Shown: positions 1-64,000 of the stretch, piece by piece
How positions within the stretch are numbered: the stretch's first letter is position 1
How the letters are laid out: the number at the start of each line of letters is the position of its first letter
Origin: Paracoccus sp. IB05
Lineage (GTDB): Bacteria > Pseudomonadota > Alphaproteobacteria > Rhodobacterales > Rhodobacteraceae
Direction: 5' to 3'
DNA: 64,000 bases
NCBI RefSeq assembly: GCF_016405985.1
Contig: NZ_JAEFCF010000014.1
Coordinates: forward strand, 45,697-109,696
Program-made: the position numbers and the translations under genes
Notes under the pieces: model-generated
Seen by the model: the letters and a program-made list of their open reading frames with translations, nothing else
Database searches by the model: none
Told to the model about the DNA's origin: nothing

Positions 1-2
1 TG

Positions 3-320
3 GGCGGTGCCTATGTCAGCCTGGTGCGGGTGCCGCAATGGACCGACAAAATGACCAATGGCGTCGGCTGGATCGCACTGGCGATTGTGGTCTTCGCCTC
101 CTGGCGGCCCGGACGCGTGCTCTTTGGTGCCTGGCTTTTTGGCGGGCTGATGGTGCTGGGGCCGAACCTCCAGGCCGCAGGCTATGCCATTCCGGTCGAA
201 TATCTGACGATGGCGCCTTACGTCATCACGATCATCGTGCTTGTCATCATGTCCTCGGGTCGCGGCCGCAGCTTTGGCGCGCCGGCCTCTCTGGGACAGA
301 ATTTTCACGCCTCACGCTGA
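3..320 (+). CDS. ABC transporter permease, C-terminal fragment
   Basis: This is the last ~105 codons of an inner-membrane permease whose start lies upstream of the window; the frame is open from base 3. It reads as hydrophobic segments (around the stretches GVGWIALAIVVFASW, LFGAWLFGGLMVLG and YVITIIVLVIMSS) separated by short loops, the usual end of permeases of the simple-sugar/nucleoside (BMP-associated) ABC class. The BMP-type binding protein follows 50 bp downstream on the same strand, which supports membership in one uptake operon. The substrate cannot be fixed from this fragment; purine nucleosides are common for this class. Confidence 0.8.
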   Translation, partial: GGAYVSLVRVPQWTDKMTNGVGWIALAIVVFASWRPGRVLFGAWLFGGLMVLGPNLQAAGYAIPVEYLTMAPYVITIIVLVIMSSGRGRSFGAPASLGQNFHASR

Positions 321-370
321 GGCATCTCTTGCCGGGGCCTGCCGCCCCGGCCCGAACGGGGAGACTACCC

Positions 371-1468
371 ATGCAACGCAGAAACCTGCTGGCAACTGCC
401 GCCCTCACCTTTGGCCTCGCGCTGTCAGGCGGCGCCGCCATGGCCCAGGGCCTGGAAAAGGTGAAGGCCTGCTTCATCTATGTCGGCCCGATCGGCGATG
501 GCGGCTGGACCTATCAGCACCATCAGGGCGCCTTGGCCCTGGTCGAGGAATATGGTGACAAGGTCGAGATCGCCTGGCAGGAATCGGTCCCCGAAGGTGC
601 CGATGCAGAACGCGCGATCACCCAGTTCGCGCTGGATGGCTGTAATATCATCTTCACCACCTCTTTCGGCTTCATGGATGCGACCCAGGCCATCGCGGCC
701 CAGTTCCCCGATATCAAATTCGAGCACGCCACCGGCTTCAAGCGCGACCAGCCGAATGTCTCGACCTATGACGCACGCTTCTATGAAGGGCGCGCCGTCA
801 TGGGCACCATCGCGGGCCATATGACCAAATCGAACAAGATCGGCTATATCGGATCCTTCCCGATCCCCGAGGTCATCCAGGGCATCAATGCCTCCTTCAT
901 CCATGCGAAGAAGGTGAACCCCGATGTCGCCATGTCGGTGGTCTGGGCCTATACCTGGTTCGATCCGGCGAAAGAGGCTGATGCCGCCAAGGCCCTGATC
1001 GACCAGGGCGTCGACGTGATCCTGCAGCACACCGATTCCACCGCACCGCTGGCCGAAGCGGCCAAGGTTCCGGGCGTGATCGGCTTTGGTCAGGCCTCGG
1101 ATATGTCGGCCTACAAGCCCAGCCCCCGCGTCTCGGCCATCATCGACAACTGGGCGCCCTATTACATCAAGCGCGTCGGCGCGCTGATGGATGGCACCTA
1201 TGAGCAATCGGCGGCCTGGGAAGGCATCGCGGGCGGCGAAGTCGAGATCGGCGAGATCACCGAAGCCGTCCCGGCCGAGGTGAAAGCCGCTGCCGAAAAA
1301 GTCCGCGACGATATCGCCGCCGGCACCTACCACCCCTTCACCGGCCCGCTGAACAAACAGGATGGCTCGGCCTGGCTCGCAGAGGGCGAAGTGGCCGATG
1401 ACGGCGTGCTCGCGACGATGAACTTCTATGTCGAAGGCATCACCGGCGACATCCCGAACCAGAACTGA
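371..1468 (+). CDS. BMP family ABC transporter substrate-binding protein
   Basis: A periplasmic solute-binding protein of the basic membrane protein (BMP/PnrA-like) family, about 365 residues. The start at 371 ([18 protein letters not shown]) gives a classic signal peptide ending near AMAQG; an earlier in-frame start would prepend unrelated sequence from the preceding gene. Family features include the early segment [16 protein letters not shown], the repeated [15 protein letters not shown] region and the later [12 protein letters not shown] segment lining the ligand cleft. It directly follows the permease fragment, so it should deliver substrate to that transporter. BMP proteins usually bind nucleosides or related compounds; an adenine deaminase lies about 22 kb away, but no direct link is visible. 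Confidence 0.92.
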
Positions 1469-1482
1469 TCGGGGTTCTCCCC

Positions 1483-1509
1483 AAAGGCCCGCCGCTCCGG
1501 CGGGCCTTT
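1483..1509 (+). terminator. Rho-independent terminator after the BMP gene
   Basis: An 11-bp perfect stem (AAAGGCCCGCC / GGCGGGCCTTT) with a 5-base loop lies 15 bases after the stop codon and ends in a short T run. It sits between the transporter operon and aspS. Confidence 0.85.
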
Positions 1510-1632
1510 TCATTGGCGCCGCGCGCTGCGCGACTGCCACCCGATGCGGCCGCGACAACGGGGCCGGGCTTGACTTCTTCGCATGAGGCGCGTTTTACCG
1601 GGGCCTGGAAAAACACCTCGGAAAGGGGACTG

Positions 1633-3417
1633 ATGATGCACGCCTATCGCAGCCATACCTGTGCGGGCCTCGCACGCGCCAATGTCGGCGAAAATGTGCG
1701 TCTCTCGGGCTGGGTACACCGTGTGCGCGATCATGGCGGCGTGTTGTTCATCGACCTGCGCGACCATTACGGCATCACCCAGGTGCTGGCCGACAGCGAC
1801 AGCCCGGCTTTTGCCGAGCTGAACAAGGTGCGCTCGGAATGGGTGATCCGCATTGATGGCCGTGTGAAAGCGCGTGACGAAAGCCTCGTGAACGCAAAGA
1901 TCCCGACCGGCGAGATCGAGGTCTATGCGACCGGCGTCGAGGTGCTTGGCTCGGTTGACGGCGACCTGCCGCTGCCGGTCTTTGGCGAGACCGAATACCC
2001 CGAGGAAACCCGTCTCACCTACCGCTTCCTCGACCTGCGTCGCGAGACGATGCATAAGAACATGATCCTGCGCTCTAATGTCGTGCGCTGGCTGCGCAAC
2101 GCGATGTGGGACCAGGGGTTCAACGAATTCCAGACCCCGATCATCACGGCAAGCTCGCCCGAAGGCGCGCGCGACTTCCTCGTGCCCTCGCGCCTGCATC
2201 CCGGCAAGTTCTACGCCCTGCCCCAGGCACCGCAGCAGTTCAAACAGCTGATCCAGGTCGCAGGCTTTGACCGCTATTTCCAGATCGCGCCCTGCTTCCG
2301 CGATGAGGACCCGCGCGCCGACCGCTCGCCGACCGATTTCTACCAGCTCGATATCGAGATGTCTTTCGTCACCCAGGAAGACGTTTTCGCCACCGTACAG
2401 CCGGTGCTGCAGGGCCTGTTCGAAGAATTCGGGGGGGGCCGCAAGGTCTATGCCGACTGGCCGCTGATTTCCTATCGCGACAGCCTGAAATGGTATGGTT
2501 CGGACAAGCCGGATCTGCGCAACCCGATTAAAATGGTCGATGTGTCGGAGCATTTCCGGGGCTCGGGCTTTGCGATCTTCGCAAGCCTCCTGGAAAATGA
2601 GGGCACCGAGGTCCGCGCCATCCCCGCGCCGACCGGCGGATCGCGCAAATTCGCCGACCGCATGAACGCCTTCGCCCAGAAAGAGGGCCTGCCGGGCATG
2701 GGCTATATCTTCTGGCGCAAGGCCGAAGATGGCTCGACCGAACCCGCCGGCCCCATCGCGAAAGCCATCGGGGCAGAGCGCACCGAAGCAATCCGCACCA
2801 GCCTTGGTCTTGATGTCGGCGACGCGGTCTTCTTCCTCGGCGGCAAGCCCGATGTGTTCGAATCCGTTGCAGGCCGCGCCCGCAACGAGATCGGCCGCGA
2901 GCTGAAACTGACCGAAGAAAACAGCTTCCGCTTTGCCTGGATCGTCGATTTCCCGATGTATGAGAAGACCGAGGAGGGCAAGATCGACTTCTCGCACAAC
3001 CCCTTCTCGATGCCGCAAGGCGGGCTTGAGGCGCTGTCGGGCGATCCGCTGAACGTCTATGCCTATCAGTATGATCTGGCCTGCAACGGCTATGAGATCA
3101 TCTCGGGCGGCATCCGCAACCATAAGCCGGAAATCATGTATAAGGCGTTTGAACTCGCCGGATATCCGAATTCCGAGGTCGACAAGCGTTTTGGCGGCAT
3201 GGTCAAGGCGTTCAAATACGGCGCGCCGCCCCATGGTGGCTGTGCGGCGGGGATCGACCGGCTGGTCATGCTGCTGGCGGATACCACCAATATCCGCGAG
3301 GTCATCATGTTCCCGATGAACCAGCGCGCCGAAGACCTGCTGATGAACGCGCCCTCTGATCCGACCAATGATCAGCTGCGTGAACTCCGGCTCAGGGTGA
3401 TCCCGAAGGACGCATGA
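1633..3417 (+). CDS. aspS: Aspartyl-tRNA synthetase
   Basis: Class II aminoacyl-tRNA synthetase that charges tRNA(Asp) with aspartate in the cytoplasm; 594 residues, the normal bacterial length with the GAD insertion. The N-terminal OB-fold anticodon-binding domain covers about residues 1-110. Motif 2 appears near residue 222 ([18 protein letters not shown]) and motif 3 near 535 (GIDRLVMLL). The start at 1633 is preferred over an upstream extension because GGAAAGGGG precedes it and the family begins M-HAYRSHTC. Alphaproteobacteria often have non-discriminating AspRS paired with GatCAB, but that cannot be read from this sequence alone. The stop overlaps the next gene by 4 bp. Confidence 0.97.
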
Positions 3418-3869
3418 TGTATCAGGCCACGGTCCCCGTCTTTCGCCATTCCCTTTCGCGCATTGCGGATATGGTGGCGATTGCGGGGCCCGAAGCGCTG
3501 GACCAGCCCTTCCAGGACATGACGGCCCGCCAGCGATTTTCCATCGCGGCGGGCCTTTCCCTTGAGATCAGCTTTCCGCTGGCGGGGCGTGATCTGCCGG
3601 ATTTGCCAGAGGCGCTCGGGCCGCGTCTTGCGGTGGCGCGGGCCTTGCTGGGCGGTATGAAGCCGAGCGAATTTGACCCCGACCCGTCTCGCAGGATCCG
3701 GCGGCAGATCAACGGGATCTTGCTGGATCTTTCGGCCGGTGACTTCCTGCATCTCTTTGGCATGCCGTCGTTTTTCTTTCAGATCACGCTTGGTTATGCC
3801 GGGCTGCGCGCGGCCGGTGTTGCGCTGAGCGAGGCGGATTTCAACGGGTTCGGCCCTCCGCTACTCTAA
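3414..3869 (+). CDS. DUF1993-like protein
   Basis: A 151-residue soluble protein translationally coupled to aspS by an ATGA overlap. The opening [20 protein letters not shown] and the ending [19 protein letters not shown] match the pattern of DUF1993 proteins (an initial helix around Y-x-x-x-V-P-x-F and a terminal YAxLRxxGVxLxxxDF), an all-helical DinB-like family of unknown function. No catalytic motif stands out. The overlap with aspS suggests co-transcription only; no functional link is implied. Confidence 0.7.
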
Positions 3870-3969
3870 GGCCAGTCACACGCTGGAAATCAGTCCAGAT
3901 CGCAGGGGCGCTTGCCCGCAGCAAGGACGCTGCCTAGCGTCGCTCTGGTCAGTCAATGGAGGGCGAGCA

Positions 3970-4701
3970 ATGCAGAATGATCAGACCAGGACGGGACCGG
4001 TCTGGGGCGAAGCCCTGCCCGACTGGACGCCGCCGCCTTTGCCCGCGGGTCTCGCGCTTGAAGGGCGGAGCGTGCGGCTTGAGCCGCTTTCGGCCTGGCA
4101 CCATGCGGCCGAGCTTCATGACAGTTTCGCCGGCCATGACCGGCTCTGGGACTATATGGGCTATGGGCCTTTCGCCACGGCTGCGGATTATCACCGCTGG
4201 ACCGAAGCCTCTGAGGGCGACAGGGATCCGTATTTCCTTGTGCTGCGCGATCTGGAGACCGGACGGGCCGGTGGGGTTGCCTCTTTCCTACGGATCGCCC
4301 CGGACAGCGGATCGGTCGAGGTGGGCCATATCTGCATTTCGCCCGCTTTGCAGCGCAAGGTGGCGGTGACCGAAGCGATGCATCTGATGATGGGCTGGGC
4401 CTTTGCCGCCGGATATCGTCGCTATGAGTGGAAATGCAACGCGCTGAACCTGCCCTCGCGCAGCGCGGCGCAGCGGCTGGGCTTTGGCTTTGAGGGCGTT
4501 TTCCGCCAGCATATGATCGTGAAAGGTCACAGCCGCGATACGGCCTGGCTCTCGGTGATCGACAAGGAATGGCCGGCGCTGGAGGCAGCGCATATGGCCT
4601 GGCTTGATCCGTCGAATTTCGACATGGAAGGCCGGCAGAAGACCCGCCTCTCGGATCTGACACGTCTTTTGCTGGCAGTCCGCGATCCCGGGCTTTTGTG
4701 A
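3970..4701 (+). CDS. GNAT family N-acetyltransferase
   Basis: A 243-residue acetyltransferase of the RimJ/RimL-like GNAT branch. After the opening LEGRSVRLEPLSAWHHAAEL it shows a substrate segment (DRLWDYMGYGPF), the core strand GSVEVGHICISPALQRKVAV and the acetyl-CoA region ending in SRSAAQRLGFGFEGVFRQHM, where N-x-x-SR-x-AxxxLGFxxEG is typical of this group. The acceptor (amino group of a protein, amino acid or antibiotic) cannot be told. It stands alone 100 bp after the DUF1993 gene. Confidence 0.9.
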   Translation: MQNDQTRTGPVWGEALPDWTPPPLPAGLALEGRSVRLEPLSAWHHAAELHDSFAGHDRLWDYMGYGPFATAADYHRWTEASEGDRDPYFLVLRDLETGRAGGVASFLRIAPDSGSVEVGHICISPALQRKVAVTEAMHLMMGWAFAAGYRRYEWKCNALNLPSRSAAQRLGFGFEGVFRQHMIVKGHSRDTAWLSVIDKEWPALEAAHMAWLDPSNFDMEGRQKTRLSDLTRLLLAVRDPGLL

Positions 4702-5040
4702 ACCGGGACGGGGCATAACGCGAAAGCTCCGGTCGGGCAGGTCTGCCCCTGGGCAGGTCTGCACCAGGCGGCGCGCCTGTTCCATCCCGCTCTTGCCGGA
4801 GCGCCGTTGAGCCGGCGCGCCGTTAGAAACGCCGTGCCGCTTTACAATTGTTTCGGCTTTCTTTCCGGCCCTGCCTGGCAGTGACTGTGTCGCGGCGGGG
4901 GCCGGACTGGCTCCGCGACAGACATGTCTGCGGGCGCGCGATAGACCACCCGGGGTGCCGCCCAAACCGGAAGGGCGTTCAGTGCCGCAGCACTCATCCG
5001 CCCCGCTCTCGCAGCAAACCGCGCCGGATGTCCGCCCCCC
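4702..5040. other. Intergenic stretch without a recognisable gene
   Basis: This 339-bp gap separates the end of the acetyltransferase from the end of the convergent receiver gene. It contains a short direct repeat (two copies of GGGCAGGTCTGC near 4736-4762) and GC-rich potential stems, but no coding sequence, tRNA or clear terminator with a T run was found. Confidence 0.5.
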
Positions 5041-5793
5041 TCAGACCCGGCTCTGCCCCGCGCTGCCGGAGCTTTTACCAGGCGGAAGGAAGGCCGGCAT
5101 CTGGCGGATCTTTTCGCTCAGGATCGCCCGGATGCGATTGGGATCGCCGTTGCGGCTGACCGCTTCAGCTGCGGATTTCAGCGCCTCATCGCCGCATTGC
5201 AGCGCGAGGCCTGACAGAAATCCGCGCAGCCAGTCGCGGGTGGCCTGCGCCGTGGGGGCAATCTGCAGCGCGGCCTCGGCAAGCCGCAGATCGTCACGCA
5301 GCGCCAGCGGGTCGGGTGCCACCGCGCCATTGCCTCCCCCGCTTCCAGGCGCGCCGCGCAGATGCCGGTCGCACAGATGCGCCAGCACCGCTGCCTGAAA
5401 CCCGGCAAGATCGGGCAGCGGCTTGCCGAGATAGCCCGCAGCCCCCGCCCGCATCGCCCGCAGCCTGCCGTCACTGTCGGCGCTGGTTCCCAGCACCACC
5501 GGCCCGCCTGTCCGGCCCAGGCCGCTGATCAGATCTTCGCCCCGCCCATCGGGCAGGCCCAGATCGACAATCACCAGATCCGGCCGGTAGATCCCCAGAT
5601 GCGCGGCTGCAACCGCCAGGCTTTCCGCCCGCCTGAGCCGCGCGCCCGAGCGCTGGCACATCAGCCGCAACGCCTCGCTGGCAAAGCGGCTGTCTTCCAC
5701 CGCGAGCACCGTCAGCCCCCGCAGCGGCAGCGACAGGGCGACAGGCAGCAGGCCGGGCAGTTCCACCGGACTGGCGGGGAGGCGGCTGGCCAT
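5041..5793 (-). CDS. Response-regulator receiver protein
   Basis: A 250-residue protein with a CheY-like receiver domain at about residues 27-145: acidic pocket in LTVLAVEDSRFA, phospho-acceptor Asp in LVIVDLGLPDGRG, Thr/Ser switch in VVLGTSADS and conserved Lys in GYLGKPLPD. There is no recognisable DNA-binding or enzymatic output domain; the last ~90 residues are helical and of unknown function. The partner kinase is not nearby. It could act by protein-protein interaction. The N-terminal ~25 residues before the receiver are proline/leucine-rich and the exact start is uncertain. Confidence 0.8.
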   Translation of the reverse strand: MASRLPASPVELPGLLPVALSLPLRGLTVLAVEDSRFASEALRLMCQRSGARLRRAESLAVAAAHLGIYRPDLVIVDLGLPDGRGEDLISGLGRTGGPVVLGTSADSDGRLRAMRAGAAGYLGKPLPDLAGFQAAVLAHLCDRHLRGAPGSGGGNGAVAPDPLALRDDLRLAEAALQIAPTAQATRDWLRGFLSGLALQCGDEALKSAAEAVSRNGDPNRIRAILSEKIRQMPAFLPPGKSSGSAGQSRV

Positions 5794-5953
5794 GGGGCTG
5801 ATCCTTTCGCGGCAGCGGTCGGGGATGATTCGCGGCCTCCAGCCTCGCAGAACTCTGGTGAAGCTTGCGTTAACAGAGGCCTCTCTCCCCCTTGCCCAGC
5901 CCCGCCCCCGCGCGCATAAGTCCAGGAGACCCTACATGCAGCAGGAGAAGCCG

Positions 5954-6358
5954 ATGATCGGACGTCTGAACCATGTCGCCATTGCCGTGCCCGATCTTGA
6001 AGCCGCCGCGCGTCAGTATCGCGATACGCTCGGCGCAAAAGTCGGCGCGCCCCAGGATGAGCCCGATCATGGCGTGACGGTGATCTTCATCGAATTGCCG
6101 AATACCAAGATCGAACTGCTGTATCCGCTGGGCGAAAACTCCCCGATCAATGGCTTTCTGGAAAAGAACCCTTCGGGCGGCATTCACCATATCTGCTATG
6201 AGGTCGAGGATATCATCGCGGCCCGTGACCGGCTGAAGGCGCAGGGTGCGCGGGTGCTGGGCAGCGGCGAGCCGAAGATCGGCGCGCATGGCAAGCCCGT
6301 CCTTTTCCTGCATCCCAAGGATTTCAACGGCTGCCTTGTGGAGCTTGAACAGGTATGA
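5954..6358 (+). CDS. mce: Methylmalonyl-CoA epimerase
   Basis: A 134-residue vicinal-oxygen-chelate enzyme that interconverts the two methylmalonyl-CoA epimers in propionate/ethylmalonyl-CoA metabolism, feeding the B12-dependent mutase. Metal ligands are visible: His in RLNHVAIAV, His in GGIHHICYEV and Glu in CLVELEQ. The family start MIGRLNH corresponds to 5954 with an AGGAG 6 bases upstream; a second candidate at 5936, also behind an AGGAG, would add six residues. It overlaps the DUF1467 gene by 4 bp, an arrangement usual in Rhodobacterales. Confidence 0.95.
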   Translation: MIGRLNHVAIAVPDLEAAARQYRDTLGAKVGAPQDEPDHGVTVIFIELPNTKIELLYPLGENSPINGFLEKNPSGGIHHICYEVEDIIAARDRLKAQGARVLGSGEPKIGAHGKPVLFLHPKDFNGCLVELEQV

Positions 6359-6651
6359 ACCTCACCTCTGGCATCGTCCTTTTCGCGGTCACCTGGTTTC
6401 TGACCTTTTACATCGTGCTGATGCTGCGCACCCGGACCCAGGCCGAGGCGGGCGAGATCGTGCCGGGCACCCCCGCCGGGGCGCCGGCCGAGGAAAACAT
6501 CGGCCGCTCGGCCCTGATTGCCACGGGCTTTGCGCTGGTGATCTGGGGGGCGATGGCGGCGGTGATCCTCTGGGGAGGCATCACCATCGAAGACCTTGAT
6601 TTCCGGGGCATTCTGGATCCGAAAGACAGCGTGGAAACGCCGGCATCCTGA
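6355..6651 (+). CDS. DUF1467 family membrane protein
   Basis: A 98-residue inner-membrane protein with two predicted helices (about residues 5-24 and 54-75) flanking a polar loop with TQAEAGEIVPGTPAGAPA, the conserved signature of DUF1467. It is coupled to the epimerase gene by an ATGA overlap. Function unknown; the family is confined to alphaproteobacteria. Confidence 0.9.
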   Translation: MNLTSGIVLFAVTWFLTFYIVLMLRTRTQAEAGEIVPGTPAGAPAEENIGRSALIATGFALVIWGAMAAVILWGGITIEDLDFRGILDPKDSVETPAS

Positions 6652-6689
6652 CAGGCCCACACCGCGCGCAACCGGTGGAAAGCAGACGT

Positions 6690-6726
6690 GATCCAGGCCA
6701 GGCCCATGACGGGCGCGGCCTGGATC
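6690..6726. terminator. Hairpin between convergent genes
   Basis: GATCCAGGCC at 6690-6699 and GGCCTGGATC at 6717-6726 form a perfect 10-bp stem, with an inner GCCC/GGGC pairing. It lies in the 134-bp gap between convergent DUF1467 and nitroreductase genes and could serve both as a terminator, although there is no T run. Confidence 0.55.
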
Positions 6727-6785
6727 AGCGCAGACAGGACAAAAATCAGCGCGGCCAGCAGCGTCTGAGGGGGATCAGGCCGGGA

Positions 6786-7373
6786 TCATTTCGGCCCGAG
6801 CCCCCATTGCACCACCCGCGCGGGATCCGGGCGCGGACGGTCCGGAAACACATGGGCGGCTGTCCCGATATGGATGATGCCCGCCACAGTCTCGGCGCCC
6901 TCGCAGCCAAAGGCCCGCGCCCGGAACACCGCATCATGTGCCGGCCAGCCGCTGAGCCAGTTCGCCCCCCAACCCGAGGCCGTCGCCACCGACAAAAGCG
7001 ACATGCACAGCGCGCCCGCAGACAGAACCTGCTCTTCCAAAGGGATCTTGTCCGAGGCTTTCGGCGCGGAAATCACCACCACCGCCAGATGGCCGCGATC
7101 ATACTGGCCGCGACCTTTTTCAAGCTTTTCCGCATCCGCCCCCAGCTCTTTCGCCCGTGCCTCGGCGAGGTCGGCGAGGCGGGTGAAATCGGATCTCTCC
7201 AGCACGATCAGGCGCCAGGGCTCCAGCTTGCCATGATCGGGCACCCGCAGCGCCAGCTGCAGCATCGCGGTCAGCTCGTCCCGCGACGGCACCGGCGGGC
7301 GAAACATCTTGGCCGGCTGCGACAGGCGGGTGGCCAGGAAATCCAGCGCGGCGGTGTTTTTATCGGTCATCAT
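6786..7373 (-). CDS. Nitroreductase family protein
   Basis: A 195-residue FMN-dependent oxidoreductase of the small (YdjA-like) nitroreductase branch. Typical segments are LDFLATRLSQPAKMF at the start, RVPDHGKLEPWRLIVLER binding FMN phosphate, and SGWGANWLSGWPA. The start at 7373 follows AAAGGAGAGC; the longer frame upstream has no support. It lies 116 bp after ogt on the same strand and may be the last gene of the alkylation-repair operon, but a role in repair is not established. Confidence 0.9.
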   Translation of the reverse strand: MMTDKNTAALDFLATRLSQPAKMFRPPVPSRDELTAMLQLALRVPDHGKLEPWRLIVLERSDFTRLADLAEARAKELGADAEKLEKGRGQYDRGHLAVVVISAPKASDKIPLEEQVLSAGALCMSLLSVATASGWGANWLSGWPAHDAVFRARAFGCEGAETVAGIIHIGTAAHVFPDRPRPDPARVVQWGLGPK

Positions 7374-7489
7374 GCTCTCCTTTGCGGCGCAGACCCCTGT
7401 CGCGGCCTGCCGGAAAGCGCGGGCGGTCGGGGAATCTGACCGGCGGACCTTGCCGCCATTTGCCGATGAGGTGAAGCCTTGCTGTGACA

Positions 7490-8059
7490 TCACCCTGGCG
7501 CGGTAAAGCGCGCCTCATGATCCAAGAGCCAGCGTTTGCGCTCCAGCCCGCCGGCATAGCCCGTCAATGCGCCATCCGCACCGACAAGCCGGTGGCAGGG
7601 CAGGATCAGGTTGAACGGGTTGCTGCCATTCGCATGCCCCACCGCCCGCGCGGCCCCCGGCCTGCCGATCCGGAGCGCCTGTTCGCCATAGGTCACCGGC
7701 CTGCCGGGCGGGATGCGGCGCAAGGCCGCCCAGGCGAGGTTCTGGAACAGGCTGCCCGTCAGCCGGACCGGGATCCGGTCTGTCGCTGCCAGATCACCCG
7801 CGAAATAGGCCTCCACCGCCGCAGCCAGCCTGGGCGGAATCGCGCCGGGCCGCAGATCGACCGGCCCGATGCGGCGCGAGAGCAGCCGGTGCAGCCGGTC
7901 CTCATGGTCTGCGTATTCCGATGCCATCAGCCCGCCCGTCGCATCTGTGACCATGATCAGCGCACCCAGCGGGGTCGCGACGCTGCCGATGGTCAGTGCA
8001 GCGGCATGCTCACTGGTCAGATCACTGGCCGGATCACTGGTCAGATCACCGGGCGTCAT
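7490..8059 (-). CDS. ogt: Methylated-DNA-protein cysteine methyltransferase
   Basis: Suicide enzyme that removes methyl groups from O6-methylguanine in DNA. The C-terminal active-site block is clear: LPCHRLVGADGALTGYAGG, with acceptor Cys in PCHR, preceded by the helix-turn-helix RPVTYGEQALRIGRPGAARAVG. From 8059 the protein has 189 residues; its first ~22 residues are an unusual Asp/Ser/Thr-rich tail encoded by a 12-bp tandem repeat, and a later start near TIGSVATPLG cannot be excluded. It overlaps the end of the oxygenase gene by 14 bp. It is the second methyltransferase of this type here besides the C-terminal domain of Ada. Confidence 0.92.
   Translation of the reverse strand: MTPGDLTSDPASDLTSEHAAALTIGSVATPLGALIMVTDATGGLMASEYADHEDRLHRLLSRRIGPVDLRPGAIPPRLAAAVEAYFAGDLAATDRIPVRLTGSLFQNLAWAALRRIPPGRPVTYGEQALRIGRPGAARAVGHANGSNPFNLILPCHRLVGADGALTGYAGGLERKRWLLDHEARFTAPG
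8011..8046. repeat. 12-bp tandem repeat at a gene junction
   Basis: Three adjacent units, CACTGGTCAGAT, CACTGGCCGGAT and CACTGGTCAGAT, followed by a partial fourth starting CACCGG. The array encodes a D-L-T-S / D-P-A-S tetrapeptide repeat at the N-terminus of the ogt product and its end meets the stop codon of the upstream oxygenase gene. Confidence 0.9.
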
Positions 8060-8819
8060 GGAAGATGATCCCAAGCGTATGCCTTTGCCCCGAGCGGATG
8101 CGGCTGACGCCATGGCGCAGGTTGACGCGGTAGCTGCCTCTCGCACCCTCGACCGGCCGGTTATGCACCGCAAAGGCGACAGCATCCCCCTGCGCCAGTG
8201 GCACCACCTCGGCCCGGCTCTGCATCCGGGGGCGTTGCTCGGTCAGCACAAACTCGCCGCCGGTGAAATCGCGCCCCGGCTCGGACAGAAGGAAGGCCAC
8301 CTGGATAGGGAAGGCCAGATCGCCATAGAGATCCTGATGCAGGCAATTGAAATCGCCCGGCCCATATTGCAGGAGGAGCGGCGTCGGACGTGTCTGGCCG
8401 GCGGCATGGCAGTCGCGCAGGAAATCCTCATGACGATCCGGATAGACCCGCCCTGCCCCCAGACGAGCGCTCCAGCCATTCGCGAGCCCGGCGAGATGCG
8501 GATAAAGGGTGCTCCGCAGCCCCGCGATCAGATCCGGCAGCGGGTAGCGGTAATACTTGTATTCGCCCCGGCCAAAGCCATGCCGCGCCATGTGGATATG
8601 GCTGCGAAACGGCGCCTCTGCGCCGTAGGCCCCGGCGAGATCCGCGCATTCCGCGGGTGAAAGGAGCCCCGGCAGAATCGCGCAGCCAAAGCTGTCCATC
8701 CCGGCCGCAAAGGCGGCCCAGTTATAGTGGCGCAGCCTGTCTGTTATATGAGGCGCTGCGCCGGACGCGACCTCCGGCACGACATCCGGCGATGCGCTGA
8801 TCTCAGGCAGGCCACTCAT
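8046..8819 (-). CDS. 2OG-Fe(II) oxygenase, DNA-repair type (Oxygenase-NA)
   Basis: A 257-residue 2-oxoglutarate/iron oxygenase matching the family described as oxidative demethylation of damaged DNA (Oxygenase-NA, PF09859). Recognisable blocks are ARHGFGRGEYKYYRYPLPDL, the first iron ligands in CLHQDLYGD, GRDFTGGEFVLTEQRPRMQS and the distal His region RHTLGIIFHDA with preceding Arg for 2-oxoglutarate. It lies between ada and ogt with overlaps of 4 and 14 bp, a strong contextual argument for alkylation-damage repair. Direct activity on DNA is inferred from family and context. Confidence 0.88.
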   Translation of the reverse strand: MSGLPEISASPDVVPEVASGAAPHITDRLRHYNWAAFAAGMDSFGCAILPGLLSPAECADLAGAYGAEAPFRSHIHMARHGFGRGEYKYYRYPLPDLIAGLRSTLYPHLAGLANGWSARLGAGRVYPDRHEDFLRDCHAAGQTRPTPLLLQYGPGDFNCLHQDLYGDLAFPIQVAFLLSEPGRDFTGGEFVLTEQRPRMQSRAEVVPLAQGDAVAFAVHNRPVEGARGSYRVNLRHGVSRIRSGQRHTLGIIFHDAR

Positions 8820-9901
8820 ATCCCGCCCTCCTTTTCCAGAAGCGCGCGTTTGCGGGCAATGCCCCAGCGGTAGCCCGACAGCGCGCCATCATTGCGGATC
8901 ACGCGATGACAGGGGATGGCGAGCGCGATCCGGTTGGCGCCGCAGGCCTGGGCGACCGCGCGCACCGCTTTTGGCGCGCCGATGCGGCGGGCGATATCGG
9001 CGTAAGAGGCGGTCTCACCCGGCGGGATCTGCCGCAAGGCCTGCCAGACCCGTTCCTGAAACGCGGTGCCCCGAATATCGAGCGGCAGATCAAACCCGCT
9101 CTGCGGCGCCTCAACCAGGCCCGCAACCCGGGCCACCAGCGCCTCGAAAGCCGGATCGCCGCCGATCAGCCTGGCGCGGGGAAAGCTGTCCTGCAGATCC
9201 CGGATCAGCGTTTCAGGGTCATCGCCCAGGGTGATGGCGCAGATCCCCCGGTCACTTTGCGCAACCAGAATCGCACCAAGGCTGCTCGCCCCGACCGCAA
9301 ACCGGATCTCGGCATCTTTGCCGCCATTGCGAAATGCGGTCGGGGTCATACCGAGCGCCGCGTCCGAGCCTTCGTAAAACCGGCTGCCGGAGCCAAAGCC
9401 CGCGCCATAGATCGCGCCGGTCACGCTGCTGCCCTTGTCTGCCAGCCCGGCCCGGACCTTCCGCCGGCGATGCGCGCTGGCCCATTGTGCCGGGGTCAGC
9501 CCGGTCACTGCCCGGAACTGACGGTGGAACCACCAGGGGCTCATGCCGATCTTTGCCGCCAGATCCTGCAGCTTCGGCGCCTCGTCGGCGGCCTCGATCA
9601 GCCGGCAGGCGGCGGCGACCAGCGCGGCATTTGCCTCGGCCACCGAGGGCCCGCGCGGCGCGCAGCGCTGACAGGGGCGATAGCCAGCCGCTTCCGCCTC
9701 ATCCGGAAGGTCGAAGAAGCGCACATTTTGCGGCTTCGCCCTGCGCGACGGGCAGGAGGGGCGGCAATAGACGCCCGTGGTCCTGACCGCATAGACAAAG
9801 CGGCCATCCGCCGCCGCCTCACGCGCCACCACGCTCTGCCAGCGCGGATCCTGTTCGGTCGCAGAAGTGGTTGCGACAGATGCAGTTCGGGTCGTCATCA
9901 T
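8816..9901 (-). CDS. ada: Bifunctional Ada regulator / O6-methylguanine methyltransferase
   Basis: Sensor, activator and repair enzyme of the adaptive response. The N-terminal zinc domain carries TTGVYCRPSC and RPCQRC, equivalent to the four Cys of E. coli Ada including the methylphosphotriester acceptor; an AraC-type helix-turn-helix follows (SPWWFHRQFRAVTGLTPAQW); the C-terminal domain ends in AIPCHRVIRNDGALSGY with the O6-methylguanine acceptor Cys. The start at 9901 is chosen because GAGGGG lies just upstream; 24 or 12 bases further upstream are possible ATGs with weaker sites. It is the first gene of a minus-strand set ada, oxygenase, ogt. Confidence 0.95.
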   Translation of the reverse strand: MMTTRTASVATTSATEQDPRWQSVVAREAAADGRFVYAVRTTGVYCRPSCPSRRAKPQNVRFFDLPDEAEAAGYRPCQRCAPRGPSVAEANAALVAAACRLIEAADEAPKLQDLAAKIGMSPWWFHRQFRAVTGLTPAQWASAHRRRKVRAGLADKGSSVTGAIYGAGFGSGSRFYEGSDAALGMTPTAFRNGGKDAEIRFAVGASSLGAILVAQSDRGICAITLGDDPETLIRDLQDSFPRARLIGGDPAFEALVARVAGLVEAPQSGFDLPLDIRGTAFQERVWQALRQIPPGETASYADIARRIGAPKAVRAVAQACGANRIALAIPCHRVIRNDGALSGYRWGIARKRALLEKEGGI

Positions 9902-9970
9902 GATGCCCCTCATGGTCCTGTTCATTACAGGATCAGATTAACCCCGTCATCCGGCATCCCCACTCCGATC

Positions 9971-9990
9971 CTTGCGGTCAAATTCGCAAG
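9971..9990. promoter_or_regulatory. Candidate operator upstream of ada
   Basis: CTTGCG and CGCAAG form a perfect 6+6 inverted repeat separated by 8 AT-richer bases, 70-90 bp upstream of the ada start. Its position suits an activator site for Ada autoregulation, but it does not match the E. coli Ada box and no experiment supports it. Confidence 0.35.
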
Positions 9991-10273
9991 CTCTGGCCCA
10001 CCCGCGCAACGCAAAGGATGCGGGCCTCAGATCATAGCGCAGGATCCGAACCGGAATGTCACTCGCGGATCTGTGTCGCTGCCCGTGTTACAAACATTGC
10101 CCTTGCCTCCAAACCGGACGCCACGGGGAGGCGAGCAGCGCATCAGAGGTGATCAGCGCCGGATTGCCGCCGCCCGAACAACTGCTATCGCGCGGATCCC
10201 GGACCAGCGACCGGTCGCCCCCGACAATAGCTCTGGCGGCGCCGCAGGCCAGCGCCTGCACCGCTGATCGGGA
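9991..10273. other. Gap between ada and the integrase remnant
   Basis: No gene could be supported here. A complete integrase would be expected to have about 100 more N-terminal residues encoded in this stretch, but none of the three frames carries them, which suggests that the 5' end of the integrase was lost. Confidence 0.5.
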
Positions 10274-11107
10274 TTGACACTGTCCTTCACCACCCAAAGC
10301 CTTGTGTGGCCCGGCCCGGCGCCCCGACCCCTGCCATACATACCCGTCAAAGGTCTGCGCGAGAAACACATTGCCGCAGATCTCACAACGCTCGACCCCA
10401 ATCCCGCCAATGGCAGCCTTAAATGCTGGCGGCTTATCTTTGCGCAGGCAAAGGTCGACAATGCCATCGAGACCGATCCGAGCCTCGGGATCAAAAAGGC
10501 GCAGACCAAAAGCACCGGCCACGCGGCGTGGTCGCAGCATGACGTGGACAGGTTCCGCGAGCACTGGCGCCCCGGCACCCGTCAGCGTGCCGCCTTCGAG
10601 CTTCTCGCATGGACGGGCGCGCGCGTGAGTGATGCAGCAACCATGTGCCGATCACATATCGCAAGCGATGGGCTGATTTCGTTCCGCCAACAGAAGACCG
10701 GCGGTCTTGCCCATGTGCCCTGGACCTCACCCCTGCCTGCATGGGCGAGAGCGTGGGACGCGGAACGGGTAGAGGTGCGCGCCATCGCAATGGCAACTGC
10801 CGGCTTTACCCTGCTCGAAACGTCATTGGGCAAAGCCAGAACCGCAAAAGGGCTGTCGAACCTCATCACTGCGGCGGCCGTGGCTGCTGGAAAACACGGC
10901 AAGACACTTCACGGGCTTAGGAAGTATCGCCTTTCCACAATCGCAGAATCGGGCGGGTCGGCTCATGCAATCATGGCCTGGGGAGGTCACGCGAGTCTCT
11001 CGGAAGCCGAAGCCTATACCCGATCCGCAAATCGAAAGGCGGTCGTGATTGGGGTGGAACAAGAACAGAACGCTGTAAACGATCTGAAAAATACCAGTAA
11101 ATGGTAA
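10274..11107 (+). CDS. Tyrosine recombinase/integrase, 5'-truncated
   Basis: Catalytic half of a phage-type site-specific integrase. All key residues can be matched: Arg in TGARVSDAA, Lys in QQKTGG, H-x-x-R in LHGLRKYR, His in WGGHASLSEA and the nucleophile Tyr in AYTRSANRK. Recognisable core-binding sequence begins only at about GLREKHIAADLTTLDPNP; the preceding ~27 residues look like translated junk and the usual N-terminal arm-binding domain is missing, so this is probably a remnant. It ends 36 bp from the 3' end of tRNA-Arg(CCU), the classical position for an element integrated into a tRNA gene. Confidence 0.8.
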   Translation: MTLSFTTQSLVWPGPAPRPLPYIPVKGLREKHIAADLTTLDPNPANGSLKCWRLIFAQAKVDNAIETDPSLGIKKAQTKSTGHAAWSQHDVDRFREHWRPGTRQRAAFELLAWTGARVSDAATMCRSHIASDGLISFRQQKTGGLAHVPWTSPLPAWARAWDAERVEVRAIAMATAGFTLLETSLGKARTAKGLSNLITAAAVAAGKHGKTLHGLRKYRLSTIAESGGSAHAIMAWGGHASLSEAEAYTRSANRKAVVIGVEQEQNAVNDLKNTSKW

Positions 11108-11143
11108 ATATAAGTCAGCAAAAACAACGTTCTGCAAGCTATA

Positions 11144-11220
11144 TGGTGATCCCGACAGGACTTGAACCTGTAACCTGCCCCTTAGGAGGGGGCTGCTCTA
11201 TCCAGTTGAGCCACGGGACC
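11144..11220 (-). tRNA. tRNA-Arg (anticodon CCU)
   Basis: Reading the minus strand gives a 77-base cloverleaf with acceptor GGTCCCG/CGGGATC, D-arm GCTCAACTGGATAGAGC, anticodon loop CTCCTAA (anticodon CCT), T-loop GTTCAAGTC and an encoded CCA. The flanking integrase suggests it is an attachment site. Confidence 0.97.
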
Positions 11221-11312
11221 GACCGCGCCTTCAATGCACAAAATCCCACGTCATGGCAACCTCCGGGGCTGACCAGGACGCGGGTTTTCTGCGGCGATGT
11301 GCCTTTGAGGGG

Positions 11313-13322
11313 TCAGACCGGCTCGAGAAGCCCCCTGCCCTTCAAAAGCGCCTCCACCCCCGGCATGGCACCGCGGAACTTCAGATAAAGCTGTTCCGGG
11401 TCTTCCGAGCCGCCGGCCGAGAGGATGAAGCGTTCAAGCTTCGCCGCCATTTCCGGGTCAAAGGCATTGCCGGTCTCTTCAAAGGCGGCAAAGGCATCGG
11501 CATCCATCACTTCCGACCACATATAGCTGTAATACCCCGAGGAATATCCGTCCCCGGAAAACACATGTGCGAATTGCGGCGTGGCATGGCGCATCGGAAT
11601 CGCATGCGGCAAGCCGATTTCGGCCAGGATCTCCGCCTGTTTCTGCATCGGATCCTGCGGCGCGGCGCCGGAATGGAATTCCAGATCGACCAAAGCCGAG
11701 GCGAGGAACTCGACCGTCGCAAAGCCCTGATCAAAGGTCGAGGCGCCCAGAAGCCGGTCGCGCAGAGCCTCAGGCATCGCTTCGCCGGTCTGGTAATGGC
11801 GGGCATATTCCTCCAGCACTTCCGGCACTTCCAGCCAGTGCTCGTAAAGCTGGCTCGGCAGTTCCACGAAATCACGCGCCACGCTGGTCCCCGAGATGAA
11901 ACCATAGGTCACATCCGACAGCATCTGATGCAGCGCATGGCCGAATTCATGGAACAGGGTCCGCGCATCGTCATAAGACAAGAGGCACGGATCCCCCTTG
12001 GCGAAGTTGCAGACATTGACCACGACGGGGCGCTGATCACCGCCCAGCCTGCGCTGCGAGCGGATCGCGGAACACCAGGCCCCCGACCGTTTCGAGCCGC
12101 GCGCGAAATAATCGCCCAGGAAAACCGCGATATGGCGACCGTCGCGGGTGACGTCCCAGCCGCGCATATCCGGGTGGTAGAACGGCCCGTCGATCTCGCG
12201 GAAATCCAGACCGAAAAGCCGGGTGGCACAGCCGAACATCGCCGCCAGCATCGCGTCAAGCGAGAGATAGGGCTTGATCACCGCCTCATCGAGATCATGG
12301 TCCGCAAGGCGCCGCTTCTCGGAATAATAGCGCCAGTCCCAGGGCTCCAGCGGCCCCTGAATGCCATCCGCATGCAGCATCGCCTCCAGCACCCGGCCAT
12401 CCTCCAGCGCCTTTTTGCGCGCCGGCGCCCAGACCCGCAGCAACAGATCCCGGACCGCCCCGGGCGTCTTCGCCATTTCCGGTTCGAGCTTGAAATGCGC
12501 GAAATCCGGATAACCGAGCAGGTGTGCCCGCTCCTCGCGCAGGGAGAGCGTCTCCGCCGCGATGCCGCGGTTGTCGGTCGCCCCGCCATTGGCGCCGCGC
12601 TGCCCCCAGGCCTCCCAGGCCTTTTGCCGCAAGCCGCGCCGGGGCGAGAATTGCAAAAACGGCACGATCAGCGAACGGGACAGCGTCACCACCGGGCCAA
12701 GCCCGCGCTCCGCCCCTGCCGCGCGCGCGGCCTCGATCACAAAGCCCGGCAGGCCTTCCAGATCATCCTCGGCCAGCTCCATGAACCAGCTGCGCTCATC
12801 GGCCAGAAGATTCTGGCTGAAGCTGGTGCCAAGGCTCGCCAGCCGCGACTTCACGGCGGTCAGACGTGCCGCCGCCGCGCCGTCGAGCCCCGCGCCCGAT
12901 CTCACGAACATCTGCCGATAAAGCTCCAGCACCCGCAGCTGCTCTGCAGTCAGCCCCAGATCCGCGCGCGCCTGCCAAAGCGCTTCGATCTTCGCAAACA
13001 GCCCCTTGTTATTGGTCACTTCCGAGGAAAACGCGCTCAGCTTCGGCGCCAGATCGCGCTGCAACGCCTCGCGTGCCGCGTTGGACTCCGCACCGGCGAG
13101 ATTGTAAAACACCCCCGCCACCTGATCGAGCTCGCGCTCCGCAAGTTCCAGCGCCTCGATCACCCCGGCAAAATCCTGCGCCTCGCCCGCGCTGATCGCC
13201 GCAATACGTTCCCGCGCCGCCTCAAGCGCCGCATCGAAAGCCGGCGCGAAATCCTCATCCCGGATCTGCCCGAAAGGCGGCAGCCCGAAAGGCGTGTCCC
13301 ATTTCTCAAGGAGAAGATTCAT
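11313..13322 (-). CDS. dcp: M3 family zinc peptidase (peptidyl-dipeptidase Dcp-like)
   Basis: A 669-residue thimet-oligopeptidase-family metallopeptidase that cleaves short peptides, usually removing C-terminal dipeptides. The zinc motif H-E-F-G-H is at about residue 458 (TLFHEFGHALHQML), with the third ligand Glu in the following helix (SGTSVARDFVELPSQLYEHW). The sequence SGTxxxRDFVExPSQxxEHW resembles Dcp more than oligopeptidase A. C-terminal substrate loop FSGDGYSSGYYSYMWSEV is complete. No signal peptide, so cytoplasmic. The ATG at 13322 has an AGAGG eight bases upstream. A single repeat-family arm lies in its 5' leader. Confidence 0.93.
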   Translation of the reverse strand: MNLLLEKWDTPFGLPPFGQIRDEDFAPAFDAALEAARERIAAISAGEAQDFAGVIEALELAERELDQVAGVFYNLAGAESNAAREALQRDLAPKLSAFSSEVTNNKGLFAKIEALWQARADLGLTAEQLRVLELYRQMFVRSGAGLDGAAAARLTAVKSRLASLGTSFSQNLLADERSWFMELAEDDLEGLPGFVIEAARAAGAERGLGPVVTLSRSLIVPFLQFSPRRGLRQKAWEAWGQRGANGGATDNRGIAAETLSLREERAHLLGYPDFAHFKLEPEMAKTPGAVRDLLLRVWAPARKKALEDGRVLEAMLHADGIQGPLEPWDWRYYSEKRRLADHDLDEAVIKPYLSLDAMLAAMFGCATRLFGLDFREIDGPFYHPDMRGWDVTRDGRHIAVFLGDYFARGSKRSGAWCSAIRSQRRLGGDQRPVVVNVCNFAKGDPCLLSYDDARTLFHEFGHALHQMLSDVTYGFISGTSVARDFVELPSQLYEHWLEVPEVLEEYARHYQTGEAMPEALRDRLLGASTFDQGFATVEFLASALVDLEFHSGAAPQDPMQKQAEILAEIGLPHAIPMRHATPQFAHVFSGDGYSSGYYSYMWSEVMDADAFAAFEETGNAFDPEMAAKLERFILSAGGSEDPEQLYLKFRGAMPGVEALLKGRGLLEPV

Positions 13323-13343
13323 CGCGACACCTCTTTCTTCAGA

Positions 13344-13414
13344 TCCATTTTCTGTCCTTAAATATCCCGGGGGAGGCGCCCCGCAAGGGGCGCCGGGGGC
13401 AGAGCCCCCTTTTT
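13344..13414 (-). repeat. Repeat family A, single-arm copy
   Basis: Read on the minus strand: a GGGGGC/GCCCCC hairpin (13395-13409), a second hairpin GGCGCCCC-loop-GGGGCGCC (13375-13394), then the arm GGGATATTTAAGGACAGAAAAT (to 13347). The same order occurs at 30972, 34720 and 55650, where a second inverted arm follows; here the second arm is missing. On the plus strand the outer hairpin is followed by five T, so it could also terminate plus-strand transcripts. Confidence 0.85.
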
Positions 13415-13436
13415 GAGGCGGCGCCGGGCTGCGCCC

Positions 13437-14237
13437 CTAACCCGGGCGCGCGGCCAGCCGCCGCTCGATCCAGCGCAGGCCCAAAGACAGGCCCAGCGTC
13501 ATCACCAGATACAGCATCGCCGCCACATTATAGGTTTCCATATAGCGGAAACTGGCCGAGGAGGCGACCTTGGCCAATTGCGCGATATCGGTCACGCCCA
13601 GCACCGCCACCAGCGAGCTGTCTTTGACCATCGCTATGAAATCATTGCCCAAAGGCGGCAGGATCAGCCGGAAGGCCTGAGGGAGGACCACGAGGCGAAA
13701 GCGCTGCCAGCGGCTCAGGCCAAGTGCGTCGGCGGCCTCGGTCTGGCCCTGATTGACCGCGCCGATGCCGGCGCGGAATATCTCAGCCAGAAAGGCGCCA
13801 TAAGCCAGCACCAGCGCCAGAACCGCGCGCCACAAAAGCGGGAAATCGCGGGTGGTCAGGGGTTCGGCTCCGAACAGGCCACCAACGCGGTTCACACCAA
13901 GGATCAGCAAAGGCGCCAGCGCGAAGGCCACATATAAAAGCAGCACCATCATCGGAATGCCGCGCATCAGCTCGACATAGAACCTTGCGATCTGCCTGAG
14001 CCAGATCCGCCGCGACAGCGCCATCATCGCCAGCGCGAGGCCCAGAAGACAGGCGCCCCCAAAGGCGGTCAGCGAGACCAGCACGGTGATCCGGATGCCT
14101 TCAGACAGCATCACCAGCGCAGCGCGGTAATGCTCATCCGAGAGAATTTCCGCGAAAAGCCACAACAGGAGCCCACCAAGTGCCAGCAGCCACCAGGGAA
14201 AATCCGGCCCGGATTCCTGCTTGCGACGCCCTCTCAC
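13437..14237 (-). CDS. Amino acid ABC transporter permease
   Basis: A 266-residue inner-membrane permease of the polar amino-acid (HisMQ/GltJK) class. It has about five hydrophobic helices and the cytoplasmic EAA loop that contacts the ATPase (GQTEAADALGLSRWQRFRLV...LPQAFRLILPPLGNDFI). It begins 20 bp after the stop of the binding-protein gene, forming a two-gene operon. No ATPase gene is found beside them, so the pair must borrow one from elsewhere. Confidence 0.93.
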   Translation of the reverse strand: MRGRRKQESGPDFPWWLLALGGLLLWLFAEILSDEHYRAALVMLSEGIRITVLVSLTAFGGACLLGLALAMMALSRRIWLRQIARFYVELMRGIPMMVLLLYVAFALAPLLILGVNRVGGLFGAEPLTTRDFPLLWRAVLALVLAYGAFLAEIFRAGIGAVNQGQTEAADALGLSRWQRFRLVVLPQAFRLILPPLGNDFIAMVKDSSLVAVLGVTDIAQLAKVASSASFRYMETYNVAAMLYLVMTLGLSLGLRWIERRLAARPG

Positions 14238-14257
14238 AGCACCTGATCCCTCAGCTC

Positions 14258-15064
14258 TCAGCCACCATCCCTGGTGTCAAAGAACCATTTGCGGTTCAGC
14301 GCCTCAAGGCTGCCATCCGCCTCCATCGCACTGATCGCCGCATCGAAGGGCTGAACCAGGTCCGAGCCTTTCGGGAAGATGAACCCAAATTCCTCTGCCC
14401 CCAGCGGCGCGCCGATGATCTTCAGCGCCCCGCCCGAGGTCTCGACATAGCCATGCGCGGCAGTGCTGTCCGAGAGAACCAGATCGACATCGCCGGCCCG
14501 CAGCGCCTGAAGGCCCGCGCCGAAGGTCTCGAATTTCACGATACGCGGGTTTTTCTCATCGCCGTCCAGCACGTCATAGACGCCCACATAAAAGGGCGTC
14601 GTGCCGGGCTGCGCGGCCATCAGAAAATCACTGTCCGCCGCGAATGACGCCGCATCGGTAAAGCGGCTTTCATCGCCCCGGACCACCATCAGCATCTGCG
14701 ACAGCATATAGGGCTGCGAGAAATCAACCGCCTCCAGCCGTTCTTCCTTGATGGTGATGCCGTTCATCGCGACATCATACTGGCCCGCCGAAATCGCCGG
14801 GATCATCGCATCCCAGCTCGTATTCTCGTATTTCACCGTCAGATTGAGCCGTCTGGCGATCTCGGTGACCGCATCATATTCCCAGCCGACCGGTTTGCCC
14901 TCGGGCCCGATATATTGCAGCGGCGGATAGGTGTTTTCGGTCGCAACCACGATCTCGCGTCCGGCAAGATCCGGCAGCGTCTCGGCCATGGCCATCGGCG
15001 CCAGCGCCATCCCGGTCAGAAAAAACGCAGCGGTTGCCATTCTGAAGGTCTGGGAGGGGGTCAT
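14258..15064 (-). CDS. Amino acid ABC transporter substrate-binding protein
   Basis: Periplasmic class-3 binding protein of 268 residues with a signal peptide (ATAAFFLTGMALAPMAMAE). Typical segments are IVVATENTYPPLQYIG, GWEYDAVTEIARRLN, the strand WDAMIPAISAGQYDVAMNGITI with ligand-binding Arg/Glu in KEERLEAVDFSQPY, and QPGTTPFYVG. It is first in the operon with the permease. The ligand is probably a polar amino acid. Confidence 0.93.
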   Translation of the reverse strand: MTPSQTFRMATAAFFLTGMALAPMAMAETLPDLAGREIVVATENTYPPLQYIGPEGKPVGWEYDAVTEIARRLNLTVKYENTSWDAMIPAISAGQYDVAMNGITIKEERLEAVDFSQPYMLSQMLMVVRGDESRFTDAASFAADSDFLMAAQPGTTPFYVGVYDVLDGDEKNPRIVKFETFGAGLQALRAGDVDLVLSDSTAAHGYVETSGGALKIIGAPLGAEEFGFIFPKGSDLVQPFDAAISAMEADGSLEALNRKWFFDTRDGG

Positions 15065-15243
15065 TGCTCATCTCCTGCGGCTGGTGCGCGGGACTATGAC
15101 GACGGGGCTGCGTGCTGACAAGCCCGGGCCTGCGGCGAAAAACGGCGCAACCGCGTGGAAAAGCCGCATAAATGGCGCGCAGATCCGGTCAGGATCCGGC
15201 ATGATGGATCTGGCAGCAGAATAGCTGGCGGTGGAGGAATGCG

Positions 15244-15837
15244 ATGACCGAGATCCGGCCCGAAAATGACCTGCCCGCCTGGCGGCGGCAAAAACGCGCA
15301 GAGCGGCTTGCAGCCCGCGACCTGATGACTGCGGACGGGCGCCGGGAGGTGGCGGCGGCGCTGGCGCTCCATCTCGACCGGCTGCTGGAGGAACGCGGCC
15401 TGCTCAGACCCGGGCTGATCCTCTCGGGCTATTGGCCGATCAGGGCCGAGCCGGATCTGCGGCCCTGGATGCTGGCGCTTGAGGCCCATGGGCTGCATCT
15501 CGCGCTGCCGGTGGTCGAGACCCGCGCCGCGCCGCTGGTCTTCCGGCGCTGGACGAAAGGCGCCGCGATGGAGCGCGGGCACTGGAACATCCTTGTGCCC
15601 TCTGCGCCCGAACATGTCCGCCCCGATATCAGCCTCGCGCCACTGGTCGGATGGGACCGGAAAGGCTACCGGCTTGGCTATGGCGGTGGCTATTTCGACC
15701 GCACGCTCGCAGCGCTGGACCCGCGCCCTTTCACGATCGGGGTGGGGTTTCACAGCGCGGAACTGGCGAGCATCCACCCGCAGCCGCATGATATCGGTCT
15801 TGATGCCATAATCACCGAAGAGGGGCTTCAGGTCTGA
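15244..15837 (+). CDS. 5-formyltetrahydrofolate cyclo-ligase
   Basis: ATP-dependent enzyme that returns 5-formyl-THF to the folate pool as 5,10-methenyl-THF; 197 residues. The nucleotide/folate motif GWDRKGYRLGYGGGYFDRTL is diagnostic, and the N-terminal basic helix WRRQKRAERLAARDLM is usual. RBS GGAGGAATGCG precedes the ATG. In enterobacteria the orthologue (ygfA) follows the 6S RNA gene; no convincing 6S RNA fits the 178-bp upstream gap here. It converges with the MoeB-like gene with only 6 bp between stop codons. Confidence 0.95.
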   Translation: MTEIRPENDLPAWRRQKRAERLAARDLMTADGRREVAAALALHLDRLLEERGLLRPGLILSGYWPIRAEPDLRPWMLALEAHGLHLALPVVETRAAPLVFRRWTKGAAMERGHWNILVPSAPEHVRPDISLAPLVGWDRKGYRLGYGGGYFDRTLAALDPRPFTIGVGFHSAELASIHPQPHDIGLDAIITEEGLQV

Positions 15838-15843
15838 GCCGTC

Positions 15844-16875
15844 TCAGCCGCCGCAGCCGGCACAGCCCTTGCGCTTTTTCACCCGGATCATCCGGGTTTC
15901 GGCATAAAGCGCATCATGGATCATCAGCCGCCCCTTCAGCCCCTCACCCGCGCCGGTGATATGTTTCACCGCCTCCAGCGCCATCATCGCGCCGATCACG
16001 CCTGGCAGCGGCGCCACCACCCCGGCCTCGGCACAGGAGGCAACCATTCCGGGTGCCGGCCGTTCGGGAAAGACGCATTCAAAACACGGGCCGCCTTGCG
16101 CCGGATCCCAGAGCGAAAGCTGCCCCTCCCATTGGGTCATCGCGCCGGTGATCAGCGGTTTCCCGAGCCGCGCGCAGGTCTGGTTCACAAGGTAGCGCGT
16201 GTCGAAATTATCGGTGCCGTCCAGCACCAGGTCGTAATCGGCGATCAGCGCCCCGGCCACGGCGGCATCAAGCCGGCGGTGATAGGGCCGCACCTCGATA
16301 AACGGGTTCAGCGCCTTCATCGCAGCCTCGGCGGAAAACACCTTGGGCATCCCGATCCGCGCGTCAGAATGGATGATCTGGCGTTGCAGATTGCTGAGCT
16401 CGACCAGGTCATCGTCGATCACCGCGATCTCGCCCACCCCGGCCCCGGCGAGGTACAAAAGCACCGGCGCGCCAAGCCCGCCTGCCCCCACGACCAGAAC
16501 TTTCGCAGCCTTCAGGCGCTGCTGCCCCTGACCGCCGATCTCCCGCAGAAAGATATGGCGCGCATAGCGGCTGACCTCGGCGGGCGTGAATGGCCCCTCT
16601 TCGCGAGGCGGCTCCGGCGGCGCGGTCTTGCCCGCCTCATCGCGCAGGTACCGCAGGAGATGGCGGTAGCACTGCACCAGCACCACCACCGATCCCAGCA
16701 CGAGGAAATAACGGCTGTCCCAGCCAAGCTGGAGATTGACGCGCTCGACCCCATACCAGCCGATCCCGGCCTGGAGCGCGGCCCAGAACAGCGCAATCCC
16801 AATCGTCGCGCCCCGCCCGAGCCCGGTCCCGAGCAGCATGGCCAGAAGGAAGAACACCGTCGGATTGTCGAACAT
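15844..16875 (-). CDS. moeB: MoeB/ThiF/HesA-family adenylyltransferase with membrane anchor
   Basis: E1-like enzyme that adenylates the C-terminal Gly of a MoaD/ThiS-type sulfur carrier. The core at about residues 95-343 has the ATP loop VLVVGAGGLGAPVLLYLAGAG, DDDLVELSNLQRQ, the Asp-containing DYDLVLDGTDNFDTR and two zinc CxxC pairs (CFEC and CAGC at the C-terminus). The first ~80 residues hold two or three hydrophobic helices (FFLLAMLLGTGLG, IGIALFWAALQAGIGWYGV, YFLVLGSVVVLVQCY), absent from E. coli MoeB. The ATG at 16875 with GGAGG upstream is preferred to a GTG at 16944 that would overlap dut. Confidence 0.88.
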   Translation of the reverse strand: MFDNPTVFFLLAMLLGTGLGRGATIGIALFWAALQAGIGWYGVERVNLQLGWDSRYFLVLGSVVVLVQCYRHLLRYLRDEAGKTAPPEPPREEGPFTPAEVSRYARHIFLREIGGQGQQRLKAAKVLVVGAGGLGAPVLLYLAGAGVGEIAVIDDDLVELSNLQRQIIHSDARIGMPKVFSAEAAMKALNPFIEVRPYHRRLDAAVAGALIADYDLVLDGTDNFDTRYLVNQTCARLGKPLITGAMTQWEGQLSLWDPAQGGPCFECVFPERPAPGMVASCAEAGVVAPLPGVIGAMMALEAVKHITGAGEGLKGRLMIHDALYAETRMIRVKKRKGCAGCGG

Positions 16876-16918
16876 CTGCTGCCTCCAGGGCCTGAACTGC
16901 GCTTCAGCTTCGGGTGCC

Positions 16919-17374
16919 TCAGCCGCCGGTCGAGCCGAAGCCACCTGCGCCGCGCGCGGTCAGGGTGGAAAACGCCTCGACCACCCGGAAATCAGGGCGC
17001 AGCACAGGGACGAAAATCATCTGCGCGATCCGTTCACCCGGCGCGATCTCAATCGGATCCGAACCCGCCGGATTGCGGTTCCAGACCGAGACCATGATCT
17101 CGCCGGTGTAGTCGGGGTCGATCAGCCCGGTGCCATTGCCCATGACAAGACCCTTCTTATGCCCCAGCCCCGAACGCGGCAGCACCAGAGCCGCCAGCGA
17201 CATATCACCAAAATTCAGCGCGATCCCCGATTTCACCAGCACCGCGGGCGCCTGGGGCGCGATCAGGACCGGCGCGTCGATACAGGCCATCAGATCGACC
17301 GCAGCGGCACCGGCGCTCTGATAGCGGGGCAGGCCCCAGTCATTCAGGCGGGGGTCGAGAATCCTGACTTCCAC
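16919..17374 (-). CDS. dut: dUTP diphosphatase
   Basis: Trimeric dUTPase that hydrolyses dUTP to dUMP, keeping uracil out of DNA and supplying dTMP synthesis. The five family motifs are visible, including SAGAAAVDL, PRSGLGHKKG, GLIDPDYTGE and the C-terminal P-loop-like GAGGFGSTG. The GTG at 17374 follows AAAGGAG by 7 bases and gives 151 residues, the usual size; an ATG 33 bases upstream has no comparable site. The next minus-strand gene (MoeB-like) begins 44 bases after its stop. Confidence 0.96.
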   Translation of the reverse strand: MEVRILDPRLNDWGLPRYQSAGAAAVDLMACIDAPVLIAPQAPAVLVKSGIALNFGDMSLAALVLPRSGLGHKKGLVMGNGTGLIDPDYTGEIMVSVWNRNPAGSDPIEIAPGERIAQMIFVPVLRPDFRVVEAFSTLTARGAGGFGSTGG

Positions 17375-17503
17375 TTCCGGGCTCCTTTGCGGGGGATGCC
17401 CCCTCATAGCAATCGCTCCCTGGGCATACAACATCGGGAAAGCGGGCTTGCCTGTGCTTCGGGGGCGGGTCAGGGTGCAGGGGAAAGCACCCCGACCGGA
17501 CGC

Positions 17504-18376
17504 ATGATGGCACTGGAACCGCTCAGAAAACTGATTGCCGGCAATATTCTGAAGATGACCGGCAGCGGTCAGATCCGGTTTGACGCGCCTTTGGGGGATC
17601 CCGGGCTCTTCGGACCGGACGCAGTCTGCTGGCGGGTCCATGCCGATTTCGTGCCGATGGTGGTGGGCGGCGTCTCGGCGCTGATGCTGCAGATGTTGCA
17701 CCCGCTGGCGATTGCCGGGGTCTGGGACCATTCGAATTTCCGCGCTGACGTTCTGGGGCGGCTGGCGCGCACCTCCCAGTTTATCGCCGGCACCACCTAT
17801 GCCGCGCGCGCCGAGGCCGAGGCGCTGATCGCGCGCGTCCGCCGCATCCATGACCGGGTCGCGGGCCAGGATGCCTCGGGACGCCCCTATCGCGCCTCGG
17901 ATCCGGGTCTGCTGACCTGGGTGCATGTGGCGGAAGTGTCAGGCTTTCTCGCCGCACATCTGCGCTTTACCGAGCCGGATATGCCGGTGGCCGACCAGGA
18001 CCGCTATTTCGCGGAAATGGCGCTGGTGGCGCGGATGCTGGGCGCGCGCGATGTGCCGGTGACGGCGGCCTCGGTGCAGGATTATCTGACCGGAATGGTG
18101 CCTCAGCTGCGCTTCGACGACCGCGTGGCCGAGGTTTTGCGGGTGATCTCGACCGCGCCGGTCAGACCTGCCGTGCTGGGGCTGTTTCGCAAAATGGTGA
18201 CGCGGTCGGGATTCGAAATCCTGCCCGCTTCCATTCAGGCGCTTTACCCGGAGGGCGCGCGGCCCCGCTTTCCGGCGGCGCCGCAGCTCATTGGCATGGC
18301 GGCCCCGGTGGGCCGCTGGGCGATGCAGGGCGGCGTCGCGCGCCGCTCGCGCATCAGGGTGTCGGCAGCGGGCTGA
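17504..18376 (+). CDS. DUF2236 / MpaB-type oxygenase family protein
   Basis: A 290-residue protein of the DUF2236 (latex-clearing/MpaB-like) family. The family pattern is seen in the opening GDPGLFGPDAVCWRVHAD, the block ALMLQMLHPLAIAGVWDHSNF, RTSQFIAGTTYA and the later LLTWVHVAEVSGFLAAH, which provide the conserved His and Arg residues linked to a b-type haem in characterised relatives. Cytoplasmic; substrate unknown. It is divergent from dut and converges with ychF with 18 bp between stops. Confidence 0.85.
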   Translation: MMALEPLRKLIAGNILKMTGSGQIRFDAPLGDPGLFGPDAVCWRVHADFVPMVVGGVSALMLQMLHPLAIAGVWDHSNFRADVLGRLARTSQFIAGTTYAARAEAEALIARVRRIHDRVAGQDASGRPYRASDPGLLTWVHVAEVSGFLAAHLRFTEPDMPVADQDRYFAEMALVARMLGARDVPVTAASVQDYLTGMVPQLRFDDRVAEVLRVISTAPVRPAVLGLFRKMVTRSGFEILPASIQALYPEGARPRFPAAPQLIGMAAPVGRWAMQGGVARRSRIRVSAAG

Positions 18377-18394
18377 GCCCGCCGCCATGATCCA

Positions 18395-19492
18395 TCAGGC
18401 GTTGAACAGGAAGTGGAGCACGTCGCCGTCCTTCACCTCATAGGTCTTGCCTTCGACGCGGAACTTGCCCGCCTCTTTCGCGCCCGCCTCGCCCTTGCCG
18501 GCGATGTAATCGTCATAACCCACGGTTTCGGCGCGGATGAAGCCCTTCTCGAAATCGCCATGGATCACGCCCGCCGCCTGCGGCGCCAGCATGCCTTTGG
18601 TGATCGTCCAGGCACGGGCCTCTTTCGGGCCAACGGTGAAATAGGTCTGCAGGCCGAGCAGGCCGTAGCCCGCGCGGATCAGCCGGTCGAGGCCCGCCTC
18701 TTCCAGTCCCATTTCCTCAAGGAAGACCTGCGCATCCTCTTCGGGAAGCTGCGCCAGCTCCTCTTCGATCCGGGCCGAGATCACCACCGTACCGGCGCCC
18801 TGAGCCTTCGCCATCTCTGCCACACGGGCCGACTGGCTGTTGCCGGCGCCTGCCGAGGCCTCTTCGACATTGCAGACGTAAAGCACGGGCTTCGCGGTCA
18901 GAAGCTGCAGGAGCTTCCATTGTTTCTGGTCATCCTCATGCACTTTGACCGTGCGCGCGGGCTGCCCCGCCTCCAGCGCGGTCTGAGCCTGCGCCAGCAG
19001 CCGGTCCTGGTCCGCCGCATCCTTGTCGCCCGATTTGATCTTGCGCGCGAGATTGGCGCGGCGGCGTTCCAGGCTTTCAAGATCGGCGAGCATCAGCTCG
19101 GTCTCGATGGTCTCGGCATCGGCGACCGGGTCAATGCGGCCCTCGACATGGGTGATATCGCCATCTTCAAAGCAGCGCAGCACATGGGCAATGGCATCGC
19201 ATTCGCGGATATTCGCGAGGAACTGGTTCCCGAGCCCTTCGCCTTTCGACGCACCGCGCACGAGGCCCGCGATATCGACAAAGGTCATCCGCGCCGGGAT
19301 GATCTGTTTCGACCCGGCAATCGCCGCCAGCCTGTCGATCCGCGCATCCGGCACCGCGACCTCGCCGACATTCGGCTCGATGGTGCAGAAGGGAAAATTG
19401 GCGGCCTGGGCCGCGGCGGTTCTGGTCAGCGCGTTGAAGAGGGTCGACTTCCCCACATTCGGCAGGCCGACAATACCCATCTTAAAGCCCAT
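18395..19492 (-). CDS. ychF: Redox-regulated ATPase YchF
   Basis: Obg-related P-loop protein of 365 residues that prefers ATP and associates with ribosomes. Walker A is GLPNVGKSTLFNAL at residues 9-22 and G3 is FVDIAGLVRGASKGEGLGNQFL. The NxxE replacement for the GTP-specific NKxD (YVCNVEEASAG) and the C-terminal TGS domain ending VKDGDVLHFLFNA are typical. The full length matches E. coli YchF. Confidence 0.97.
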   Translation of the reverse strand: MGFKMGIVGLPNVGKSTLFNALTRTAAAQAANFPFCTIEPNVGEVAVPDARIDRLAAIAGSKQIIPARMTFVDIAGLVRGASKGEGLGNQFLANIRECDAIAHVLRCFEDGDITHVEGRIDPVADAETIETELMLADLESLERRRANLARKIKSGDKDAADQDRLLAQAQTALEAGQPARTVKVHEDDQKQWKLLQLLTAKPVLYVCNVEEASAGAGNSQSARVAEMAKAQGAGTVVISARIEEELAQLPEEDAQVFLEEMGLEEAGLDRLIRAGYGLLGLQTYFTVGPKEARAWTITKGMLAPQAAGVIHGDFEKGFIRAETVGYDDYIAGKGEAGAKEAGKFRVEGKTYEVKDGDVLHFLFNA

Positions 19493-19705
19493 TTCCGGCC
19501 CTCCATAGCTGATGGGGCCAGTTAGACGAGAGCGGGCGCGGGATCAAGGAAGATGCGGGTGAAATCGCCGCGAGAGCCGCTCGCCCGGGCATCTGCGCGC
19601 GCAGGATGCCTGAAAACCTGCGGTGAAGCATTGCCTTTCCGCCGGGCTTTCGGCAAATCATGACCAAAAGCCCGGGCTTCGGGCCCGGTTTCGGGAGAGC
19701 TGCAG

Positions 19706-20497
19706 ATGACCAGGATCGACGACACATTCGCCAGGCTGCGCGCTGAGGGCAAAAAGGCCTTCGTCTCCTATATCATGGCAGGCGATCCCGATACGGCGAC
19801 CTCGCTCGCGCTTCTGCGCGGCCTGCCGGGCGCCGGGGTCGATATTATCGAACTTGGCATGCCCTTTACCGACCCGATGGCCGACGGGCCGACCATCCAG
19901 GCCGCCGGCCAGCGCGCGCTCTCGGCGGGGATGACCCTGGCGAAGGTGCTGGATATGGTGCGCGCCTTCCGCGAGGGCGACAAGGTCACGCCCATCGTGA
20001 TGATGGGCTATTACAACCCGATCTATTCGCATGGCGTCGACCGTTTTGTCGCAGAGGCGAAAGCGGCAGGAATCGACGGGCTGATCGTGGTCGATCTGCC
20101 GCCAGAAGAGGATGAGGAGCTTTGCCTGCCCGCCCAGGCGGCGGGGATCAATTTCATCCGCCTCGCCACGCCGACCACCGATGCGAAACGGCTGCCGAAG
20201 GTGCTGCAAAACACCTCGGGCTTTGTCTATTATGTGTCGATCACCGGGATCACCGGCGCCGCCGTGCCACAGGCCAGCGATATCGCGCCCGATATCGCGC
20301 GGATCAAGGCATCGACCGATCTGCCGGTGGTGGTGGGCTTTGGCATCAACACGCCGGAAATGGCGAAATCCATGGCGGCGATTGCCGATGGCAGCGTTGT
20401 CGGCTCGGCGATTGTGAAAAGCGTGGGCGAGAAACGCCCGGTGGCCGAGATCCTGGCCCAGGTCGCGGCGCTGGCCGCAGGCGCTCATTCCGCCTGA
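19706..20497 (+). CDS. trpA: Tryptophan synthase alpha subunit
   Basis: TIM-barrel enzyme that splits indole-3-glycerol phosphate into indole and glyceraldehyde 3-phosphate; indole is channelled to TrpB. 263 residues. Catalytic Glu and Asp are in [18 protein letters not shown], followed by VMMGYYNPI, and the phosphate-binding [10 protein letters not shown] and [10 protein letters not shown] near the end. trpB is not adjacent in this window, so trpA is separated from the rest of the pathway here. Confidence 0.97.
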
Positions 20498-20511
20498 CGG
20501 CGGTCAGAGGT

Positions 20512-22200
20512 TCAGCCAATCGCATCCCCGGCCCCGTCCTCGTCCTCGTTCCCGGCCCCGTCGGGCCGGAGCCGGGGCTGGCGCACGCGCGGGCGCAGAC
20601 CGTCGATCAGAAAGCCCAGGCCCACCGATCCGAACCAGAGCCAGGGGAAGATATCCCCTGATCCGGGCCAGAGCGTCAGGACCGCCGCCCCCGCGCCTTC
20701 CTGCATAGCCGGAAGGGCGGTATGGGCTGCGAGTCGCGACAGAACCCCTGGGAATAGCCCCGCCAGCGCCGTCAGCCCCACCAGCAGAGCAGGCATCAGC
20801 AAAAGCGCCGGGCGCGCATCGCGCAGCGAGACATGACCGCTTGCATCAGACACAGCCGCGTCCAGCTTTGCCAGCCGAGCACTGTGCAGCAGCGCCGCGA
20901 AGATCAGTGCATAAGCCGCAACCACCAGCGCGACCGCGATCCAGGCGCCATATCCCGCACCTGCGGGCAGCAGCGCCGCGCCGGAGGTCTCCAGCAGCGC
21001 GGTCAGCGCGTGCCAGCCCGCGAAAGGCGCCATGCCGCAGAGGGCGATCAGCGACAGGCCCGCAATCAGTGCGGTCAGTGGCATCCGGTTGATCAGCCCG
21101 CCCGGCACCGCGAGACGCAGGCTGCCCGTCTCGAGCCGGATCAGCCCGGCGCAGATCAAAAGCGCCGACCCCGCCGGCACCATCGCCATGACCAGAAGCG
21201 CCATCGCCCCGGTTGCGCCCTGCCCCGCCAGCCAGAAGGCCAGCGCCAGCAACACCGTCAGCACCGCCTCGGCGATGCCGGCAAGCCCGCGCCGGCTGAG
21301 CGCTGACATCCCCGCCACCAGCACCGACAGCCCCACCAGCGCCGTCAACATGCCGCCCCAGACCGCTGCACCGCTTCCCGCGCCGCCCCCACCCGCGCCG
21401 CTTGCAGCCGGCGCCAGCCGCGCCAGCAGATAAAGCGCCGCAAGACCGGGTCCCGCCGGCAACAGAAACGCCAGGACCGGCCCCGGCGCATAGATCGCGC
21501 AGCTGCGGCTTTTGCGAAACGGGACGAGGCCTGATCCGGCAAGCGCTCCGGTCAGGATCAGGAAGGCCGGCACCAGATGCTGGCCGCTGGCCCGGATCTC
21601 GGCGCCGCGATGGCTGATCACCGTGATGCCGGCATCGCCCGCCAGGGTGGCCAGATGCGACAGGCCGGTAAAGAGAAACCCGCCCGCGAGCAGCCCGTAC
21701 AATAACCCCGGCGCGGCGGCAGCCATGCCGCCGGGATGGTCACCACTGCGCCAGATCAGCACAAAGGTGAACAGCGTCGCCAGGAACCAGCCGGCAGCCG
21801 CCAGCCAGATGCGATCCGCAAGGATCACCAGCGCCAGCGCCGCCACTGCCGCCAGCAAAAGCGGCTGAACCTGTGCGACAGACGACTCACGCTCGAAAAA
21901 GCCGCCCGCCACCAGCACCGAGGCCAGCGCCGCGATCAGCATCGGCACCAGAAACACCAGCGCCAGAGTGTCCAGCCGCAGCCCGAATTCCACCCCGCCC
22001 GGCAGGATCGCCCGCGCGCGGATGGCTTCGCCGGTCAGCGCGACCGGCAGCGCAGAAAGCGCCACAATCAGCGCCAGCCCCAGCGCGAACGCGGCCAGTG
22101 CGGTGCTGCCCCGGCGCGCGACCCCCGATGACCACAGCGCCAACAGGGTGGCAAGGATCGCGGCGAGGGCGGAAAAGAATGGGATCAGGGCCGGCGACAT
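20512..22200 (-). CDS. Orphan complex-I-like proton-conducting membrane subunit
   Basis: A 562-residue, very hydrophobic protein with about 14 predicted helices. The block FRKSRSCAIYAPGPVLAFLLPAGPGLAALYLLAR aligns with the conserved helix-7/8 region of NuoM/HyfB/Mrp-type antiporter subunits (HxxxPxPVSAxLSGxxxKxGxYGLLR), but the usual functional Lys in that region is not evident (the residue run is AGPGLAALY). It is isolated: no nuo, mrp or hydrogenase genes adjoin it. A polar tail follows the last helix. A role in ion transport is inferred; a degenerate or specialised member is possible. Confidence 0.65.
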   Translation of the reverse strand: MSPALIPFFSALAAILATLLALWSSGVARRGSTALAAFALGLALIVALSALPVALTGEAIRARAILPGGVEFGLRLDTLALVFLVPMLIAALASVLVAGGFFERESSVAQVQPLLLAAVAALALVILADRIWLAAAGWFLATLFTFVLIWRSGDHPGGMAAAAPGLLYGLLAGGFLFTGLSHLATLAGDAGITVISHRGAEIRASGQHLVPAFLILTGALAGSGLVPFRKSRSCAIYAPGPVLAFLLPAGPGLAALYLLARLAPAASGAGGGGAGSGAAVWGGMLTALVGLSVLVAGMSALSRRGLAGIAEAVLTVLLALAFWLAGQGATGAMALLVMAMVPAGSALLICAGLIRLETGSLRLAVPGGLINRMPLTALIAGLSLIALCGMAPFAGWHALTALLETSGAALLPAGAGYGAWIAVALVVAAYALIFAALLHSARLAKLDAAVSDASGHVSLRDARPALLLMPALLVGLTALAGLFPGVLSRLAAHTALPAMQEGAGAAVLTLWPGSGDIFPWLWFGSVGLGFLIDGLRPRVRQPRLRPDGAGNEDEDGAGDAIG

Positions 22201-22281
22201 TGAACCTCGTGTAATTTGTGCAGTCGGGTCGCGTCTGTCCTGGCGTCTCGCATGAAGGCCCTTCTCCCCCGGCGCCCCAGC

Positions 22282-23214
22282 TCAGCCCTGTGGCGTCATC
22301 GCCTTGCGCTGGCGGGCGCGCTCCAGGCCGAGGCGACGCTCGCGCCAGATGATCATGATCCCGGCCACGATGATCAGCACCGCCCCGGTCAGCATGGTCG
22401 AGGTCGGCATTTCCTGGAATACGAACCAGCCGATCGCCAGCGCGAAGATCATCGAGGCATAGTCAAAGGGCGCCACCAGCGAGGCATCGGCCTCGCGATA
22501 GGCCGAGGTCAGAAGGATCTGCCCCACCCCGCCCATCAGGCCTGCGGCAATCAGGGTGACGGCCTCGCGCGGGGTCGGCCAGACCCAGCCGAAGGGGATG
22601 GTGAACAGCGACAGACAGGTTGCGGTGACCGAGAACCAGAAGACGATTGTGGCGGTTTTCTCGGTCGCCACCAGCTTGCGGATGAACACCTGGGCCAGGG
22701 CGGCAAAGACCGCGCCGGTCAGCACGATGACCGCACCGAAGGCCTCGGCATGGCTGCCCTCGCCGGGCACACCGCCTTGCAGGATGGTCAGGCGCGGCCA
22801 GATCACGATCAGGACGCCCACAAGCCCCATCAGCACCATCGAGATCCGGAACAGCCGCACATTCTCGCCCAGAAACATCGCGGCAAAGACCACGGTCAGC
22901 AGGGGCGCCGCATAGCCGATGGCAGTCACTTCGGGAAATGGCAGATAGGCGAGACCGGCAAAGCCGAGCCCCATCGCCATCGTGCCGGCAAAGCCGCGCC
23001 AGACATGGCCCATCGGATTGGCAGTGTAGAACCCGGTCCGCAATTCGCCCCGCAGCGCCAGCCAGGCCACGATCACCGGGATCGCAAAGAAGGACCGGAA
23101 GAACACCGCCTCGCCGCCCGGCACCCTGTCGGAGGTGGTTTTCACCAGCGCCGACATCAGGATGAAGATCAGAACCGATCCCAGTTTAAGGGCAATACCG
23201 CGCAAGGGGCGCAT
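22282..23214 (-). CDS. DMT superfamily (EamA) transporter
   Basis: Inner-membrane exporter of 310 residues with ten predicted helices in two EamA halves (about residues 8-140 and 160-295). Typical features are [16 protein letters not shown] in the first half and the second-half [34 protein letters not shown]. Basic C-terminal tail [14 protein letters not shown] is cytoplasmic. An AGGA site precedes the ATG. Family members export amino acids or other metabolites; substrate unknown. Confidence 0.92.
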
Positions 23215-23357
23215 GGGCTTTCCTCTCTCTGCCCCCTGTTCTGACCATGGACCGCCCGACGAGGCAAGCCCGAAGCGCCCCCCGGCAACAGCTTACGGGT
23301 CGGGCGCTCTGGACCTTGGGCTATGGATCGGCTTTCCTGCGCGCAGGAGGTGCCGCT

Positions 23358-25082
23358 ATGTCAGACGCTGAGACCAGGGCTAAGTCGGGCCATCAGATTG
23401 CAGACAGGATCGACCAGGGGCGCGGGCTTGTGCCGGCCGATCTGGTGCTGAAGGGCGCGCGGTTCTTTGACCTGATCACCGGCGATCTGGTGGAAAGCGA
23501 TGTGGCGATCTGCGGGGATACGATCGTCGGCACATTCGGCACCTGGCAGGGCAGGCGCGAGATCGACCTTGCCGGCCAGATCCTGGTGCCGGGGTTTATC
23601 GACACCCATCTCCATATCGAAAGCTCGCTGGTCACGCCCTTTGAATTTGACCGCTGTGTCGGCCCACATGGGGTGACGACCGCAATCTGTGACCCGCATG
23701 AGATCGCCAATGTCTGCGGCATTGAAGGCATCCGCTATTTCCTTGATGCGTCAGCGCAGACGCTGATGGATATCCGCGTGCAGCTTTCCTCCTGCGTGCC
23801 CTCGACCCATATGGAGACAGCGGGGGCAAAGCTTGAGGCCGAAGACCTGATCCCGCTGATGGATCATCCGCGCGTGATCGGGCTGGCGGAGTTCATGAAT
23901 TTCCCTGGCGTTCTGATGAAAGACGCGGGCTGTATCGCGAAGCTTGCGGCATTTCAGGGGCGTCATATCGACGGCCATGCGCCGCTTTTGCGCGGCAATG
24001 ATCTGAACGGCTATATCGCCGCCGGCATCCGCACTGAACATGAGGCGACCTCGGCCGAAGAGGCGCTGGAGAAGCTGCGCAAGGGGATGCGGGTGCTGAT
24101 CCGCGAAGGCTCGGTCTCAAAAGATCTGCACGCGCTGGCAGAGATCCTGACCGAGCGGCATTCGCCTTACCTGTGTTTTTGCACCGATGACCGCAACCCG
24201 CTGGATATCGCCGAACATGGCCATATCGATTACCTGATCCGCACCGCGATCCGCCTTGGCTGCCCGCCGCTTGCGGTCTACCGCGCGGCGAGCCTCTCGG
24301 CAGCTGAAGCCTTCGGGCTGAAGGATCGCGGGCTGATCGCGCCCGGCAAACGCGCCGATATCGCCGTGATCGACGGGCTGGAGAGCTGCCGTGTCGCCCG
24401 GGTCTTTGCCGGCGGGGTGGAACTGTCTGAGGCGGCCTTTGCCGCGCGCGGAACCACGGCCCCGGTCGCACGCCATTCGGTCAAAGCGCCACGCGTCTCA
24501 CCCGCCGATTTCCGCTGTTCGGGGAACCGTGTCGAGACGCCGGTGATCGGTATTCTGCCCGGCAAGATCATCACCGAATTCCTGAAATACGATATCGCCC
24601 CCGAAGATGGCGACAAGCGCCCCGATCTCACCCGCGACCTGATCCGCATCGCGGTGATCGAACGCCATGGCAGGAACGGCAACCGCGCCACCGGCTTTGT
24701 CAAAGGCTTTGGGTTGCAGCGCGGCGCGATTGCCTCGACCGTCTGCCATGACCATCACAATATCGCGGTGGTCGGCGCCGATTACGCCGATATGGCCCTG
24801 GCGGCGAACCGGCTCTCTGAGATCGAGGGCGGGTTCGTGGTGGTCGAGGGCGGCCGCGTTCTGGCCGAACTGGCGCTGCCGGTCGCGGGTCTGATGAGCC
24901 TTGAGCCTTTTGAAGCCGTGCGCGACGCGCTGGTGCGGCTGCGCGCGGCGGCGCAAAGCCTCGGTGTCGTGCTGGAAGAGCCGTTTTTGCAGCTCGCATT
25001 CCTCGCGCTGCCGGTGATCCCGCATCTGAAGATCACCGATCACGGCATGATCGATGTCGACCGCTTCGAGGTGATCCCGTGA
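23358..25082 (+). CDS. ade: Adenine deaminase
   Basis: Binuclear-metal amidohydrolase converting adenine to hypoxanthine and ammonia for purine salvage; 574 residues. The amidohydrolase motif is [19 protein letters not shown] near residue 80, then [26 protein letters not shown] and [19 protein letters not shown]. The C-terminal adenine-deaminase domain includes [19 protein letters not shown]. The start at 23358 lies 7 bases after AGGAGG. It overlaps arsC by 4 bp and heads a plus-strand run ade-arsC-SGNH hydrolase. Confidence 0.96.
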
Positions 25083-25513
25083 CCAGCGCCGTCAGCACGA
25101 TTTACCACAACCCGGCCTGCGGCACCTCGCGCAATGTGCTGTCGATCCTGCGCGCCGCCGGGGAAGAACCCCTGGTGGTGGAATACCTGAAAACCGGCTG
25201 GACCGAGGCACAGCTGCGCGGGCTTTTCACGACCGCCGGCATTACCGCGCGGGACGCCCTGCGCGACAACGGGACGCAGGCTGCGGAGCTGGGCCTGACC
25301 GCGCCGGGTGTCGGCGAAGATGCGATCATCGCCGCGATGACCGAACATCCGATCCTTGTGAACCGCCCCTTCGTGGTCACCTCAAAGGGCACAAAGCTTT
25401 GCCGCCCTTCGGTCGCGGTGGCCGCGATCCTGCCGCGCCTGCCTGCGGCGCCGGTGGTCGCAGTGGATGGCAAGGTGATATTCGATCCTGCAAATACAGA
25501 GGTGAGCGGATGA
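25079..25513 (+). CDS. arsC: Glutaredoxin-dependent arsenate reductase
   Basis: A 144-residue thioredoxin-fold enzyme that reduces arsenate to arsenite with glutathione and glutaredoxin. The active-site Cys is in [12 protein letters not shown], and the arsenate-binding Arg residues are in [10 protein letters not shown] and KLCRPSVA. It starts with GTG overlapping the ade stop and overlaps the next gene by 4 bp. There is no arsB/acr3 or arsR nearby, so the gene may work with a distant exporter or in another redox role. Confidence 0.93.
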
Positions 25514-26148
25514 CAAAGACCCTGCTGCTTTACGGCGATTCGAACACCCATGGCACCATGCCGATGGCGGAGCCGGGCGCGATGGGGCGTTTCGCGCATC
25601 GCCACCGCTGGACGAGCCTGCTCGCCGCCGATCTGGACGGCTGGGAGGTGATCGCCGAGGGCCATCCGGGGCGCACCACTTTGCATGACGACCCGATTGA
25701 AGGCGCGCACAGGAACGGGCTGACGGTGCTGCCTTCGATCCTCGAAAGCCACCGGCCGATTGATGTCGTGCTGCTGATGCTCGGGACCAATGATCTGAAA
25801 CAGCGGTTTTCGGTCAATGCCGGCGATATCGCGCTGTCGCTGGAGCGGCTGGTGCGGGTGATCCGCGCGAGCGGCGCCGGGCCGGTGGGCGGCGCTCCGG
25901 GCGTGGTGCTGGTCGCGCCGCCGCCCATCCGCGAGACCGGCGCGCTGGCGCAGATCTTTGCCGGGGGCGAGGCCAAATCGCAGCATCTGGGCCGTGAAAT
26001 CGGGGCAGTTGCGGCGCGAAACGGCCTGCCTTTCGTAGATCTGGCGGGCAAGATCGGGGTCTCTGCGGTGGATGGGATCCATTACGAGGCCGAGGCGGCG
26101 CCTGTGATTGCACGGCTGTTCGCGGATGTGATCCGGGCGCATTTCTGA
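25510..26148 (+). CDS. SGNH/GDSL hydrolase (arylesterase-like)
   Basis: A 212-residue serine esterase. The family blocks are present: nucleophile in LLYGDSNTHG, oxyanion Asn in LLMLGTNDLKQ and the Asp-x-x-His pair in DGIHYEAEAAP. There is no signal peptide, so it is cytoplasmic. The ATG at 25510 overlaps arsC by 4 bp; an upstream frame start within arsC is not credible. It resembles aryl esterases or acyltransferases of this fold; the substrate is unknown. Confidence 0.92.
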   Translation: MTKTLLLYGDSNTHGTMPMAEPGAMGRFAHRHRWTSLLAADLDGWEVIAEGHPGRTTLHDDPIEGAHRNGLTVLPSILESHRPIDVVLLMLGTNDLKQRFSVNAGDIALSLERLVRVIRASGAGPVGGAPGVVLVAPPPIRETGALAQIFAGGEAKSQHLGREIGAVAARNGLPFVDLAGKIGVSAVDGIHYEAEAAPVIARLFADVIRAHF

Positions 26149-26160
26149 GAGGGCCTGCCT

Positions 26161-26886
26161 GTGGCTGACGCCGAATTTGAGTATTTGGATCAAGGGGAAA
26201 GGGGCGGCGCCCGCTCTTTGATGATCCTTGCGCATGGCCAGCCCTCTGATCCTTTGCCGGCGGCGGAGGAGGTCGGGGCGCTGGCGGCGCGTGTCGCGGC
26301 GCATCTGCCGGGCTGGCGGGTTTCGGCGGCGACTTTGGCCGAGCCCGGCGCGCTGGAGCGGCTGGCGGGCGAGGTTCCGGGGCTGGTCTTTCCGCTTTTC
26401 ATGGCGGCGGGCTGGTTCACGAAAGTCGCGGTGCCCGCGCGCCTGGACGCGGCCGGCGTGACCGGCTGGCAGCAGATGGCGCCGATGGGGATGATGCCGG
26501 AAGTGCAGGATCTCGCGGCCCGCATCGCGACAGAAAGCGGCGCGGCGGAGGTGCTGGTGGCCGCGCATGGCTCGGGGCGTTCCCCCGCACCGGCGGAGGT
26601 GGCACGCCAGGTGGCAGCGCGGGTCGCGGAGATAAGTGGTGCGCGGCGGGTGGAATGCGGCTTTATCGAAGAGGTGCCCTTTCTGCGCGATGTCACGGGC
26701 TGGAGCGCGGGCGCCATCTGCCTGCCGTTTTTCGCCATGGCGGGCGGCCATGTTCTGCATGATCTGCCCGAGGCGCTGGCACAGGCGGGCTTTCCTGGGC
26801 AGATTCTGCCGGCGCTCGGCCTGCATGCGGAAATCCCGTCCCTGATCGCCCGCGCCGCGCTTGAGGCGGCGGATCTGCAACATTAA
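26161..26886 (+). CDS. CbiX/SirB-type chelatase-like protein
   Basis: Class II chelatase-fold protein of up to 241 residues, with two internal halves each carrying the metal-side His: LMILAHGQPSDPLP and LVAAHGSGRSPAPAEVA, the latter in the form typical of CbiX/SirB sirohydrochlorin cobalt- or ferrochelatases. Start is uncertain: GTG 26161 has GAGAGGG upstream, but its first ~13 codons (EYLDQGERG) run through a copy of repeat family B, and the family usually starts near the ATG at 26221. No other cobalamin or siroheme gene adjoins it, so the porphyrinoid substrate is inferred. Confidence 0.8.
   Translation: MADAEFEYLDQGERGGARSLMILAHGQPSDPLPAAEEVGALAARVAAHLPGWRVSAATLAEPGALERLAGEVPGLVFPLFMAAGWFTKVAVPARLDAAGVTGWQQMAPMGMMPEVQDLAARIATESGAAEVLVAAHGSGRSPAPAEVARQVAARVAEISGARRVECGFIEEVPFLRDVTGWSAGAICLPFFAMAGGHVLHDLPEALAQAGFPGQILPALGLHAEIPSLIARAALEAADLQH
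26178..26200 (+). repeat. Repeat family B, single-arm copy inside a coding start
   Basis: TGAGTATTTGGATCAAGGGG followed by AAA is nearly identical to the left arm of the complete element at 42958 (one base differs in the first 20). It lies just after the SGNH hydrolase gene and within the first codons of the CbiX-like frame. Confidence 0.85.
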
Positions 26887-26917
26887 GCCAGACCATATTG
26901 CGATGAAGGAACCCGCC

Positions 26918-28081
26918 ATGCCGGTCATCACCTGTATCGAGGATCTCAGGCGCCTGCATCAGGCCCGCGTGCCGCGCATGTTCTGGGATTACTGCGAGAG
27001 CGGCAGCTATACAGAGCAGACCTTCCGCGACAATTCTGCCGATTTCGCGCAGATCCGGCTCAGACAACGGGTGGCGCGCGATCTGTCCGACCGTCGGCTG
27101 GGCGCTGAGATGATCGGGCAGCAGGTGGCGATGCCTCTGGCGATCTCGCCCACCGGGTCGGCGGGGATGCAATGGGCGGATGGTGAGATTCTGGGCGCGC
27201 GCGCGGCGCAGCGCTTTGGGGTGCCGTTCACGCTGTCGACTATGTCGATCTGTTCCATCGAAGACCTCAGCGAGGCGGGTGTGGGGCCGTTCTGGTTCCA
27301 GCTTTACGTCATGCGCGATGAGGATTTCGTGGACGGCATCATCGAACGGGCCAGGGTGGCGGCCTGCCCCGCCCTGATGGTCACGCTGGATCTGCAGGTC
27401 ATCGGGCAGCGCCACAAGGATCTGAAAAACGGGCTGACCGCCCCGCCCCGGCTGACCTTGCCCAATATCCTCAATATGATGACCCGCCCGGCCTGGTGCC
27501 TCGCGATGGCGCGCACAAAGCGCCGCAGCTTTCGCAACATCATGGGCCATGTGAAAGGCGTCGATGACCTCGCCAGCCTCAACGCCTGGACCTGGGAGCA
27601 GTTCGAGCCGCGTCTCGACTGGTCGATGGTGCGGCGGATCCGTGACCAGTGGCAGGGGAAATTCGTCCTCAAGGGCATTCTCGACGCCGAGGATGCCCAG
27701 ATGGCAGTGGATATGGGCGCCGATGCGATCGTGGTCTCGAACCATGGCGGGCGGCAGCTGGATGGCGCGCTGTCTTCGATCCGGATGCTGCCGTCGATTG
27801 TGCGGGCGGTCGGGGATCGCTGCGAGGTCTGGCTCGATTCCGGCATCCGTTCGGGACAGGACCTGCTGAAAGCGCTGGCATTGGGGGCGACCGGCGGCAT
27901 GATCGGGCGGCCCTGGCTTTATGGCCTCGGTGCGATGGGCGAAGCAGGCGTGACAAAGGCGCTCGAGGTGATCCGGGACGAGCTGGACATCACCATGGCG
28001 CTTTGTGGCGAGCGGGATGTGGCGGATCTGGGCCGCCACAACCTGCTGGTGCCTGCGGATTTCGAAGGCGCCTGGGGCTGA
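26918..28081 (+). CDS. lldD: FMN-dependent alpha-hydroxy-acid oxidase/dehydrogenase
   Basis: TIM-barrel flavoenzyme of the L-lactate dehydrogenase/glycolate oxidase family, 387 residues. Key parts are MFWDYCESGSYTEQTF at the N-terminus, PLAISPTGSAGMQW binding FMN, VVSNHGGRQLDGA with the catalytic His and substrate Arg, and the phosphate loop GATGGMIGRPWLYGL. The ATG at 26918 is preceded by AAGGA. The natural substrate (lactate or another 2-hydroxy acid) is not fixed by sequence. It stands upstream of an aminotransferase and a glutamine-synthetase-like gene on the same strand. Confidence 0.9.
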   Translation: MPVITCIEDLRRLHQARVPRMFWDYCESGSYTEQTFRDNSADFAQIRLRQRVARDLSDRRLGAEMIGQQVAMPLAISPTGSAGMQWADGEILGARAAQRFGVPFTLSTMSICSIEDLSEAGVGPFWFQLYVMRDEDFVDGIIERARVAACPALMVTLDLQVIGQRHKDLKNGLTAPPRLTLPNILNMMTRPAWCLAMARTKRRSFRNIMGHVKGVDDLASLNAWTWEQFEPRLDWSMVRRIRDQWQGKFVLKGILDAEDAQMAVDMGADAIVVSNHGGRQLDGALSSIRMLPSIVRAVGDRCEVWLDSGIRSGQDLLKALALGATGGMIGRPWLYGLGAMGEAGVTKALEVIRDELDITMALCGERDVADLGRHNLLVPADFEGAWG

Positions 28082-28151
28082 TCCCGCGCCGCCCTCTTGC
28101 TTTTTGATCAAATTCCGCGTGATAACGGAGCGGGATCAGGAGGGCGCCGAT

Positions 28152-29564
28152 ATGCCGAAAACCAAAGCCGATGCGGGACAGATAGCCGGGGTCGATACCG
28201 GGCTTCTTAATCGCTTTGCCACCCGTGAGGCGAAGGTTTACGCAAAGGCGCATCCGAAATCGAAGGCGCGGATGGCGGCTGCGGCAAAGCATTATCTTTC
28301 CGGCGTGCCGATGCATTGGATGACCGACTGGCCGATGCCGCATCTGACGGTGATCGCGAAAGCCGGCGGGGCAAGGATCCTGGATATCGACGGGCATCAG
28401 ATCGACGATTTCTGTCTGGGCGATACCGGCTCGATGTTTGGCCACTCCCCTGCGCCGGTGGCGCGGGCAATTCGCGCCCAAGCCGCGCGCGGCCTGACCT
28501 ATATGCTGCCCTCGGATGCCGTGGCCGAGGCCGGGCGGCTGCTGTCGGACCGCTTTGGCGAGATGCAATGGCAGATCGCGACCACGGCAACCGATGCCAA
28601 CCGCTTCGCGATCAAAGTGGCGCGCGCCGTGACCGGGCGGCCGAAAATCCTTGTGTTCAACGGCTGTTACCATGGCACCGTCGATGATGTCATGGTCGAG
28701 CTGGTCAATGGGGTCACGCAAAACCGCCAGGGGCTTCTGGGCCAGATCGCCGATCTCACGCCTGGTGCAGTAGCGGTCGAATTCAACGACCTGGCAGCCG
28801 TCGAGGCGGCCCTCGCGCAAGGTGATGTCGCCGCGATCCTGACCGAGCCGGTGATGACCAATTCCTGCATGGTGCTGCCCGCGCCGGGCTTTCATGACGG
28901 GCTGCGCCGGCTGGCGACGCAATATGACGCGCTTCTGATGATTGACGAGACGCATACTTTGTCTTCGGGGCTCGGCGGCTATACCGGCGTGCACGGGCTC
29001 TCGCCCGATATGTTCATTGTCGGAAAATGCGTGGCAGGCGGCATGCCCACGGCGGTCTGGGGCATGACCGACCAGGTCGCGAAGCGCTACGCCACCGCCA
29101 ATGCCGCCCGCGCGCCCGGCCATTCCGGCATGGGCACCACGCTTTCGGCCAATCCGATGCAATTCGCCTGTCTGGTGGCGACCCTATCGGAGGTGATGAC
29201 GGCCAAAGCCTATGCCAGAATGGAAAAAGGCGCGGCGCGGCTGGCGAAGGGGCTGACCAAGGCGATCCGCAAAGCGCAGGCCCCCTGGCATGTCGCGCGT
29301 GTCGGCGCCCGGGTCGAATTCATCTGCGCGCCCGAGCCTCTGAAAAACGGCACCGAAGCCGGCATGGCGCATCACCACGCCGTCGAGGCGGCGGTGCATC
29401 TGGGCCTTCTGAACCGGGGCAGTCTGATCGCCCCCTTCCACAATATGATGCTCGTGAGCCCGGTGACGACGAAAGGCCAGATCGACCGCCTGATCGCCCA
29501 TTTCGCCGCCGTCCTGGCCGAGCTTTTCCCTGCCCCGCAAAAAACCGCCGCGAAAGACCATTGA
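28152..29564 (+). CDS. Class III PLP aminotransferase
   Basis: A 470-residue fold-type I PLP enzyme of the omega-aminotransferase/glutamate-1-semialdehyde aminomutase group. Features: FCLGDTGSMFGHSPAPVARA near residue 95, the PLP-phosphate segment TATDANRFAIKVARAVTGR, the Asp of LLMIDETHTLSSG contacting the pyridine N, and the Schiff-base Lys in MFIVGKCVAGGMP. AGGAGGG lies 8 bases before the ATG. Only one base separates it from the glutamine-synthetase-like gene, so the two probably share a pathway for an amine or omega-amino acid; the exact substrate is unknown. Confidence 0.9.
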   Translation: MPKTKADAGQIAGVDTGLLNRFATREAKVYAKAHPKSKARMAAAAKHYLSGVPMHWMTDWPMPHLTVIAKAGGARILDIDGHQIDDFCLGDTGSMFGHSPAPVARAIRAQAARGLTYMLPSDAVAEAGRLLSDRFGEMQWQIATTATDANRFAIKVARAVTGRPKILVFNGCYHGTVDDVMVELVNGVTQNRQGLLGQIADLTPGAVAVEFNDLAAVEAALAQGDVAAILTEPVMTNSCMVLPAPGFHDGLRRLATQYDALLMIDETHTLSSGLGGYTGVHGLSPDMFIVGKCVAGGMPTAVWGMTDQVAKRYATANAARAPGHSGMGTTLSANPMQFACLVATLSEVMTAKAYARMEKGAARLAKGLTKAIRKAQAPWHVARVGARVEFICAPEPLKNGTEAGMAHHHAVEAAVHLGLLNRGSLIAPFHNMMLVSPVTTKGQIDRLIAHFAAVLAELFPAPQKTAAKDH

Positions 29565-29565
29565 G

Positions 29566-30954
29566 ATGACCGAGACCAGCCCTTCCGGCTCCACCCTGGC
29601 CGAGGCCGAAACCTTCCTCGCCGCCCATCCCGAAATCGAGGCCTTTGACATCATCCTGCATGATGCCAATGGCATCGGGCGCGGCAAGATCATCCGTCGG
29701 CATGAATTGGAGGGGCTGTATAAATCCGGCCGCCATCTGCCGATCTCGATCCTCGGCCTCGATATCTGCGGCGAGGATGTGCATGAGACCGGGCTGATCT
29801 GGGATCAGGGCGATGGCGACCTGCGCGCCTGGCCGATCCCCGGCACGCTGGTGGCCCTGCACGGGACCACCCCGCCGCGCGGCGAGGTCTTCATGTCGAT
29901 GTATACGCTGGACGGCGCGCCCATGACCTCGGACCCGCGCCATGCGCTGGCGGCCCAGGTCGAGGCGCTGGCCGCCGAGGGCCTTTACCCGGCGGGCGCG
30001 TTCGAGCTGGAGTTTTTCCTGCTGGAGAACACGCGCGACCAATATGGCAAGATGCAGCCCGCCCGCGATGTGCTGGACGGCCGCGCGTCGCGTAAGACCG
30101 AAGTCTATTCGGTCGACCATCTCCACGGCATGCTGCCGTTGTTTTCCGATATTTACGCAGGCGCGAAGGCGGCGGGGATCAATGCCGAGACCATGATCTC
30201 GGAGTATGCGCCAGGGCAATATGAGCTGACGCTGCATTACCGCGAGAATGTCATGCAGGCCGCCGATGACGTGGTGCGGCTGAAACGGATCGTGCGCGCA
30301 CAGGCCCGCGCCCATGGCGTGACGGCCTGTTTCATGGCCAAACCGAATGAGAATTACGCCGGGTCGGGGATGCATTTCCATGTCTCGATGCAGGACCGCT
30401 CGGGGAAGAACATCTTCCGCGAAGAGATCGAGGGACAGTGGAATGCGGCGATCCGCCACGCGCTTGGCGGTCTGAAAGCGACGATGGCGGAATCGATGCT
30501 GGTCTTCGCGCCGCATGCCAATTCCTGGCGCCGCTTTGCCTCGCAATCTTACGCGCCGGTCTCGCCGACCTGGGGTGTGAACAATCGCTCGGTCGCGCTC
30601 CGGATCCCGGCAGGCGACATCCGTGCGCGCCGGATCGAGCATCGCCCCTCGGGCGTTGACGCTAGCCCCTATCTGGTCGGTGCCACCGTGCTGGCGGGGA
30701 TCCGGCACGGGATGAAAAACCAGATCGACCCCGGCCCGGAAACCACCGGAAATGGCTATGAGGAGGCAGGCGCCAGCGCGATCCCCTCTGACTGGAAATC
30801 GGCCATTGATGCGGCGAAGGATTCGGAGTTCCTGAAAGAGGCGCTCGGGGAAGACATGCACCGCACCTTTACCGCGATCAAGGCGGCGGAATATGGCCGG
30901 GTGATGCGGACGGTTTCCGAAGTCGATTTCGACCTCTATCTGCATACGGTGTGA
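29566..30954 (+). CDS. Glutamine synthetase family protein (gamma-glutamylpolyamine-synthetase-like)
   Basis: A 462-residue ATP-dependent ligase of the glutamine-synthetase fold, of the PuuA/GlnA3-like group rather than true GlnA. Metal and substrate segments are FELEFFLLE, ISEYAPGQYELTLHY, MHFHVSMQD, VNNRSVALRIP and RRIEHRPSGVDASPYL. The adenylylation Tyr loop of GlnA is not seen. With the upstream aminotransferase it suggests a gamma-glutamylated amine/polyamine catabolic route; this is an inference from gene order. A copy of repeat family A follows its stop. Confidence 0.9.
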   Translation: MTETSPSGSTLAEAETFLAAHPEIEAFDIILHDANGIGRGKIIRRHELEGLYKSGRHLPISILGLDICGEDVHETGLIWDQGDGDLRAWPIPGTLVALHGTTPPRGEVFMSMYTLDGAPMTSDPRHALAAQVEALAAEGLYPAGAFELEFFLLENTRDQYGKMQPARDVLDGRASRKTEVYSVDHLHGMLPLFSDIYAGAKAAGINAETMISEYAPGQYELTLHYRENVMQAADDVVRLKRIVRAQARAHGVTACFMAKPNENYAGSGMHFHVSMQDRSGKNIFREEIEGQWNAAIRHALGGLKATMAESMLVFAPHANSWRRFASQSYAPVSPTWGVNNRSVALRIPAGDIRARRIEHRPSGVDASPYLVGATVLAGIRHGMKNQIDPGPETTGNGYEEAGASAIPSDWKSAIDAAKDSEFLKEALGEDMHRTFTAIKAAEYGRVMRTVSEVDFDLYLHTV

Positions 30955-30971
30955 CCGCCGCATCCGCGCAA

Positions 30972-31090
30972 GGGGGCGCTGCCCCCGTCCCGTTCCGGGA
31001 CTCCCCCGGGATATTTTGAGACAGAAAATGAGGCTCGGGTGCAGCTGTCATTTTCTGTCTCTTAAATATCCCCGCCGGAGGCTTCCGCAG
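30972..31090. repeat. Repeat family A, complete copy
   Basis: Order: GGGGGC-GCT-GCCCCC hairpin at 30972, a short GC-rich hairpin, arm GGGATATTTTGAGACAGAAA continuing ATGA (31008-31031), a 16-base centre, inverted arm TCATTTTCTGTCTCTTAAAT continuing ATCCC (31048-31072), then CGCCGGAGGCTTCCGCAG. The two ~24-base arms can form a long stem. It lies between convergent genes and may act as a bidirectional terminator. Confidence 0.9.
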
Positions 31091-31128
31091 TCGGCCAGAA
31101 GCGGCTTGCCTTACAGATGGGGCCGCCA

Positions 31129-31452
31129 TCAGGCAGGCCACGCGCCCCAGAGAATTACGGCGGCCCCGGTCAAAGCGAGTGCTGCCCCGACCAGATCGGT
31201 CGTGCGCGGGGCCTCGCCTTCGGCAAGCCAGAGCCAGACAAGCGAGGCACAGATATAGATGCCGCCATAGGCCGCGTAAGAGCGGCCCGCATGTTCCGGT
31301 GGCGTCAGGGCCAGCACCCAGGCGAATGCCACCAGGGCAAGGGTACCGGGTATCAGCCAGAGCGCCAGAGCGCCCTGTTTCCACCAGGCCCAGAAGGCAA
31401 AGCAGCCGGCGATTTCGGCCAGTGCGGCTCCGATATAAAGCGCGCCCGTCAT
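31129..31452 (-). CDS. ynfA: YnfA family inner-membrane protein
   Basis: A 107-residue protein of the UPF0060/YnfA family with four predicted helices and the conserved end segments [25 protein letters not shown] and [18 protein letters not shown]. It resembles small multidrug-resistance proteins in size and topology, but its function is unproven in most bacteria. It overlaps the nadE stop by 4 bp, indicating translational coupling. Confidence 0.92.
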
Positions 31453-33119
31453 GCGCCGGAGCTGTCGCGCCAGCGGTTCACCATCGGGTAGCGGCGATCG
31501 AGCCAGAAGGCTTTCTGGGTCAGCCGCACGCCTGGCGCCGCCTGGAACCGCTTCCACTCAGAGATACAGACGAGATGTTCCACCCGCTTCACCGTCTCGC
31601 GCGCGAAGCCTTTTGCGACCAGATCCGCAACCGAGAGGTCATTCTCGATCAACCCTTCAAGGATCGCGTCGAGCATCTCATAAGGCGGCAGGCTGTCTTC
31701 GTCTTTCTGGTCCGGGCGCAGTTCGGCTGACGGGGGCTTAGTGATGACGCGCCCGGGCATCACCGGGCCGGCAGGGCCTTTCATCCAGGGGCGATGATTT
31801 TCATTCCGCCAGCGCGCGGTCAGGAAGACCCGCGTCTTATACATGTCCTTGATCGGATTATAGCCGCCATTCATATCGCCATAGATGGTACAATAGCCGA
31901 CCGCGACTTCGGATTTATTGCCCGTGGTCAGCAGCATCGCCCCGAATTTGTTGGATATTCCCATAAGCATCAGCCCGCGCAGGCGGGACTGGATGTTTTC
32001 CTCGGTCACGTCCGGCCCGGTGCCTGCAAAGACATGCGCCAGCGCCTCGCCCACCGCGCCGCGCGCGCCTACGATGGACACGGTATCGAGCCGCGCCCCC
32101 AAAAGCCGCGCGACCTCGGCCGCGTCCTCCAGCGAATGTGCGCTGGTATATTCCGAAGGCAGCATCACGCAATGCACATTTTCCGGCCCAAGCGCATCGG
32201 CGGCAATCGCCGCGACAATTGCGGAATCAATGCCGCCCGACAGGCCCAGAACGGCTTTGGAGAATCCCGACTTTCGCATGTAATCGCCAAGGCCCATCAC
32301 GCAGGCGCGGTAATCGGCCTCGCCGATCGGGGGAATGGCCGCGATCTCGCCCGAGTCGGCCTCCCAGCCTTCTGCACCACGGCGGAAGGTGACCAGCGTG
32401 CTGACCTCGTCGAATTGCGGCATCTGCACCGCGAGCCGCCCGCCCCGGTTCAGCACCATGGACGAGCCGTCAAACACCTGATCATCCTGGCCGCCAACCA
32501 TATTCAGATAGATCAGCGGCAGCCCGGTCTCGACCACGCGCTCGACCATCAGATTGAGCCGCAGATTGGGCTTGCCGCGATGATAGGGCGAGCCATTCGG
32601 GACCAGAAGGATCTCGGCCCCGGTCTCGGCCAGGGTCTCAGCGACATCCGCGTGCCAGGCATCCTCGCAGATCGGCGTGCCGATGCGGAGGCCGCGGACC
32701 ACATAAGGCCCGGTCACATCTGCGGAAGAGAACAGCCGCTTTTCATCGAAAACCGCGTCATTCGGCAGATGATGCTTCAGCACCCGGGCAGAAACTTTAC
32801 CGCCTTCAAGGATGTAATAGCCGTTGAACAGCTGACCATTCGCCAGAACCGGCCCGCCGATCCCAAGCGCCGGGCCGTCGGCACACTCAGCCGCAAGCGC
32901 CTCGATCGCGCGGATCGCGTCCTGGTGAAAGGCGGGTTTCAGGATCAGGTCCTGGGTCTGATAGCCGGTGATGAACATCTCGGTCAGCGCGACCAGATCG
33001 GCCCCGGCAGCCTTGCCCTCCTCCCAGAAAGCGCGGGCCTTTGCAGCATTGCCGGCGATATCGCCTAAGACCGGATTGGCCTGCACCAGGAGGAACCGGA
33101 ATGTATCGGTCATCGTCAT
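31449..33119 (-). CDS. nadE: Glutamine-dependent NAD+ synthase
   Basis: Catalyses the final step of NAD synthesis, amidation of nicotinate adenine dinucleotide using glutamine. 556 residues. The N-terminal nitrilase-type glutaminase (about 1-250) has the Glu-Lys-Cys triad in [17 protein letters not shown] and GTPICEDAW. The C-terminal ATP-pyrophosphatase domain shows [20 protein letters not shown] near residue 295 and [19 protein letters not shown]. The full two-domain form explains ammonia channelling. ynfA follows as an overlapping gene. Confidence 0.96.
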
Positions 33120-33264
33120 GTCCTTATCGCGCCTCTCGCCCCACCGCTTCTAGCAGATCGGGGCGGGCTGGAAAGCCTCACGCAGATGCGCGGCCTGATG
33201 TCTGGACATGGGCGGCTTCCCCTGCTTAGGCTGCGGGCGCAAACGACACCGGAGACATCCTGCA

Positions 33265-34704
33265 ATGCGCAAATTCACGGCATCCCTTTACGCCGCCACA
33301 CTTGCCGCGCCGCTGGCCACCTGTCTGGCCCTGTCCTCCGGCCCTGCCCTCGCCCAGTCTGACGGCGAGGTCATTACCAAGCAATATGACAACGGATCGG
33401 TTTATGAAGGCAGCTTCAGAAACGGCCGTCAGCATGGCAAGGGAACCTACCGCCTCCCGAACGGATATGAATATTCCGGAGACTGGGTCGATGGTGAGAT
33501 CAGGGGCCAGGGCCGGGCGCGCTATCCGAATGGATCAGTCTATGAGGGCGCTTTCGAGAAAGGCCAGCCTCAGGGCCGTGGCAAGATCACCTTTGCCGAT
33601 GGCGGCACCTATGACGGTGACTGGATCGAAGGCAAGATGACTGGCGAGGGTGTAGCGACCTATCCCAATAACGCGATCTATACCGGTGCCTTCCTGAACG
33701 GGCAGCGGAACGGCAAGGGCGTTTTGCAAAATGAGGGCGGCTACCGCTATGAGGGCGACTGGGTGAATGGCGTCAAGGAAGGGAGCGGCAAGCTCACCTA
33801 TTCCGACGGCACCGTTTATGAGGGCGCGATGCGGGCGGATGAGCGTTCCGGTCTGGGCACGCTGACCATGCCGAACGGGCTGATCTATGCCGGTGGCTGG
33901 GCGCAGGGCCAGATCAATGGCGAAGGCAAGCTGACCCAGCCCAATGGCGATGTCTATGAGGGCGCCTTTGTTAACGGCAAACGCGAAGGGAAAGGCATCG
34001 CCACCCATAAGGCGGGCGATGTCTATGAGGGCGATTTCAAAGCCGATAAACGCGACGGCCAGGGCAAATTCTCGACGCCGGATGGCTTCCGTTATGAGGG
34101 ATCCTGGGTGGCCGGCAAGATGGAGGGGACCGGTTCGGTGACCTATCCCGATGGCTCGGTCTATGTCGGCGCCATGAAAGCGGATCAGTCACATGGCGAG
34201 GGTGCGATCACCTATCCCGACAAATCCACCTATCAGGGCGCCTGGGTGAATGGGGTGATCGAGGGCAAAGGCCGCGCGGCTTACGCCAATGGCCAGGTCT
34301 ATGAAGGCGATTTCGTCAAAGCCCGCCCCGAAGGCCAGGGCGTGATGACCCGCCCCGATGGCTACCGTTATGAAGGATCGTGGAAAGCGGGCCTGCGCGA
34401 CGGCAGCGGCACCGCGACCTTCGCCAATGGCACTGTCTACAAGGGTGACTTCAAAGCCGATAAGCGCGATGGCAAGGGCGAGCTCACTACAACCGAGGGC
34501 TACCGCTACAGCGGCGACTGGGTGAACAATCAGAGCGAAGGCCAGGGGATCGCCACCTATGCCACCGGCGATGTCTATGACGGCGATTTCAAAGCCGATA
34601 AGCGCCATGGCCAGGGCAAGATGACCTACAAGACCGGCCAGATCGCAGAAGGTATCTGGCAGGATGGCATCCTGACCGAGGCTGCACCTGCCGCTGCACC
34701 CTGA
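33265..34704 (+). CDS. Secreted MORN-repeat protein
   Basis: A 479-residue protein with a signal peptide (cleavage near ALAQS) followed almost entirely by 23-residue MORN repeats of the form VYEG-F..G..-GxG...-PNG; I count 18 regular units and a degenerate nineteenth (IAEGIW). Units mostly alternate between an F type (VYEGDF) and a W type (RYEGSW), a 46-residue super-repeat, and the segment FKADKRDG recurs three times almost unchanged, indicating recent duplication. It is predicted periplasmic or outer-surface. MORN proteins bind lipids or act as scaffolds; the role here is unknown. The ATG follows GGAGA by 9 bases. Confidence 0.9.
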   Translation: MRKFTASLYAATLAAPLATCLALSSGPALAQSDGEVITKQYDNGSVYEGSFRNGRQHGKGTYRLPNGYEYSGDWVDGEIRGQGRARYPNGSVYEGAFEKGQPQGRGKITFADGGTYDGDWIEGKMTGEGVATYPNNAIYTGAFLNGQRNGKGVLQNEGGYRYEGDWVNGVKEGSGKLTYSDGTVYEGAMRADERSGLGTLTMPNGLIYAGGWAQGQINGEGKLTQPNGDVYEGAFVNGKREGKGIATHKAGDVYEGDFKADKRDGQGKFSTPDGFRYEGSWVAGKMEGTGSVTYPDGSVYVGAMKADQSHGEGAITYPDKSTYQGAWVNGVIEGKGRAAYANGQVYEGDFVKARPEGQGVMTRPDGYRYEGSWKAGLRDGSGTATFANGTVYKGDFKADKRDGKGELTTTEGYRYSGDWVNNQSEGQGIATYATGDVYDGDFKADKRHGQGKMTYKTGQIAEGIWQDGILTEAAPAAAP

Positions 34705-34719
34705 ACCCTGCCGGGCAGA

Positions 34720-34840
34720 GGGGGCTCTGCCCCCTCGCCGCTTTGCGGCTCACCCCCGGGATATTTAGAGACAGAAAATGAAGCTGAAGCGGAGATATCA
34801 TTTTCTGTCCCTGAAATATCCCCGCCGGAGGCTTCCGCAG
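34720..34840. repeat. Repeat family A, complete copy
   Basis: GGGGGC-TCT-GCCCCC hairpin (34720-34734), second hairpin GCCGC/GCGGC, arm GGGATATTTAGAGACAGAAA plus ATGA (34758-34781), a 16-base centre, inverted arm TCATTTTCTGTCCCTGAAAT plus ATCCC (34798-34822), then CGCCGGAGGCTTCCGCAG. It lies between two plus-strand genes, 15 bp after the MORN gene. Confidence 0.9.
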
Positions 34841-34922
34841 CCAGCCGGGGGGCCCAGGGCAAAAAACTGGCACACAAAGCAGAAAAATGCGGCCTGGCCC
34901 TTTTCAGGACGCGCATCTTGCG

Positions 34923-34928
34923 TATAGT
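34923..34928 (+). promoter_or_regulatory. Probable -10 box of the leuA leader transcript
   Basis: TATAGT lies 9 bp upstream of the leader-peptide ATG; a weak -35 (TTTTCA at 34901-34906) precedes it by 16 bp. Transcription would start at about 34934-34937, making the leader mRNA nearly leaderless, as known for some alphaproteobacterial attenuator peptides. Confidence 0.5.
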
Positions 34929-34936
34929 CCGGCATC

Positions 34937-35038
34937 ATGAACACGGGATCGCATCAGATTATCCTGCCGCAGCCGGGCTCCTGCCCGCTTCTGCCGCATG
35001 GAACAGCCCCCGGTCTCCTTCTTCTCAGTCTCGTCTGA
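34937..35038 (+). CDS. Probable leucine leader peptide of leuA
   Basis: A 33-codon frame with the product MNTGSHQIILPQPGSC... ending GLLLLSLV. Four Leu codons in a row (CTC CTT CTT CTC) followed by Ser and another Leu sit just before the stop, the layout expected for ribosome-mediated attenuation by leucyl-tRNA supply. It lies 110 bp before leuA and the downstream RNA can fold into alternative GC-rich stems. There is no Shine-Dalgarno sequence; translation would begin at the mRNA 5' end. The evidence is pattern and position only. Confidence 0.65.
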   Translation: MNTGSHQIILPQPGSCPLLPHGTAPGLLLLSLV

Positions 35039-35115
35039 GCGGGCCTTCGGGCGCGACCGCTCGGATGTGACCAAGCGCCCGGCCTGAGAACCGGCCCGAT
35101 CCTGCATTTCGGGCC
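35024..35115 (+). promoter_or_regulatory. Candidate attenuator structures before leuA
   Basis: Mutually exclusive stems follow the Leu codons: CTCAG/CTGAG (35024-35028 with 35035-35039), GAGCGG/CCGCTC (35037-35042 with 35057-35062), GGGCGC/GCGCCC (35049-35054 with 35075-35080, extended by GGCC pairs) and GGCCCG/CGGGCC (35093-35098 with 35110-35115). The second and third compete for bases, as in attenuators. No U run follows, so termination, if any, might be Rho-dependent. Confidence 0.45.
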
Positions 35116-35148
35116 ATGGCTGAGACGAACAAGACCAAGGAATACCCC

Positions 35149-36738
35149 ATGGCACAGACTGCTGACACATCCGCCCAACAACCCCGCGTCATGATTTTCG
35201 ACACCACCCTGCGCGATGGCGAGCAATCGCCCGGCGCCACCATGACCCATGCTGAAAAGCTGGAGATCGCAGCCCTGCTTGACGAGATGGGCGTTGATAT
35301 CATCGAGGCTGGTTTCCCGATCGCCTCGGAGGGCGATTTCGCCGCGGTTTCCGAGATCGCGAAAAACGCAAAGACCTCGACCATCTGTGGCCTCGCTCGC
35401 GCCAATTTCAAAGATATCGACCGCGCCTGGGAGGCGGTGAAACACGCGAAATCGCCGCGCATTCACACCTTTATCGGCACCTCGCCTTTGCACCGCGCCA
35501 TTCCCAATCTGGACATGGACCAGATGGCCGAGCGCATCCACCAGACCGTGACCCATGCGCGCAATCTGTGCGACAATATCCAGTGGTCGCCGATGGATGC
35601 GACCCGCACCGAGGCGGATTACCTCTGCCGCGTGGTCGAGATCGCGATCAAAGCCGGGGCCACCACGATCAATATTCCCGACACCGTCGGCTATACCTAT
35701 CCGATGGAATCGGCGAAGATCATCCGGATGCTGCTGGAGCGTGTGCCCGGCGCCGATGAGATCATTTTCGCGACCCATTGCCATAATGATCTGGGCATGG
35801 CGACCGCGAACTCTCTCGCCGCTGTCGAGGCTGGCGCGCGCCAGATCGAATGCACGATCAATGGTCTCGGTGAACGTGCCGGCAATACCGCGCTGGAAGA
35901 GGTGGTGATGGCGCTGCGGGTCCGCAACGACATCCTGCCCTATCGCACCGCGATCGACACGACAAAGATCATGCATCTGTCGCGCCGCGTCGCCACCGTT
36001 TCGGGCTTTGTGGTGCAGCCGAACAAGGCCATCGTCGGCAAGAACGCCTTCCTGCACGAATCCGGCATCCACCAGGACGGCGTGTTGAAAAACGTCGAGA
36101 CCTTCGAGATCATGCGCCCCGAGGATATCGGACTGAACGCCAAGAACATCGTCATGGGCAAGCATTCGGGCCGCGCCGCGTTGCGCTCGAAACTGGCGGA
36201 GCTGGGCTATGATCTGGCCGATAACCAGCTCAATGACGTCTTTGTGCGGTTCAAGGCGCTGGCCGACCGCAAGAAAGAGGTCTTTGACGAGGATATCCTG
36301 GCGCTGGTCGCGGATGAACAGACGCTCGACGCGCATGACACGCTGGCGCTGAAGAAGCTGCGGGTGGTATGCGGCACCGATGGGCCGCAAGAGGCGGATA
36401 TGGTGCTCTCGGTCGATGGGGTGGATCACCATGTCGATGCGACCGGCGATGGCCCGGTCGATGCGGCCTTCAACTGCGTGAAACAGCTCTTCCCGCATAA
36501 GGCGCGGCTGCAGGTCTATCAGGTGGCGGCCGTGACGGCGGGCACCGATGCCCAGGCCACGGTTTCGGTCAGGCTGGAAGAAGACGGGCGGATCGTCACC
36601 GGCATGTCGGCCGATACCGACACCATCGTTGCCAGCGTGAAGGCCTATATCAATGCGCTGAACCGGCTGATCGTGCGCCGCACCAAAACGGCGCCGAATG
36701 ACGATCTGAAATCGGTCTCCTACAGCGACGCGCCGTAA
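35149..36738 (+). CDS. leuA: 2-Isopropylmalate synthase
   Basis: First committed enzyme of leucine synthesis, condensing acetyl-CoA with 2-oxoisovalerate. 529 residues. The HMGL-like TIM barrel (about 12-285) shows MIFDTTLRDGEQSPGATM, the His-x-His metal site in IIFATHCHNDLGMATANS and GLGERAGNTALEEVV. The C-terminal LeuA regulatory domain (about 390-515) supports leucine feedback inhibition. The ATG at 35149 with AAGGA seven bases upstream is preferred to 35116. A leucine-rich leader peptide upstream suggests additional attenuation control. Confidence 0.96.
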   Translation: MAQTADTSAQQPRVMIFDTTLRDGEQSPGATMTHAEKLEIAALLDEMGVDIIEAGFPIASEGDFAAVSEIAKNAKTSTICGLARANFKDIDRAWEAVKHAKSPRIHTFIGTSPLHRAIPNLDMDQMAERIHQTVTHARNLCDNIQWSPMDATRTEADYLCRVVEIAIKAGATTINIPDTVGYTYPMESAKIIRMLLERVPGADEIIFATHCHNDLGMATANSLAAVEAGARQIECTINGLGERAGNTALEEVVMALRVRNDILPYRTAIDTTKIMHLSRRVATVSGFVVQPNKAIVGKNAFLHESGIHQDGVLKNVETFEIMRPEDIGLNAKNIVMGKHSGRAALRSKLAELGYDLADNQLNDVFVRFKALADRKKEVFDEDILALVADEQTLDAHDTLALKKLRVVCGTDGPQEADMVLSVDGVDHHVDATGDGPVDAAFNCVKQLFPHKARLQVYQVAAVTAGTDAQATVSVRLEEDGRIVTGMSADTDTIVASVKAYINALNRLIVRRTKTAPNDDLKSVSYSDAP

Positions 36739-36757
36739 CGGTTTCAGACCAGACCGG

Positions 36758-36792
36758 GGCAGGGAAAGGTGGCACCGCGGCCTTTTCCTGCC
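36758..36792 (+). terminator. Hairpin after leuA
   Basis: GGCAGGGAAAGG (36758-36769) pairs with CCTTTTCCTGCC (36781-36792), 12 bp with one G-U, 20 bases after the leuA stop. It is terminator-like but not followed by a T run. Confidence 0.55.
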
Positions 36793-38206
<1,414 letters not shown>

Positions 38207-38289
38207 GCCGGCCCGGTTGAATCAGCCCGGGGTCATCCTGGCCCCGATTCCACTGGCAAACCCATTTCAAGCACCACCGGGGCGCGCGC

Positions 38290-39303
38290 GTGTCGAGAAG
38301 CCGTAGCGGATCAGAAGAGTTTTCCCGCCCCGTGCGGCGGCTGCTGGTCGGGCTGCTGGTGGCGGCACTTCTGGGGATCTTTATCCTCTGGCGGATCGAC
38401 AGCCCGAGGGTGGAACGGTTCCGCGCGGCGCTGGTCGATGCGGTGGTCCCCAATATGGAATGGGCGCTGGTGCCGGTGACACGCGCCATGACCATGATCG
38501 AGGACTTTCAGTCCTATACCCGCATCTATGAACAGAATCAGGAACTGAAGCGCGAGCTGCAGCAGATGAAGGCCTGGAAAGAGGCCGCGCTTCAGCTGGA
38601 GCAGAAGAATGCGCGGCTTCTGGATCTGAACCATGTGCGGCTCGACCCGAAACTGACCCATGTGACCGGTGTGGTGCTGGCGGACAGTGGCAGCCCGTTT
38701 CGTCAGTCGGTGCTGCTGAATGTCGGTGAGCGCGACGGCATCCGCGACGGCTGGGCCACGATGGACGGGATCGGGCTGGTGGGCCGCATCTCGGGCATTG
38801 GCGCCCGCACGAGCCGGGTGATCCTGATCACCGACACCTCAAGCCGCATTCCGGTGACCATTCAGCCTTCGGGGCAGAAGGCGCTTTTGTCGGGTGATAA
38901 CAGTGCCTTGCCGCTTCTTGATTTCATCGAGACCACCGATGAGGTTCGTCCGGGCGACCGGGTGGTGACCTCCGGGGATGGTGGTGTCTTTCCTGCCGGC
39001 CTGCTGGTCGGCCAGGTCGCGATGGGATCGGATCGCAGGCTGCGGGTGGTGCTCGCCGCCGACTACCAGCGGCTTGAATTCCTGCGCGTGCTTCGCAGCC
39101 ATGAGCTGGAGCCGATCCTTGACCCCGGCCAGCTGATCGCGCCGCCGCTGCCTTCGGTCCCCGTGGCCACGGTTGACGGCGAACGCGAGGCCGCCGCCCA
39201 GCCCGCCACCGGCAGCGGCGAGATCGGCGAAACCGGATCCGGCTATGCCGAAGGCGGCGATGCCACCGGCCAGGGCGCCGATGCGCAAGGGGGCGGGCAA
39301 TGA
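38290..39303 (+). CDS. mreC: Rod-shape-determining protein MreC
   Basis: Bitopic inner-membrane protein of 337 residues linking MreB to periplasmic wall enzymes. One helix at about 18-35 (LLVGLLVAALLGIFILW), a coiled coil at about 73-115 (YEQNQELKRELQQMKAWKEA), then two beta-barrel subdomains (VTGVVLADSGSPFRQSVLLN through LLVGQVAMG). A Gly/Ala-rich tail of about 40 residues ends the protein. GTG start; overlaps mreD by 4 bp. Confidence 0.95.
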   Translation: MSRSRSGSEEFSRPVRRLLVGLLVAALLGIFILWRIDSPRVERFRAALVDAVVPNMEWALVPVTRAMTMIEDFQSYTRIYEQNQELKRELQQMKAWKEAALQLEQKNARLLDLNHVRLDPKLTHVTGVVLADSGSPFRQSVLLNVGERDGIRDGWATMDGIGLVGRISGIGARTSRVILITDTSSRIPVTIQPSGQKALLSGDNSALPLLDFIETTDEVRPGDRVVTSGDGGVFPAGLLVGQVAMGSDRRLRVVLAADYQRLEFLRVLRSHELEPILDPGQLIAPPLPSVPVATVDGEREAAAQPATGSGEIGETGSGYAEGGDATGQGADAQGGGQ

Positions 39304-39839
39304 TCGGCCGGATGCAGATGGATCCCTGGGGATACCGGCTGCTTTTCCTGGCGCTGGCGGGGCTGTTTCTCTTTGTGCGGCTTTTGCCGCTGAGCACGGC
39401 TGTGGGCCGGTTTCCCGGGCCGGATCTGCTGTTATGCCTGATCATCGCCTGGATGATGCGCCGCCCCGATTTCCTGCCGGTCTGGCTGATCGCGCCGGTG
39501 CTGCTGATCGAGGATCTGTTGCTGCTGCGCCCGCCGGGGCTCTGGACCGCGCTGGTCGTGCTCGCGTCTGAATTCCTGCGCGGCCGCCATGCGCTGACGC
39601 GTGAGATGAATTTCGCCGTCGAATGGCTGCTGGCCTCGGGGCTGATGATCGCGATGTTGCTGGCGCAGCGGCTGGCGCTTACGCTGACCCTTGTTGATCT
39701 GCCGCCTTTCGGATTCGCCGTGGTCCAGGTGCTGTGGTCGATCCTCGCCTATCCGCTGGTGGTGGGCCTGTCGCGCCTGGCTTTTGATCTGAGAAAACCC
39801 GCCACCGGTGAGGTGGATGATTTCGGCAGACGGTTGTGA
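39300..39839 (+). CDS. mreD: Rod-shape-determining protein MreD
   Basis: A 179-residue inner-membrane protein with five or six predicted helices, positioned between mreC and mrdA and overlapping mreC by ATGA. Sequence conservation in MreD is weak, so the call rests on hydrophobicity, size and operon position. It begins MIGRMQMDPWGYRLLFLALAG and contains FPGPDLLLCLIIAWMMRRPD, a common MreD pattern. Confidence 0.9.
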   Translation: MIGRMQMDPWGYRLLFLALAGLFLFVRLLPLSTAVGRFPGPDLLLCLIIAWMMRRPDFLPVWLIAPVLLIEDLLLLRPPGLWTALVVLASEFLRGRHALTREMNFAVEWLLASGLMIAMLLAQRLALTLTLVDLPPFGFAVVQVLWSILAYPLVVGLSRLAFDLRKPATGEVDDFGRRL

Positions 39840-39851
39840 ACGGGTGAGCTG

Positions 39852-41798
39852 ATGAGACGCACGCAAAAAGACGCGGAAGACAGCGCCCGCAGCATCACGC
39901 GGCGGGGCCTTTTGCTGGGCGGCGGCATGACGGCGATGGTGGCGGCGCTTGGCGTGCGGATGCGCTATCTCCAGGTCGACCAGGCCGAGGAATTCAAGCT
40001 CCTGGCCGAAGAGAACCGCATCTCGATCGAGCTGATCCCGCCGGGGCGCGGCCTGATCCAGGACCGCAATGGCAAGCTGATCGCCGGGAATGAACAGAAT
40101 TACCGCGTGGTGATCACGCGCGAGGATGCGGGCGATGTCGATCGGGTGATGCACCGCCTTGCCGGGCTGATCCCCATGACCGCCGAAGAGCTGGACCAGA
40201 CGCTGGCCGATGTGAAGAAGAACGCGGCGCATGTGAAGGTCGTGGTGAAAGACCGGCTCGACTGGGACGATTTCTCGAAAGTTGCGATCAATGCGCCGGC
40301 GCTGCCGGGGGTGATCCCCGAGGTCGGCCTGTCGCGGATCTATCCGCGCGGCTATGATTTCGCCCATATCGTCGGCTATGTCGGCGCGGTGTCGCAAAAG
40401 GATCTCGACGAGCAGGAGGATCCCGACCCGATCCTCAGACTGCCGAAATTCCAGATCGGCAAGATCGGGACCGAGCGCTGGATGGAGAAGGTGCTGCGCG
40501 GTCGTGCCGGCACCCGCCAGGTGGAAAAGAACGCCTTTGGCCGGGTGATGCGGGAACTCGGCCGCGAGGAAGGTGTCGCCGGCGGCGATATCCGCCTGAC
40601 CATAGACGCCGATCTGCAAAATTTCGCCCAGGCCCGCCTGGGCAGTGAGAGCGCCGCCGTGGTGGTGATGGATGTCCGGAACGGCGATCTCTTGTGCTGC
40701 GCCTCGGCGCCGTCCTTCAACCCGAACCTTTTTGTGCGCGGCATCAGCCATACCGATTATGCCAGCCTGACCGAAAACGACCACCGGCCACTGGCGAATA
40801 AAGCGGTTTCGGGCGCCTATCCGCCCGGTTCGACCTTCAAGATGGTCACCGCGCTGGCGGCGCTTGATTCAGGTGCGATTGACCTTGGCCATAAGGTGCG
40901 CTGCCCGGGTTATCTGGAATTCGGCGGCCGCCGCTTCCACTGCTGGAGCCGGGGCGGCCATGGAACGCTGTCGCTGACCCAGAGCCTGCAGAAAAGCTGC
41001 GACGTCTATTATTACGACATCGCGCAAAAGGTCGGCATCGACAAGATGGCCGAGATGGGCCGCCGTCTCGGGCTGGGGGGCCGCCATGAGCTGCCGATGT
41101 CGGCGATTGTGCCGGGCACCATGCCCGACCGCGCCTGGAAACAGGAAAGCTACGGCCAGGACTGGCGGATCGGCGACACGATCAACGCCTCGATCGGTCA
41201 GGGCTATGTGCTGGCCTCGCCTTTGCAACTGGCGGTGATGACGGCGCGGATCGCCTCGGGCCGTGCGGTAGAGCCGCGCCTCGTGCGGATGATCGACGGG
41301 AAAGAGATTGCTGCGCCCGAACCGGCATCGCTCGGGATTGACGAACGCCACCTTGCGGCGATGCGGCAGGGGATGTGGGATGTGGTCAACAGCCAGGCGG
41401 GCACCGCGCGCTCGGCCCGGATCGTCGATCCGACCATGATCCTTGCCGGCAAAACCGGCACCAGCCAGGTCCGCAACATCAGCGCAGCCGAGCGCAGCCA
41501 GGGTGTGATCCGCAACGAACAACTGCCCTGGCGGCGGCGCGACCATGCGCTTTATGTGGGCTATGCGCCCTATGACAATCCGCGCTATGCGGTGGCGGTG
41601 ATCATCGAACATGGCGGCGGCGGCTCGACTGTGGCGGCGCCGGTTGCGCGCGATGTGATCCTCGCGGCCCTTGCCGGAGGCCGCCCGCCCCTGGCCGCCT
41701 ACCCTTCCGACCAGCGCGGCCGGATCGAATCGATGCTGAAAGACCTGCCGCTGCGCGACCCCGAGACCGGCGCCCTCACCAAATCCGATCAGGCCTGA
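39852..41798 (+). CDS. mrdA: Penicillin-binding protein 2
   Basis: Monofunctional class B transpeptidase of the elongasome, 648 residues. Single N-terminal membrane helix (about 16-36), pedestal domain starting NRISIELIPPGRGLIQDRNG, and transpeptidase domain with SxxK at about residue 326 (GSTFKMVTALAAL), SxN-equivalent SCD near 382 and KTG near 534 (AGKTGTSQ). It forms the glycosyltransferase/transpeptidase pair with RodA, encoded 4 bp downstream. Confidence 0.97.
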   Translation: MRRTQKDAEDSARSITRRGLLLGGGMTAMVAALGVRMRYLQVDQAEEFKLLAEENRISIELIPPGRGLIQDRNGKLIAGNEQNYRVVITREDAGDVDRVMHRLAGLIPMTAEELDQTLADVKKNAAHVKVVVKDRLDWDDFSKVAINAPALPGVIPEVGLSRIYPRGYDFAHIVGYVGAVSQKDLDEQEDPDPILRLPKFQIGKIGTERWMEKVLRGRAGTRQVEKNAFGRVMRELGREEGVAGGDIRLTIDADLQNFAQARLGSESAAVVVMDVRNGDLLCCASAPSFNPNLFVRGISHTDYASLTENDHRPLANKAVSGAYPPGSTFKMVTALAALDSGAIDLGHKVRCPGYLEFGGRRFHCWSRGGHGTLSLTQSLQKSCDVYYYDIAQKVGIDKMAEMGRRLGLGGRHELPMSAIVPGTMPDRAWKQESYGQDWRIGDTINASIGQGYVLASPLQLAVMTARIASGRAVEPRLVRMIDGKEIAAPEPASLGIDERHLAAMRQGMWDVVNSQAGTARSARIVDPTMILAGKTGTSQVRNISAAERSQGVIRNEQLPWRRRDHALYVGYAPYDNPRYAVAVIIEHGGGGSTVAAPVARDVILAALAGGRPPLAAYPSDQRGRIESMLKDLPLRDPETGALTKSDQA

Positions 41799-41802
41799 GC
41801 CA

Positions 41803-42942
41803 ATGGCATTTTTCGAGAACCGCCTGAAACAGGCCCCGACCGGCATCCGCAAGGTGCTTTACCTGAACTGGCAGGTGATCGTGCTGGTCACGGCGGTCTC
41901 GGCGGTGGGGATCCTGATGCTCTGGTCGGTGGCGGGCGGGGATTTCAACCTCTGGGCCCGGCGCCAGGCCCAGGTCTTTGCCGCCGGCATGGTGCTGATG
42001 TTCATGGTCGCCATGGTGCCGGTCTGGTTCTGGCGCTCGATGGCGGGCATCGCCTATCTGACCTCTTTCGTGCTGCTGATCATCGTCGATCTCTATGGTG
42101 TCGTGGGCATGGGGGCGCAGCGCTGGATCGATTTCGGGCCGTTGCGGCTCCAGCCCTCCGAGATGATGAAATTCAGCCTCGTTCTGATGCTGGCCGCCTA
42201 TTATGACTGGCTCGATATCCGCAAAGTATCGCGGCCCTTATGGGTGCTGATCCCGGTGCTGCTGACCTCGCTGCCGACGGTGCTGGTGCTGATGCAGCCC
42301 AACCTCGGCACTTCGCTGATGCTCCTGATGGCGGGGGCGGCAGTGATGTTCGCCGCCGGCGTCAGCTACTGGTATTTCGCTGCCGTGACCGGAGTGGTCG
42401 TGGGCACTGTGGTGGCGGTGTTCCAGAGCCGGGGCACCGAGTGGCAGCTCCTGCATGACTACCAGTTCCGCCGGATCGACACTTTCCTCGACCCTTCTGC
42501 CGATCCGCTGGGGGCGGGCTATAACATCATCCAGGCCAAGATCGCCCTTGGCTCCGGAGGCTGGTCGGGCAAGGGGTTCATGCAGGGCACCCAGTCGCGG
42601 CTGAACTATCTGCCGGAAAAGCAGACCGACTTCATCTTCTCGACGCTCGCCGAGGAATTCGGCTTTGTCGGAGCCTTCTCGCTGCTGATCCTTTACGCGC
42701 TGATCATCGGGTTTTGCATGATCTCGGCCTTGCAAAACCGCGACCGGTTCTCGTCTCTCCTGATCATCGGGGTCGCCGCCAACTTCTTCTTCTATATCGC
42801 GGTGAACCTGTCGATGGTGATGGGCATGGCACCGGTGGTCGGCGTGCCGCTGCCGCTGATGTCTTATGGCGGCTCGGCCATGCTGGTGATCCTTGTGGGC
42901 TTTGGGCTGATGCAAAGCGCCCATGTCCACCGGCCGCGCTGA
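41803..42942 (+). CDS. mrdB: Rod-shape SEDS glycosyltransferase RodA
   Basis: A 379-residue, ten-helix SEDS protein that polymerises lipid II during elongation. Conserved blocks include WIDFGPLRLQPSEMMKFSLV, LMQPNLGTSLMLLMAG, GSGGWSGKGFMQGTQSRLNY, LPEKQTDFIFSTLAEEFGF and the terminal GVPLPLMSYGGSAMLVILVGFGL. Last gene of the rod-shape operon; a complete repeat family B element follows it. Confidence 0.97.
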   Translation: MAFFENRLKQAPTGIRKVLYLNWQVIVLVTAVSAVGILMLWSVAGGDFNLWARRQAQVFAAGMVLMFMVAMVPVWFWRSMAGIAYLTSFVLLIIVDLYGVVGMGAQRWIDFGPLRLQPSEMMKFSLVLMLAAYYDWLDIRKVSRPLWVLIPVLLTSLPTVLVLMQPNLGTSLMLLMAGAAVMFAAGVSYWYFAAVTGVVVGTVVAVFQSRGTEWQLLHDYQFRRIDTFLDPSADPLGAGYNIIQAKIALGSGGWSGKGFMQGTQSRLNYLPEKQTDFIFSTLAEEFGFVGAFSLLILYALIIGFCMISALQNRDRFSSLLIIGVAANFFFYIAVNLSMVMGMAPVVGVPLPLMSYGGSAMLVILVGFGLMQSAHVHRPR

Positions 42943-42957
42943 GCGGCAGTCAGCAGA

Positions 42958-43043
42958 TGAGTATTTGCATCAAGGGGAAATGGGCTTTCCCCTGACTTAA
43001 ATACTCACCGCGCGGAACGCGCAAAGCGCCCCGAAGGGGCGCC
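42958..43043. repeat. Repeat family B, complete copy
   Basis: Left arm TGAGTATTTGCATCAAGGGG plus AAA (42958-42980), 5-base centre, right arm TTTCCCCTGACTTAAATACT plus CA (42986-43007), then GCAAA and a GCGCCCC-GAA-GGGGCGC hairpin (43026-43042). The arms form an imperfect ~22-bp stem. It shares design (TATTT arms flanked by GC hairpins) with family A but not sequence. Confidence 0.88.
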
Positions 43044-43084
43044 GCCTCTGGACAAATCGCGCAGCGCGACGCAGGCTCACGCCC

Positions 43085-44011
43085 ATGATGCAGATCTTCT
43101 TTTCCGCTCCCGGCTGGGATGAATATGAACTCCTCCTGCCCGCCGCGCTTAAAGCGGCCGGTATCAGCGCCGATATCGTCACCGAAGCGCCTGACCCTGC
43201 GGCGATTGATTATATTCTCTACGCGCCCACCTCGCCTTTGCAGGATTTCGCCCCCTTCACCCGCGCGAAAGCGGTCATGTCGCTCTGGGCCGGGGTCGAG
43301 CGGATCGTGGGCAATCAAAGCCTCACCCAGCCCCTGACCCGGATGGTCGATCCGGGCCTGACCGAGAGCATGGTGGAATATGTCACCGGCCATGTCTTGC
43401 GCCATCATCTCGGCATGGACCGCCATATCGTCAATCCCGACCGGGTCTGGGACCACGCCTGCCCGCCCATCGCCCGCCAGCGCCCGGTCACCTTCCTTGG
43501 TCTGGGCGAGCTGGGCCTCACCTGTGCCCGCGCCCTCCAGGCCCTGAATTTCCCGGTCAAAGGCTGGAGCCGCAGCCCGAAATCCATCCCGGATCTCGCA
43601 ACCTTTCATGGTGAGGCCGGTCTGCAAGCGGCGTTGCGCGATGCGCAGATCGTCATCACCCTGCTGCCCAACACGCCGGACACGCAGAATATCCTCAATG
43701 CAGGCACGCTTGCGATGACGGCCCCGGGCGCCGTGGTGATCAACCCCGGCCGCGGCCCGCTGATTGACGATGCCGCGCTGATCGCGGCGCTGGATGCCGG
43801 CCAGATCTCGCATGCCACACTGGATGTCTTCCGGGTCGAACCCCTGCCGCAGGACCACCCGTTCTGGGCGCATCCGAAGGTCACCATCACCCCGCATGTT
43901 GCCGCCGATACCCGCGCGGTGACCGCCTCGCAGGTGATTGCCGAGAACATCCGCCGCGCGGAAACGGGCGAGCCGCTGCTCCATCTGGTGGACCGAACCC
44001 GGGGCTACTGA
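43085..44011 (+). CDS. ghrA: Glyoxylate/hydroxypyruvate reductase A
   Basis: NAD(P)H-dependent 2-hydroxyacid dehydrogenase of 308 residues reducing glyoxylate and hydroxypyruvate. The Rossmann motif is TFLGLGELGLTCARALQALN, with WSRSPKS afterwards favouring NADPH; catalytic Arg, Glu and His are in GAVVINPGRGPLIDD, FRVEPLPQDHPFW and VTITPHVAADTR. GhrA-type is favoured by overall size and the short N-terminal domain. It is upstream of a HemJ/CopD-like gene, with no obvious pathway link. Confidence 0.92.
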   Translation: MMQIFFSAPGWDEYELLLPAALKAAGISADIVTEAPDPAAIDYILYAPTSPLQDFAPFTRAKAVMSLWAGVERIVGNQSLTQPLTRMVDPGLTESMVEYVTGHVLRHHLGMDRHIVNPDRVWDHACPPIARQRPVTFLGLGELGLTCARALQALNFPVKGWSRSPKSIPDLATFHGEAGLQAALRDAQIVITLLPNTPDTQNILNAGTLAMTAPGAVVINPGRGPLIDDAALIAALDAGQISHATLDVFRVEPLPQDHPFWAHPKVTITPHVAADTRAVTASQVIAENIRRAETGEPLLHLVDRTRGY

Positions 44012-44067
44012 GGCCCTGCGACAGTTTCTCCCTTGAACAAAGAGGGGGAAATCTGCCACCTGAGCCG

Positions 44068-44481
44068 ATGGACTGGATCAAAATCATTCATATTCTGGCC
44101 GTAATGGGCTGGATGACCTCGATCTTCGCGGTGCCGCGCGCGCTGATCTACTGGAAGCGCGAATGGGCGCGGCTTGGCGCTTTCGGACCGCTCGGCGATC
44201 TGACCCTGCGGCTCTATCGCTTTTCGGCCGGGCTGATGGTGATCGCCATTGCGACCGGGCTCTGGCTGGCTTTCGGCTGGTGGGGGTTTGACCCCTGGCT
44301 GCATCTGAAGCTGAGCCTCGTCGCGCTTCTGGTGATCCATTACATCTGGACCGGTCGCATGGTCTGGCGGGCGCGGCGTGGCGAGTTCCGCGAAAGCGAC
44401 CTGTTCCTGCGGATCTTTAACGAAATCAGCGTCTTTGCCGTAATCGCCATTCTCTGGGCCGTGGTGGTAAAGCCCTTCTGA
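44068..44481 (+). CDS. HemJ/CopD-like membrane protein
   Basis: A 137-residue inner-membrane protein with four helices. First-helix His (DWIKIIHILAVMGWMTSIF), the segment HLKLSLVALLVIHYIWTGRM and the end NEISVFAVIAILWAVVVKPF follow the pattern of UPF0093/HemJ, the haem-containing protoporphyrinogen oxidase, and of CopD-superfamily proteins. Whether it is the functional HemJ of this organism or a paralogue cannot be decided without the rest of the genome. Confidence 0.75.
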   Translation: MDWIKIIHILAVMGWMTSIFAVPRALIYWKREWARLGAFGPLGDLTLRLYRFSAGLMVIAIATGLWLAFGWWGFDPWLHLKLSLVALLVIHYIWTGRMVWRARRGEFRESDLFLRIFNEISVFAVIAILWAVVVKPF

Positions 44482-44572
44482 TCCCGTTCAGACCCGGCGC
44501 CGCCATCGCACCCTACCGCCGGTGGCTTGACCTCAGCGGCACCTCTGCGGCGCGAGATGCCGGCACCTGGCA

Positions 44573-44778
44573 GTGCATGGTGCCATTGCCCCCAGGGGGA
44601 ATGGCAGGGAACAGGACAGCCACGGGGTCCGCGACAGGCGGAAGAGGCCGCGCGAAATCCGACCGCCCCCGCGATTGTAAGCGGAAAGCCACCCCGATTG
44701 CCCATTGTGGCCCGGCAAAGCCGGCCATGGGAAGGACGGGACGGCCGTGACCCGCAAGTCAGGAGACCGACCCTGCAT
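44573..44778 (+). promoter_or_regulatory. Cobalamin riboswitch 1
   Basis: Conserved elements occur in order: GGTGCC (44579), GGGAA (44607), CCGCCCCCGCGATTGTAAGC with GG (44663-44684), CCATTGTGG (44702), GGGAAGG (44729) and the B12-box end GACCCGCAAGTCAGGAGACC (44749-44768). TGCA at 44574 and 44774 can close the outer stem. The first start codon (44817, with GGAGG) lies 39 bases downstream. It should repress the following, now decayed, transporter locus when cobalamin is plentiful. Confidence 0.93.
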
Positions 44779-44816
44779 TCTGGCTCAGCCGTCGGGTGTG
44801 ACGGATCGGAGGAAGA

Positions 44817-45320
44817 ATGGACAATAGCGCGCCACCGGCGGCCTCTGGTCGCACGGTTCCTGACCTGCCTGAGGCCGCCCGGCCTGGTTTGCCCGCATCT
44901 GGCCCGCACATATCCGGCCTGCACATAGCCCGCCCGGCCGCCACCGGGGCATCGGGACCGGGCCTCGCCCGGATTGAACCTGCCCGGTTCCTGCCCGGTG
45001 AGGGCGAGACCACGAGGGTCACGCTTCCGGGTGTGGCGGATACGATGCGGGTCGATCTGCTTCGCCTCGGGCCCGGGCTTTCGGTCGCGCTCAGCCATTT
45101 TGCCGCCGGTTCCGGGATGGAAGATCTGGTGCGCTGGCCGGCGGGGCGTTTGCTCATGGCGTGCAACATGACCGGCGCCATGGCCATTCGCGACGCAAGT
45201 GGCATCTCCCATCCGATCCGCAATGGCGAAGGCTGGGTGCTGCATACCGGCGCGGCCCTTGCGCCGCATTCTGCATCCGGGCGAGGCCTGTCCCAACCTT
45301 GTGATCGTCCTGGACTCTGA
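44817..45320 (+). pseudogene. Riboswitch-linked protein, AraC-sensor-like, probably frameshifted
   Basis: First gene behind riboswitch 1, with a good GGAGG site. As read it gives 167 residues with an Ala/Pro-rich start and then MRVDLLRLGPGLSVALSH...AIRDASGISHPIRNGEGWVLHTGAAL. The end in this frame looks random, while the +1 frame from about 45260 continues RRILHPGEACPNLVIVLDSD. The joined sequence resembles the N-terminal sensor of PchR-like AraC regulators, but no helix-turn-helix follows. A frameshift near 45258 and loss of the 3' part are likely. The family assignment is tentative. Confidence 0.45.
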
Positions 45321-46027
45321 CGCTGTCAGTCCTTGTCGCGATCTGGGAGGCGCTGTCGCGCCAGCCCCTGCCGCCGATCCTGCCCGGGCCACTGCCGGTT
45401 GCCCGCGCGCTGACGGGCCTGATCGCCGGGCGCGCCTTCTGGCTCGAGACCCTCGCCCCGAGCCTTGCCGCGGCTCTGGCCGGGATCTTCATCGCGCTGC
45501 GTGCCGGGCCTGGTCTTGGCGCGCTCTCAACCCGCTGGCCGTTGGCCGGCACGGCCCTTGCGCCGCTGCGGCTGATCCTGATGGGGATACCGGCGGCGGT
45601 GCTGACGATCCGGCCGATCCTCTGGCTTGATGGCGGGCCGGTCATGGGGATCACGGCGGTCGCCATATTGCTGCTGCCGGTCTTCCGGATCGCGACCAGC
45701 AGCGGACTGGCCGCCGGTGACCCCGGGCTCGACGGGATGGCACGGCTGTTCCGGATGCCGCGCCTGCGCCGGTTGCGTCACATCACCTGGCCCGCGCTGG
45801 CCACCGCGCTCCTGCCCGCGCTGCGCCTGGCCCTGGCCAATGGGCTGCGGATCACATTACCGGTCGAGTTGCCCGGCGGACGCCAGAGGCCTGGACGCGC
45901 CATCCGGTCGGCGCAGACCTGGCTGATGACGGACCGGCTCTTTGCGCTCACCATCGTCACCCTGCTCCTGATCGCCGCGCCTGAGGCGCTGTTGGGCCGG
46001 CCTGACCGCGAGGCGGTGCGGCCATGA
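45305..46027 (+). pseudogene. ABC transporter permease remnant (SsuC/TauC-like)
   Basis: The frame open from 45305 reads as a membrane permease: LSVLVAIWEALSRQPLPPILPGPLPVARAL resembles the start of nitrate/sulfonate-type permeases, followed by hydrophobic helices and an EAA-like loop (GLDGMARLFRMPRLRRLRHITWPALATALLPALRLAL). No ATG/GTG/TTG is available at its beginning; the first internal ATG would delete the first helices. The substrate-binding protein expected in such operons is absent. It ends overlapping the ATPase remnant by 4 bp. Confidence 0.65.
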
Positions 46028-46642
46028 CCCCGCTTGTGACTGTCGAAGCCGTGAGCTTACAGATCAGGCCTGATCAGCCGCGCCTGTTCGGACCGCTGTC
46101 TTTCCGCCTCGCCCCGGGGCGACAGCCTGCGCCTCACGGGGCAAAGCGGTGCCGGCAAGACCGCGCAGTTGCGCCATATCGCCGGCCTGCCCGGCCCGGT
46201 CACCGCCGCGGTTCACCGACGTCCTGACCTGCGCATCGGCTTTGCCTTTGGCGACCCATAGCTGATCCCCGGTCTGACGGCGGCGCATAACATCGCGCTG
46301 GTGCTGCCCGGGCGCGCGGGGCCTGACATCCGCAAGGCCCTCGCGAAACTGAATCTCGGCGCAGAGGCCGACCTGCCCGCCCGGCATCTGTCAAAAGGTC
46401 AGGCGCAGCGGGTTGCGCTGCTGCTTGCGGTTGCGATCCGCCCCCATCTCCTGCTGCTGGCTGCGGCCGCCTCGGGGCTGGATGAAGAAACCTGGGGCCT
46501 CGTCACCGCGATGATCGCTGAGTTGCGCGCTGAAACCCGCTTTGCCCCGGTCGAGATCAGCCATGATCCGCAGCGGCTTTTTGCCCCGGTTTCGCGCAAT
46601 CTCGCGCTCAGCCCTGCGCCAGCTGGCCCGGCTGCGGCCTGA
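46024..46642 (+). pseudogene. ABC transporter ATPase, frameshift plus nonsense
   Basis: The start MTPLVTVEAVSLQIRPDQPRLFGPLSFRLAPG is an ABC ATPase beginning. At the G4 run 46116-46119 one extra base shifts the frame: the rest (DSLRLTGQSGAGKTAQLRHIAGLPG, with Walker A) lies in another frame. That frame is then broken by TAG at 46259-46261 in GDP-stop-LIPGLTAAHNIAL and continues to 46642 through signature ARHLSKGQAQRVALLLAVAIRP. Walker B is degenerate (LLLLAAAASGLDEE in place of LLLDEP). The gene is inactive as written. Confidence 0.85.
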
Positions 46643-46750
46643 AACGCATCACATTCCGGGCCTGAGATCAATTTCGACATATTTTGCCGCAGACAGGACA
46701 GTTTTCCGCTTTGCGCCTGTTCTGATCGCGTCAGATCAGGGTGTCACCCT

Positions 46751-46960
46751 ATCGGGAGGTGTCTGGCGGAGAAATGGGAAGCCGGTCCGATGCCGGTGCT
46801 GGCCCGGCAACGGTGGCAGCGCCGTGCAACATGGCGGGACCCACTGGCCGGGGGAGCGGCAGGGAAGGTGCCATGTCGGTCCCTGAAAGGGATCGGGCCC
46901 GGTGTTCGGAAACCAGCCCTGAGGCGGAAATCAGCGTGGCTGCGGCGGGCAGTCAGGAGC
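46751..46960 (+). promoter_or_regulatory. Cobalamin riboswitch 2, diverged
   Basis: Core elements in order: GGTGTC (46758), AATGGGAAGCCGG (46773-46785) with CCGG (46793), GCTGGCCCGGCAACGG (46798-46813), stem ACATGGC/GCCATGT (46829-46835, 46870-46876) enclosing CCACTGG (46841) and GGGAAGG (46862). The terminal box is weak (AGCCCTGAGGCGG at 46914, or AGTCAGGAG at 46951), so the 3' limit is uncertain. It lies about 80-120 bp before the Rieske oxygenase start with no other gene between. Confidence 0.6.
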
Positions 46961-47039
46961 GCTTTGCCGGGTCCGCTGCGGACCGCGACCTTGCGTCTCC
47001 GATCCCCCGGGGCAGCAGACAAACCAGCAGGAGGCCAGA

Positions 47040-48278
47040 TTGGGCGCGCTTCACGACGATAATTTCTCCACCCCGGACCAAAGGCCCGATGCCATAGCGC
47101 GGCTGATCGCAGATCACCGCCCGGGCCATGGCCTCGTGCGGGATTTCTACATGGATCCGGACGTCTTTGCCCGTGATATGGAGCGGGTGTTCCGCCGCCA
47201 CTGGCACTGTCTGGCCCATGAAAGCGTGATCCCGAAGCCCGGCGATTTCGAACTGTTCCGCCTTGGCGATGAACAGATCATCCTGACGCGCGACATGCAG
47301 GGCGAGGTGCATGGGCTCCTGAATTCCTGCCGCCATCGTGGCGCCGAGGTCTGCACCAAAGACAGGGGCAATGCGAAGATGTTCGTCTGCCCCTATCACG
47401 CCTGGACCTATACTCTGGACGGCGCTTTGCGCGCGGCCCGGCTGATGCCGAAGGATTTCGACCGCGCCGCCCATGCACTGAAAAAAGTGCATGTGAAGGT
47501 GGTCGAGGGGCTGGTCTTCATCTCTTTCGCGAAAGAGCCACTGGATTTCACGCAAGTGGAGCAATCCCTGCACGCCAGTATCGGCCAATATGGCTGGGGC
47601 GCGGCAAAGGTCGCCCATCGCGAGACCTATCCGATTTCCGCGAACTGGAAGCTCGCGGTCGAGAATTATGTCGAATGCTATCACTGCGGCCCGGCGCATC
47701 CGGAATATTCGCAGACCCACGCGCTGGAACAACCGCCCGAAGTGATCGCCGGTCTCAATGCAGCGATGGAGGAAAAGAGCTGCGCGCTCGGGCTTTCCGT
47801 GCTGTCGGGCAATCACTGGCAGAATTCGGCCCGGGGCGGCGAGGCGGTCGATGTCTTCCGCTATGCGCTTTACGAGGGCGCCTCGACCGGGTCCGAAGAT
47901 GGCTCCCCCCTCGCACCTTTGATGGGGCGGTTCACCGATTATGATGGCGGCGTGACCTCGATCCATCTCGGCGGCACAACCTTCCTGGTCTGCTATCCCG
48001 ATCACGGCATGATCTACCGTTTCATCCCGAAAACCCATGATACCTGCGAGATGGAACTGATCTGGCTGGTGAAAGACGGCGCCGAAGAAGGCGTCGATTA
48101 CGATCTGAACCGCCTGACCTGGCTCTGGAAGGTCACGACCGAGGAAGACAAGAAGATCATCGAACACACCGCGCGCGGTGTGAAATCGCATTACTTCGAG
48201 CCTGGTCCCATCGCACCGATGGAATATAACGAGCTGCGCTACATCACCTGGTATCTCGACGAGATCAGCCGCGCCTGA
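47040..48278 (+). CDS. Rieske-type non-haem iron oxygenase, alpha subunit
   Basis: A 412-residue terminal oxygenase of the ring-hydroxylating/betaine-demethylase type. The Rieske 2Fe-2S site is CRHRGAEVC and CPYHAWTY (residues ~98-120); the mononuclear iron site is ENYVECYHCGPAHPEY. A TTG start at 47040 follows AGCAGGAGG by 7 bases; no better ATG exists upstream. There is no reductase or ferredoxin gene beside it. Quaternary-amine demethylases (glycine betaine, stachydrine, carnitine types) are the closest general pattern, but the substrate is not established. The preceding element suggests cobalamin control. Confidence 0.9.
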   Translation: MGALHDDNFSTPDQRPDAIARLIADHRPGHGLVRDFYMDPDVFARDMERVFRRHWHCLAHESVIPKPGDFELFRLGDEQIILTRDMQGEVHGLLNSCRHRGAEVCTKDRGNAKMFVCPYHAWTYTLDGALRAARLMPKDFDRAAHALKKVHVKVVEGLVFISFAKEPLDFTQVEQSLHASIGQYGWGAAKVAHRETYPISANWKLAVENYVECYHCGPAHPEYSQTHALEQPPEVIAGLNAAMEEKSCALGLSVLSGNHWQNSARGGEAVDVFRYALYEGASTGSEDGSPLAPLMGRFTDYDGGVTSIHLGGTTFLVCYPDHGMIYRFIPKTHDTCEMELIWLVKDGAEEGVDYDLNRLTWLWKVTTEEDKKIIEHTARGVKSHYFEPGPIAPMEYNELRYITWYLDEISRA

Positions 48279-48587
48279 CCAGCGCCATAACCGGAAGAAA
48301 CGGGGTTCCGGCCCCGCCCGGGCCTCGCTCGCTCCGCCAGGCACTTCGGCCAGGGGCTGCCTTCCGCCACTTTTTGCAGGACTGGCGGAGGGCCGGGTGT
48401 TCTCCACCGCAGATCACCCGCAACCTCGCCCGTCCCGCCCGCCGCCCCTGTTAAACTCTCCGGATATCAAACTCGGCGCCCCCCCCCGGCAGGCCCGGCG
48501 ACCTGCCCGCAGCGGCTGTCCCCCGCGCGCCCCAGCAAAATGCGCCCTCAGTCCCGCGCCCGGAAAAGCGGCAGCGCGGCGCAACAG
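48279..48587. other. Intergenic stretch between convergent genes
   Basis: About 310 bp of GC-rich DNA with a run of nine C at 48480-48488 and no supportable gene, tRNA or terminator. A family B repeat arm follows immediately. Confidence 0.5.
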
Positions 48588-48640
48588 CTTTCCCCTGACG
48601 AAAATACTCTCGCCGAAGGCAAAGCGCCCCGCAGGGGCGC
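48588..48640 (-). repeat. Repeat family B, single-arm copy
   Basis: CTTTCCCCTGACGAAAATAC plus TC (48588-48609) matches the right arm of the element at 42986, and is followed by GCAAA and GCGCCCC-GCA-GGGGCGC (48624-48640) in the same order as there. It lies 8 bp beyond the stop of the minus-strand GATase-like gene and could help terminate it. Confidence 0.85.
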
Positions 48641-48647
48641 CCCCTTC

Positions 48648-50774
48648 TCAGCGCTTCGCGCCCCGGCGGCCCTCGATCAGCCAGGCGGAGATGGCCAGCC
48701 CGGCGGTCAGCAGAAGCCAGGCCCAGCCCGGCAGCAAAGCCGCCAGCCGCACCTCGGTGGTCATCCAGGCCTCGCGCGGCGTGATACCGATCCAGCCGCG
48801 CCCCGTCACCGGCCGCCCCTCAGCCACCTGGCGCAGGTCCGGCAGGCCGGGCTCCAGCCGGGTCACCGATCCATAGGCCGGGCCGCCGGCGGATTTCGGC
48901 GCGATCACCGCATCGCCCGAGGCGATGGTTTCGACGAATTCGCGCGGGCTGGCCGGGCCGACACCGATCATTCGCGTCAGATCGCCCTGTTCCAGCCGGT
49001 AGAGCCCGGCCTCGGGCGCCTGCCAGACCACCTGATACTTGCCGGGCGCCACCTGGATCATATCAAGGATCACCGGCTTCCCGGGCTCTCCCGCCTCCGC
49101 GCTGTCCTGTGCGGTGACAATCAGCGGCCCCGGCGGGTCCTCGGACACCGTGCGCCGCGTGATGGTCAGTTCATTGCCTTTGGCGGTCGCCGTCAGCGCC
49201 TCTTCCTCGAGATCCGGCTCTTTCAGCATCCAATGCGCCAGCCGCCGCAAAAGCTCCAGCTGCGGCCCGCCGCCCTCATAACCGCGGCCCCAGAGCCAGG
49301 CATGATCCGAGGTCAGGACCGCGATCCGCCCCTCATCCACTCGGTCCAGCACCAGCAAAGGCGCGCCATCCGGCCCCTCCATCACGGTCTGGCCGGAAAG
49401 CTTCTCGACCTCCATCACCCGGAACCAACGGCCCCAGCCCGGCTCGCCATTTTCGCCCTGAGGCGCAAATCGGTCGAGGCCCTCGGTCACCGGATGGCGC
49501 TGGCCGAGTTCCGTGATCTTCGGGCGGAACCCGCCTTCGATGACCTGAGCGGTCGGTGCCACCGGCAGCACCTCGGCCAGAGGCGAACGGTAAAGGCTGT
49601 CGACCGCGCCGAATTCCGGCCCCGAGGCCACCAGAACCGTGCCGCCCTCGCGGATATAGCGGACGACATTGTCGATGTAAGACATCGGAAGAATGCCGCG
49701 CATCCGGTAGCGGTCAAAAATGATCAGGTCGAATTCGTCAATCTTTTCAATGAACAGCTCGCGCGTCGGGAAGGCGATCAGCGACAGTTCATCCACCGGC
49801 ACGCCATCCTGTTTCTCCGGCGGGCGCAGAATGGTGAAATGCACGAGATCGACGCTGGCATCTGATTTCAACAGGTTGCGCCAGACGCGTTCCCCGGCAT
49901 GTGGCTCGCCCGAAACAAGCAACACGCGCAGCCGGTCGCGCACGCCGTTGATCTGCACCACGGCGGTATTGTTGCGCTCGGTCAGCTCGCCCGAGGTCGG
50001 GCCGATGGCGAATTGCAGCACATTCAGCCCGCCATGCGGCAGCACGACCGGCAGTTCCAGATCCTCGCCCACCGGCACCGAATAGGTCTGCGGCGCATCG
50101 GCATCGACCGCGATGGTCAGATCGGCAAATTGCGGCACATCCGGCGGCACCAGACCCTGATCCTCAACCCGCAGCTTCAGCTTGAATTCCTCGCCGATGA
50201 TCGCGAAGGCCGGCGCATTCTGCACCACAAGGCGGCGGTCCCAGTCGGCCGCTTCGCCGGTCAGCAGCAGATGGAACGGCGCGGGCAGATCGGGGCGCAT
50301 CTCAAGGTCATGCACCCGCCCGTCCGAGATCAGGATCACCGCCGCCACCCGGGCGCGGGGTTCCTCGGCCAGGGCCTCCGACATGGCGGTCATCGCCAGC
50401 GTGCCGGTATTGTCGGCGCCATCGGTGATGTGTTTTACCCGCAGTTCGGTGTTGTCCAGCGCCGCAACCTGGGCCTCCACCCGCGTCAGCGCGCGCCGCG
50501 TCTGGTCAGCCCGCGCGCCAAGGCCCTGGCTTGCGCTGTCATCCACCAGGACGATCACAATGTCGGAAAGGTTCTGCCGGTCCTCGCTTTGCAGCCCCGG
50601 CCCGGCCAGCGCCGCCAGAAGCGCAGCCAGCCCAAGCCCGCGCAAAAACCAGCCCGGCAGCCCACGCCAGAGCGCCAGCGCCAGCATCAGAAGCGTCACG
50701 CCGCCAAGCGCCCATAAAAGCGGCCAGGGCACCAGCGGATCGAAGACAAGATGCGCCGTCATCGCGCCGTTCAT
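48648..50774 (-). CDS. Membrane protein with vWA- and GATase1-like domains
   Basis: A 708-residue protein with two N-terminal helices, a vWA-like segment (IVIVLVDDSASQGLGARADQ, then AAVILISDGRVHD), a beta-rich domain, and a glutamine-amidotransferase-fold domain (FDLIIFDRYRMRGILPMSYIDN ... GGTVLVASGPEFG) without an evident catalytic Cys. A final helix (LLPGWAWLLLTAGLAISAWLI) anchors the C-terminus. Most of it should face the periplasm. Last gene of the moxR operon and overlaps the DUF4159 gene by 4 bp. Function unknown; related Bat/aerotolerance-type operons concern envelope stress. Confidence 0.8.
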   Translation of the reverse strand: MNGAMTAHLVFDPLVPWPLLWALGGVTLLMLALALWRGLPGWFLRGLGLAALLAALAGPGLQSEDRQNLSDIVIVLVDDSASQGLGARADQTRRALTRVEAQVAALDNTELRVKHITDGADNTGTLAMTAMSEALAEEPRARVAAVILISDGRVHDLEMRPDLPAPFHLLLTGEAADWDRRLVVQNAPAFAIIGEEFKLKLRVEDQGLVPPDVPQFADLTIAVDADAPQTYSVPVGEDLELPVVLPHGGLNVLQFAIGPTSGELTERNNTAVVQINGVRDRLRVLLVSGEPHAGERVWRNLLKSDASVDLVHFTILRPPEKQDGVPVDELSLIAFPTRELFIEKIDEFDLIIFDRYRMRGILPMSYIDNVVRYIREGGTVLVASGPEFGAVDSLYRSPLAEVLPVAPTAQVIEGGFRPKITELGQRHPVTEGLDRFAPQGENGEPGWGRWFRVMEVEKLSGQTVMEGPDGAPLLVLDRVDEGRIAVLTSDHAWLWGRGYEGGGPQLELLRRLAHWMLKEPDLEEEALTATAKGNELTITRRTVSEDPPGPLIVTAQDSAEAGEPGKPVILDMIQVAPGKYQVVWQAPEAGLYRLEQGDLTRMIGVGPASPREFVETIASGDAVIAPKSAGGPAYGSVTRLEPGLPDLRQVAEGRPVTGRGWIGITPREAWMTTEVRLAALLPGWAWLLLTAGLAISAWLIEGRRGAKR

Positions 50775-53614
50775 TGGCCGAGCCTTTCAAGAAGCGCAGG
50801 CACATGGACCTGGTCGGATTTATAATTGCCGGTCAGCACATGCATGATCAGATTGATGCCGAACCGCCAGGCCAGCTCGCGCTGTTGTTCGCCCGCCGCC
50901 CCCCGGCCCACCGGCAAAAGCGGCACGCCGTTTTCATCGGTGGCCCAGGCCGCCGCCCAGTCATTGCCGCCGATCACCACCGGCGTCACCCCGTCATTCA
51001 GGTTGCGAAACGGCACGCCCTCTTCCTGACCGGCATCTGCGGGCGCCGCCTCGACCCAGATCGTGCCCTCGGCCCAGCGGCCGGGGAAGCTTTGCAAGAG
51101 GTAGAAGGTCCGGGTCAGAACATGGTCCTCCGGCACCGGCTCCAGCGCCGGGATATCCAGACCGGCGGCGATCCGTTGCAGTGCCTGGCCTTCCGGAGTG
51201 CCGCCGCCAAAGGCCGCGATATTGGCGTCACGGGTGTCGAACAGGATCATGCCCCCGGTGCGCAGAAACTGGTTCAGTTTCGCATAGGCCGCGTCCGACG
51301 GCGTTGGCGCATCTGCCGTAACCGGCCAGTACAGGAAGGGGAAAAACGCAAGTTCATCAGCCTCGAGATCAATCCCGGTCGGATATTCCGGCTCGATCGA
51401 GGTGCGTTCCCAAAGCCGGTCGCCAAGCCCGACAAGGCCGAATTCCGAGGTCTCGTCGATCTGCGCATCGCCGGTTTTCACATAGGCCAGCGAGACGCCC
51501 GAGGTGGAGCGGATCGCGAAGTCATCGCCGGGTTGCGGCGTGTCAGGCGGCGCGCTGTCGGTGGTCTGCGCGGCCTCGGGGGGCGCGGGCGGCGTCTCGC
51601 CGCTGACCTGGGCCTGCGCCTGTGGCGCGGCCAGCCCGGCCACAAGCGCCACTGCGAGAACCGCAACCCCGCGCCGCAGGCCGCCGAGCCGCCCCCCAAG
51701 CCAGAGAGAGGCAAGGATATCGGCCAGCAACACCACCAGCCCGGCCGACAGGAGCCAGCCCATGAGCGATTGTTCGGGCGGGGTCGCAAGCCCTTCGACC
51801 CGCGCCGAAGCCGGCCATTCCGCCGCCACCAGCCTGGTCTCGGGGCTGACGACGTTCAGGGCGACACGGCGGTCGGCACCCGCGTAAAGCCCGGGCGGAT
51901 GGGCGGGGCCAGGACCTGCCACCATCGCAATCGCCAGGTCTTCGCCCGCCACACCTGCGACCTCGCCCGCGTCACGTTCTTCGCCCCAGGCGTTCAGCAT
52001 CACCTCGGGCACCCAGATCTGGCCGGCGAGTTCACGCGCGCCCGGCAAAGACGGGCGGGTTGAGATCGCCAGGCGTTCAAGCATCTGCACGAAAAGCCCG
52101 GACAGCGGCAAAGTCGACCATTCCGCATTGGCGGTGACATGAACCAGAACAACCTGGCCGTCGCCCATGAATTTGCGCGTGACCAGCGGCGTGCCATCAT
52201 CCAGGGCGGCGATGGTGCGTTCCGCAAGGTCAGGGTCGGGCTGCGCCAGGACCTGCTCGGCCACCTGGACATCGCCAGGCAGTGCGAGGCCGAAGAAGGG
52301 GCTGCCCTCAGGGAACGGCGCCAGGTCCTTCGCATCGCCCCAGCTCATCGCGCCGCCAAGCGCGCGGCCCCCTTCGCGCAGCCGCACCGGCATCAGCGGG
52401 TCTTCCTCGAAACGGCTCACATCCGAGGCCGCGAGGCGCGGGCCGGCAAAGCGGAGCAACAGCCCGCCCTTTTCGACCCATTCCACCAGCGCCGCCTCTT
52501 CCGATGCGGTCAGCCGGGCAACATCGGCCAGGATCACGGCATCGGGATTGGCGGGCAGCGCCGTCGTCACCGGCGCCTCGATCAGATCGGCCACCGGCTC
52601 CAGCGCCTGGCGCAGGTAATGCAAAGGCGACAAAAGCTGCAGCCCTTCGGCCTGGGGGCCCGCGGTGATCAGCGCCACCTTGCGCCGCTTGAGACTGTCA
52701 TCGGTCAGGCTCACCGCCCCGGCAGACCGCAGACCCGCAATCTCGAAGCGGGTGACGCGGTTTCTGAGCTCGGGCGGCAGGTCAAGCTTCACCTCGGCCC
52801 GGGTCTCGCCGGGCGCAAAGCTGATCCTGGCCCGCGCGAGTTCGCGCTCCACCCCCGAAGGATCCGGGCCGCGCCCGGTGACCTCGATATCGGCCGCCCC
52901 GCCCGCATCAAGCCGCGAGGCGGACAGCAGCACCGCGCCTTCGGCAAAACCGGCCGGATGCAGCGCCAGCACCGGGCCATCGCCGGTCAGCACCGTCAGC
53001 TGCCCCTTATCGGCGAACAATCCCGCCAGCATGGCGCGCCCCTCGTGATCCAGCCCGTCCGACAACCAGAGCGTGTCGAACTCTCCGGCCGGGAAATGAT
53101 CAATCCAGGCGCCGGGATCCTGCGGCAGCCAGGGCGAGGGTTCCATCACCGCAAGCCTGCCCTTCCAGTCATCGGCGGCGCGGAAGCTCACCTCCTGGGG
53201 CGCATCGGTCAGGCGGATCACCGCGACCGTGCGACCGTCGCGACCGGCCTCGTCCAGCACAAGCCCCGCGCGCTCGATCCGGCGCGCCCAGTCGCGCGCC
53301 TCCGCCCAGCCGCCGTCAAGCACCACCAGCAGTGGTGCCGTACCGGCCTGTTTTTGCTCAGGGTTCAGCACCGGACCGGCAAAGCCGATAATCGCCGCCG
53401 CCACCGCCAGCATCCTGAGAAGCAGCAACCACCAGGGCGTGCGGTCAGTCTCGGCATCCTCGTCCTGCAGGCCCAGAAGCAGCGCGACACCCGGGAACCG
53501 GCGGCGGATCGGCGCCGGAGGCACCGCACGCAGCAGGAACCACAGCACCGGAAGCGCTGCGAGCCCCCAGAGAATCCAGGGCGTCAGAAACCCGACCGGA
53601 CCAATCATGAACAT
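50771..53614 (-). CDS. BatA-N / DUF4159 membrane protein
   Basis: A 947-residue protein. The N-terminus has the BatA-type double-helix unit (FMIGPVGFLTPWILWGLAALPVLWFLLRA, then PWWLLLLRMLAVAAAIIGFAGPVL), followed by a large periplasmic part with vWA-like remnants, further helices near residue 670-710, and a C-terminal DUF4159 domain (FFPFLYWPVTADAPTPSDAAYAKLNQFLRTGGMILFDTRD). The start at 53614 overlaps the DUF58 stop by one base (TGATG); a longer start within DUF58 is unlikely. It probably forms an envelope complex with its operon partners. Confidence 0.88.
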   Translation of the reverse strand: MFMIGPVGFLTPWILWGLAALPVLWFLLRAVPPAPIRRRFPGVALLLGLQDEDAETDRTPWWLLLLRMLAVAAAIIGFAGPVLNPEQKQAGTAPLLVVLDGGWAEARDWARRIERAGLVLDEAGRDGRTVAVIRLTDAPQEVSFRAADDWKGRLAVMEPSPWLPQDPGAWIDHFPAGEFDTLWLSDGLDHEGRAMLAGLFADKGQLTVLTGDGPVLALHPAGFAEGAVLLSASRLDAGGAADIEVTGRGPDPSGVERELARARISFAPGETRAEVKLDLPPELRNRVTRFEIAGLRSAGAVSLTDDSLKRRKVALITAGPQAEGLQLLSPLHYLRQALEPVADLIEAPVTTALPANPDAVILADVARLTASEEAALVEWVEKGGLLLRFAGPRLAASDVSRFEEDPLMPVRLREGGRALGGAMSWGDAKDLAPFPEGSPFFGLALPGDVQVAEQVLAQPDPDLAERTIAALDDGTPLVTRKFMGDGQVVLVHVTANAEWSTLPLSGLFVQMLERLAISTRPSLPGARELAGQIWVPEVMLNAWGEERDAGEVAGVAGEDLAIAMVAGPGPAHPPGLYAGADRRVALNVVSPETRLVAAEWPASARVEGLATPPEQSLMGWLLSAGLVVLLADILASLWLGGRLGGLRRGVAVLAVALVAGLAAPQAQAQVSGETPPAPPEAAQTTDSAPPDTPQPGDDFAIRSTSGVSLAYVKTGDAQIDETSEFGLVGLGDRLWERTSIEPEYPTGIDLEADELAFFPFLYWPVTADAPTPSDAAYAKLNQFLRTGGMILFDTRDANIAAFGGGTPEGQALQRIAAGLDIPALEPVPEDHVLTRTFYLLQSFPGRWAEGTIWVEAAPADAGQEEGVPFRNLNDGVTPVVIGGNDWAAAWATDENGVPLLPVGRGAAGEQQRELAWRFGINLIMHVLTGNYKSDQVHVPALLERLGQ

Positions 53615-54495
53615 CAGCGCCCGCCCTCCAGCGCGCGATAGAGCCACAAAAGCGCAGATTGCGCCGGGGCTCCGGTATGGAATGTGGAAAATTGCCAGCC
53701 GACCAGGCGGGCAAGCTCGCTCAACCGGTCCTTGCGCTCGGCCAGCCGGGCGAGGTAGCGGCTGCGCAATTCCCCGGCCTGCTGCGTCTCGTGCCGCATG
53801 GATCCCGACATTGATTCGAAGATCACCCGGCCATCAAAGGGGAATTCCTCTTCTGCCGGATCGAGGATCTGGCACAGCGCGCCGCGCACACCGCGATCCG
53901 CCGCGCGGGAAAGCGCCGCCTCGACCGGCTCGATGGGCCCGAGGAAATCCGAGACGAACACCGCGCGGCCATGGCCGACCATGCCTGCCGTTTCAGGCGC
54001 GCCGAAATCCCCGGCTTCGGGTTCGCCCGCCAGCCGCGCCGCGAGCCGCACAATCTGGCTGCGGCCTGACCGCGGCTGCGCCAGCCCCGCCAGACCGACC
54101 CGCTCGCCGCCGCGCAACAAAAGCACCGCCAGCGCCAGCGCCAGCAGACGCGCGCGCTCGCCCTTGGCCGGGCGGTCCTTGCCGCCGGTGAACGTCATGC
54201 TTTTGGCCGGATCGACCCAGAGCGTCACCGATTGCGCCGCCTGCCATTCGCGTTCTCGGATGAAATGCCCGTCAGAGCGCGCCGAGCGCCGCCAGTCGAT
54301 GGCCCGCGCCGGGTCGCCCTGATGCGCGGCGCGATATTGCCAGAACTCATCGCCAGACCCTGCTCGCCTGCGGCCATGTTCGCCCAGCATCAGGGTGGCG
54401 GCCAGCATCTCGGCCTCGGCCAGCAAAGGCGGCAGCGACTGGCCGAGCGCCTCCGCCCGGCTCTGAAGGGCCTCGTTCTGAAGGGTCGGGCTCAC
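53614..54495 (-). CDS. DUF58 domain protein
   Basis: A 293-residue soluble protein. The DUF58 hallmark is the Arg/Asp-rich block GSGDEFWQYRAAHQGDPARAIDWRRSARSD (about residues 46-75), with a degenerate vWA fold after it (VTLWVDPAKSMTF ... VFVSDFLGP). DUF58 proteins are regular partners of MoxR AAA ATPases. It overlaps moxR by 4 bp and is translationally linked to the DUF4159 gene. Confidence 0.93.
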   Translation of the reverse strand: MSPTLQNEALQSRAEALGQSLPPLLAEAEMLAATLMLGEHGRRRAGSGDEFWQYRAAHQGDPARAIDWRRSARSDGHFIREREWQAAQSVTLWVDPAKSMTFTGGKDRPAKGERARLLALALAVLLLRGGERVGLAGLAQPRSGRSQIVRLAARLAGEPEAGDFGAPETAGMVGHGRAVFVSDFLGPIEPVEAALSRAADRGVRGALCQILDPAEEEFPFDGRVIFESMSGSMRHETQQAGELRSRYLARLAERKDRLSELARLVGWQFSTFHTGAPAQSALLWLYRALEGGR

Positions 54496-55508
54496 GCAGC
54501 CGCCTCAAGCCCGAGGATGCGGGTGGTGGTGCGCGAGATCACCGCGGCCAGGGTCTCGCCCCGCGCGCGGGCGGCGAAGGACAAAGCCATCCGATGCGTC
54601 AGCGTGGCCTGGGCCAGAGCCGCCACATCGTCGAGCGACGGCGCGAGCCGGCCGTGAAGGAGCGCCCGCGCCCGGACGGTCAGCATCAGAGCCTGCGCCG
54701 CGCGCGGCCCCGGACCCCAGGCGAGGCTGTCTTTCAGATCGCGGCCTTCGGGTTCCCCCGGACGACAGGCGCGCACGAGGTCGAGGATAGATTCGACAAC
54801 CTTATCGCCGACCGGCATGCGGCGAATGACCGATTGTGCCTGGATCAGCTGATCGGTGTCGAAAACCTGGATGGCATCGGCCTCAGCCGCGCCGGTGGTG
54901 GCGAGAAGGATCTCACGCTCGACCGCCCGGGTCGGGTAATCGACATCGACCTGGACAAGGAAACGGTCCAGCTGCGCCTCGGGGAGCGGATAGGTCCCCT
55001 CCTGTTCAATCGGGTTCTGCGTCGCGAGCACATGGAACGGCCGGCCAAGCGCGCGGTGCTGACCGGCGATGGTGACCTCTTTCTCCTGCATCGCCTGCAA
55101 AAGCGCGGATTGTGTTCGCGGGCTGGCGCGGTTGATCTCATCAGCGAGCAAAAGCTGGCAGAAGACCGGGCCTTCGAGAAAACGGAAGGCGCGGCTGCCA
55201 TCGGTCGCGGTCTCGAGCACTTCGGAGCCGAGAATATCCGCCGGCATCAGATCGGGCGTGAACTGGATGCGGTTGGCGTTCAGCCCCATGACGGTGCCGA
55301 GCGTGTCGACAAGGCGGGTCTTCCCAAGCCCCGGCAGACCGACCAGCAAAGCATGACCGCCGCAGAGCATGGCCGAAAGCACCAGCTCAACCACCTTTTC
55401 CTGCCCGATGAAGCGACGCTCGATCGAGGCGCGGGCCTCGCCGAGCTTTGCGCCCAGAGCCTCGATCTCGGTCACCAGCGCGACATCTCCTGCGGGGGCT
55501 GCGGTCAT
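54492..55508 (-). CDS. MoxR family AAA+ ATPase
   Basis: A 338-residue MoxR-type chaperone ATPase. Walker A GLPGLGKTRLVDTLG at about residue 58, Walker B CQLLLADEINRASPRTQSALL, sensor 1 VLATQNPIEQEGTYPLPEAQLDRF and the C-terminal lid SLAWGPGPRAAQALMLTVRARAL. MoxR proteins remodel vWA-containing partners; the adjacent DUF58, DUF4159 and vWA/GATase-like genes are the probable clients. First gene of the four-gene operon. Confidence 0.95.
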   Translation of the reverse strand: MTAAPAGDVALVTEIEALGAKLGEARASIERRFIGQEKVVELVLSAMLCGGHALLVGLPGLGKTRLVDTLGTVMGLNANRIQFTPDLMPADILGSEVLETATDGSRAFRFLEGPVFCQLLLADEINRASPRTQSALLQAMQEKEVTIAGQHRALGRPFHVLATQNPIEQEGTYPLPEAQLDRFLVQVDVDYPTRAVEREILLATTGAAEADAIQVFDTDQLIQAQSVIRRMPVGDKVVESILDLVRACRPGEPEGRDLKDSLAWGPGPRAAQALMLTVRARALLHGRLAPSLDDVAALAQATLTHRMALSFAARARGETLAAVISRTTTRILGLEAAA

Positions 55509-55649
55509 TCAGAGGCTCCATCTGTGTTGAACGTCGGTCTCAGCGGAGACATTAGACCGAAATCACCGCCGGACCACAAATGCCAAAAGGCGACTTGACA
55601 CAAATGATCGTGACAGAAGCGCGATGTTTCGCCGGTGACCACTGTCGCC

Positions 55650-55752
55650 GGGGGCCCTGCCCCCACGCGCTGCGCGCTCCCCCGGGATATTTAGGGACAG
55701 AAAATGAGAGGCCGCTATTTTCTGTCCTTAAATATCCCCGCCGGAGGCCTCC
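55650..55752. repeat. Repeat family A, complete copy in a divergent promoter region
   Basis: GGGGGC-CCT-GCCCCC (55650-55664), hairpin GCGC-TGC-GCGC, arm GGGATATTTAGGGACAGAAA plus ATGA (from 55684), short centre, inverted arm ATTTTCTGTCCTTAAATATC plus CCC (55717-55739), then CGCCGGAGGCCTCC. Unlike the other copies it lies between divergently transcribed genes, so it cannot be only a terminator. The remainder of the gap (55509-55829) shows a TTGACA at 55595 but no good -10. Confidence 0.9.
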
Positions 55753-55829
55753 GAAATCAGCCAGTTGCGGCGCGGTCTTGCGATCCGGGCCCGGGCATCC
55801 GACATTGGAGGGACAAGCCGGTGAGGATC

Positions 55830-56432
55830 ATGCAGGATCAGAGTAACAACCAGCCCTCAGCCGATGGCCTGGCTAAGGCGGCCACAGAGGCCACAAAGAA
55901 GGGCGGTTTGCCGCCGGTCCATCTGTGGAATCCGCCCTTTTGCGGCGATCTCGACATAAGGATCGCGCGGGATGGCACATGGTTCTATCTCGGCACCCCT
56001 ATCGGGCGCGAGGCGCTGGTGCGGTTGTTCTCGTCGATCCTGAAGCGCGAGGAAGGCAGATATTACCTTGTCACGCCGGTCGAGAAGGTCGGGATCATTG
56101 TCGAAGATGCGCCGCTCTTCGCCGTCGATATCGAGGCGGAAGGCACCGGGCGCGACCAGGTGCTGCGTTTTACCACGAAGACCGGGGACGTGGCCCTGGC
56201 CTCCGGCGCCCATCCGCTGGAGGTCAGACGCGATCCTGTTTCCGGCGAGCCCTCTCCCTATATCCTGATCCGGGGTGAGGGTGAGGCGGCGCTCTGGGCG
56301 CGGATCGACCGGAAAAGCTTTCTCCGGATGGTGGATTTCGGTTGCCATGAGACATATGACGGGGATAGCTGGTTTGGCCTCTGGTCTTCGGGGGAGTTTT
56401 TTCCCGTCATCAGATCTTCAGAACTGGCCTGA
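55830..56432 (+). CDS. DUF1285 family protein
   Basis: A 200-residue soluble protein of DUF1285 family type: LPPVHLWNPPFCGDLDIRIARDG at about residue 28, YLGTPIGREALVRLFSSILKREEGRYYLVTPVEKVGI and a beta-rich remainder. The function is unknown. It is divergent from moxR, an arrangement common in Rhodobacterales and suggestive of shared regulation. A GTG at 55821 is an alternative start. Nine bp separate its stop from the hydroxypyruvate isomerase start. Confidence 0.88.
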   Translation: MQDQSNNQPSADGLAKAATEATKKGGLPPVHLWNPPFCGDLDIRIARDGTWFYLGTPIGREALVRLFSSILKREEGRYYLVTPVEKVGIIVEDAPLFAVDIEAEGTGRDQVLRFTTKTGDVALASGAHPLEVRRDPVSGEPSPYILIRGEGEAALWARIDRKSFLRMVDFGCHETYDGDSWFGLWSSGEFFPVIRSSELA

Positions 56433-56441
56433 TCCCGATAT

Positions 56442-57215
56442 ATGTCCCGCTTCGCCGCCAATCTGACCTATCTCTTCACCGAGGTCCCGATGCTGGACCG
56501 CCCCGACTGGGCGCGGCGCACCGGCTTTGACGGGGTCGAGGTGCTGTTCCCCTATGATCACCCGGTTGCAGAATGGGAACGCGCGCTTGGCGACATGCCG
56601 CTCGTGCTGATCAACACGCCCCCGGGCGACTGGGCCTCGGGGGATCGCGGCTTTGCCGCCCGGCCCGGCGATGAGCAGACCTTCCGCGACGGGTTCCTTC
56701 ATGCTGCCGATTATGCGACGCGGCTGAATGTCCCTGCGGTGCATGTTATGGCCGGTGTCGCGCGCGGGCCACAGGCCGAGGCGGTGTTTACCGCCAATCT
56801 TACCTGGGCCGCCGAACAGGCGCCGGATCTGACGCTCGTGATGGAGCCGCTGAACCCCGACGACATGCCGGGCTACTTCCTCAATGATTACGACCAGGCG
56901 GCGCGGATCATCGACGATATCGCCAATCCGAAGATCGGCCTGCAATTTGACATCTGGCATGCGGCAAAGCTGCATGGCGATGCGGCCAGCGTCTGGGCCG
57001 ATCATCGTGACCGCATCCGCCATGTGCAGATCGCCGGTTTCCCGGCCCGCAATGAACCGGGTGGTGGCGGCTTTTCGCTGCCTGATCTCTGCGATGCGGT
57101 GGCAGAGCTGGAAAATGTCTGGATCAGCGCGGAATACCGGCCTGCGCGCGGCACGGCCCAGGGGCTGTTCTGGCTGAATGCGCTGAAATCGCGTGGCGCG
57201 CTGATCGGCGGCTGA
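56442..57215 (+). CDS. hyi: Hydroxypyruvate isomerase family protein
   Basis: A 257-residue TIM-barrel sugar isomerase that interconverts hydroxypyruvate and tartronate semialdehyde. Metal ligands and active-site acids are in TLVMEPLNPDDMPGYFL, IGLQFDIWHAAKLHGD, RIRHVQIAGFPARNEP and ENVWISAEYRP. The start MSRFAANLTYLFTEVP is typical. It is isolated from other glyoxylate genes here; ghrA, which acts on related compounds, is 12 kb away. Confidence 0.9.
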   Translation: MSRFAANLTYLFTEVPMLDRPDWARRTGFDGVEVLFPYDHPVAEWERALGDMPLVLINTPPGDWASGDRGFAARPGDEQTFRDGFLHAADYATRLNVPAVHVMAGVARGPQAEAVFTANLTWAAEQAPDLTLVMEPLNPDDMPGYFLNDYDQAARIIDDIANPKIGLQFDIWHAAKLHGDAASVWADHRDRIRHVQIAGFPARNEPGGGGFSLPDLCDAVAELENVWISAEYRPARGTAQGLFWLNALKSRGALIGG

Positions 57216-57250
57216 CCTCTTCCGGCACCGCCCGGGGCGCATAAGCGCCG

Positions 57251-57712
57251 TTACTTGCGGCGCAACCGGATCACCACATCGACACGGCTGATTTCGGTGC
57301 CGGCGGGGGGCTCGGGGATACGGGCGAGCTCGAGCTCTTCCTTGGGCGCATCGGTCAGGATCGCGCTGTCTTCCCAGTAGAAATGCGGGTGATCGTCGAT
57401 CCGCGTGTCGAAATAGCTGCGGGCCCCATCGACCACGATCTCATTCACGAGCCCGGCATCGCAGAATGCGCGCAGGGTGTTATAGACGGTGGCGAGGCTG
57501 ACTTTCTCCTGCGCGCAGCCGGCCATCTCGAAAAGGCTTTCGGCGGTGACATGGCGATCTTCACCATCGCCGACCAGCAGGCTGGCCAGAGCAAGGCGTT
57601 GCCGCGTCGGGCGCAGGCCCCCGCGTTGCAGCCAGTCAGAGGCCCTTTCCTGAGCCCTGATCTCTGCCTGAGCCCTTACATCGTGAGCTTCGCTCGCCTG
57701 TGCCATATCCAT
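57251..57712 (-). CDS. irr: Fur-family iron response regulator Irr
   Basis: Transcription factor of 153 residues that responds to haem/iron in alphaproteobacteria. Winged-helix part LRPTRQRLALASLLVGDGEDRHVTAESLFEMA with recognition helix KVSLATVYNTLRAFCDAGLV; the dimer domain has DDHPHFYWEDS, the His-rich haem/metal region of Irr. The ATG at 57712 has AGGAG upstream. It is divergent from fabA. Direct control of the fab genes by Irr is not shown by any matching operator. Confidence 0.9.
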   Translation of the reverse strand: MDMAQASEAHDVRAQAEIRAQERASDWLQRGGLRPTRQRLALASLLVGDGEDRHVTAESLFEMAGCAQEKVSLATVYNTLRAFCDAGLVNEIVVDGARSYFDTRIDDHPHFYWEDSAILTDAPKEELELARIPEPPAGTEISRVDVVIRLRRK

Positions 57713-57987
57713 CCTGCTCCTGCCCTTTTGCCGCAGTGTCACAGCATCGCGTTCCGTTTCCGGGCCGCCGGCCCCTGTAAAATGCAGGGAGGCAGCACCG
57801 ACCGGACGCGACACCGCCAGCTGTCATACGGGCGTTGCTGGAAAGATTATAAAGTGTTGCGGCCCGGGGATTCAATTGAAAACCGCCAAAATGCCCTGCG
57901 GCCCCCTCGCAAGCGCTGCGCCCTTGCCCTATGTTTGTCGCCTCTGTTAGAGGAAAGTTGTGAAACTAAAGACAGAACGGGGAGATT

Positions 57988-58497
57988 ATGGGGCGTTATC
58001 CGAACAAATTCGACCGGGATGACCTGCTCGCCTGCGCAAGGGGCGAGCTGTTTGGCCCCGGCAACGCCCAGCTGCCCGAGCCGCCGATGCTGATGATGGA
58101 CCGCATCACCGAGATCTCGGAAGATGGCGGCGAGCATGGCAAGGGCCATGTGGTTGCCGAATTCGACATCACGCCGGATCTGTGGTTCTTCGCCTGCCAT
58201 TTCCCCGGCAATCCGATCATGCCGGGCTGTCTTGGCCTTGACGGGCTGTGGCAGCTGACCGGGTTTAACCTCGGCTGGCGCGGCTGGGAAGGCCGCGGCT
58301 ATGCGCTTGGCGTGGGCGAGGTCAAACTTACCGGCATGGTGCGCCCCGAGCGCAAGATGCTGCGCTATTACGTCGATTTCACCAAGGCCGTGCAAAGCCG
58401 CCGCCTGACCATGGGTGTGGCAGACGGGCGCGTGGAAGCGGATGGCGAGACCATCTACCTCGTGAAAGATATGAAGGTGGCCCTCTCGGCCTCCTGA
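57988..58497 (+). CDS. fabA: 3-Hydroxydecanoyl-ACP dehydratase/isomerase
   Basis: Key enzyme of anaerobic unsaturated fatty-acid synthesis: dehydrates 3-hydroxyacyl-ACP and isomerises trans-2- to cis-3-decenoyl-ACP. 169 residues. Hot-dog fold with catalytic His in [20 protein letters not shown] and the catalytic Asp in [15 protein letters not shown] precedes the ATG. It begins the operon fabA-fabB-fabI. Confidence 0.97.
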
Positions 58498-58521
58498 CCT
58501 CAAGGCAAGGACTGTACCCCT

Positions 58522-59751
58522 ATGCGTCGCGTCGTCATCACCGGTCTCGGCATCGTCTCTCCCATCGGCAATGATGTGGCCGAGGTCGAAGCCAGCCTGC
58601 GCGCCGGGAAATCCGGCATCGTTTTCGCCCCGGACTATGCCGAGCGTGGCTTCCGCTCGCGCGTGCATGGCCAGCCGAACATCACCTTCGAGGACCATAT
58701 CGACAAGCGCGACCTGCGCTTCATGGGCGATGGCGCAGCCTATAATTTCATCGCGATGCAACAGGCGATCAAAGATTCGGGCCTTGCGGAAAGCGATATC
58801 TCGAATGAGCGCACCGGCATCATCGTCGGATCGGGTGGCCCTTCGACCAAATCCTTCTTCAAGGCGCATAACATCGTCGCGGAAACCGGCTCGCCCAAGC
58901 GGATCGGCCCGTTCGGCGTGACCAAAGGCATGTCCTCGACGACCTCGGCCTGCCTGGCGACGCCCTTTAAAATCAAGGGCGTGAATTATTCGATCACCTC
59001 GGCCTGCTCGACCTCGGCGCATTGCATCGGCAATGGGGCAGAGCTGATCCAGATGGGCAAGCAGGATATCGTTTTCGCCGGCGGCGGCGAGGAGCTCGAC
59101 TGGACGCTGTCCTGCCTCTTCGACGCGATGGGCGCGATGTCGTCGAAATACAATGACACGCCGGAACGCGCCTCGCGCACCTATGACGCCAATCGCGACG
59201 GTTTCGTGATCGCGGGCGGCGGCGGCCTTGTTGTGCTGGAAGAGCTGAACCATGCGCTGGCGCGTGGCGCAAAGATCTACGGCGAAGTCACCGGCTACGG
59301 CGCCACCTCTGACGGCTATGACATGGTCGCGCCCTCGGGTGAGGGCGGCGAGCGGTCGATGAAACTGGCGCTGTCCACCCTGCCGGAAGGCCGCCGGATC
59401 GACTACCTGAACAGCCACGGCACCTCGACCGGCGTCGGCGACATCACCGAGATCAAGGCGATCCGCCGCGTCTTTGGCGAGGGGAAAACCCCGCCGGTGG
59501 CCTCGACCAAATCTCTGACCGGCCACTCGCTCGGCGCAACCGGGGTGCATGAGGCGATCTATTCGCTGATCATGATGAACAAGGGTTTCATCGCGGCCTC
59601 GGCCAATGTCGAAACCCCCGACCCGGAGCTGCTGCCGGGCGAAATCGTGACCAGCCTTCGCGAGAATGTCGAAATTGACGGTGTATTGTCGAACAGTTTC
59701 GGGTTCGGCGGCACCAATGCCACTTTGGTTATGAGTAAATATCTCGGGTAA
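58522..59751 (+). CDS. fabB: Beta-ketoacyl-ACP synthase I
   Basis: Condensing enzyme of 409 residues, required with FabA to elongate the cis-unsaturated intermediate. Thiolase fold with nucleophile Cys in [18 protein letters not shown], His residues in [12 protein letters not shown] and [11 protein letters not shown], and the C-terminal [13 protein letters not shown]. It lies 24 bp after fabA. Confidence 0.97.
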
Positions 59752-59774
59752 GAATAAAGCGGGGGAACCGGGCA

Positions 59775-60563
59775 ATGGCCGGACTGATGCAGGGTAAACG
59801 CGGCCTCGTCATGGGGGTTGCGAATGACCGTTCCATTGCCTGGGGCATTGCCTCGGCGCTGGCGGCCGAAGGGGCAGAGCTGGCTTTCTCCTATCAGGGC
59901 GAAGCGTTCGGCAAGCGGTTGCAGCCGCTTGCCGCTTCGGTCGGATCCGATATCCTTGTTGATGTCGATGTGACCAATGAGGCCTCGCTGGACACCTGTT
60001 TTGCTGCGCTGAAAGACCGTTGGGGCAGCCTGGATTTCGTGGTCCATGCCATCGCCTATTCCGACAAGAACGAGCTGACCGGGCGCTTCACCAATACGAG
60101 CCGCGCGAATTTCCTCAATTCGATGAATATCTCGTGTTTCAGCTTTATCGACGTGGCCCGCCGCGCCGCCGAGCTGATGCCGGACGGTGGCAGTCTTGTC
60201 ACCCTGACCTTCCAGGGCTCGACCAGAATCGCCCCGAATTACAATGTGATGGGGGTGGCCAAGGCCGCGCTCGAATCAGCGACGCGCTATCTGGCAAATG
60301 ACCTTGGGCCGCAGGGCGTGCGGGTGAATGCGATCTCACCCGGGCCAATGAAGACGCTGGCCGGATCGGCGATCGGCGGCGCGCGCGCGACCTTCCGCCA
60401 CACCGAAGAAAACGCGCCGCTGCGGGCGAATGCCACACTGGAAACCATCGGCGGCACCGCAGTCTGGCTGTGCTCGGATTACGGTCGCGCCACGACGGGC
60501 GAGACGATCCATGTCGATGGCGGCTTCCATATCCTCGGTTTCCCGCAATCGGAAAACCTCTGA
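59775..60563 (+). CDS. fabI: Enoyl-ACP reductase (FabI type)
   Basis: NADH-dependent short-chain-dehydrogenase-fold enzyme of 262 residues that completes each elongation cycle. Cofactor motif KRGLVMGVANDRSIAWGIA, then DFVVHAIAYSDKNELTG, and the Tyr-x6-Lys active site in YNVMGVAKAALE. The tail DGGFHILGFP is typical. Third gene of the fab operon, 23 bp after fabB. Confidence 0.95.
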   Translation: MAGLMQGKRGLVMGVANDRSIAWGIASALAAEGAELAFSYQGEAFGKRLQPLAASVGSDILVDVDVTNEASLDTCFAALKDRWGSLDFVVHAIAYSDKNELTGRFTNTSRANFLNSMNISCFSFIDVARRAAELMPDGGSLVTLTFQGSTRIAPNYNVMGVAKAALESATRYLANDLGPQGVRVNAISPGPMKTLAGSAIGGARATFRHTEENAPLRANATLETIGGTAVWLCSDYGRATTGETIHVDGGFHILGFPQSENL

Positions 60564-60604
60564 ACGGCGCCGGAATGGGGGGTAAATGCCCCCCCCGTCC
60601 CAGC

Positions 60605-61390
60605 TCAGCAAAGCATGTCAGGCGGGCTGAGCCAGCCCGTCGCCCAGCCGGTGGCCCAGGTCATTGAGCGCTGCTGTGGCGCCGCCGCGACCAGGATGGC
60701 AAGGTCATCGAGACCGGCCAGCAGATCCAGCGCCGGCGCCGCCGCAGGGTCAGGCCGGGTGGCGTCGATCAGCAAAACCCCGGGCCGCATCGCAAGTGCG
60801 CGTGCCATCACCAGGGCCAGCTGGCCGGCGGCATCAAGCCCGGCGCAATCCTGATCCGCTTGCGCGAGCAGGCCCATTTTCGCCAGCGCCATCGCGATAT
60901 CCTGCCGCCGCCGGTCATCCCGGACCTCGCCCCAGTCACAGCCCTCGGGCAAAAGCGCCCGCGACACCGTCTGCCACAGGCTCACTCCCGCACTCACCCC
61001 CACCCTACCCGCCGGATCGCAAAGGCTTCCCGCGTCAACCAAAGCGACCTTCTGCCGGACCTCAGCCCCAGACATCAGCCAGATGTCGCGCCCCTGCAGG
61101 CAGACCGCCCCGGCCATCGCCGCAGTTTGCCGCGCGATCAGCCGCAGCACCTCCGCCGCAATCTCCGGCTGATCCCCGAACAGAACCAGCCGCTCGCCCT
61201 GATCGAGGCGAAAGCTGAGCCGCGGCCAGAGACGCGGGTCGCGGCCCTGAACCTGCGAAGGCAGCGCCACTTTCCGAAACTCAACCGGAGGAAAACCGGC
61301 CTGTGTCAGCGCCGCGCCGGACGCACGCACCGCGCGGCTGTCGCCATGACGGATCTTAAATCCCCCCGAGGGGGCCTTCGCATATATCAC
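60605..61390 (-). CDS. Degenerate ABC-ATPase-like protein behind a cobalamin riboswitch
   Basis: A 261-residue protein starting at GTG 61390 (AGGAG six bases upstream), 48 bases after cobalamin riboswitch 3. It has the outline of an ABC ATPase (LWPRLSFRLDQGERLVLFGD ... QLALVMARALAMRPGVLLIDATRPDP), but Walker A (GxxGxGKS/T) is replaced by FGDQPEIAAEV, the signature is LDAAGQL and the Walker B Glu is absent. No permease or binding protein adjoins it. It is either a decaying gene or a non-catalytic B12-regulated protein. It ends 41 bp from the convergent fabI stop. Confidence 0.7.
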   Translation of the reverse strand: MIYAKAPSGGFKIRHGDSRAVRASGAALTQAGFPPVEFRKVALPSQVQGRDPRLWPRLSFRLDQGERLVLFGDQPEIAAEVLRLIARQTAAMAGAVCLQGRDIWLMSGAEVRQKVALVDAGSLCDPAGRVGVSAGVSLWQTVSRALLPEGCDWGEVRDDRRRQDIAMALAKMGLLAQADQDCAGLDAAGQLALVMARALAMRPGVLLIDATRPDPAAAPALDLLAGLDDLAILVAAAPQQRSMTWATGWATGWLSPPDMLC

Positions 61391-61437
61391 CGCAAACTCC
61401 TTCCGGGGCACCCCGCCCGGGCTCTTGTTGATGTCTT

Positions 61438-61624
61438 GCGATGGCAGGTCTCCTGACTTGCGGGTCGCGGCTCGCTCCGGCCTTCCCGCCCCGAAGGGCA
61501 GTGGCATTCCGGAGGTTGCTCGCCGCTCACAGTTGCGGGGGCAGTCGGGGCCTTGGCGGTTTGAGCCGCCGCACCCCGTTCCCTTTTCACCCGAAACGGC
61601 CAGAGCCGGTCCGGGAACCATCGC
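61438..61624 (-). promoter_or_regulatory. Cobalamin riboswitch 3
   Basis: On the minus strand: outer stem GCGATGG/CCATCGC (61618-61624 with 61438-61444) closes exactly, GGGAAC and GGTGCGG follow, then CTGCCCCCGCAACTGTGAGC with GG (61523-61544), GCCACTGCC, GGGAAGG and the B12 box GACCCGCAAGTCAGGAGACC (61446-61466). All conserved elements are intact. It leads into the GTG start at 61390, where a Shine-Dalgarno sequence could be sequestered. Confidence 0.95.
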
Positions 61625-61742
61625 CCCTATGGAAAACCCGGAGCGGTCCGGGGTCAACCGGTTTTTGCCCCCCGCTCCGCGAGGGCGCACGCAGGGGCCA
61701 TGACGGCGCCAGCGGTCACAAACGGAGACCAGCACTACAATA

Positions 61743-61777
61743 GGACGATACGCGCTCCATAACGCGGGGTATCGTCC
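61743..61777. promoter_or_regulatory. Inverted repeat upstream of riboswitch 3
   Basis: GGACGATAC and GTATCGTCC form a 9-bp perfect inverted repeat with 17 bases between. On the minus strand it is followed by TATTGT, a possible -10 box for the riboswitch transcript, so it may be an operator. Confidence 0.4.
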
Positions 61778-61847
61778 ACTGTGTATCGGGATCAAACCAG
61801 TGTGACAAAGATCCGCGCCTGGCCGGCGCCGTATTGTGGTCATGCCA

Positions 61848-61894
61848 GGCCGGGATACGGCAGGCCGGAGGCTTTGGTCTGCCGTATCCCGGCC
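61848..61894. repeat. Perfect 16-bp inverted repeat
   Basis: GGCCGGGATACGGCAG (61848-61863) and CTGCCGTATCCCGGCC (61879-61894) are exact complements around a 15-base loop; a further GCCTGGC/GCCAGGC pair (61817, 61844) adjoins. No gene ends here and no T run follows. Confidence 0.8.
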
Positions 61895-61922
61895 AACAGA
61901 CTGGATTCTCATCGTGAATCCG

Positions 61923-62474
61923 TCACAGCATTTGCGCAACAGCGATCATCCGACACGCAAAACGCCGAGCTGCCGATACCGAAATCCCGACTTCCGACGC
62001 GTGAATACCAACCTGCCAGAAGATCAGATATGGGGTCAGACATGAAAAAGCAGCCCAAAGGGCGGCCAGGTTGCGCTGCGGTCGGTTGCAAGCGCTGCTT
62101 CTTCCGGTGCCGGTCCAGTTTCTTCTGCTCCTCGGAACTGCGGCCCATGGCGCGGGTCGTATCGGCTGACGGATGGCCGTCGGTTCCGGATCATGACGGT
62201 GGCCGATGCCGCACCCGCGAATGTCTGGCCCTGATCGCCAAAACCTCGTTGTCGGCAGGCCGATGCGCTGCTCCATCATTCGGATCAGGGATCGCACTAC
62301 ACTGGCCAGCAGCTCCAGCGGCGACTTGCTGACAATGGGATCACCAGCCTGAGGAGCCTTGCGGGTCACCACAAAAGCTGGGGCGCTCGCGGATATCATT
62401 TCGGCGGCAGAGCTCGGGCGCAGCGTGGATGTGCGCAATTGTTTCTGAATGCTGGCCCTTTTGAAGCCCGCCAT
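61923..62474 (-). pseudogene. Unidentified reading frame, coding-like only at its start
   Basis: From ATG 62474 (GGAG just upstream) the product begins MAGFKRASIQKQLRTSTLRP and continues to about MMEQRIGLPTTRF, roughly 75 residues that look like real protein (amphipathic helices, VVTRKAPQAGDPIVSKSPLELL). Beyond that the sequence is Arg/Pro-rich and has the character of a shifted frame. It could be the 5' end of a lost plasmid or element gene. It is divergent from the small gene at 62508. Confidence 0.3.
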
Positions 62475-62507
62475 GTCTCCGCTCAAAAAAAGTGAAAAAC
62501 CGAAGCC

Positions 62508-62771
62508 ATGCAGTATCCTGTCACTCGCGCCGACCTCGCCGCGTTTTACGGAAAATTTCTGACGACCACGACCATCGCGACCGGGTTCGGGCTACATGAG
62601 AACGAGGTTCTCGCAGTGCTACGGGCAACAGGAAAGCAACCATTTACCCTGGATGCGAGGTCGGCAGGGTTCATTTCACCACGGGATGAGATCGAACGTT
62701 GCTTCACCATCAGGCAACGACACGAGCAGCAGAAATTGGGAGATATCTCTATAATACCTTGGGAATCTTGA
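62508..62771 (+). CDS. Small hypothetical protein, possible HTH fragment
   Basis: An 87-residue frame. VTRADLAAFYGKFLTTTTIATGFGLHENEVLAVLRATGKQPF has a helix-turn-helix-like pattern, somewhat like the C-terminal repeats of TniQ-type transposition proteins (DLxxFxxxFxTxxxIAxxxGLxxxEVxxxLxxxGxxP). No Shine-Dalgarno sequence and a lower GC content than its neighbours. It may be a fragment of a larger lost gene. Confidence 0.4.
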   Translation: MQYPVTRADLAAFYGKFLTTTTIATGFGLHENEVLAVLRATGKQPFTLDARSAGFISPRDEIERCFTIRQRHEQQKLGDISIIPWES

Positions 62772-63197
62772 ATTTCTCTTTTAAAGCACGGACCTGCCAC
62801 TGAACTTTTACCCGGCTGCGGCCGGAGCCCGTTGATCATTTACGCCCTTGGGCGCGGTTTGAGCAATCACGCGGCGCCGGAGCTTTCATGTTGCGCAGCG
62901 GGAGGGGTGATTGCGATTTCCAGATGCAGGGCGAAACCTGCCGGGGTCTGATTCAGGGATCTGATGGTGTGCAAGTCGGAGACCGATGCTCTGGCTGAGG
63001 TCACCGCAGCCAGCGAAGTTCGGAACGACCACAGCCGTTCACGCCGGGCGGGCAGGATTTCGGGCAGTTGTTCGAACGGAACTGGGCTGAGCCGGTGTTG
63101 CTCAGCACGCGGTCAGGACCGTGACACGACATTCCTTATCGCCGAGCACCTGGTCCCGGCTGGCCCGGCAAGCTTCTCGAATATCCTGAATCTGCCG
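62772..63197. other. Gap with possible coding remnants
   Basis: No complete gene. One minus-strand frame at roughly 62880-63120 reads FEQLPEILPARRERLWSFRT and onward to a stop like the end of a protein, but has no start and ends abruptly at its 5' side. It is probably a remnant of accessory DNA. Confidence 0.3.
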
Positions 63198-63227
63198 AAT
63201 ACCAACTTTTGTCGAAAAGTTGGTATT
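63198..63227. terminator. Perfect AT-rich hairpin downstream of tRNA-Arg(UCU)
   Basis: AATACCAACTTTT and AAAAGTTGGTATT pair over 13 bp around a GTCG loop. It lies 36 bp beyond the 3' end of the minus-strand tRNA and could terminate it, though no long U run follows. Its base composition differs from the surrounding DNA. Confidence 0.5.
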
Positions 63228-63262
63228 TCGATGTCGAACGACAGAAACACATAAAAGAGAGA

Positions 63263-63339
63263 TGGCGACCCCGGGAGGACTTGAACCCCCAACCCCAGAC
63301 TTAGAAGGTCCGTGCTCTATCCAGTTGAGCTACGGGGCC
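63263..63339 (-). tRNA. tRNA-Arg (anticodon UCU)
   Basis: The minus strand gives a 77-base cloverleaf: acceptor GGCCCCG/CGGGGTC, D-arm GCTCAACTGGATAGAGC, anticodon loop CTTCTAA (anticodon TCT), T-arm GGGGGTTCAAGTCCTCC and encoded CCA. Accessory remnants lie on both sides. Confidence 0.97.
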
Positions 63340-63687
63340 GTGTTCGTCTCTGATAGCGGTTCGGAAAATGGTTCGCAACGCAGGACTGCGTCCACAGCTG
63401 GAGATCCCTGCTTCCATATCCGGACGAGGAGTAGCTGCATCTGTTACCCCAGCACCGCTCCTGCTGCTGCAAGGGAGAACTCTGGTAACAAGCTTGATCC
63501 ATTTGCTGTGGCCCCCGGCTCTTATCCGGAGTCAGCGAGACTACGGGTTTGAATTTTGCCCATCCGCGCGGGTTGAAAGTGCGCGATACTGAACAGTTAA
63601 TCGCCCATCTGATCGACATTTGACCTGCATCCGGCCGACATTGTCGCGCACGGCCTAACATTATGAACTCAATAGCTTACCGTGCAG
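63340..63687. other. Gap upstream of tRNA-Arg(UCU)
   Basis: No supportable gene in either direction; the composition is lower in GC than the core genes. It presumably includes the tRNA promoter, which I could not place. Confidence 0.4.
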
Positions 63688-63983
63688 TTATGCCGAGCAA
63701 GTATCGTCACAAGCTCTTGCAGGGCATAACGCACACCCCTCGGACAGCGCCTGCCGTCCGGCGCGACTGCGCAGGTATGTGGTGACAAACCGGCTGCCAG
63801 AGGGCGGCGGCTCCTGAAGCCGACGCGCCCAGTTGCAGATCACCACCTCAGACGGCCAGCGATCCCTGTGCTTGCACTGTGCTTGCCCTGCCCGTGCTGC
63901 TCGACCACTTCGGCCAGCGCGCTCAGGGTCTCGGCAGACAAATAGTGGACCTGTCCCGGTTCTGTTCCGGTCAGGTGCTCATG
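63688..63983 (-). pseudogene. Frameshifted remnant of an accessory protein
   Basis: On the minus strand one frame reads HEHLTGTEPGQVHYLSAETL...VVEQHGQGKH and the next frame continues RDRWPSEVVICNWARRLQEP...FVTTYLRSRAGRQALSEG. The break coincides with an 11-bp direct duplication (CTGTGCTTGCA at 63866-63876 and CTGTGCTTGCC at 63877-63887). Removing one copy would restore the frame. There is no start codon after the preceding stop. Family unknown. Confidence 0.45.
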
Positions 63984-64000
63984 TTAGGCGGCCCTCTGCT

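Follow-up and report, generated by a model that had tools for sequence, protein, structure and literature searches.

The window (the whole stretch of 64,000 nucleotides analysed from Paracoccus sp. IB05) contains three matches to the cobalamin riboswitch family RF00174 above its gathering score of 31.5 bits (cmscan of the window). All three had been named as candidate cobalamin riboswitches in a preliminary description, with coordinates within about 30 bases of those in Table 1, and the scan places elements 1 and 3 above threshold (59.4 and 130.2 against 31.5 bits). The terminal sequence that it had found in two elements is GACCCGCAAGTCAGGAGACC, common to elements 1 and 3. The genes that it had placed downstream, a decayed ABC transporter, a Rieske oxygenase and an ABC-like protein lacking Walker A, were all confirmed, and it was right that no canonical B12 gene follows any of the three. 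Chance matches were rejected on the basis of the cut-offs, recurrence and covariation.

Table 1. Positions of the riboswitch elements and neighbouring genes in the window
Feature	Position	Strand	Remarks
Element 1, cobalamin riboswitch aptamer heading a broken locus	44561..44789	+	RF00174 59.4 bits
AraC-type regulator remnant (residues 33-155 of 335), two frames	44817..45334	+	tblastn with the intact L021 AraC
ABC permease remnant	45308..46024	+	Pfam PF00528 over cut-off at 45542-46024
ABC ATPase remnant, internal stops and frame changes	46115..46639	+	broken frames
Element 2, cobalamin riboswitch, Rieske-linked subclass	46722..46935	+	RF00174 48.4 bits; subclass model R1 136.8 bits
L5 loop (GGCCCGGC in the window, GCCCCCGC in relatives) and CAACGGT signature	46801..46814	+	
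Subclass box, CGGAAACCAGCC in the window; canonical form AGGAGACCTGCC	46907..46918	+	
Candidate L13 (CGGGGC), then Shine-Dalgarno AGGAGG	47008..47034	+	putative kissing loop
Rieske non-haem iron oxygenase, 412 aa, predicted quaternary-amine N-demethylase	47040..48278	+	Pfam PF00355 57.5, PF00848 97.1 bits
Intact ABC-like protein, 261 aa, without Walker A	60605..61390	-	PF00005 26.8 bits vs cut-off 25
Element 3, canonical cobalamin riboswitch upstream of the ABC-like gene	61426..61637	-	RF00174 130.2 bits

Elements 1 and 3

Element 1 aligns over 221 bases, at 87% identity, with the leader of L021, an intact AraC-TonB locus of the same genome. The AraC remnant behind it shows 79% and 69% identity to the L021 regulator, with a frame change near 45255 (tblastn). 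The permease remnant, which we take to be NitT/TauT-like, shares 51% identity with a 352-aa frame in locus L142 over residues 114-348 of the latter. A working transporter behind element 1 was rejected because each gene is broken. Element 1 belongs to what remains of an AraC-TonB-ABC uptake locus, separate from element 2. The sister genomes G046 and G051 have no Rfam riboswitch at this site, and both lack most of the downstream region.

The gene behind element 3 encodes a protein in which no Walker A motif (GxxGxGK[ST]) was seen by eye in six aligned relatives. Five relatives have full frames. Its AlphaFold model, of low confidence (mean pLDDT 60.6), matches ABC ATPases with E values down to 1.8e-08, which suggests an ABC-type fold, at low confidence, and nothing more specific. 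Two further genomes of the genus also have this pair of riboswitch and ABC-like gene (L143, L145), and all that remains of the gene in G046 and G051 is a 3' piece. The gene product is a lineage-specific pseudo-ATPase, probably controlled by B12.

In the preliminary description the three elements were read as the remains of one former cobalamin uptake island being lost. The density of elements is in keeping with this: the genome carries 12 RF00174 elements in 5.29 Mb, and 3 of the 12 fall within 17 kb, for which the chance is about 0.7% (computed after the fact). Elements 1 and 3 are also both eroded in the sister genomes. However, the G043 and G044 relatives of element 3 have different neighbourhoods, element 1 is partly paralogous to L021, and element 2 is retained in all four genomes of the genus found with its gene. 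A single island is unsupported and, in our judgement, very improbable; elements 1, 2 and 3 are three different stories. The term "dismantled" is apt for element 1, with three broken genes and with no Rfam riboswitch and with most of the downstream DNA missing in both sisters, and for element 3 in those sisters only. It does not suit element 2, where purifying selection acts on the gene. The label "B12-sparing", from the same source, is right for element 2.

Element 2 and its Rieske oxygenase gene

Both the Rieske and the catalytic domain of the oxygenase behind element 2 score over their cut-offs. The nearest solved structures are 3n0q, 4qup and 3vca, the last two of which we take to be stachydrine demethylase. 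Values of dN/dS of 0.05-0.10 indicate purifying selection. We infer that its substrate for demethylation is betaine or a similar quaternary amine. It reaches 275.7 bits against the NCBIfam model for GbcA (NF058607), far under the equivalog cut-off of 670. The protein of a second riboswitch-led locus, L015, is also under the GbcA cut-off (497.4 bits against 670) and is therefore named GbcA-like here; its GbcB counterpart scores 366.9 against 500. Like glycine betaine monooxygenase GbcAB, L015 combines a Rieske oxygenase and a reductase, in one operon behind the riboswitch. However, both L015 proteins are below the curated cut-offs, the window oxygenase is more distant, and gene calling found no reductase next to it.

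Judged by its sequence, element 2 is a member of a sharply defined cobalamin riboswitch subclass with the signature AATTGGGAA, CAACGGT and CCGGAAACCAGCC. The core, L5 and the closing strand of RF00174 are the same in the subclass elements, which score over the gathering cut-off, but RF00174 forms such as AAGAGGGAA, CAACTGT and CAGGAGACCTGCC are replaced by those of the signature. Compensatory changes are marked in the Infernal alignments, and Rieske genes are linked to the subclass. The changes include A-U to U-A at the base of P3 and AGA to AAA in the adjoining junction; they lie in and next to the closing strand, which presumably contacts the ligand. The MesX-MesD riboswitch of the same genome reads CAGGAAACCTGCC, and the A in the box, which this leader shares, is therefore not exclusive to Rieske leaders and was rejected as their sole mark.

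A riboswitch match lies directly upstream of the Rieske gene in 4 of the 4 genomes of the genus found with an orthologue. The leaders of the three orthologues score 66.3, 69.8 and 67.1 bits with RF00174, and the window copy is the lowest of the four (48.4). It also departs from the other 15 seeds of the subclass model in 6 of the 56 columns on which those seeds all agree, and two of these six lie in L5. In view of this drift the window copy may have lost regulation. Its Rieske gene would then be expressed without B12 control, a loss that element 1 already shows for its own neighbours. The score of 136.8 bits with the subclass model, the RF00174 score still above cut-off and the strong purifying selection on the gene speak against such decay, which we regard as possible but rather unlikely.

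Distribution of the subclass

The subclass is represented by alignment A1 and by a model, R1, which was run on whole genomes. In the Paracoccus genome it gives 136.8 bits for element 2, 168.7 for the element before the GbcA-like gene and at most 73.2 for the other six listed elements. Matches with E values of 1e-22 or better occur in 36 of the 295 family genomes, 15 of the 385 class genomes and 41 of the 397 genomes from the order of G014. All 99 R1 elements were inspected (40 from the family, 16 from the class besides the genome's own two, and 43 from the order). The tally compares element sequences because one genome can carry two labels (G001 and G047), and the first gene behind each element was named by BLAST against 20 reference proteins chosen by the authors.

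The box is present in 68 of the 99 elements, 4 seeds and 64 others. Among these 64, 55 stand upstream of a GbcA-like (glycine betaine monooxygenase) gene, 7 precede a small protein, one precedes a formaldehyde dehydrogenase (FdhA) and one has no identified gene. The 31 elements with other boxes are followed by TonB (10), CobW (6), NrdE (4) or a gene without a match in the reference set (11), and none of the 31 has a Rieske gene downstream. Seen from the genes, an R1 element lies 54-134 nt upstream of 25 of the family's 64 GbcA-like genes; the other 39 have none at the threshold used. For orthologues of the window Rieske gene, an R1 element lies within 3.5 kb at 6 of 80 named loci, with a seventh (L061) just outside. 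All box-bearing leaders of this type of Rieske gene are R1 seeds, and therefore the blind support concerns the GbcA-like genes.

Over 67 aligned matches, in an alignment fitted to R1, 93.3% of cells are paired in the R1 structure; covariation is 0.515, and at most 0.097 when the structure is slid. The RNAalifold structure of R1 is not identical pair for pair to that of Rfam. Several operons join the genes concerned: riboswitch-GbcA-GbcB-BHMT-like-Rieske (L271), riboswitch-GbcA-GbcB-Rieske adjoining riboswitch-MesX-MesD (L035), and riboswitch-BHMT-like-Rieske (L034).

Proposed direction and ligand of the switch

Element 2 is probably a riboswitch of the Rieske-linked type that turns translation off with cobalamin, so that an O2-dependent demethylase would replace a cobalamin-dependent betaine methyltransferase, with elements 1 and 3 separate from it. 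The RNA would bind cobalamin, and binding would favour a kissing loop between L5 and L13 beside the Shine-Dalgarno sequence, turning the gene off. When cobalamin is scarce, translation of the Rieske demethylase-type gene would proceed, and the enzyme could stand in for the methyltransferase. Such a swap of a B12-dependent for a B12-free reaction may pay under low B12. Evidence for the kissing loop is partial: 24 of the 25 leaders gave a start, and 14 of these 24 carry CGGGG in the 60 nt upstream of it, compared with 37 of 192 control genes; the script mis-called some of the starts. CGGGG was not seen likewise before the start in the GbcA-like leader of the Paracoccus genome.

Activation by a corrinoid riboswitch has been reported (PMC10653944), and cobalamin binding might accordingly turn the demethylase on. 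This is improbable, as some leaders have a candidate G-rich L13 adjoining the Shine-Dalgarno sequence, which fits an off switch, and MesX-MesD, BHMT-like and class Ib nrd genes, which lie beside or behind such elements, offer alternatives that need no B12. A different question is which corrinoid is sensed. The subclass might recognize another form, for example methylcobalamin in place of coenzyme B12, and report the charging of the MtgB/MtgC route. The changes affect the closing strand of the ligand site and positions adjoining it, the full signature tracks a narrow set of genes, and changing a few residues is described as enough to switch a cobalamin riboswitch from methyl- to adenosylcobalamin or back (PMC9600662). 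However, the A in the box is also found in the MesX-MesD riboswitch, and the same picture would be expected from a lineage marker with an unchanged ligand; we consider another ligand unlikely. The stronger proposal, that the Rieske-linked elements form a distinct subclass whose ligand site has been retuned to read the methylcobalamin made by the MtgB/MtgC betaine route, is speculative and quite unlikely. If it were true, the switch would gauge directly whether the cobalamin route runs before the oxygenase is released.

The preferred reading, an off switch for cobalamin, presupposes a route in whose place the Rieske enzyme would act. MtgBCD has been demonstrated to demethylate betaine in a cobalamin-dependent manner in Ruegeria pomeroyi, and such demethylation was reported in 2025 for aerobic marine bacteria (PMC12478193). 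The Paracoccus genome has an MtgC-like gene (L237), MetH (L238) and three MttB-family genes, of which the MtgC-like and MttB-family products correspond to components of the Ruegeria demethylase. The text of the MtgBCD paper draws no link between a riboswitch and gbcAB, and the word "riboswitch" occurs in it once, in a reference title (PMC12478193). MttB-family genes are absent from 0 of 25 genomes with a riboswitch-led GbcA gene and from 4 of 36 other GbcA genomes. This co-occurrence says little because the family is present in 280 of 295 genomes, and it was dropped as weak evidence.

MesX-MesD methionine synthase is likewise O2-dependent and B12-free (PMC7857596), and its genes stand behind a cobalamin riboswitch in the Paracoccus genome. 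It catalyses a different reaction from the Rieske enzyme, and "riboswitch" occurs 0 times in the main text of its description (PMC7857596). The principle of a cobalamin riboswitch before the replacement of a B12-dependent enzyme is the same as that set out for B12-enzyme isozymes by Sun et al. 2013 (PMC3766115). The enzyme here differs in being a predicted catabolic, O2-dependent demethylase, and the main text of that study contains none of the words "betaine", "Rieske" and "oxygenase" (PMC3766115). We found no paper that reports a link between a B12 riboswitch and betaine-type Rieske demethylase genes.

Implications

If the proposed switch is true, a catabolic reaction would join the B12-sparing isozymes. 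The subclass would also offer a riboswitch with a ligand preference that can be tested directly. Betaine is a source of carbon, nitrogen and energy for many bacteria. The supply of B12 would be coupled to the pathway of betaine breakdown, in which the methyl groups are either kept, on cobalamin or folate, or released as formaldehyde.

Cobalamin riboswitches in the window and the genome

The preliminary description had proposed three cobalamin riboswitch candidates in 17 kb, and all three exceed the gathering score of the Rfam model RF00174 (31.5 bits). The genes that it placed behind them are also as described: permease and ATPase fragments of a decayed ABC transporter behind element 1, a 412-aa Rieske oxygenase with both Pfam Rieske oxygenase domains behind element 2, and an ABC-like protein behind element 3 without Walker A, a motif also missing from five relatives (35-53% identity).

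Cobalamin riboswitch matches (RF00174, cmscan) and associated features in the window
Feature	Position	Strand	Score (bits)
Element 1	44561-44789	+	59.4
Element 2	46722-46935	+	48.4
Subclass box in element 2	46907-46918		
ABC-like gene behind element 3	60605-61390	-	
Element 3	61426-61637	-	130.2

The genome (5.29 Mb, 108 contigs) holds 12 RF00174 elements. Besides those of the window, they lead MesX-MesD, a GbcA-like and GbcB-like pair (glycine betaine monooxygenase), TonB and ABC uptake loci, CobW-CobN, a CbtA-like gene, a BluB-like gene and an AraC-TonB locus; the names CobW, CobN, CbtA, BluB and those of most transport genes were given by eye from translations.

A riboswitch subclass linked to Rieske oxygenases

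One alignable type unites the leaders of GbcA-like genes with those of the element 2 gene's orthologues, four in the genus and others in Rhizobiales. Its signature is AATTGGGAA, CAACGGT and CCGGAAACCAGCC, as against canonical forms like AAGAGGGAA, CAACTGT and CAGGAGACCTGCC, and in Infernal alignments the exchanges are compensatory, CUG/CAG becoming CGG/CCG and A-U becoming U-A at the P3 base. The A of the subclass box is not confined to Rieske-type leaders, as the MesX-MesD riboswitch (L013, G000:C20:3758-3958) has the same A in its box, CAGGAAACCTGCC.

R1, a covariance model of the subclass with 16 seeds, scores element 2 at 136.8 bits and the GbcA-like leader of the same genome at 168.7 bits; the other six elements listed reach at most 73.2 bits. 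In an alignment of 67 R1 matches, drawn both from the subclass and from outside it, pairing under the model's own structure holds in 93.3% of cells, and covariation is 0.515 versus at most 0.097 when slid. Element 2 deviates at 6 of the 56 columns in which the remaining 15 seeds are all identical, two of the six in L5, so that its own control may be failing, with the sister copies sound. A CGGGG run, a candidate L13 of a putative L5-L13 kissing loop, lies within 60 nt 5' of the start in 14 of 24 GbcA-like leaders versus 37 of 192 control genes; as some starts were miscalled and the genome's own GbcA-like leader shows no such run within 60 nt before its start, this count supports the candidate L13 without proving it.

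Three whole-genome samples were run with R1 at E 1e-22 or better. Matches occur in 36 of 295 genomes of the family (40 elements), and the 33 elements of at least 100 bits comprise 25 before GbcA-like genes, the window's own and seven before a small protein. The same sample has 64 GbcA-like genes in 61 genomes, 39 of them without the element. The class sample gave 18 elements in 15 of 385 genomes, two of them own; eight of the other 16 carry the box, seven before GbcA-like genes and one before FdhA. For the order of genome G014 there are 43 elements in 41 of 397 genomes, 27 with the box, of which 26 precede GbcA-like genes and one (L273) nothing identified. Pooled, 68 of 99 elements have the box, and the 64 left without four seeds lie before GbcA-like genes (55), the small protein (7), FdhA (1) and nothing identified (1). 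The 31 box-less elements precede TonB receptors (10), CobW (6), NrdE (4) and genes without a match in the reference set (11, nine resembling cob/cbi genes by eye); a Rieske gene follows none of the 31. When the genus, named and followed-up loci are included, 81 distinct box elements lead GbcA-like genes (67), window-type Rieske genes (4), the small protein (7), a BHMT-like gene then a Rieske gene (1), FdhA (1) and nothing identified (1). Outside these 81, near forms of the box precede a Rieske gene at L105 (GGACACC) and L033 (GCAAACC). One locus, L271, has the order riboswitch-GbcA-GbcB-BHMT-like-Rieske behind an element of 172 bits.

The small protein (about 90 aa, conserved, with a C-terminal RRGG tail) lies just after the R1 element at seven loci (L191-L196, L204). 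The members tried had neither a Pfam match above cut-off nor an NCBIfam match, and a profile found 59 homologues, of which those with a name are annotated as "hypothetical" or "uncharacterized". Class Ib nrd genes lie 3' of the riboswitch-GbcA-GbcB operon in the own locus L015 and in L203; those of L203 have their own cobalamin riboswitch, and none was detected for those of L015.

The Rieske oxygenase behind element 2

The closest solved structures to the 412-aa protein are 3n0q, 4qup and 3vca, the latter two of which we take to be stachydrine demethylase. The NCBIfam GbcA model gives 275.7 bits, far under its cut-off, and for this reason the protein is labelled a predicted quaternary-amine demethylase. 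The neighbours of its orthologues in 80 named loci fit this prediction: they include FAD-GcvT proteins (dimethylglycine/sarcosine dehydrogenase type), whose largest cluster is present in 47 loci, MttB-family proteins (18), a thioesterase with a carnitine dehydrogenase C-terminal match (15) and a BHMT-like gene (2), and formaldehyde dehydrogenase occurs at L065. The dN/dS values against three relatives are 0.054, 0.072 and 0.098, and the Rieske protein of Rhodobacter sp. 24-YEA-8 is 97% identical. A subclass element lies within 3.5 kb of a window-type Rieske gene at only six of the 80 loci, with a seventh just outside, and the third Rieske copies of the own and sister genomes (L114-L116, 47-48% identity) have no riboswitch. 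Some Mesorhizobium loci, L023 among them, have an MttB-family methyltransferase gene immediately 5' of the Rieske orthologue, without a riboswitch; L023 also has an Rfam match to PYLIS_3 (mttB).

Elements 1 and 3

The element 1 locus is a relic. What remains of an AraC regulator, residues 33-155 of 335 split over two frames, follows the riboswitch, then ABC permease and ATPase fragments. The leader is 87% identical in DNA, and the AraC fragment 76%, to the own locus L021, where a riboswitch leader precedes intact AraC and TonB receptor genes. The AraC-TonB-ABC order is unbroken in genome G048 (L142), with no riboswitch match there. In sister G051 the leader is alignable (87%) but gives no Rfam riboswitch match, and window positions 45032-46262 have no counterpart; in sister G046 short pieces only can be aligned.

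The 261-aa frame behind element 3, itself a canonical riboswitch, is intact; its ABC profile match is marginal, and its AlphaFold model has an ABC-type fold at low confidence. Among 5.8 billion proteins searched, with 7,995 candidates scored, three relatives came up besides the protein itself. The riboswitch and ABC-like gene recur as a pair in genomes G044 (128.3 bits) and G043 (123.0 bits) of the genus in surroundings different from those of the window; the copy on G044:C28 is broken, and both sisters retain just a 3' piece of the gene. The gene is likely a lineage-specific pseudo-ATPase under B12 control. A strong cobalamin riboswitch stands before a solitary Walker-A-less ABC-like gene in three genomes (the window, L143, L145). 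G046 carries island-like inserts in the equivalent region (L139 13994-17013, L140 4909-10001; integrase-like, Fic-like and helicase-like genes, by eye), which also take up the site behind fabI that holds element 3 in the window.

Proposed B12 sparing in betaine demethylation

In a literature search judged by title and abstract start, no listed paper linked a cobalamin riboswitch to gbcA or a Rieske demethylase, and the main text of one survey has betaine, Rieske and oxygenase zero times each (PMC3766115). Ruegeria pomeroyi has been described as demethylating betaine by the cobalamin-dependent MtgBCD, and GbcAB as an oxygenase route that yields formaldehyde (PMC12478193). The own genome has three MttB-family genes and also encodes an MtgC-like protein (L237) and MetH (L238), the last two identified by eye. 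MesX-MesD has been described as a B12-free methionine synthase (PMC7857596). The simplest reading of the role of element 2 is B12 sparing. At low cobalamin the riboswitch would cease to hold translation down, and the oxygenase would then stand in for the cobalamin-dependent route, just as MesX-MesD would replace MetH.
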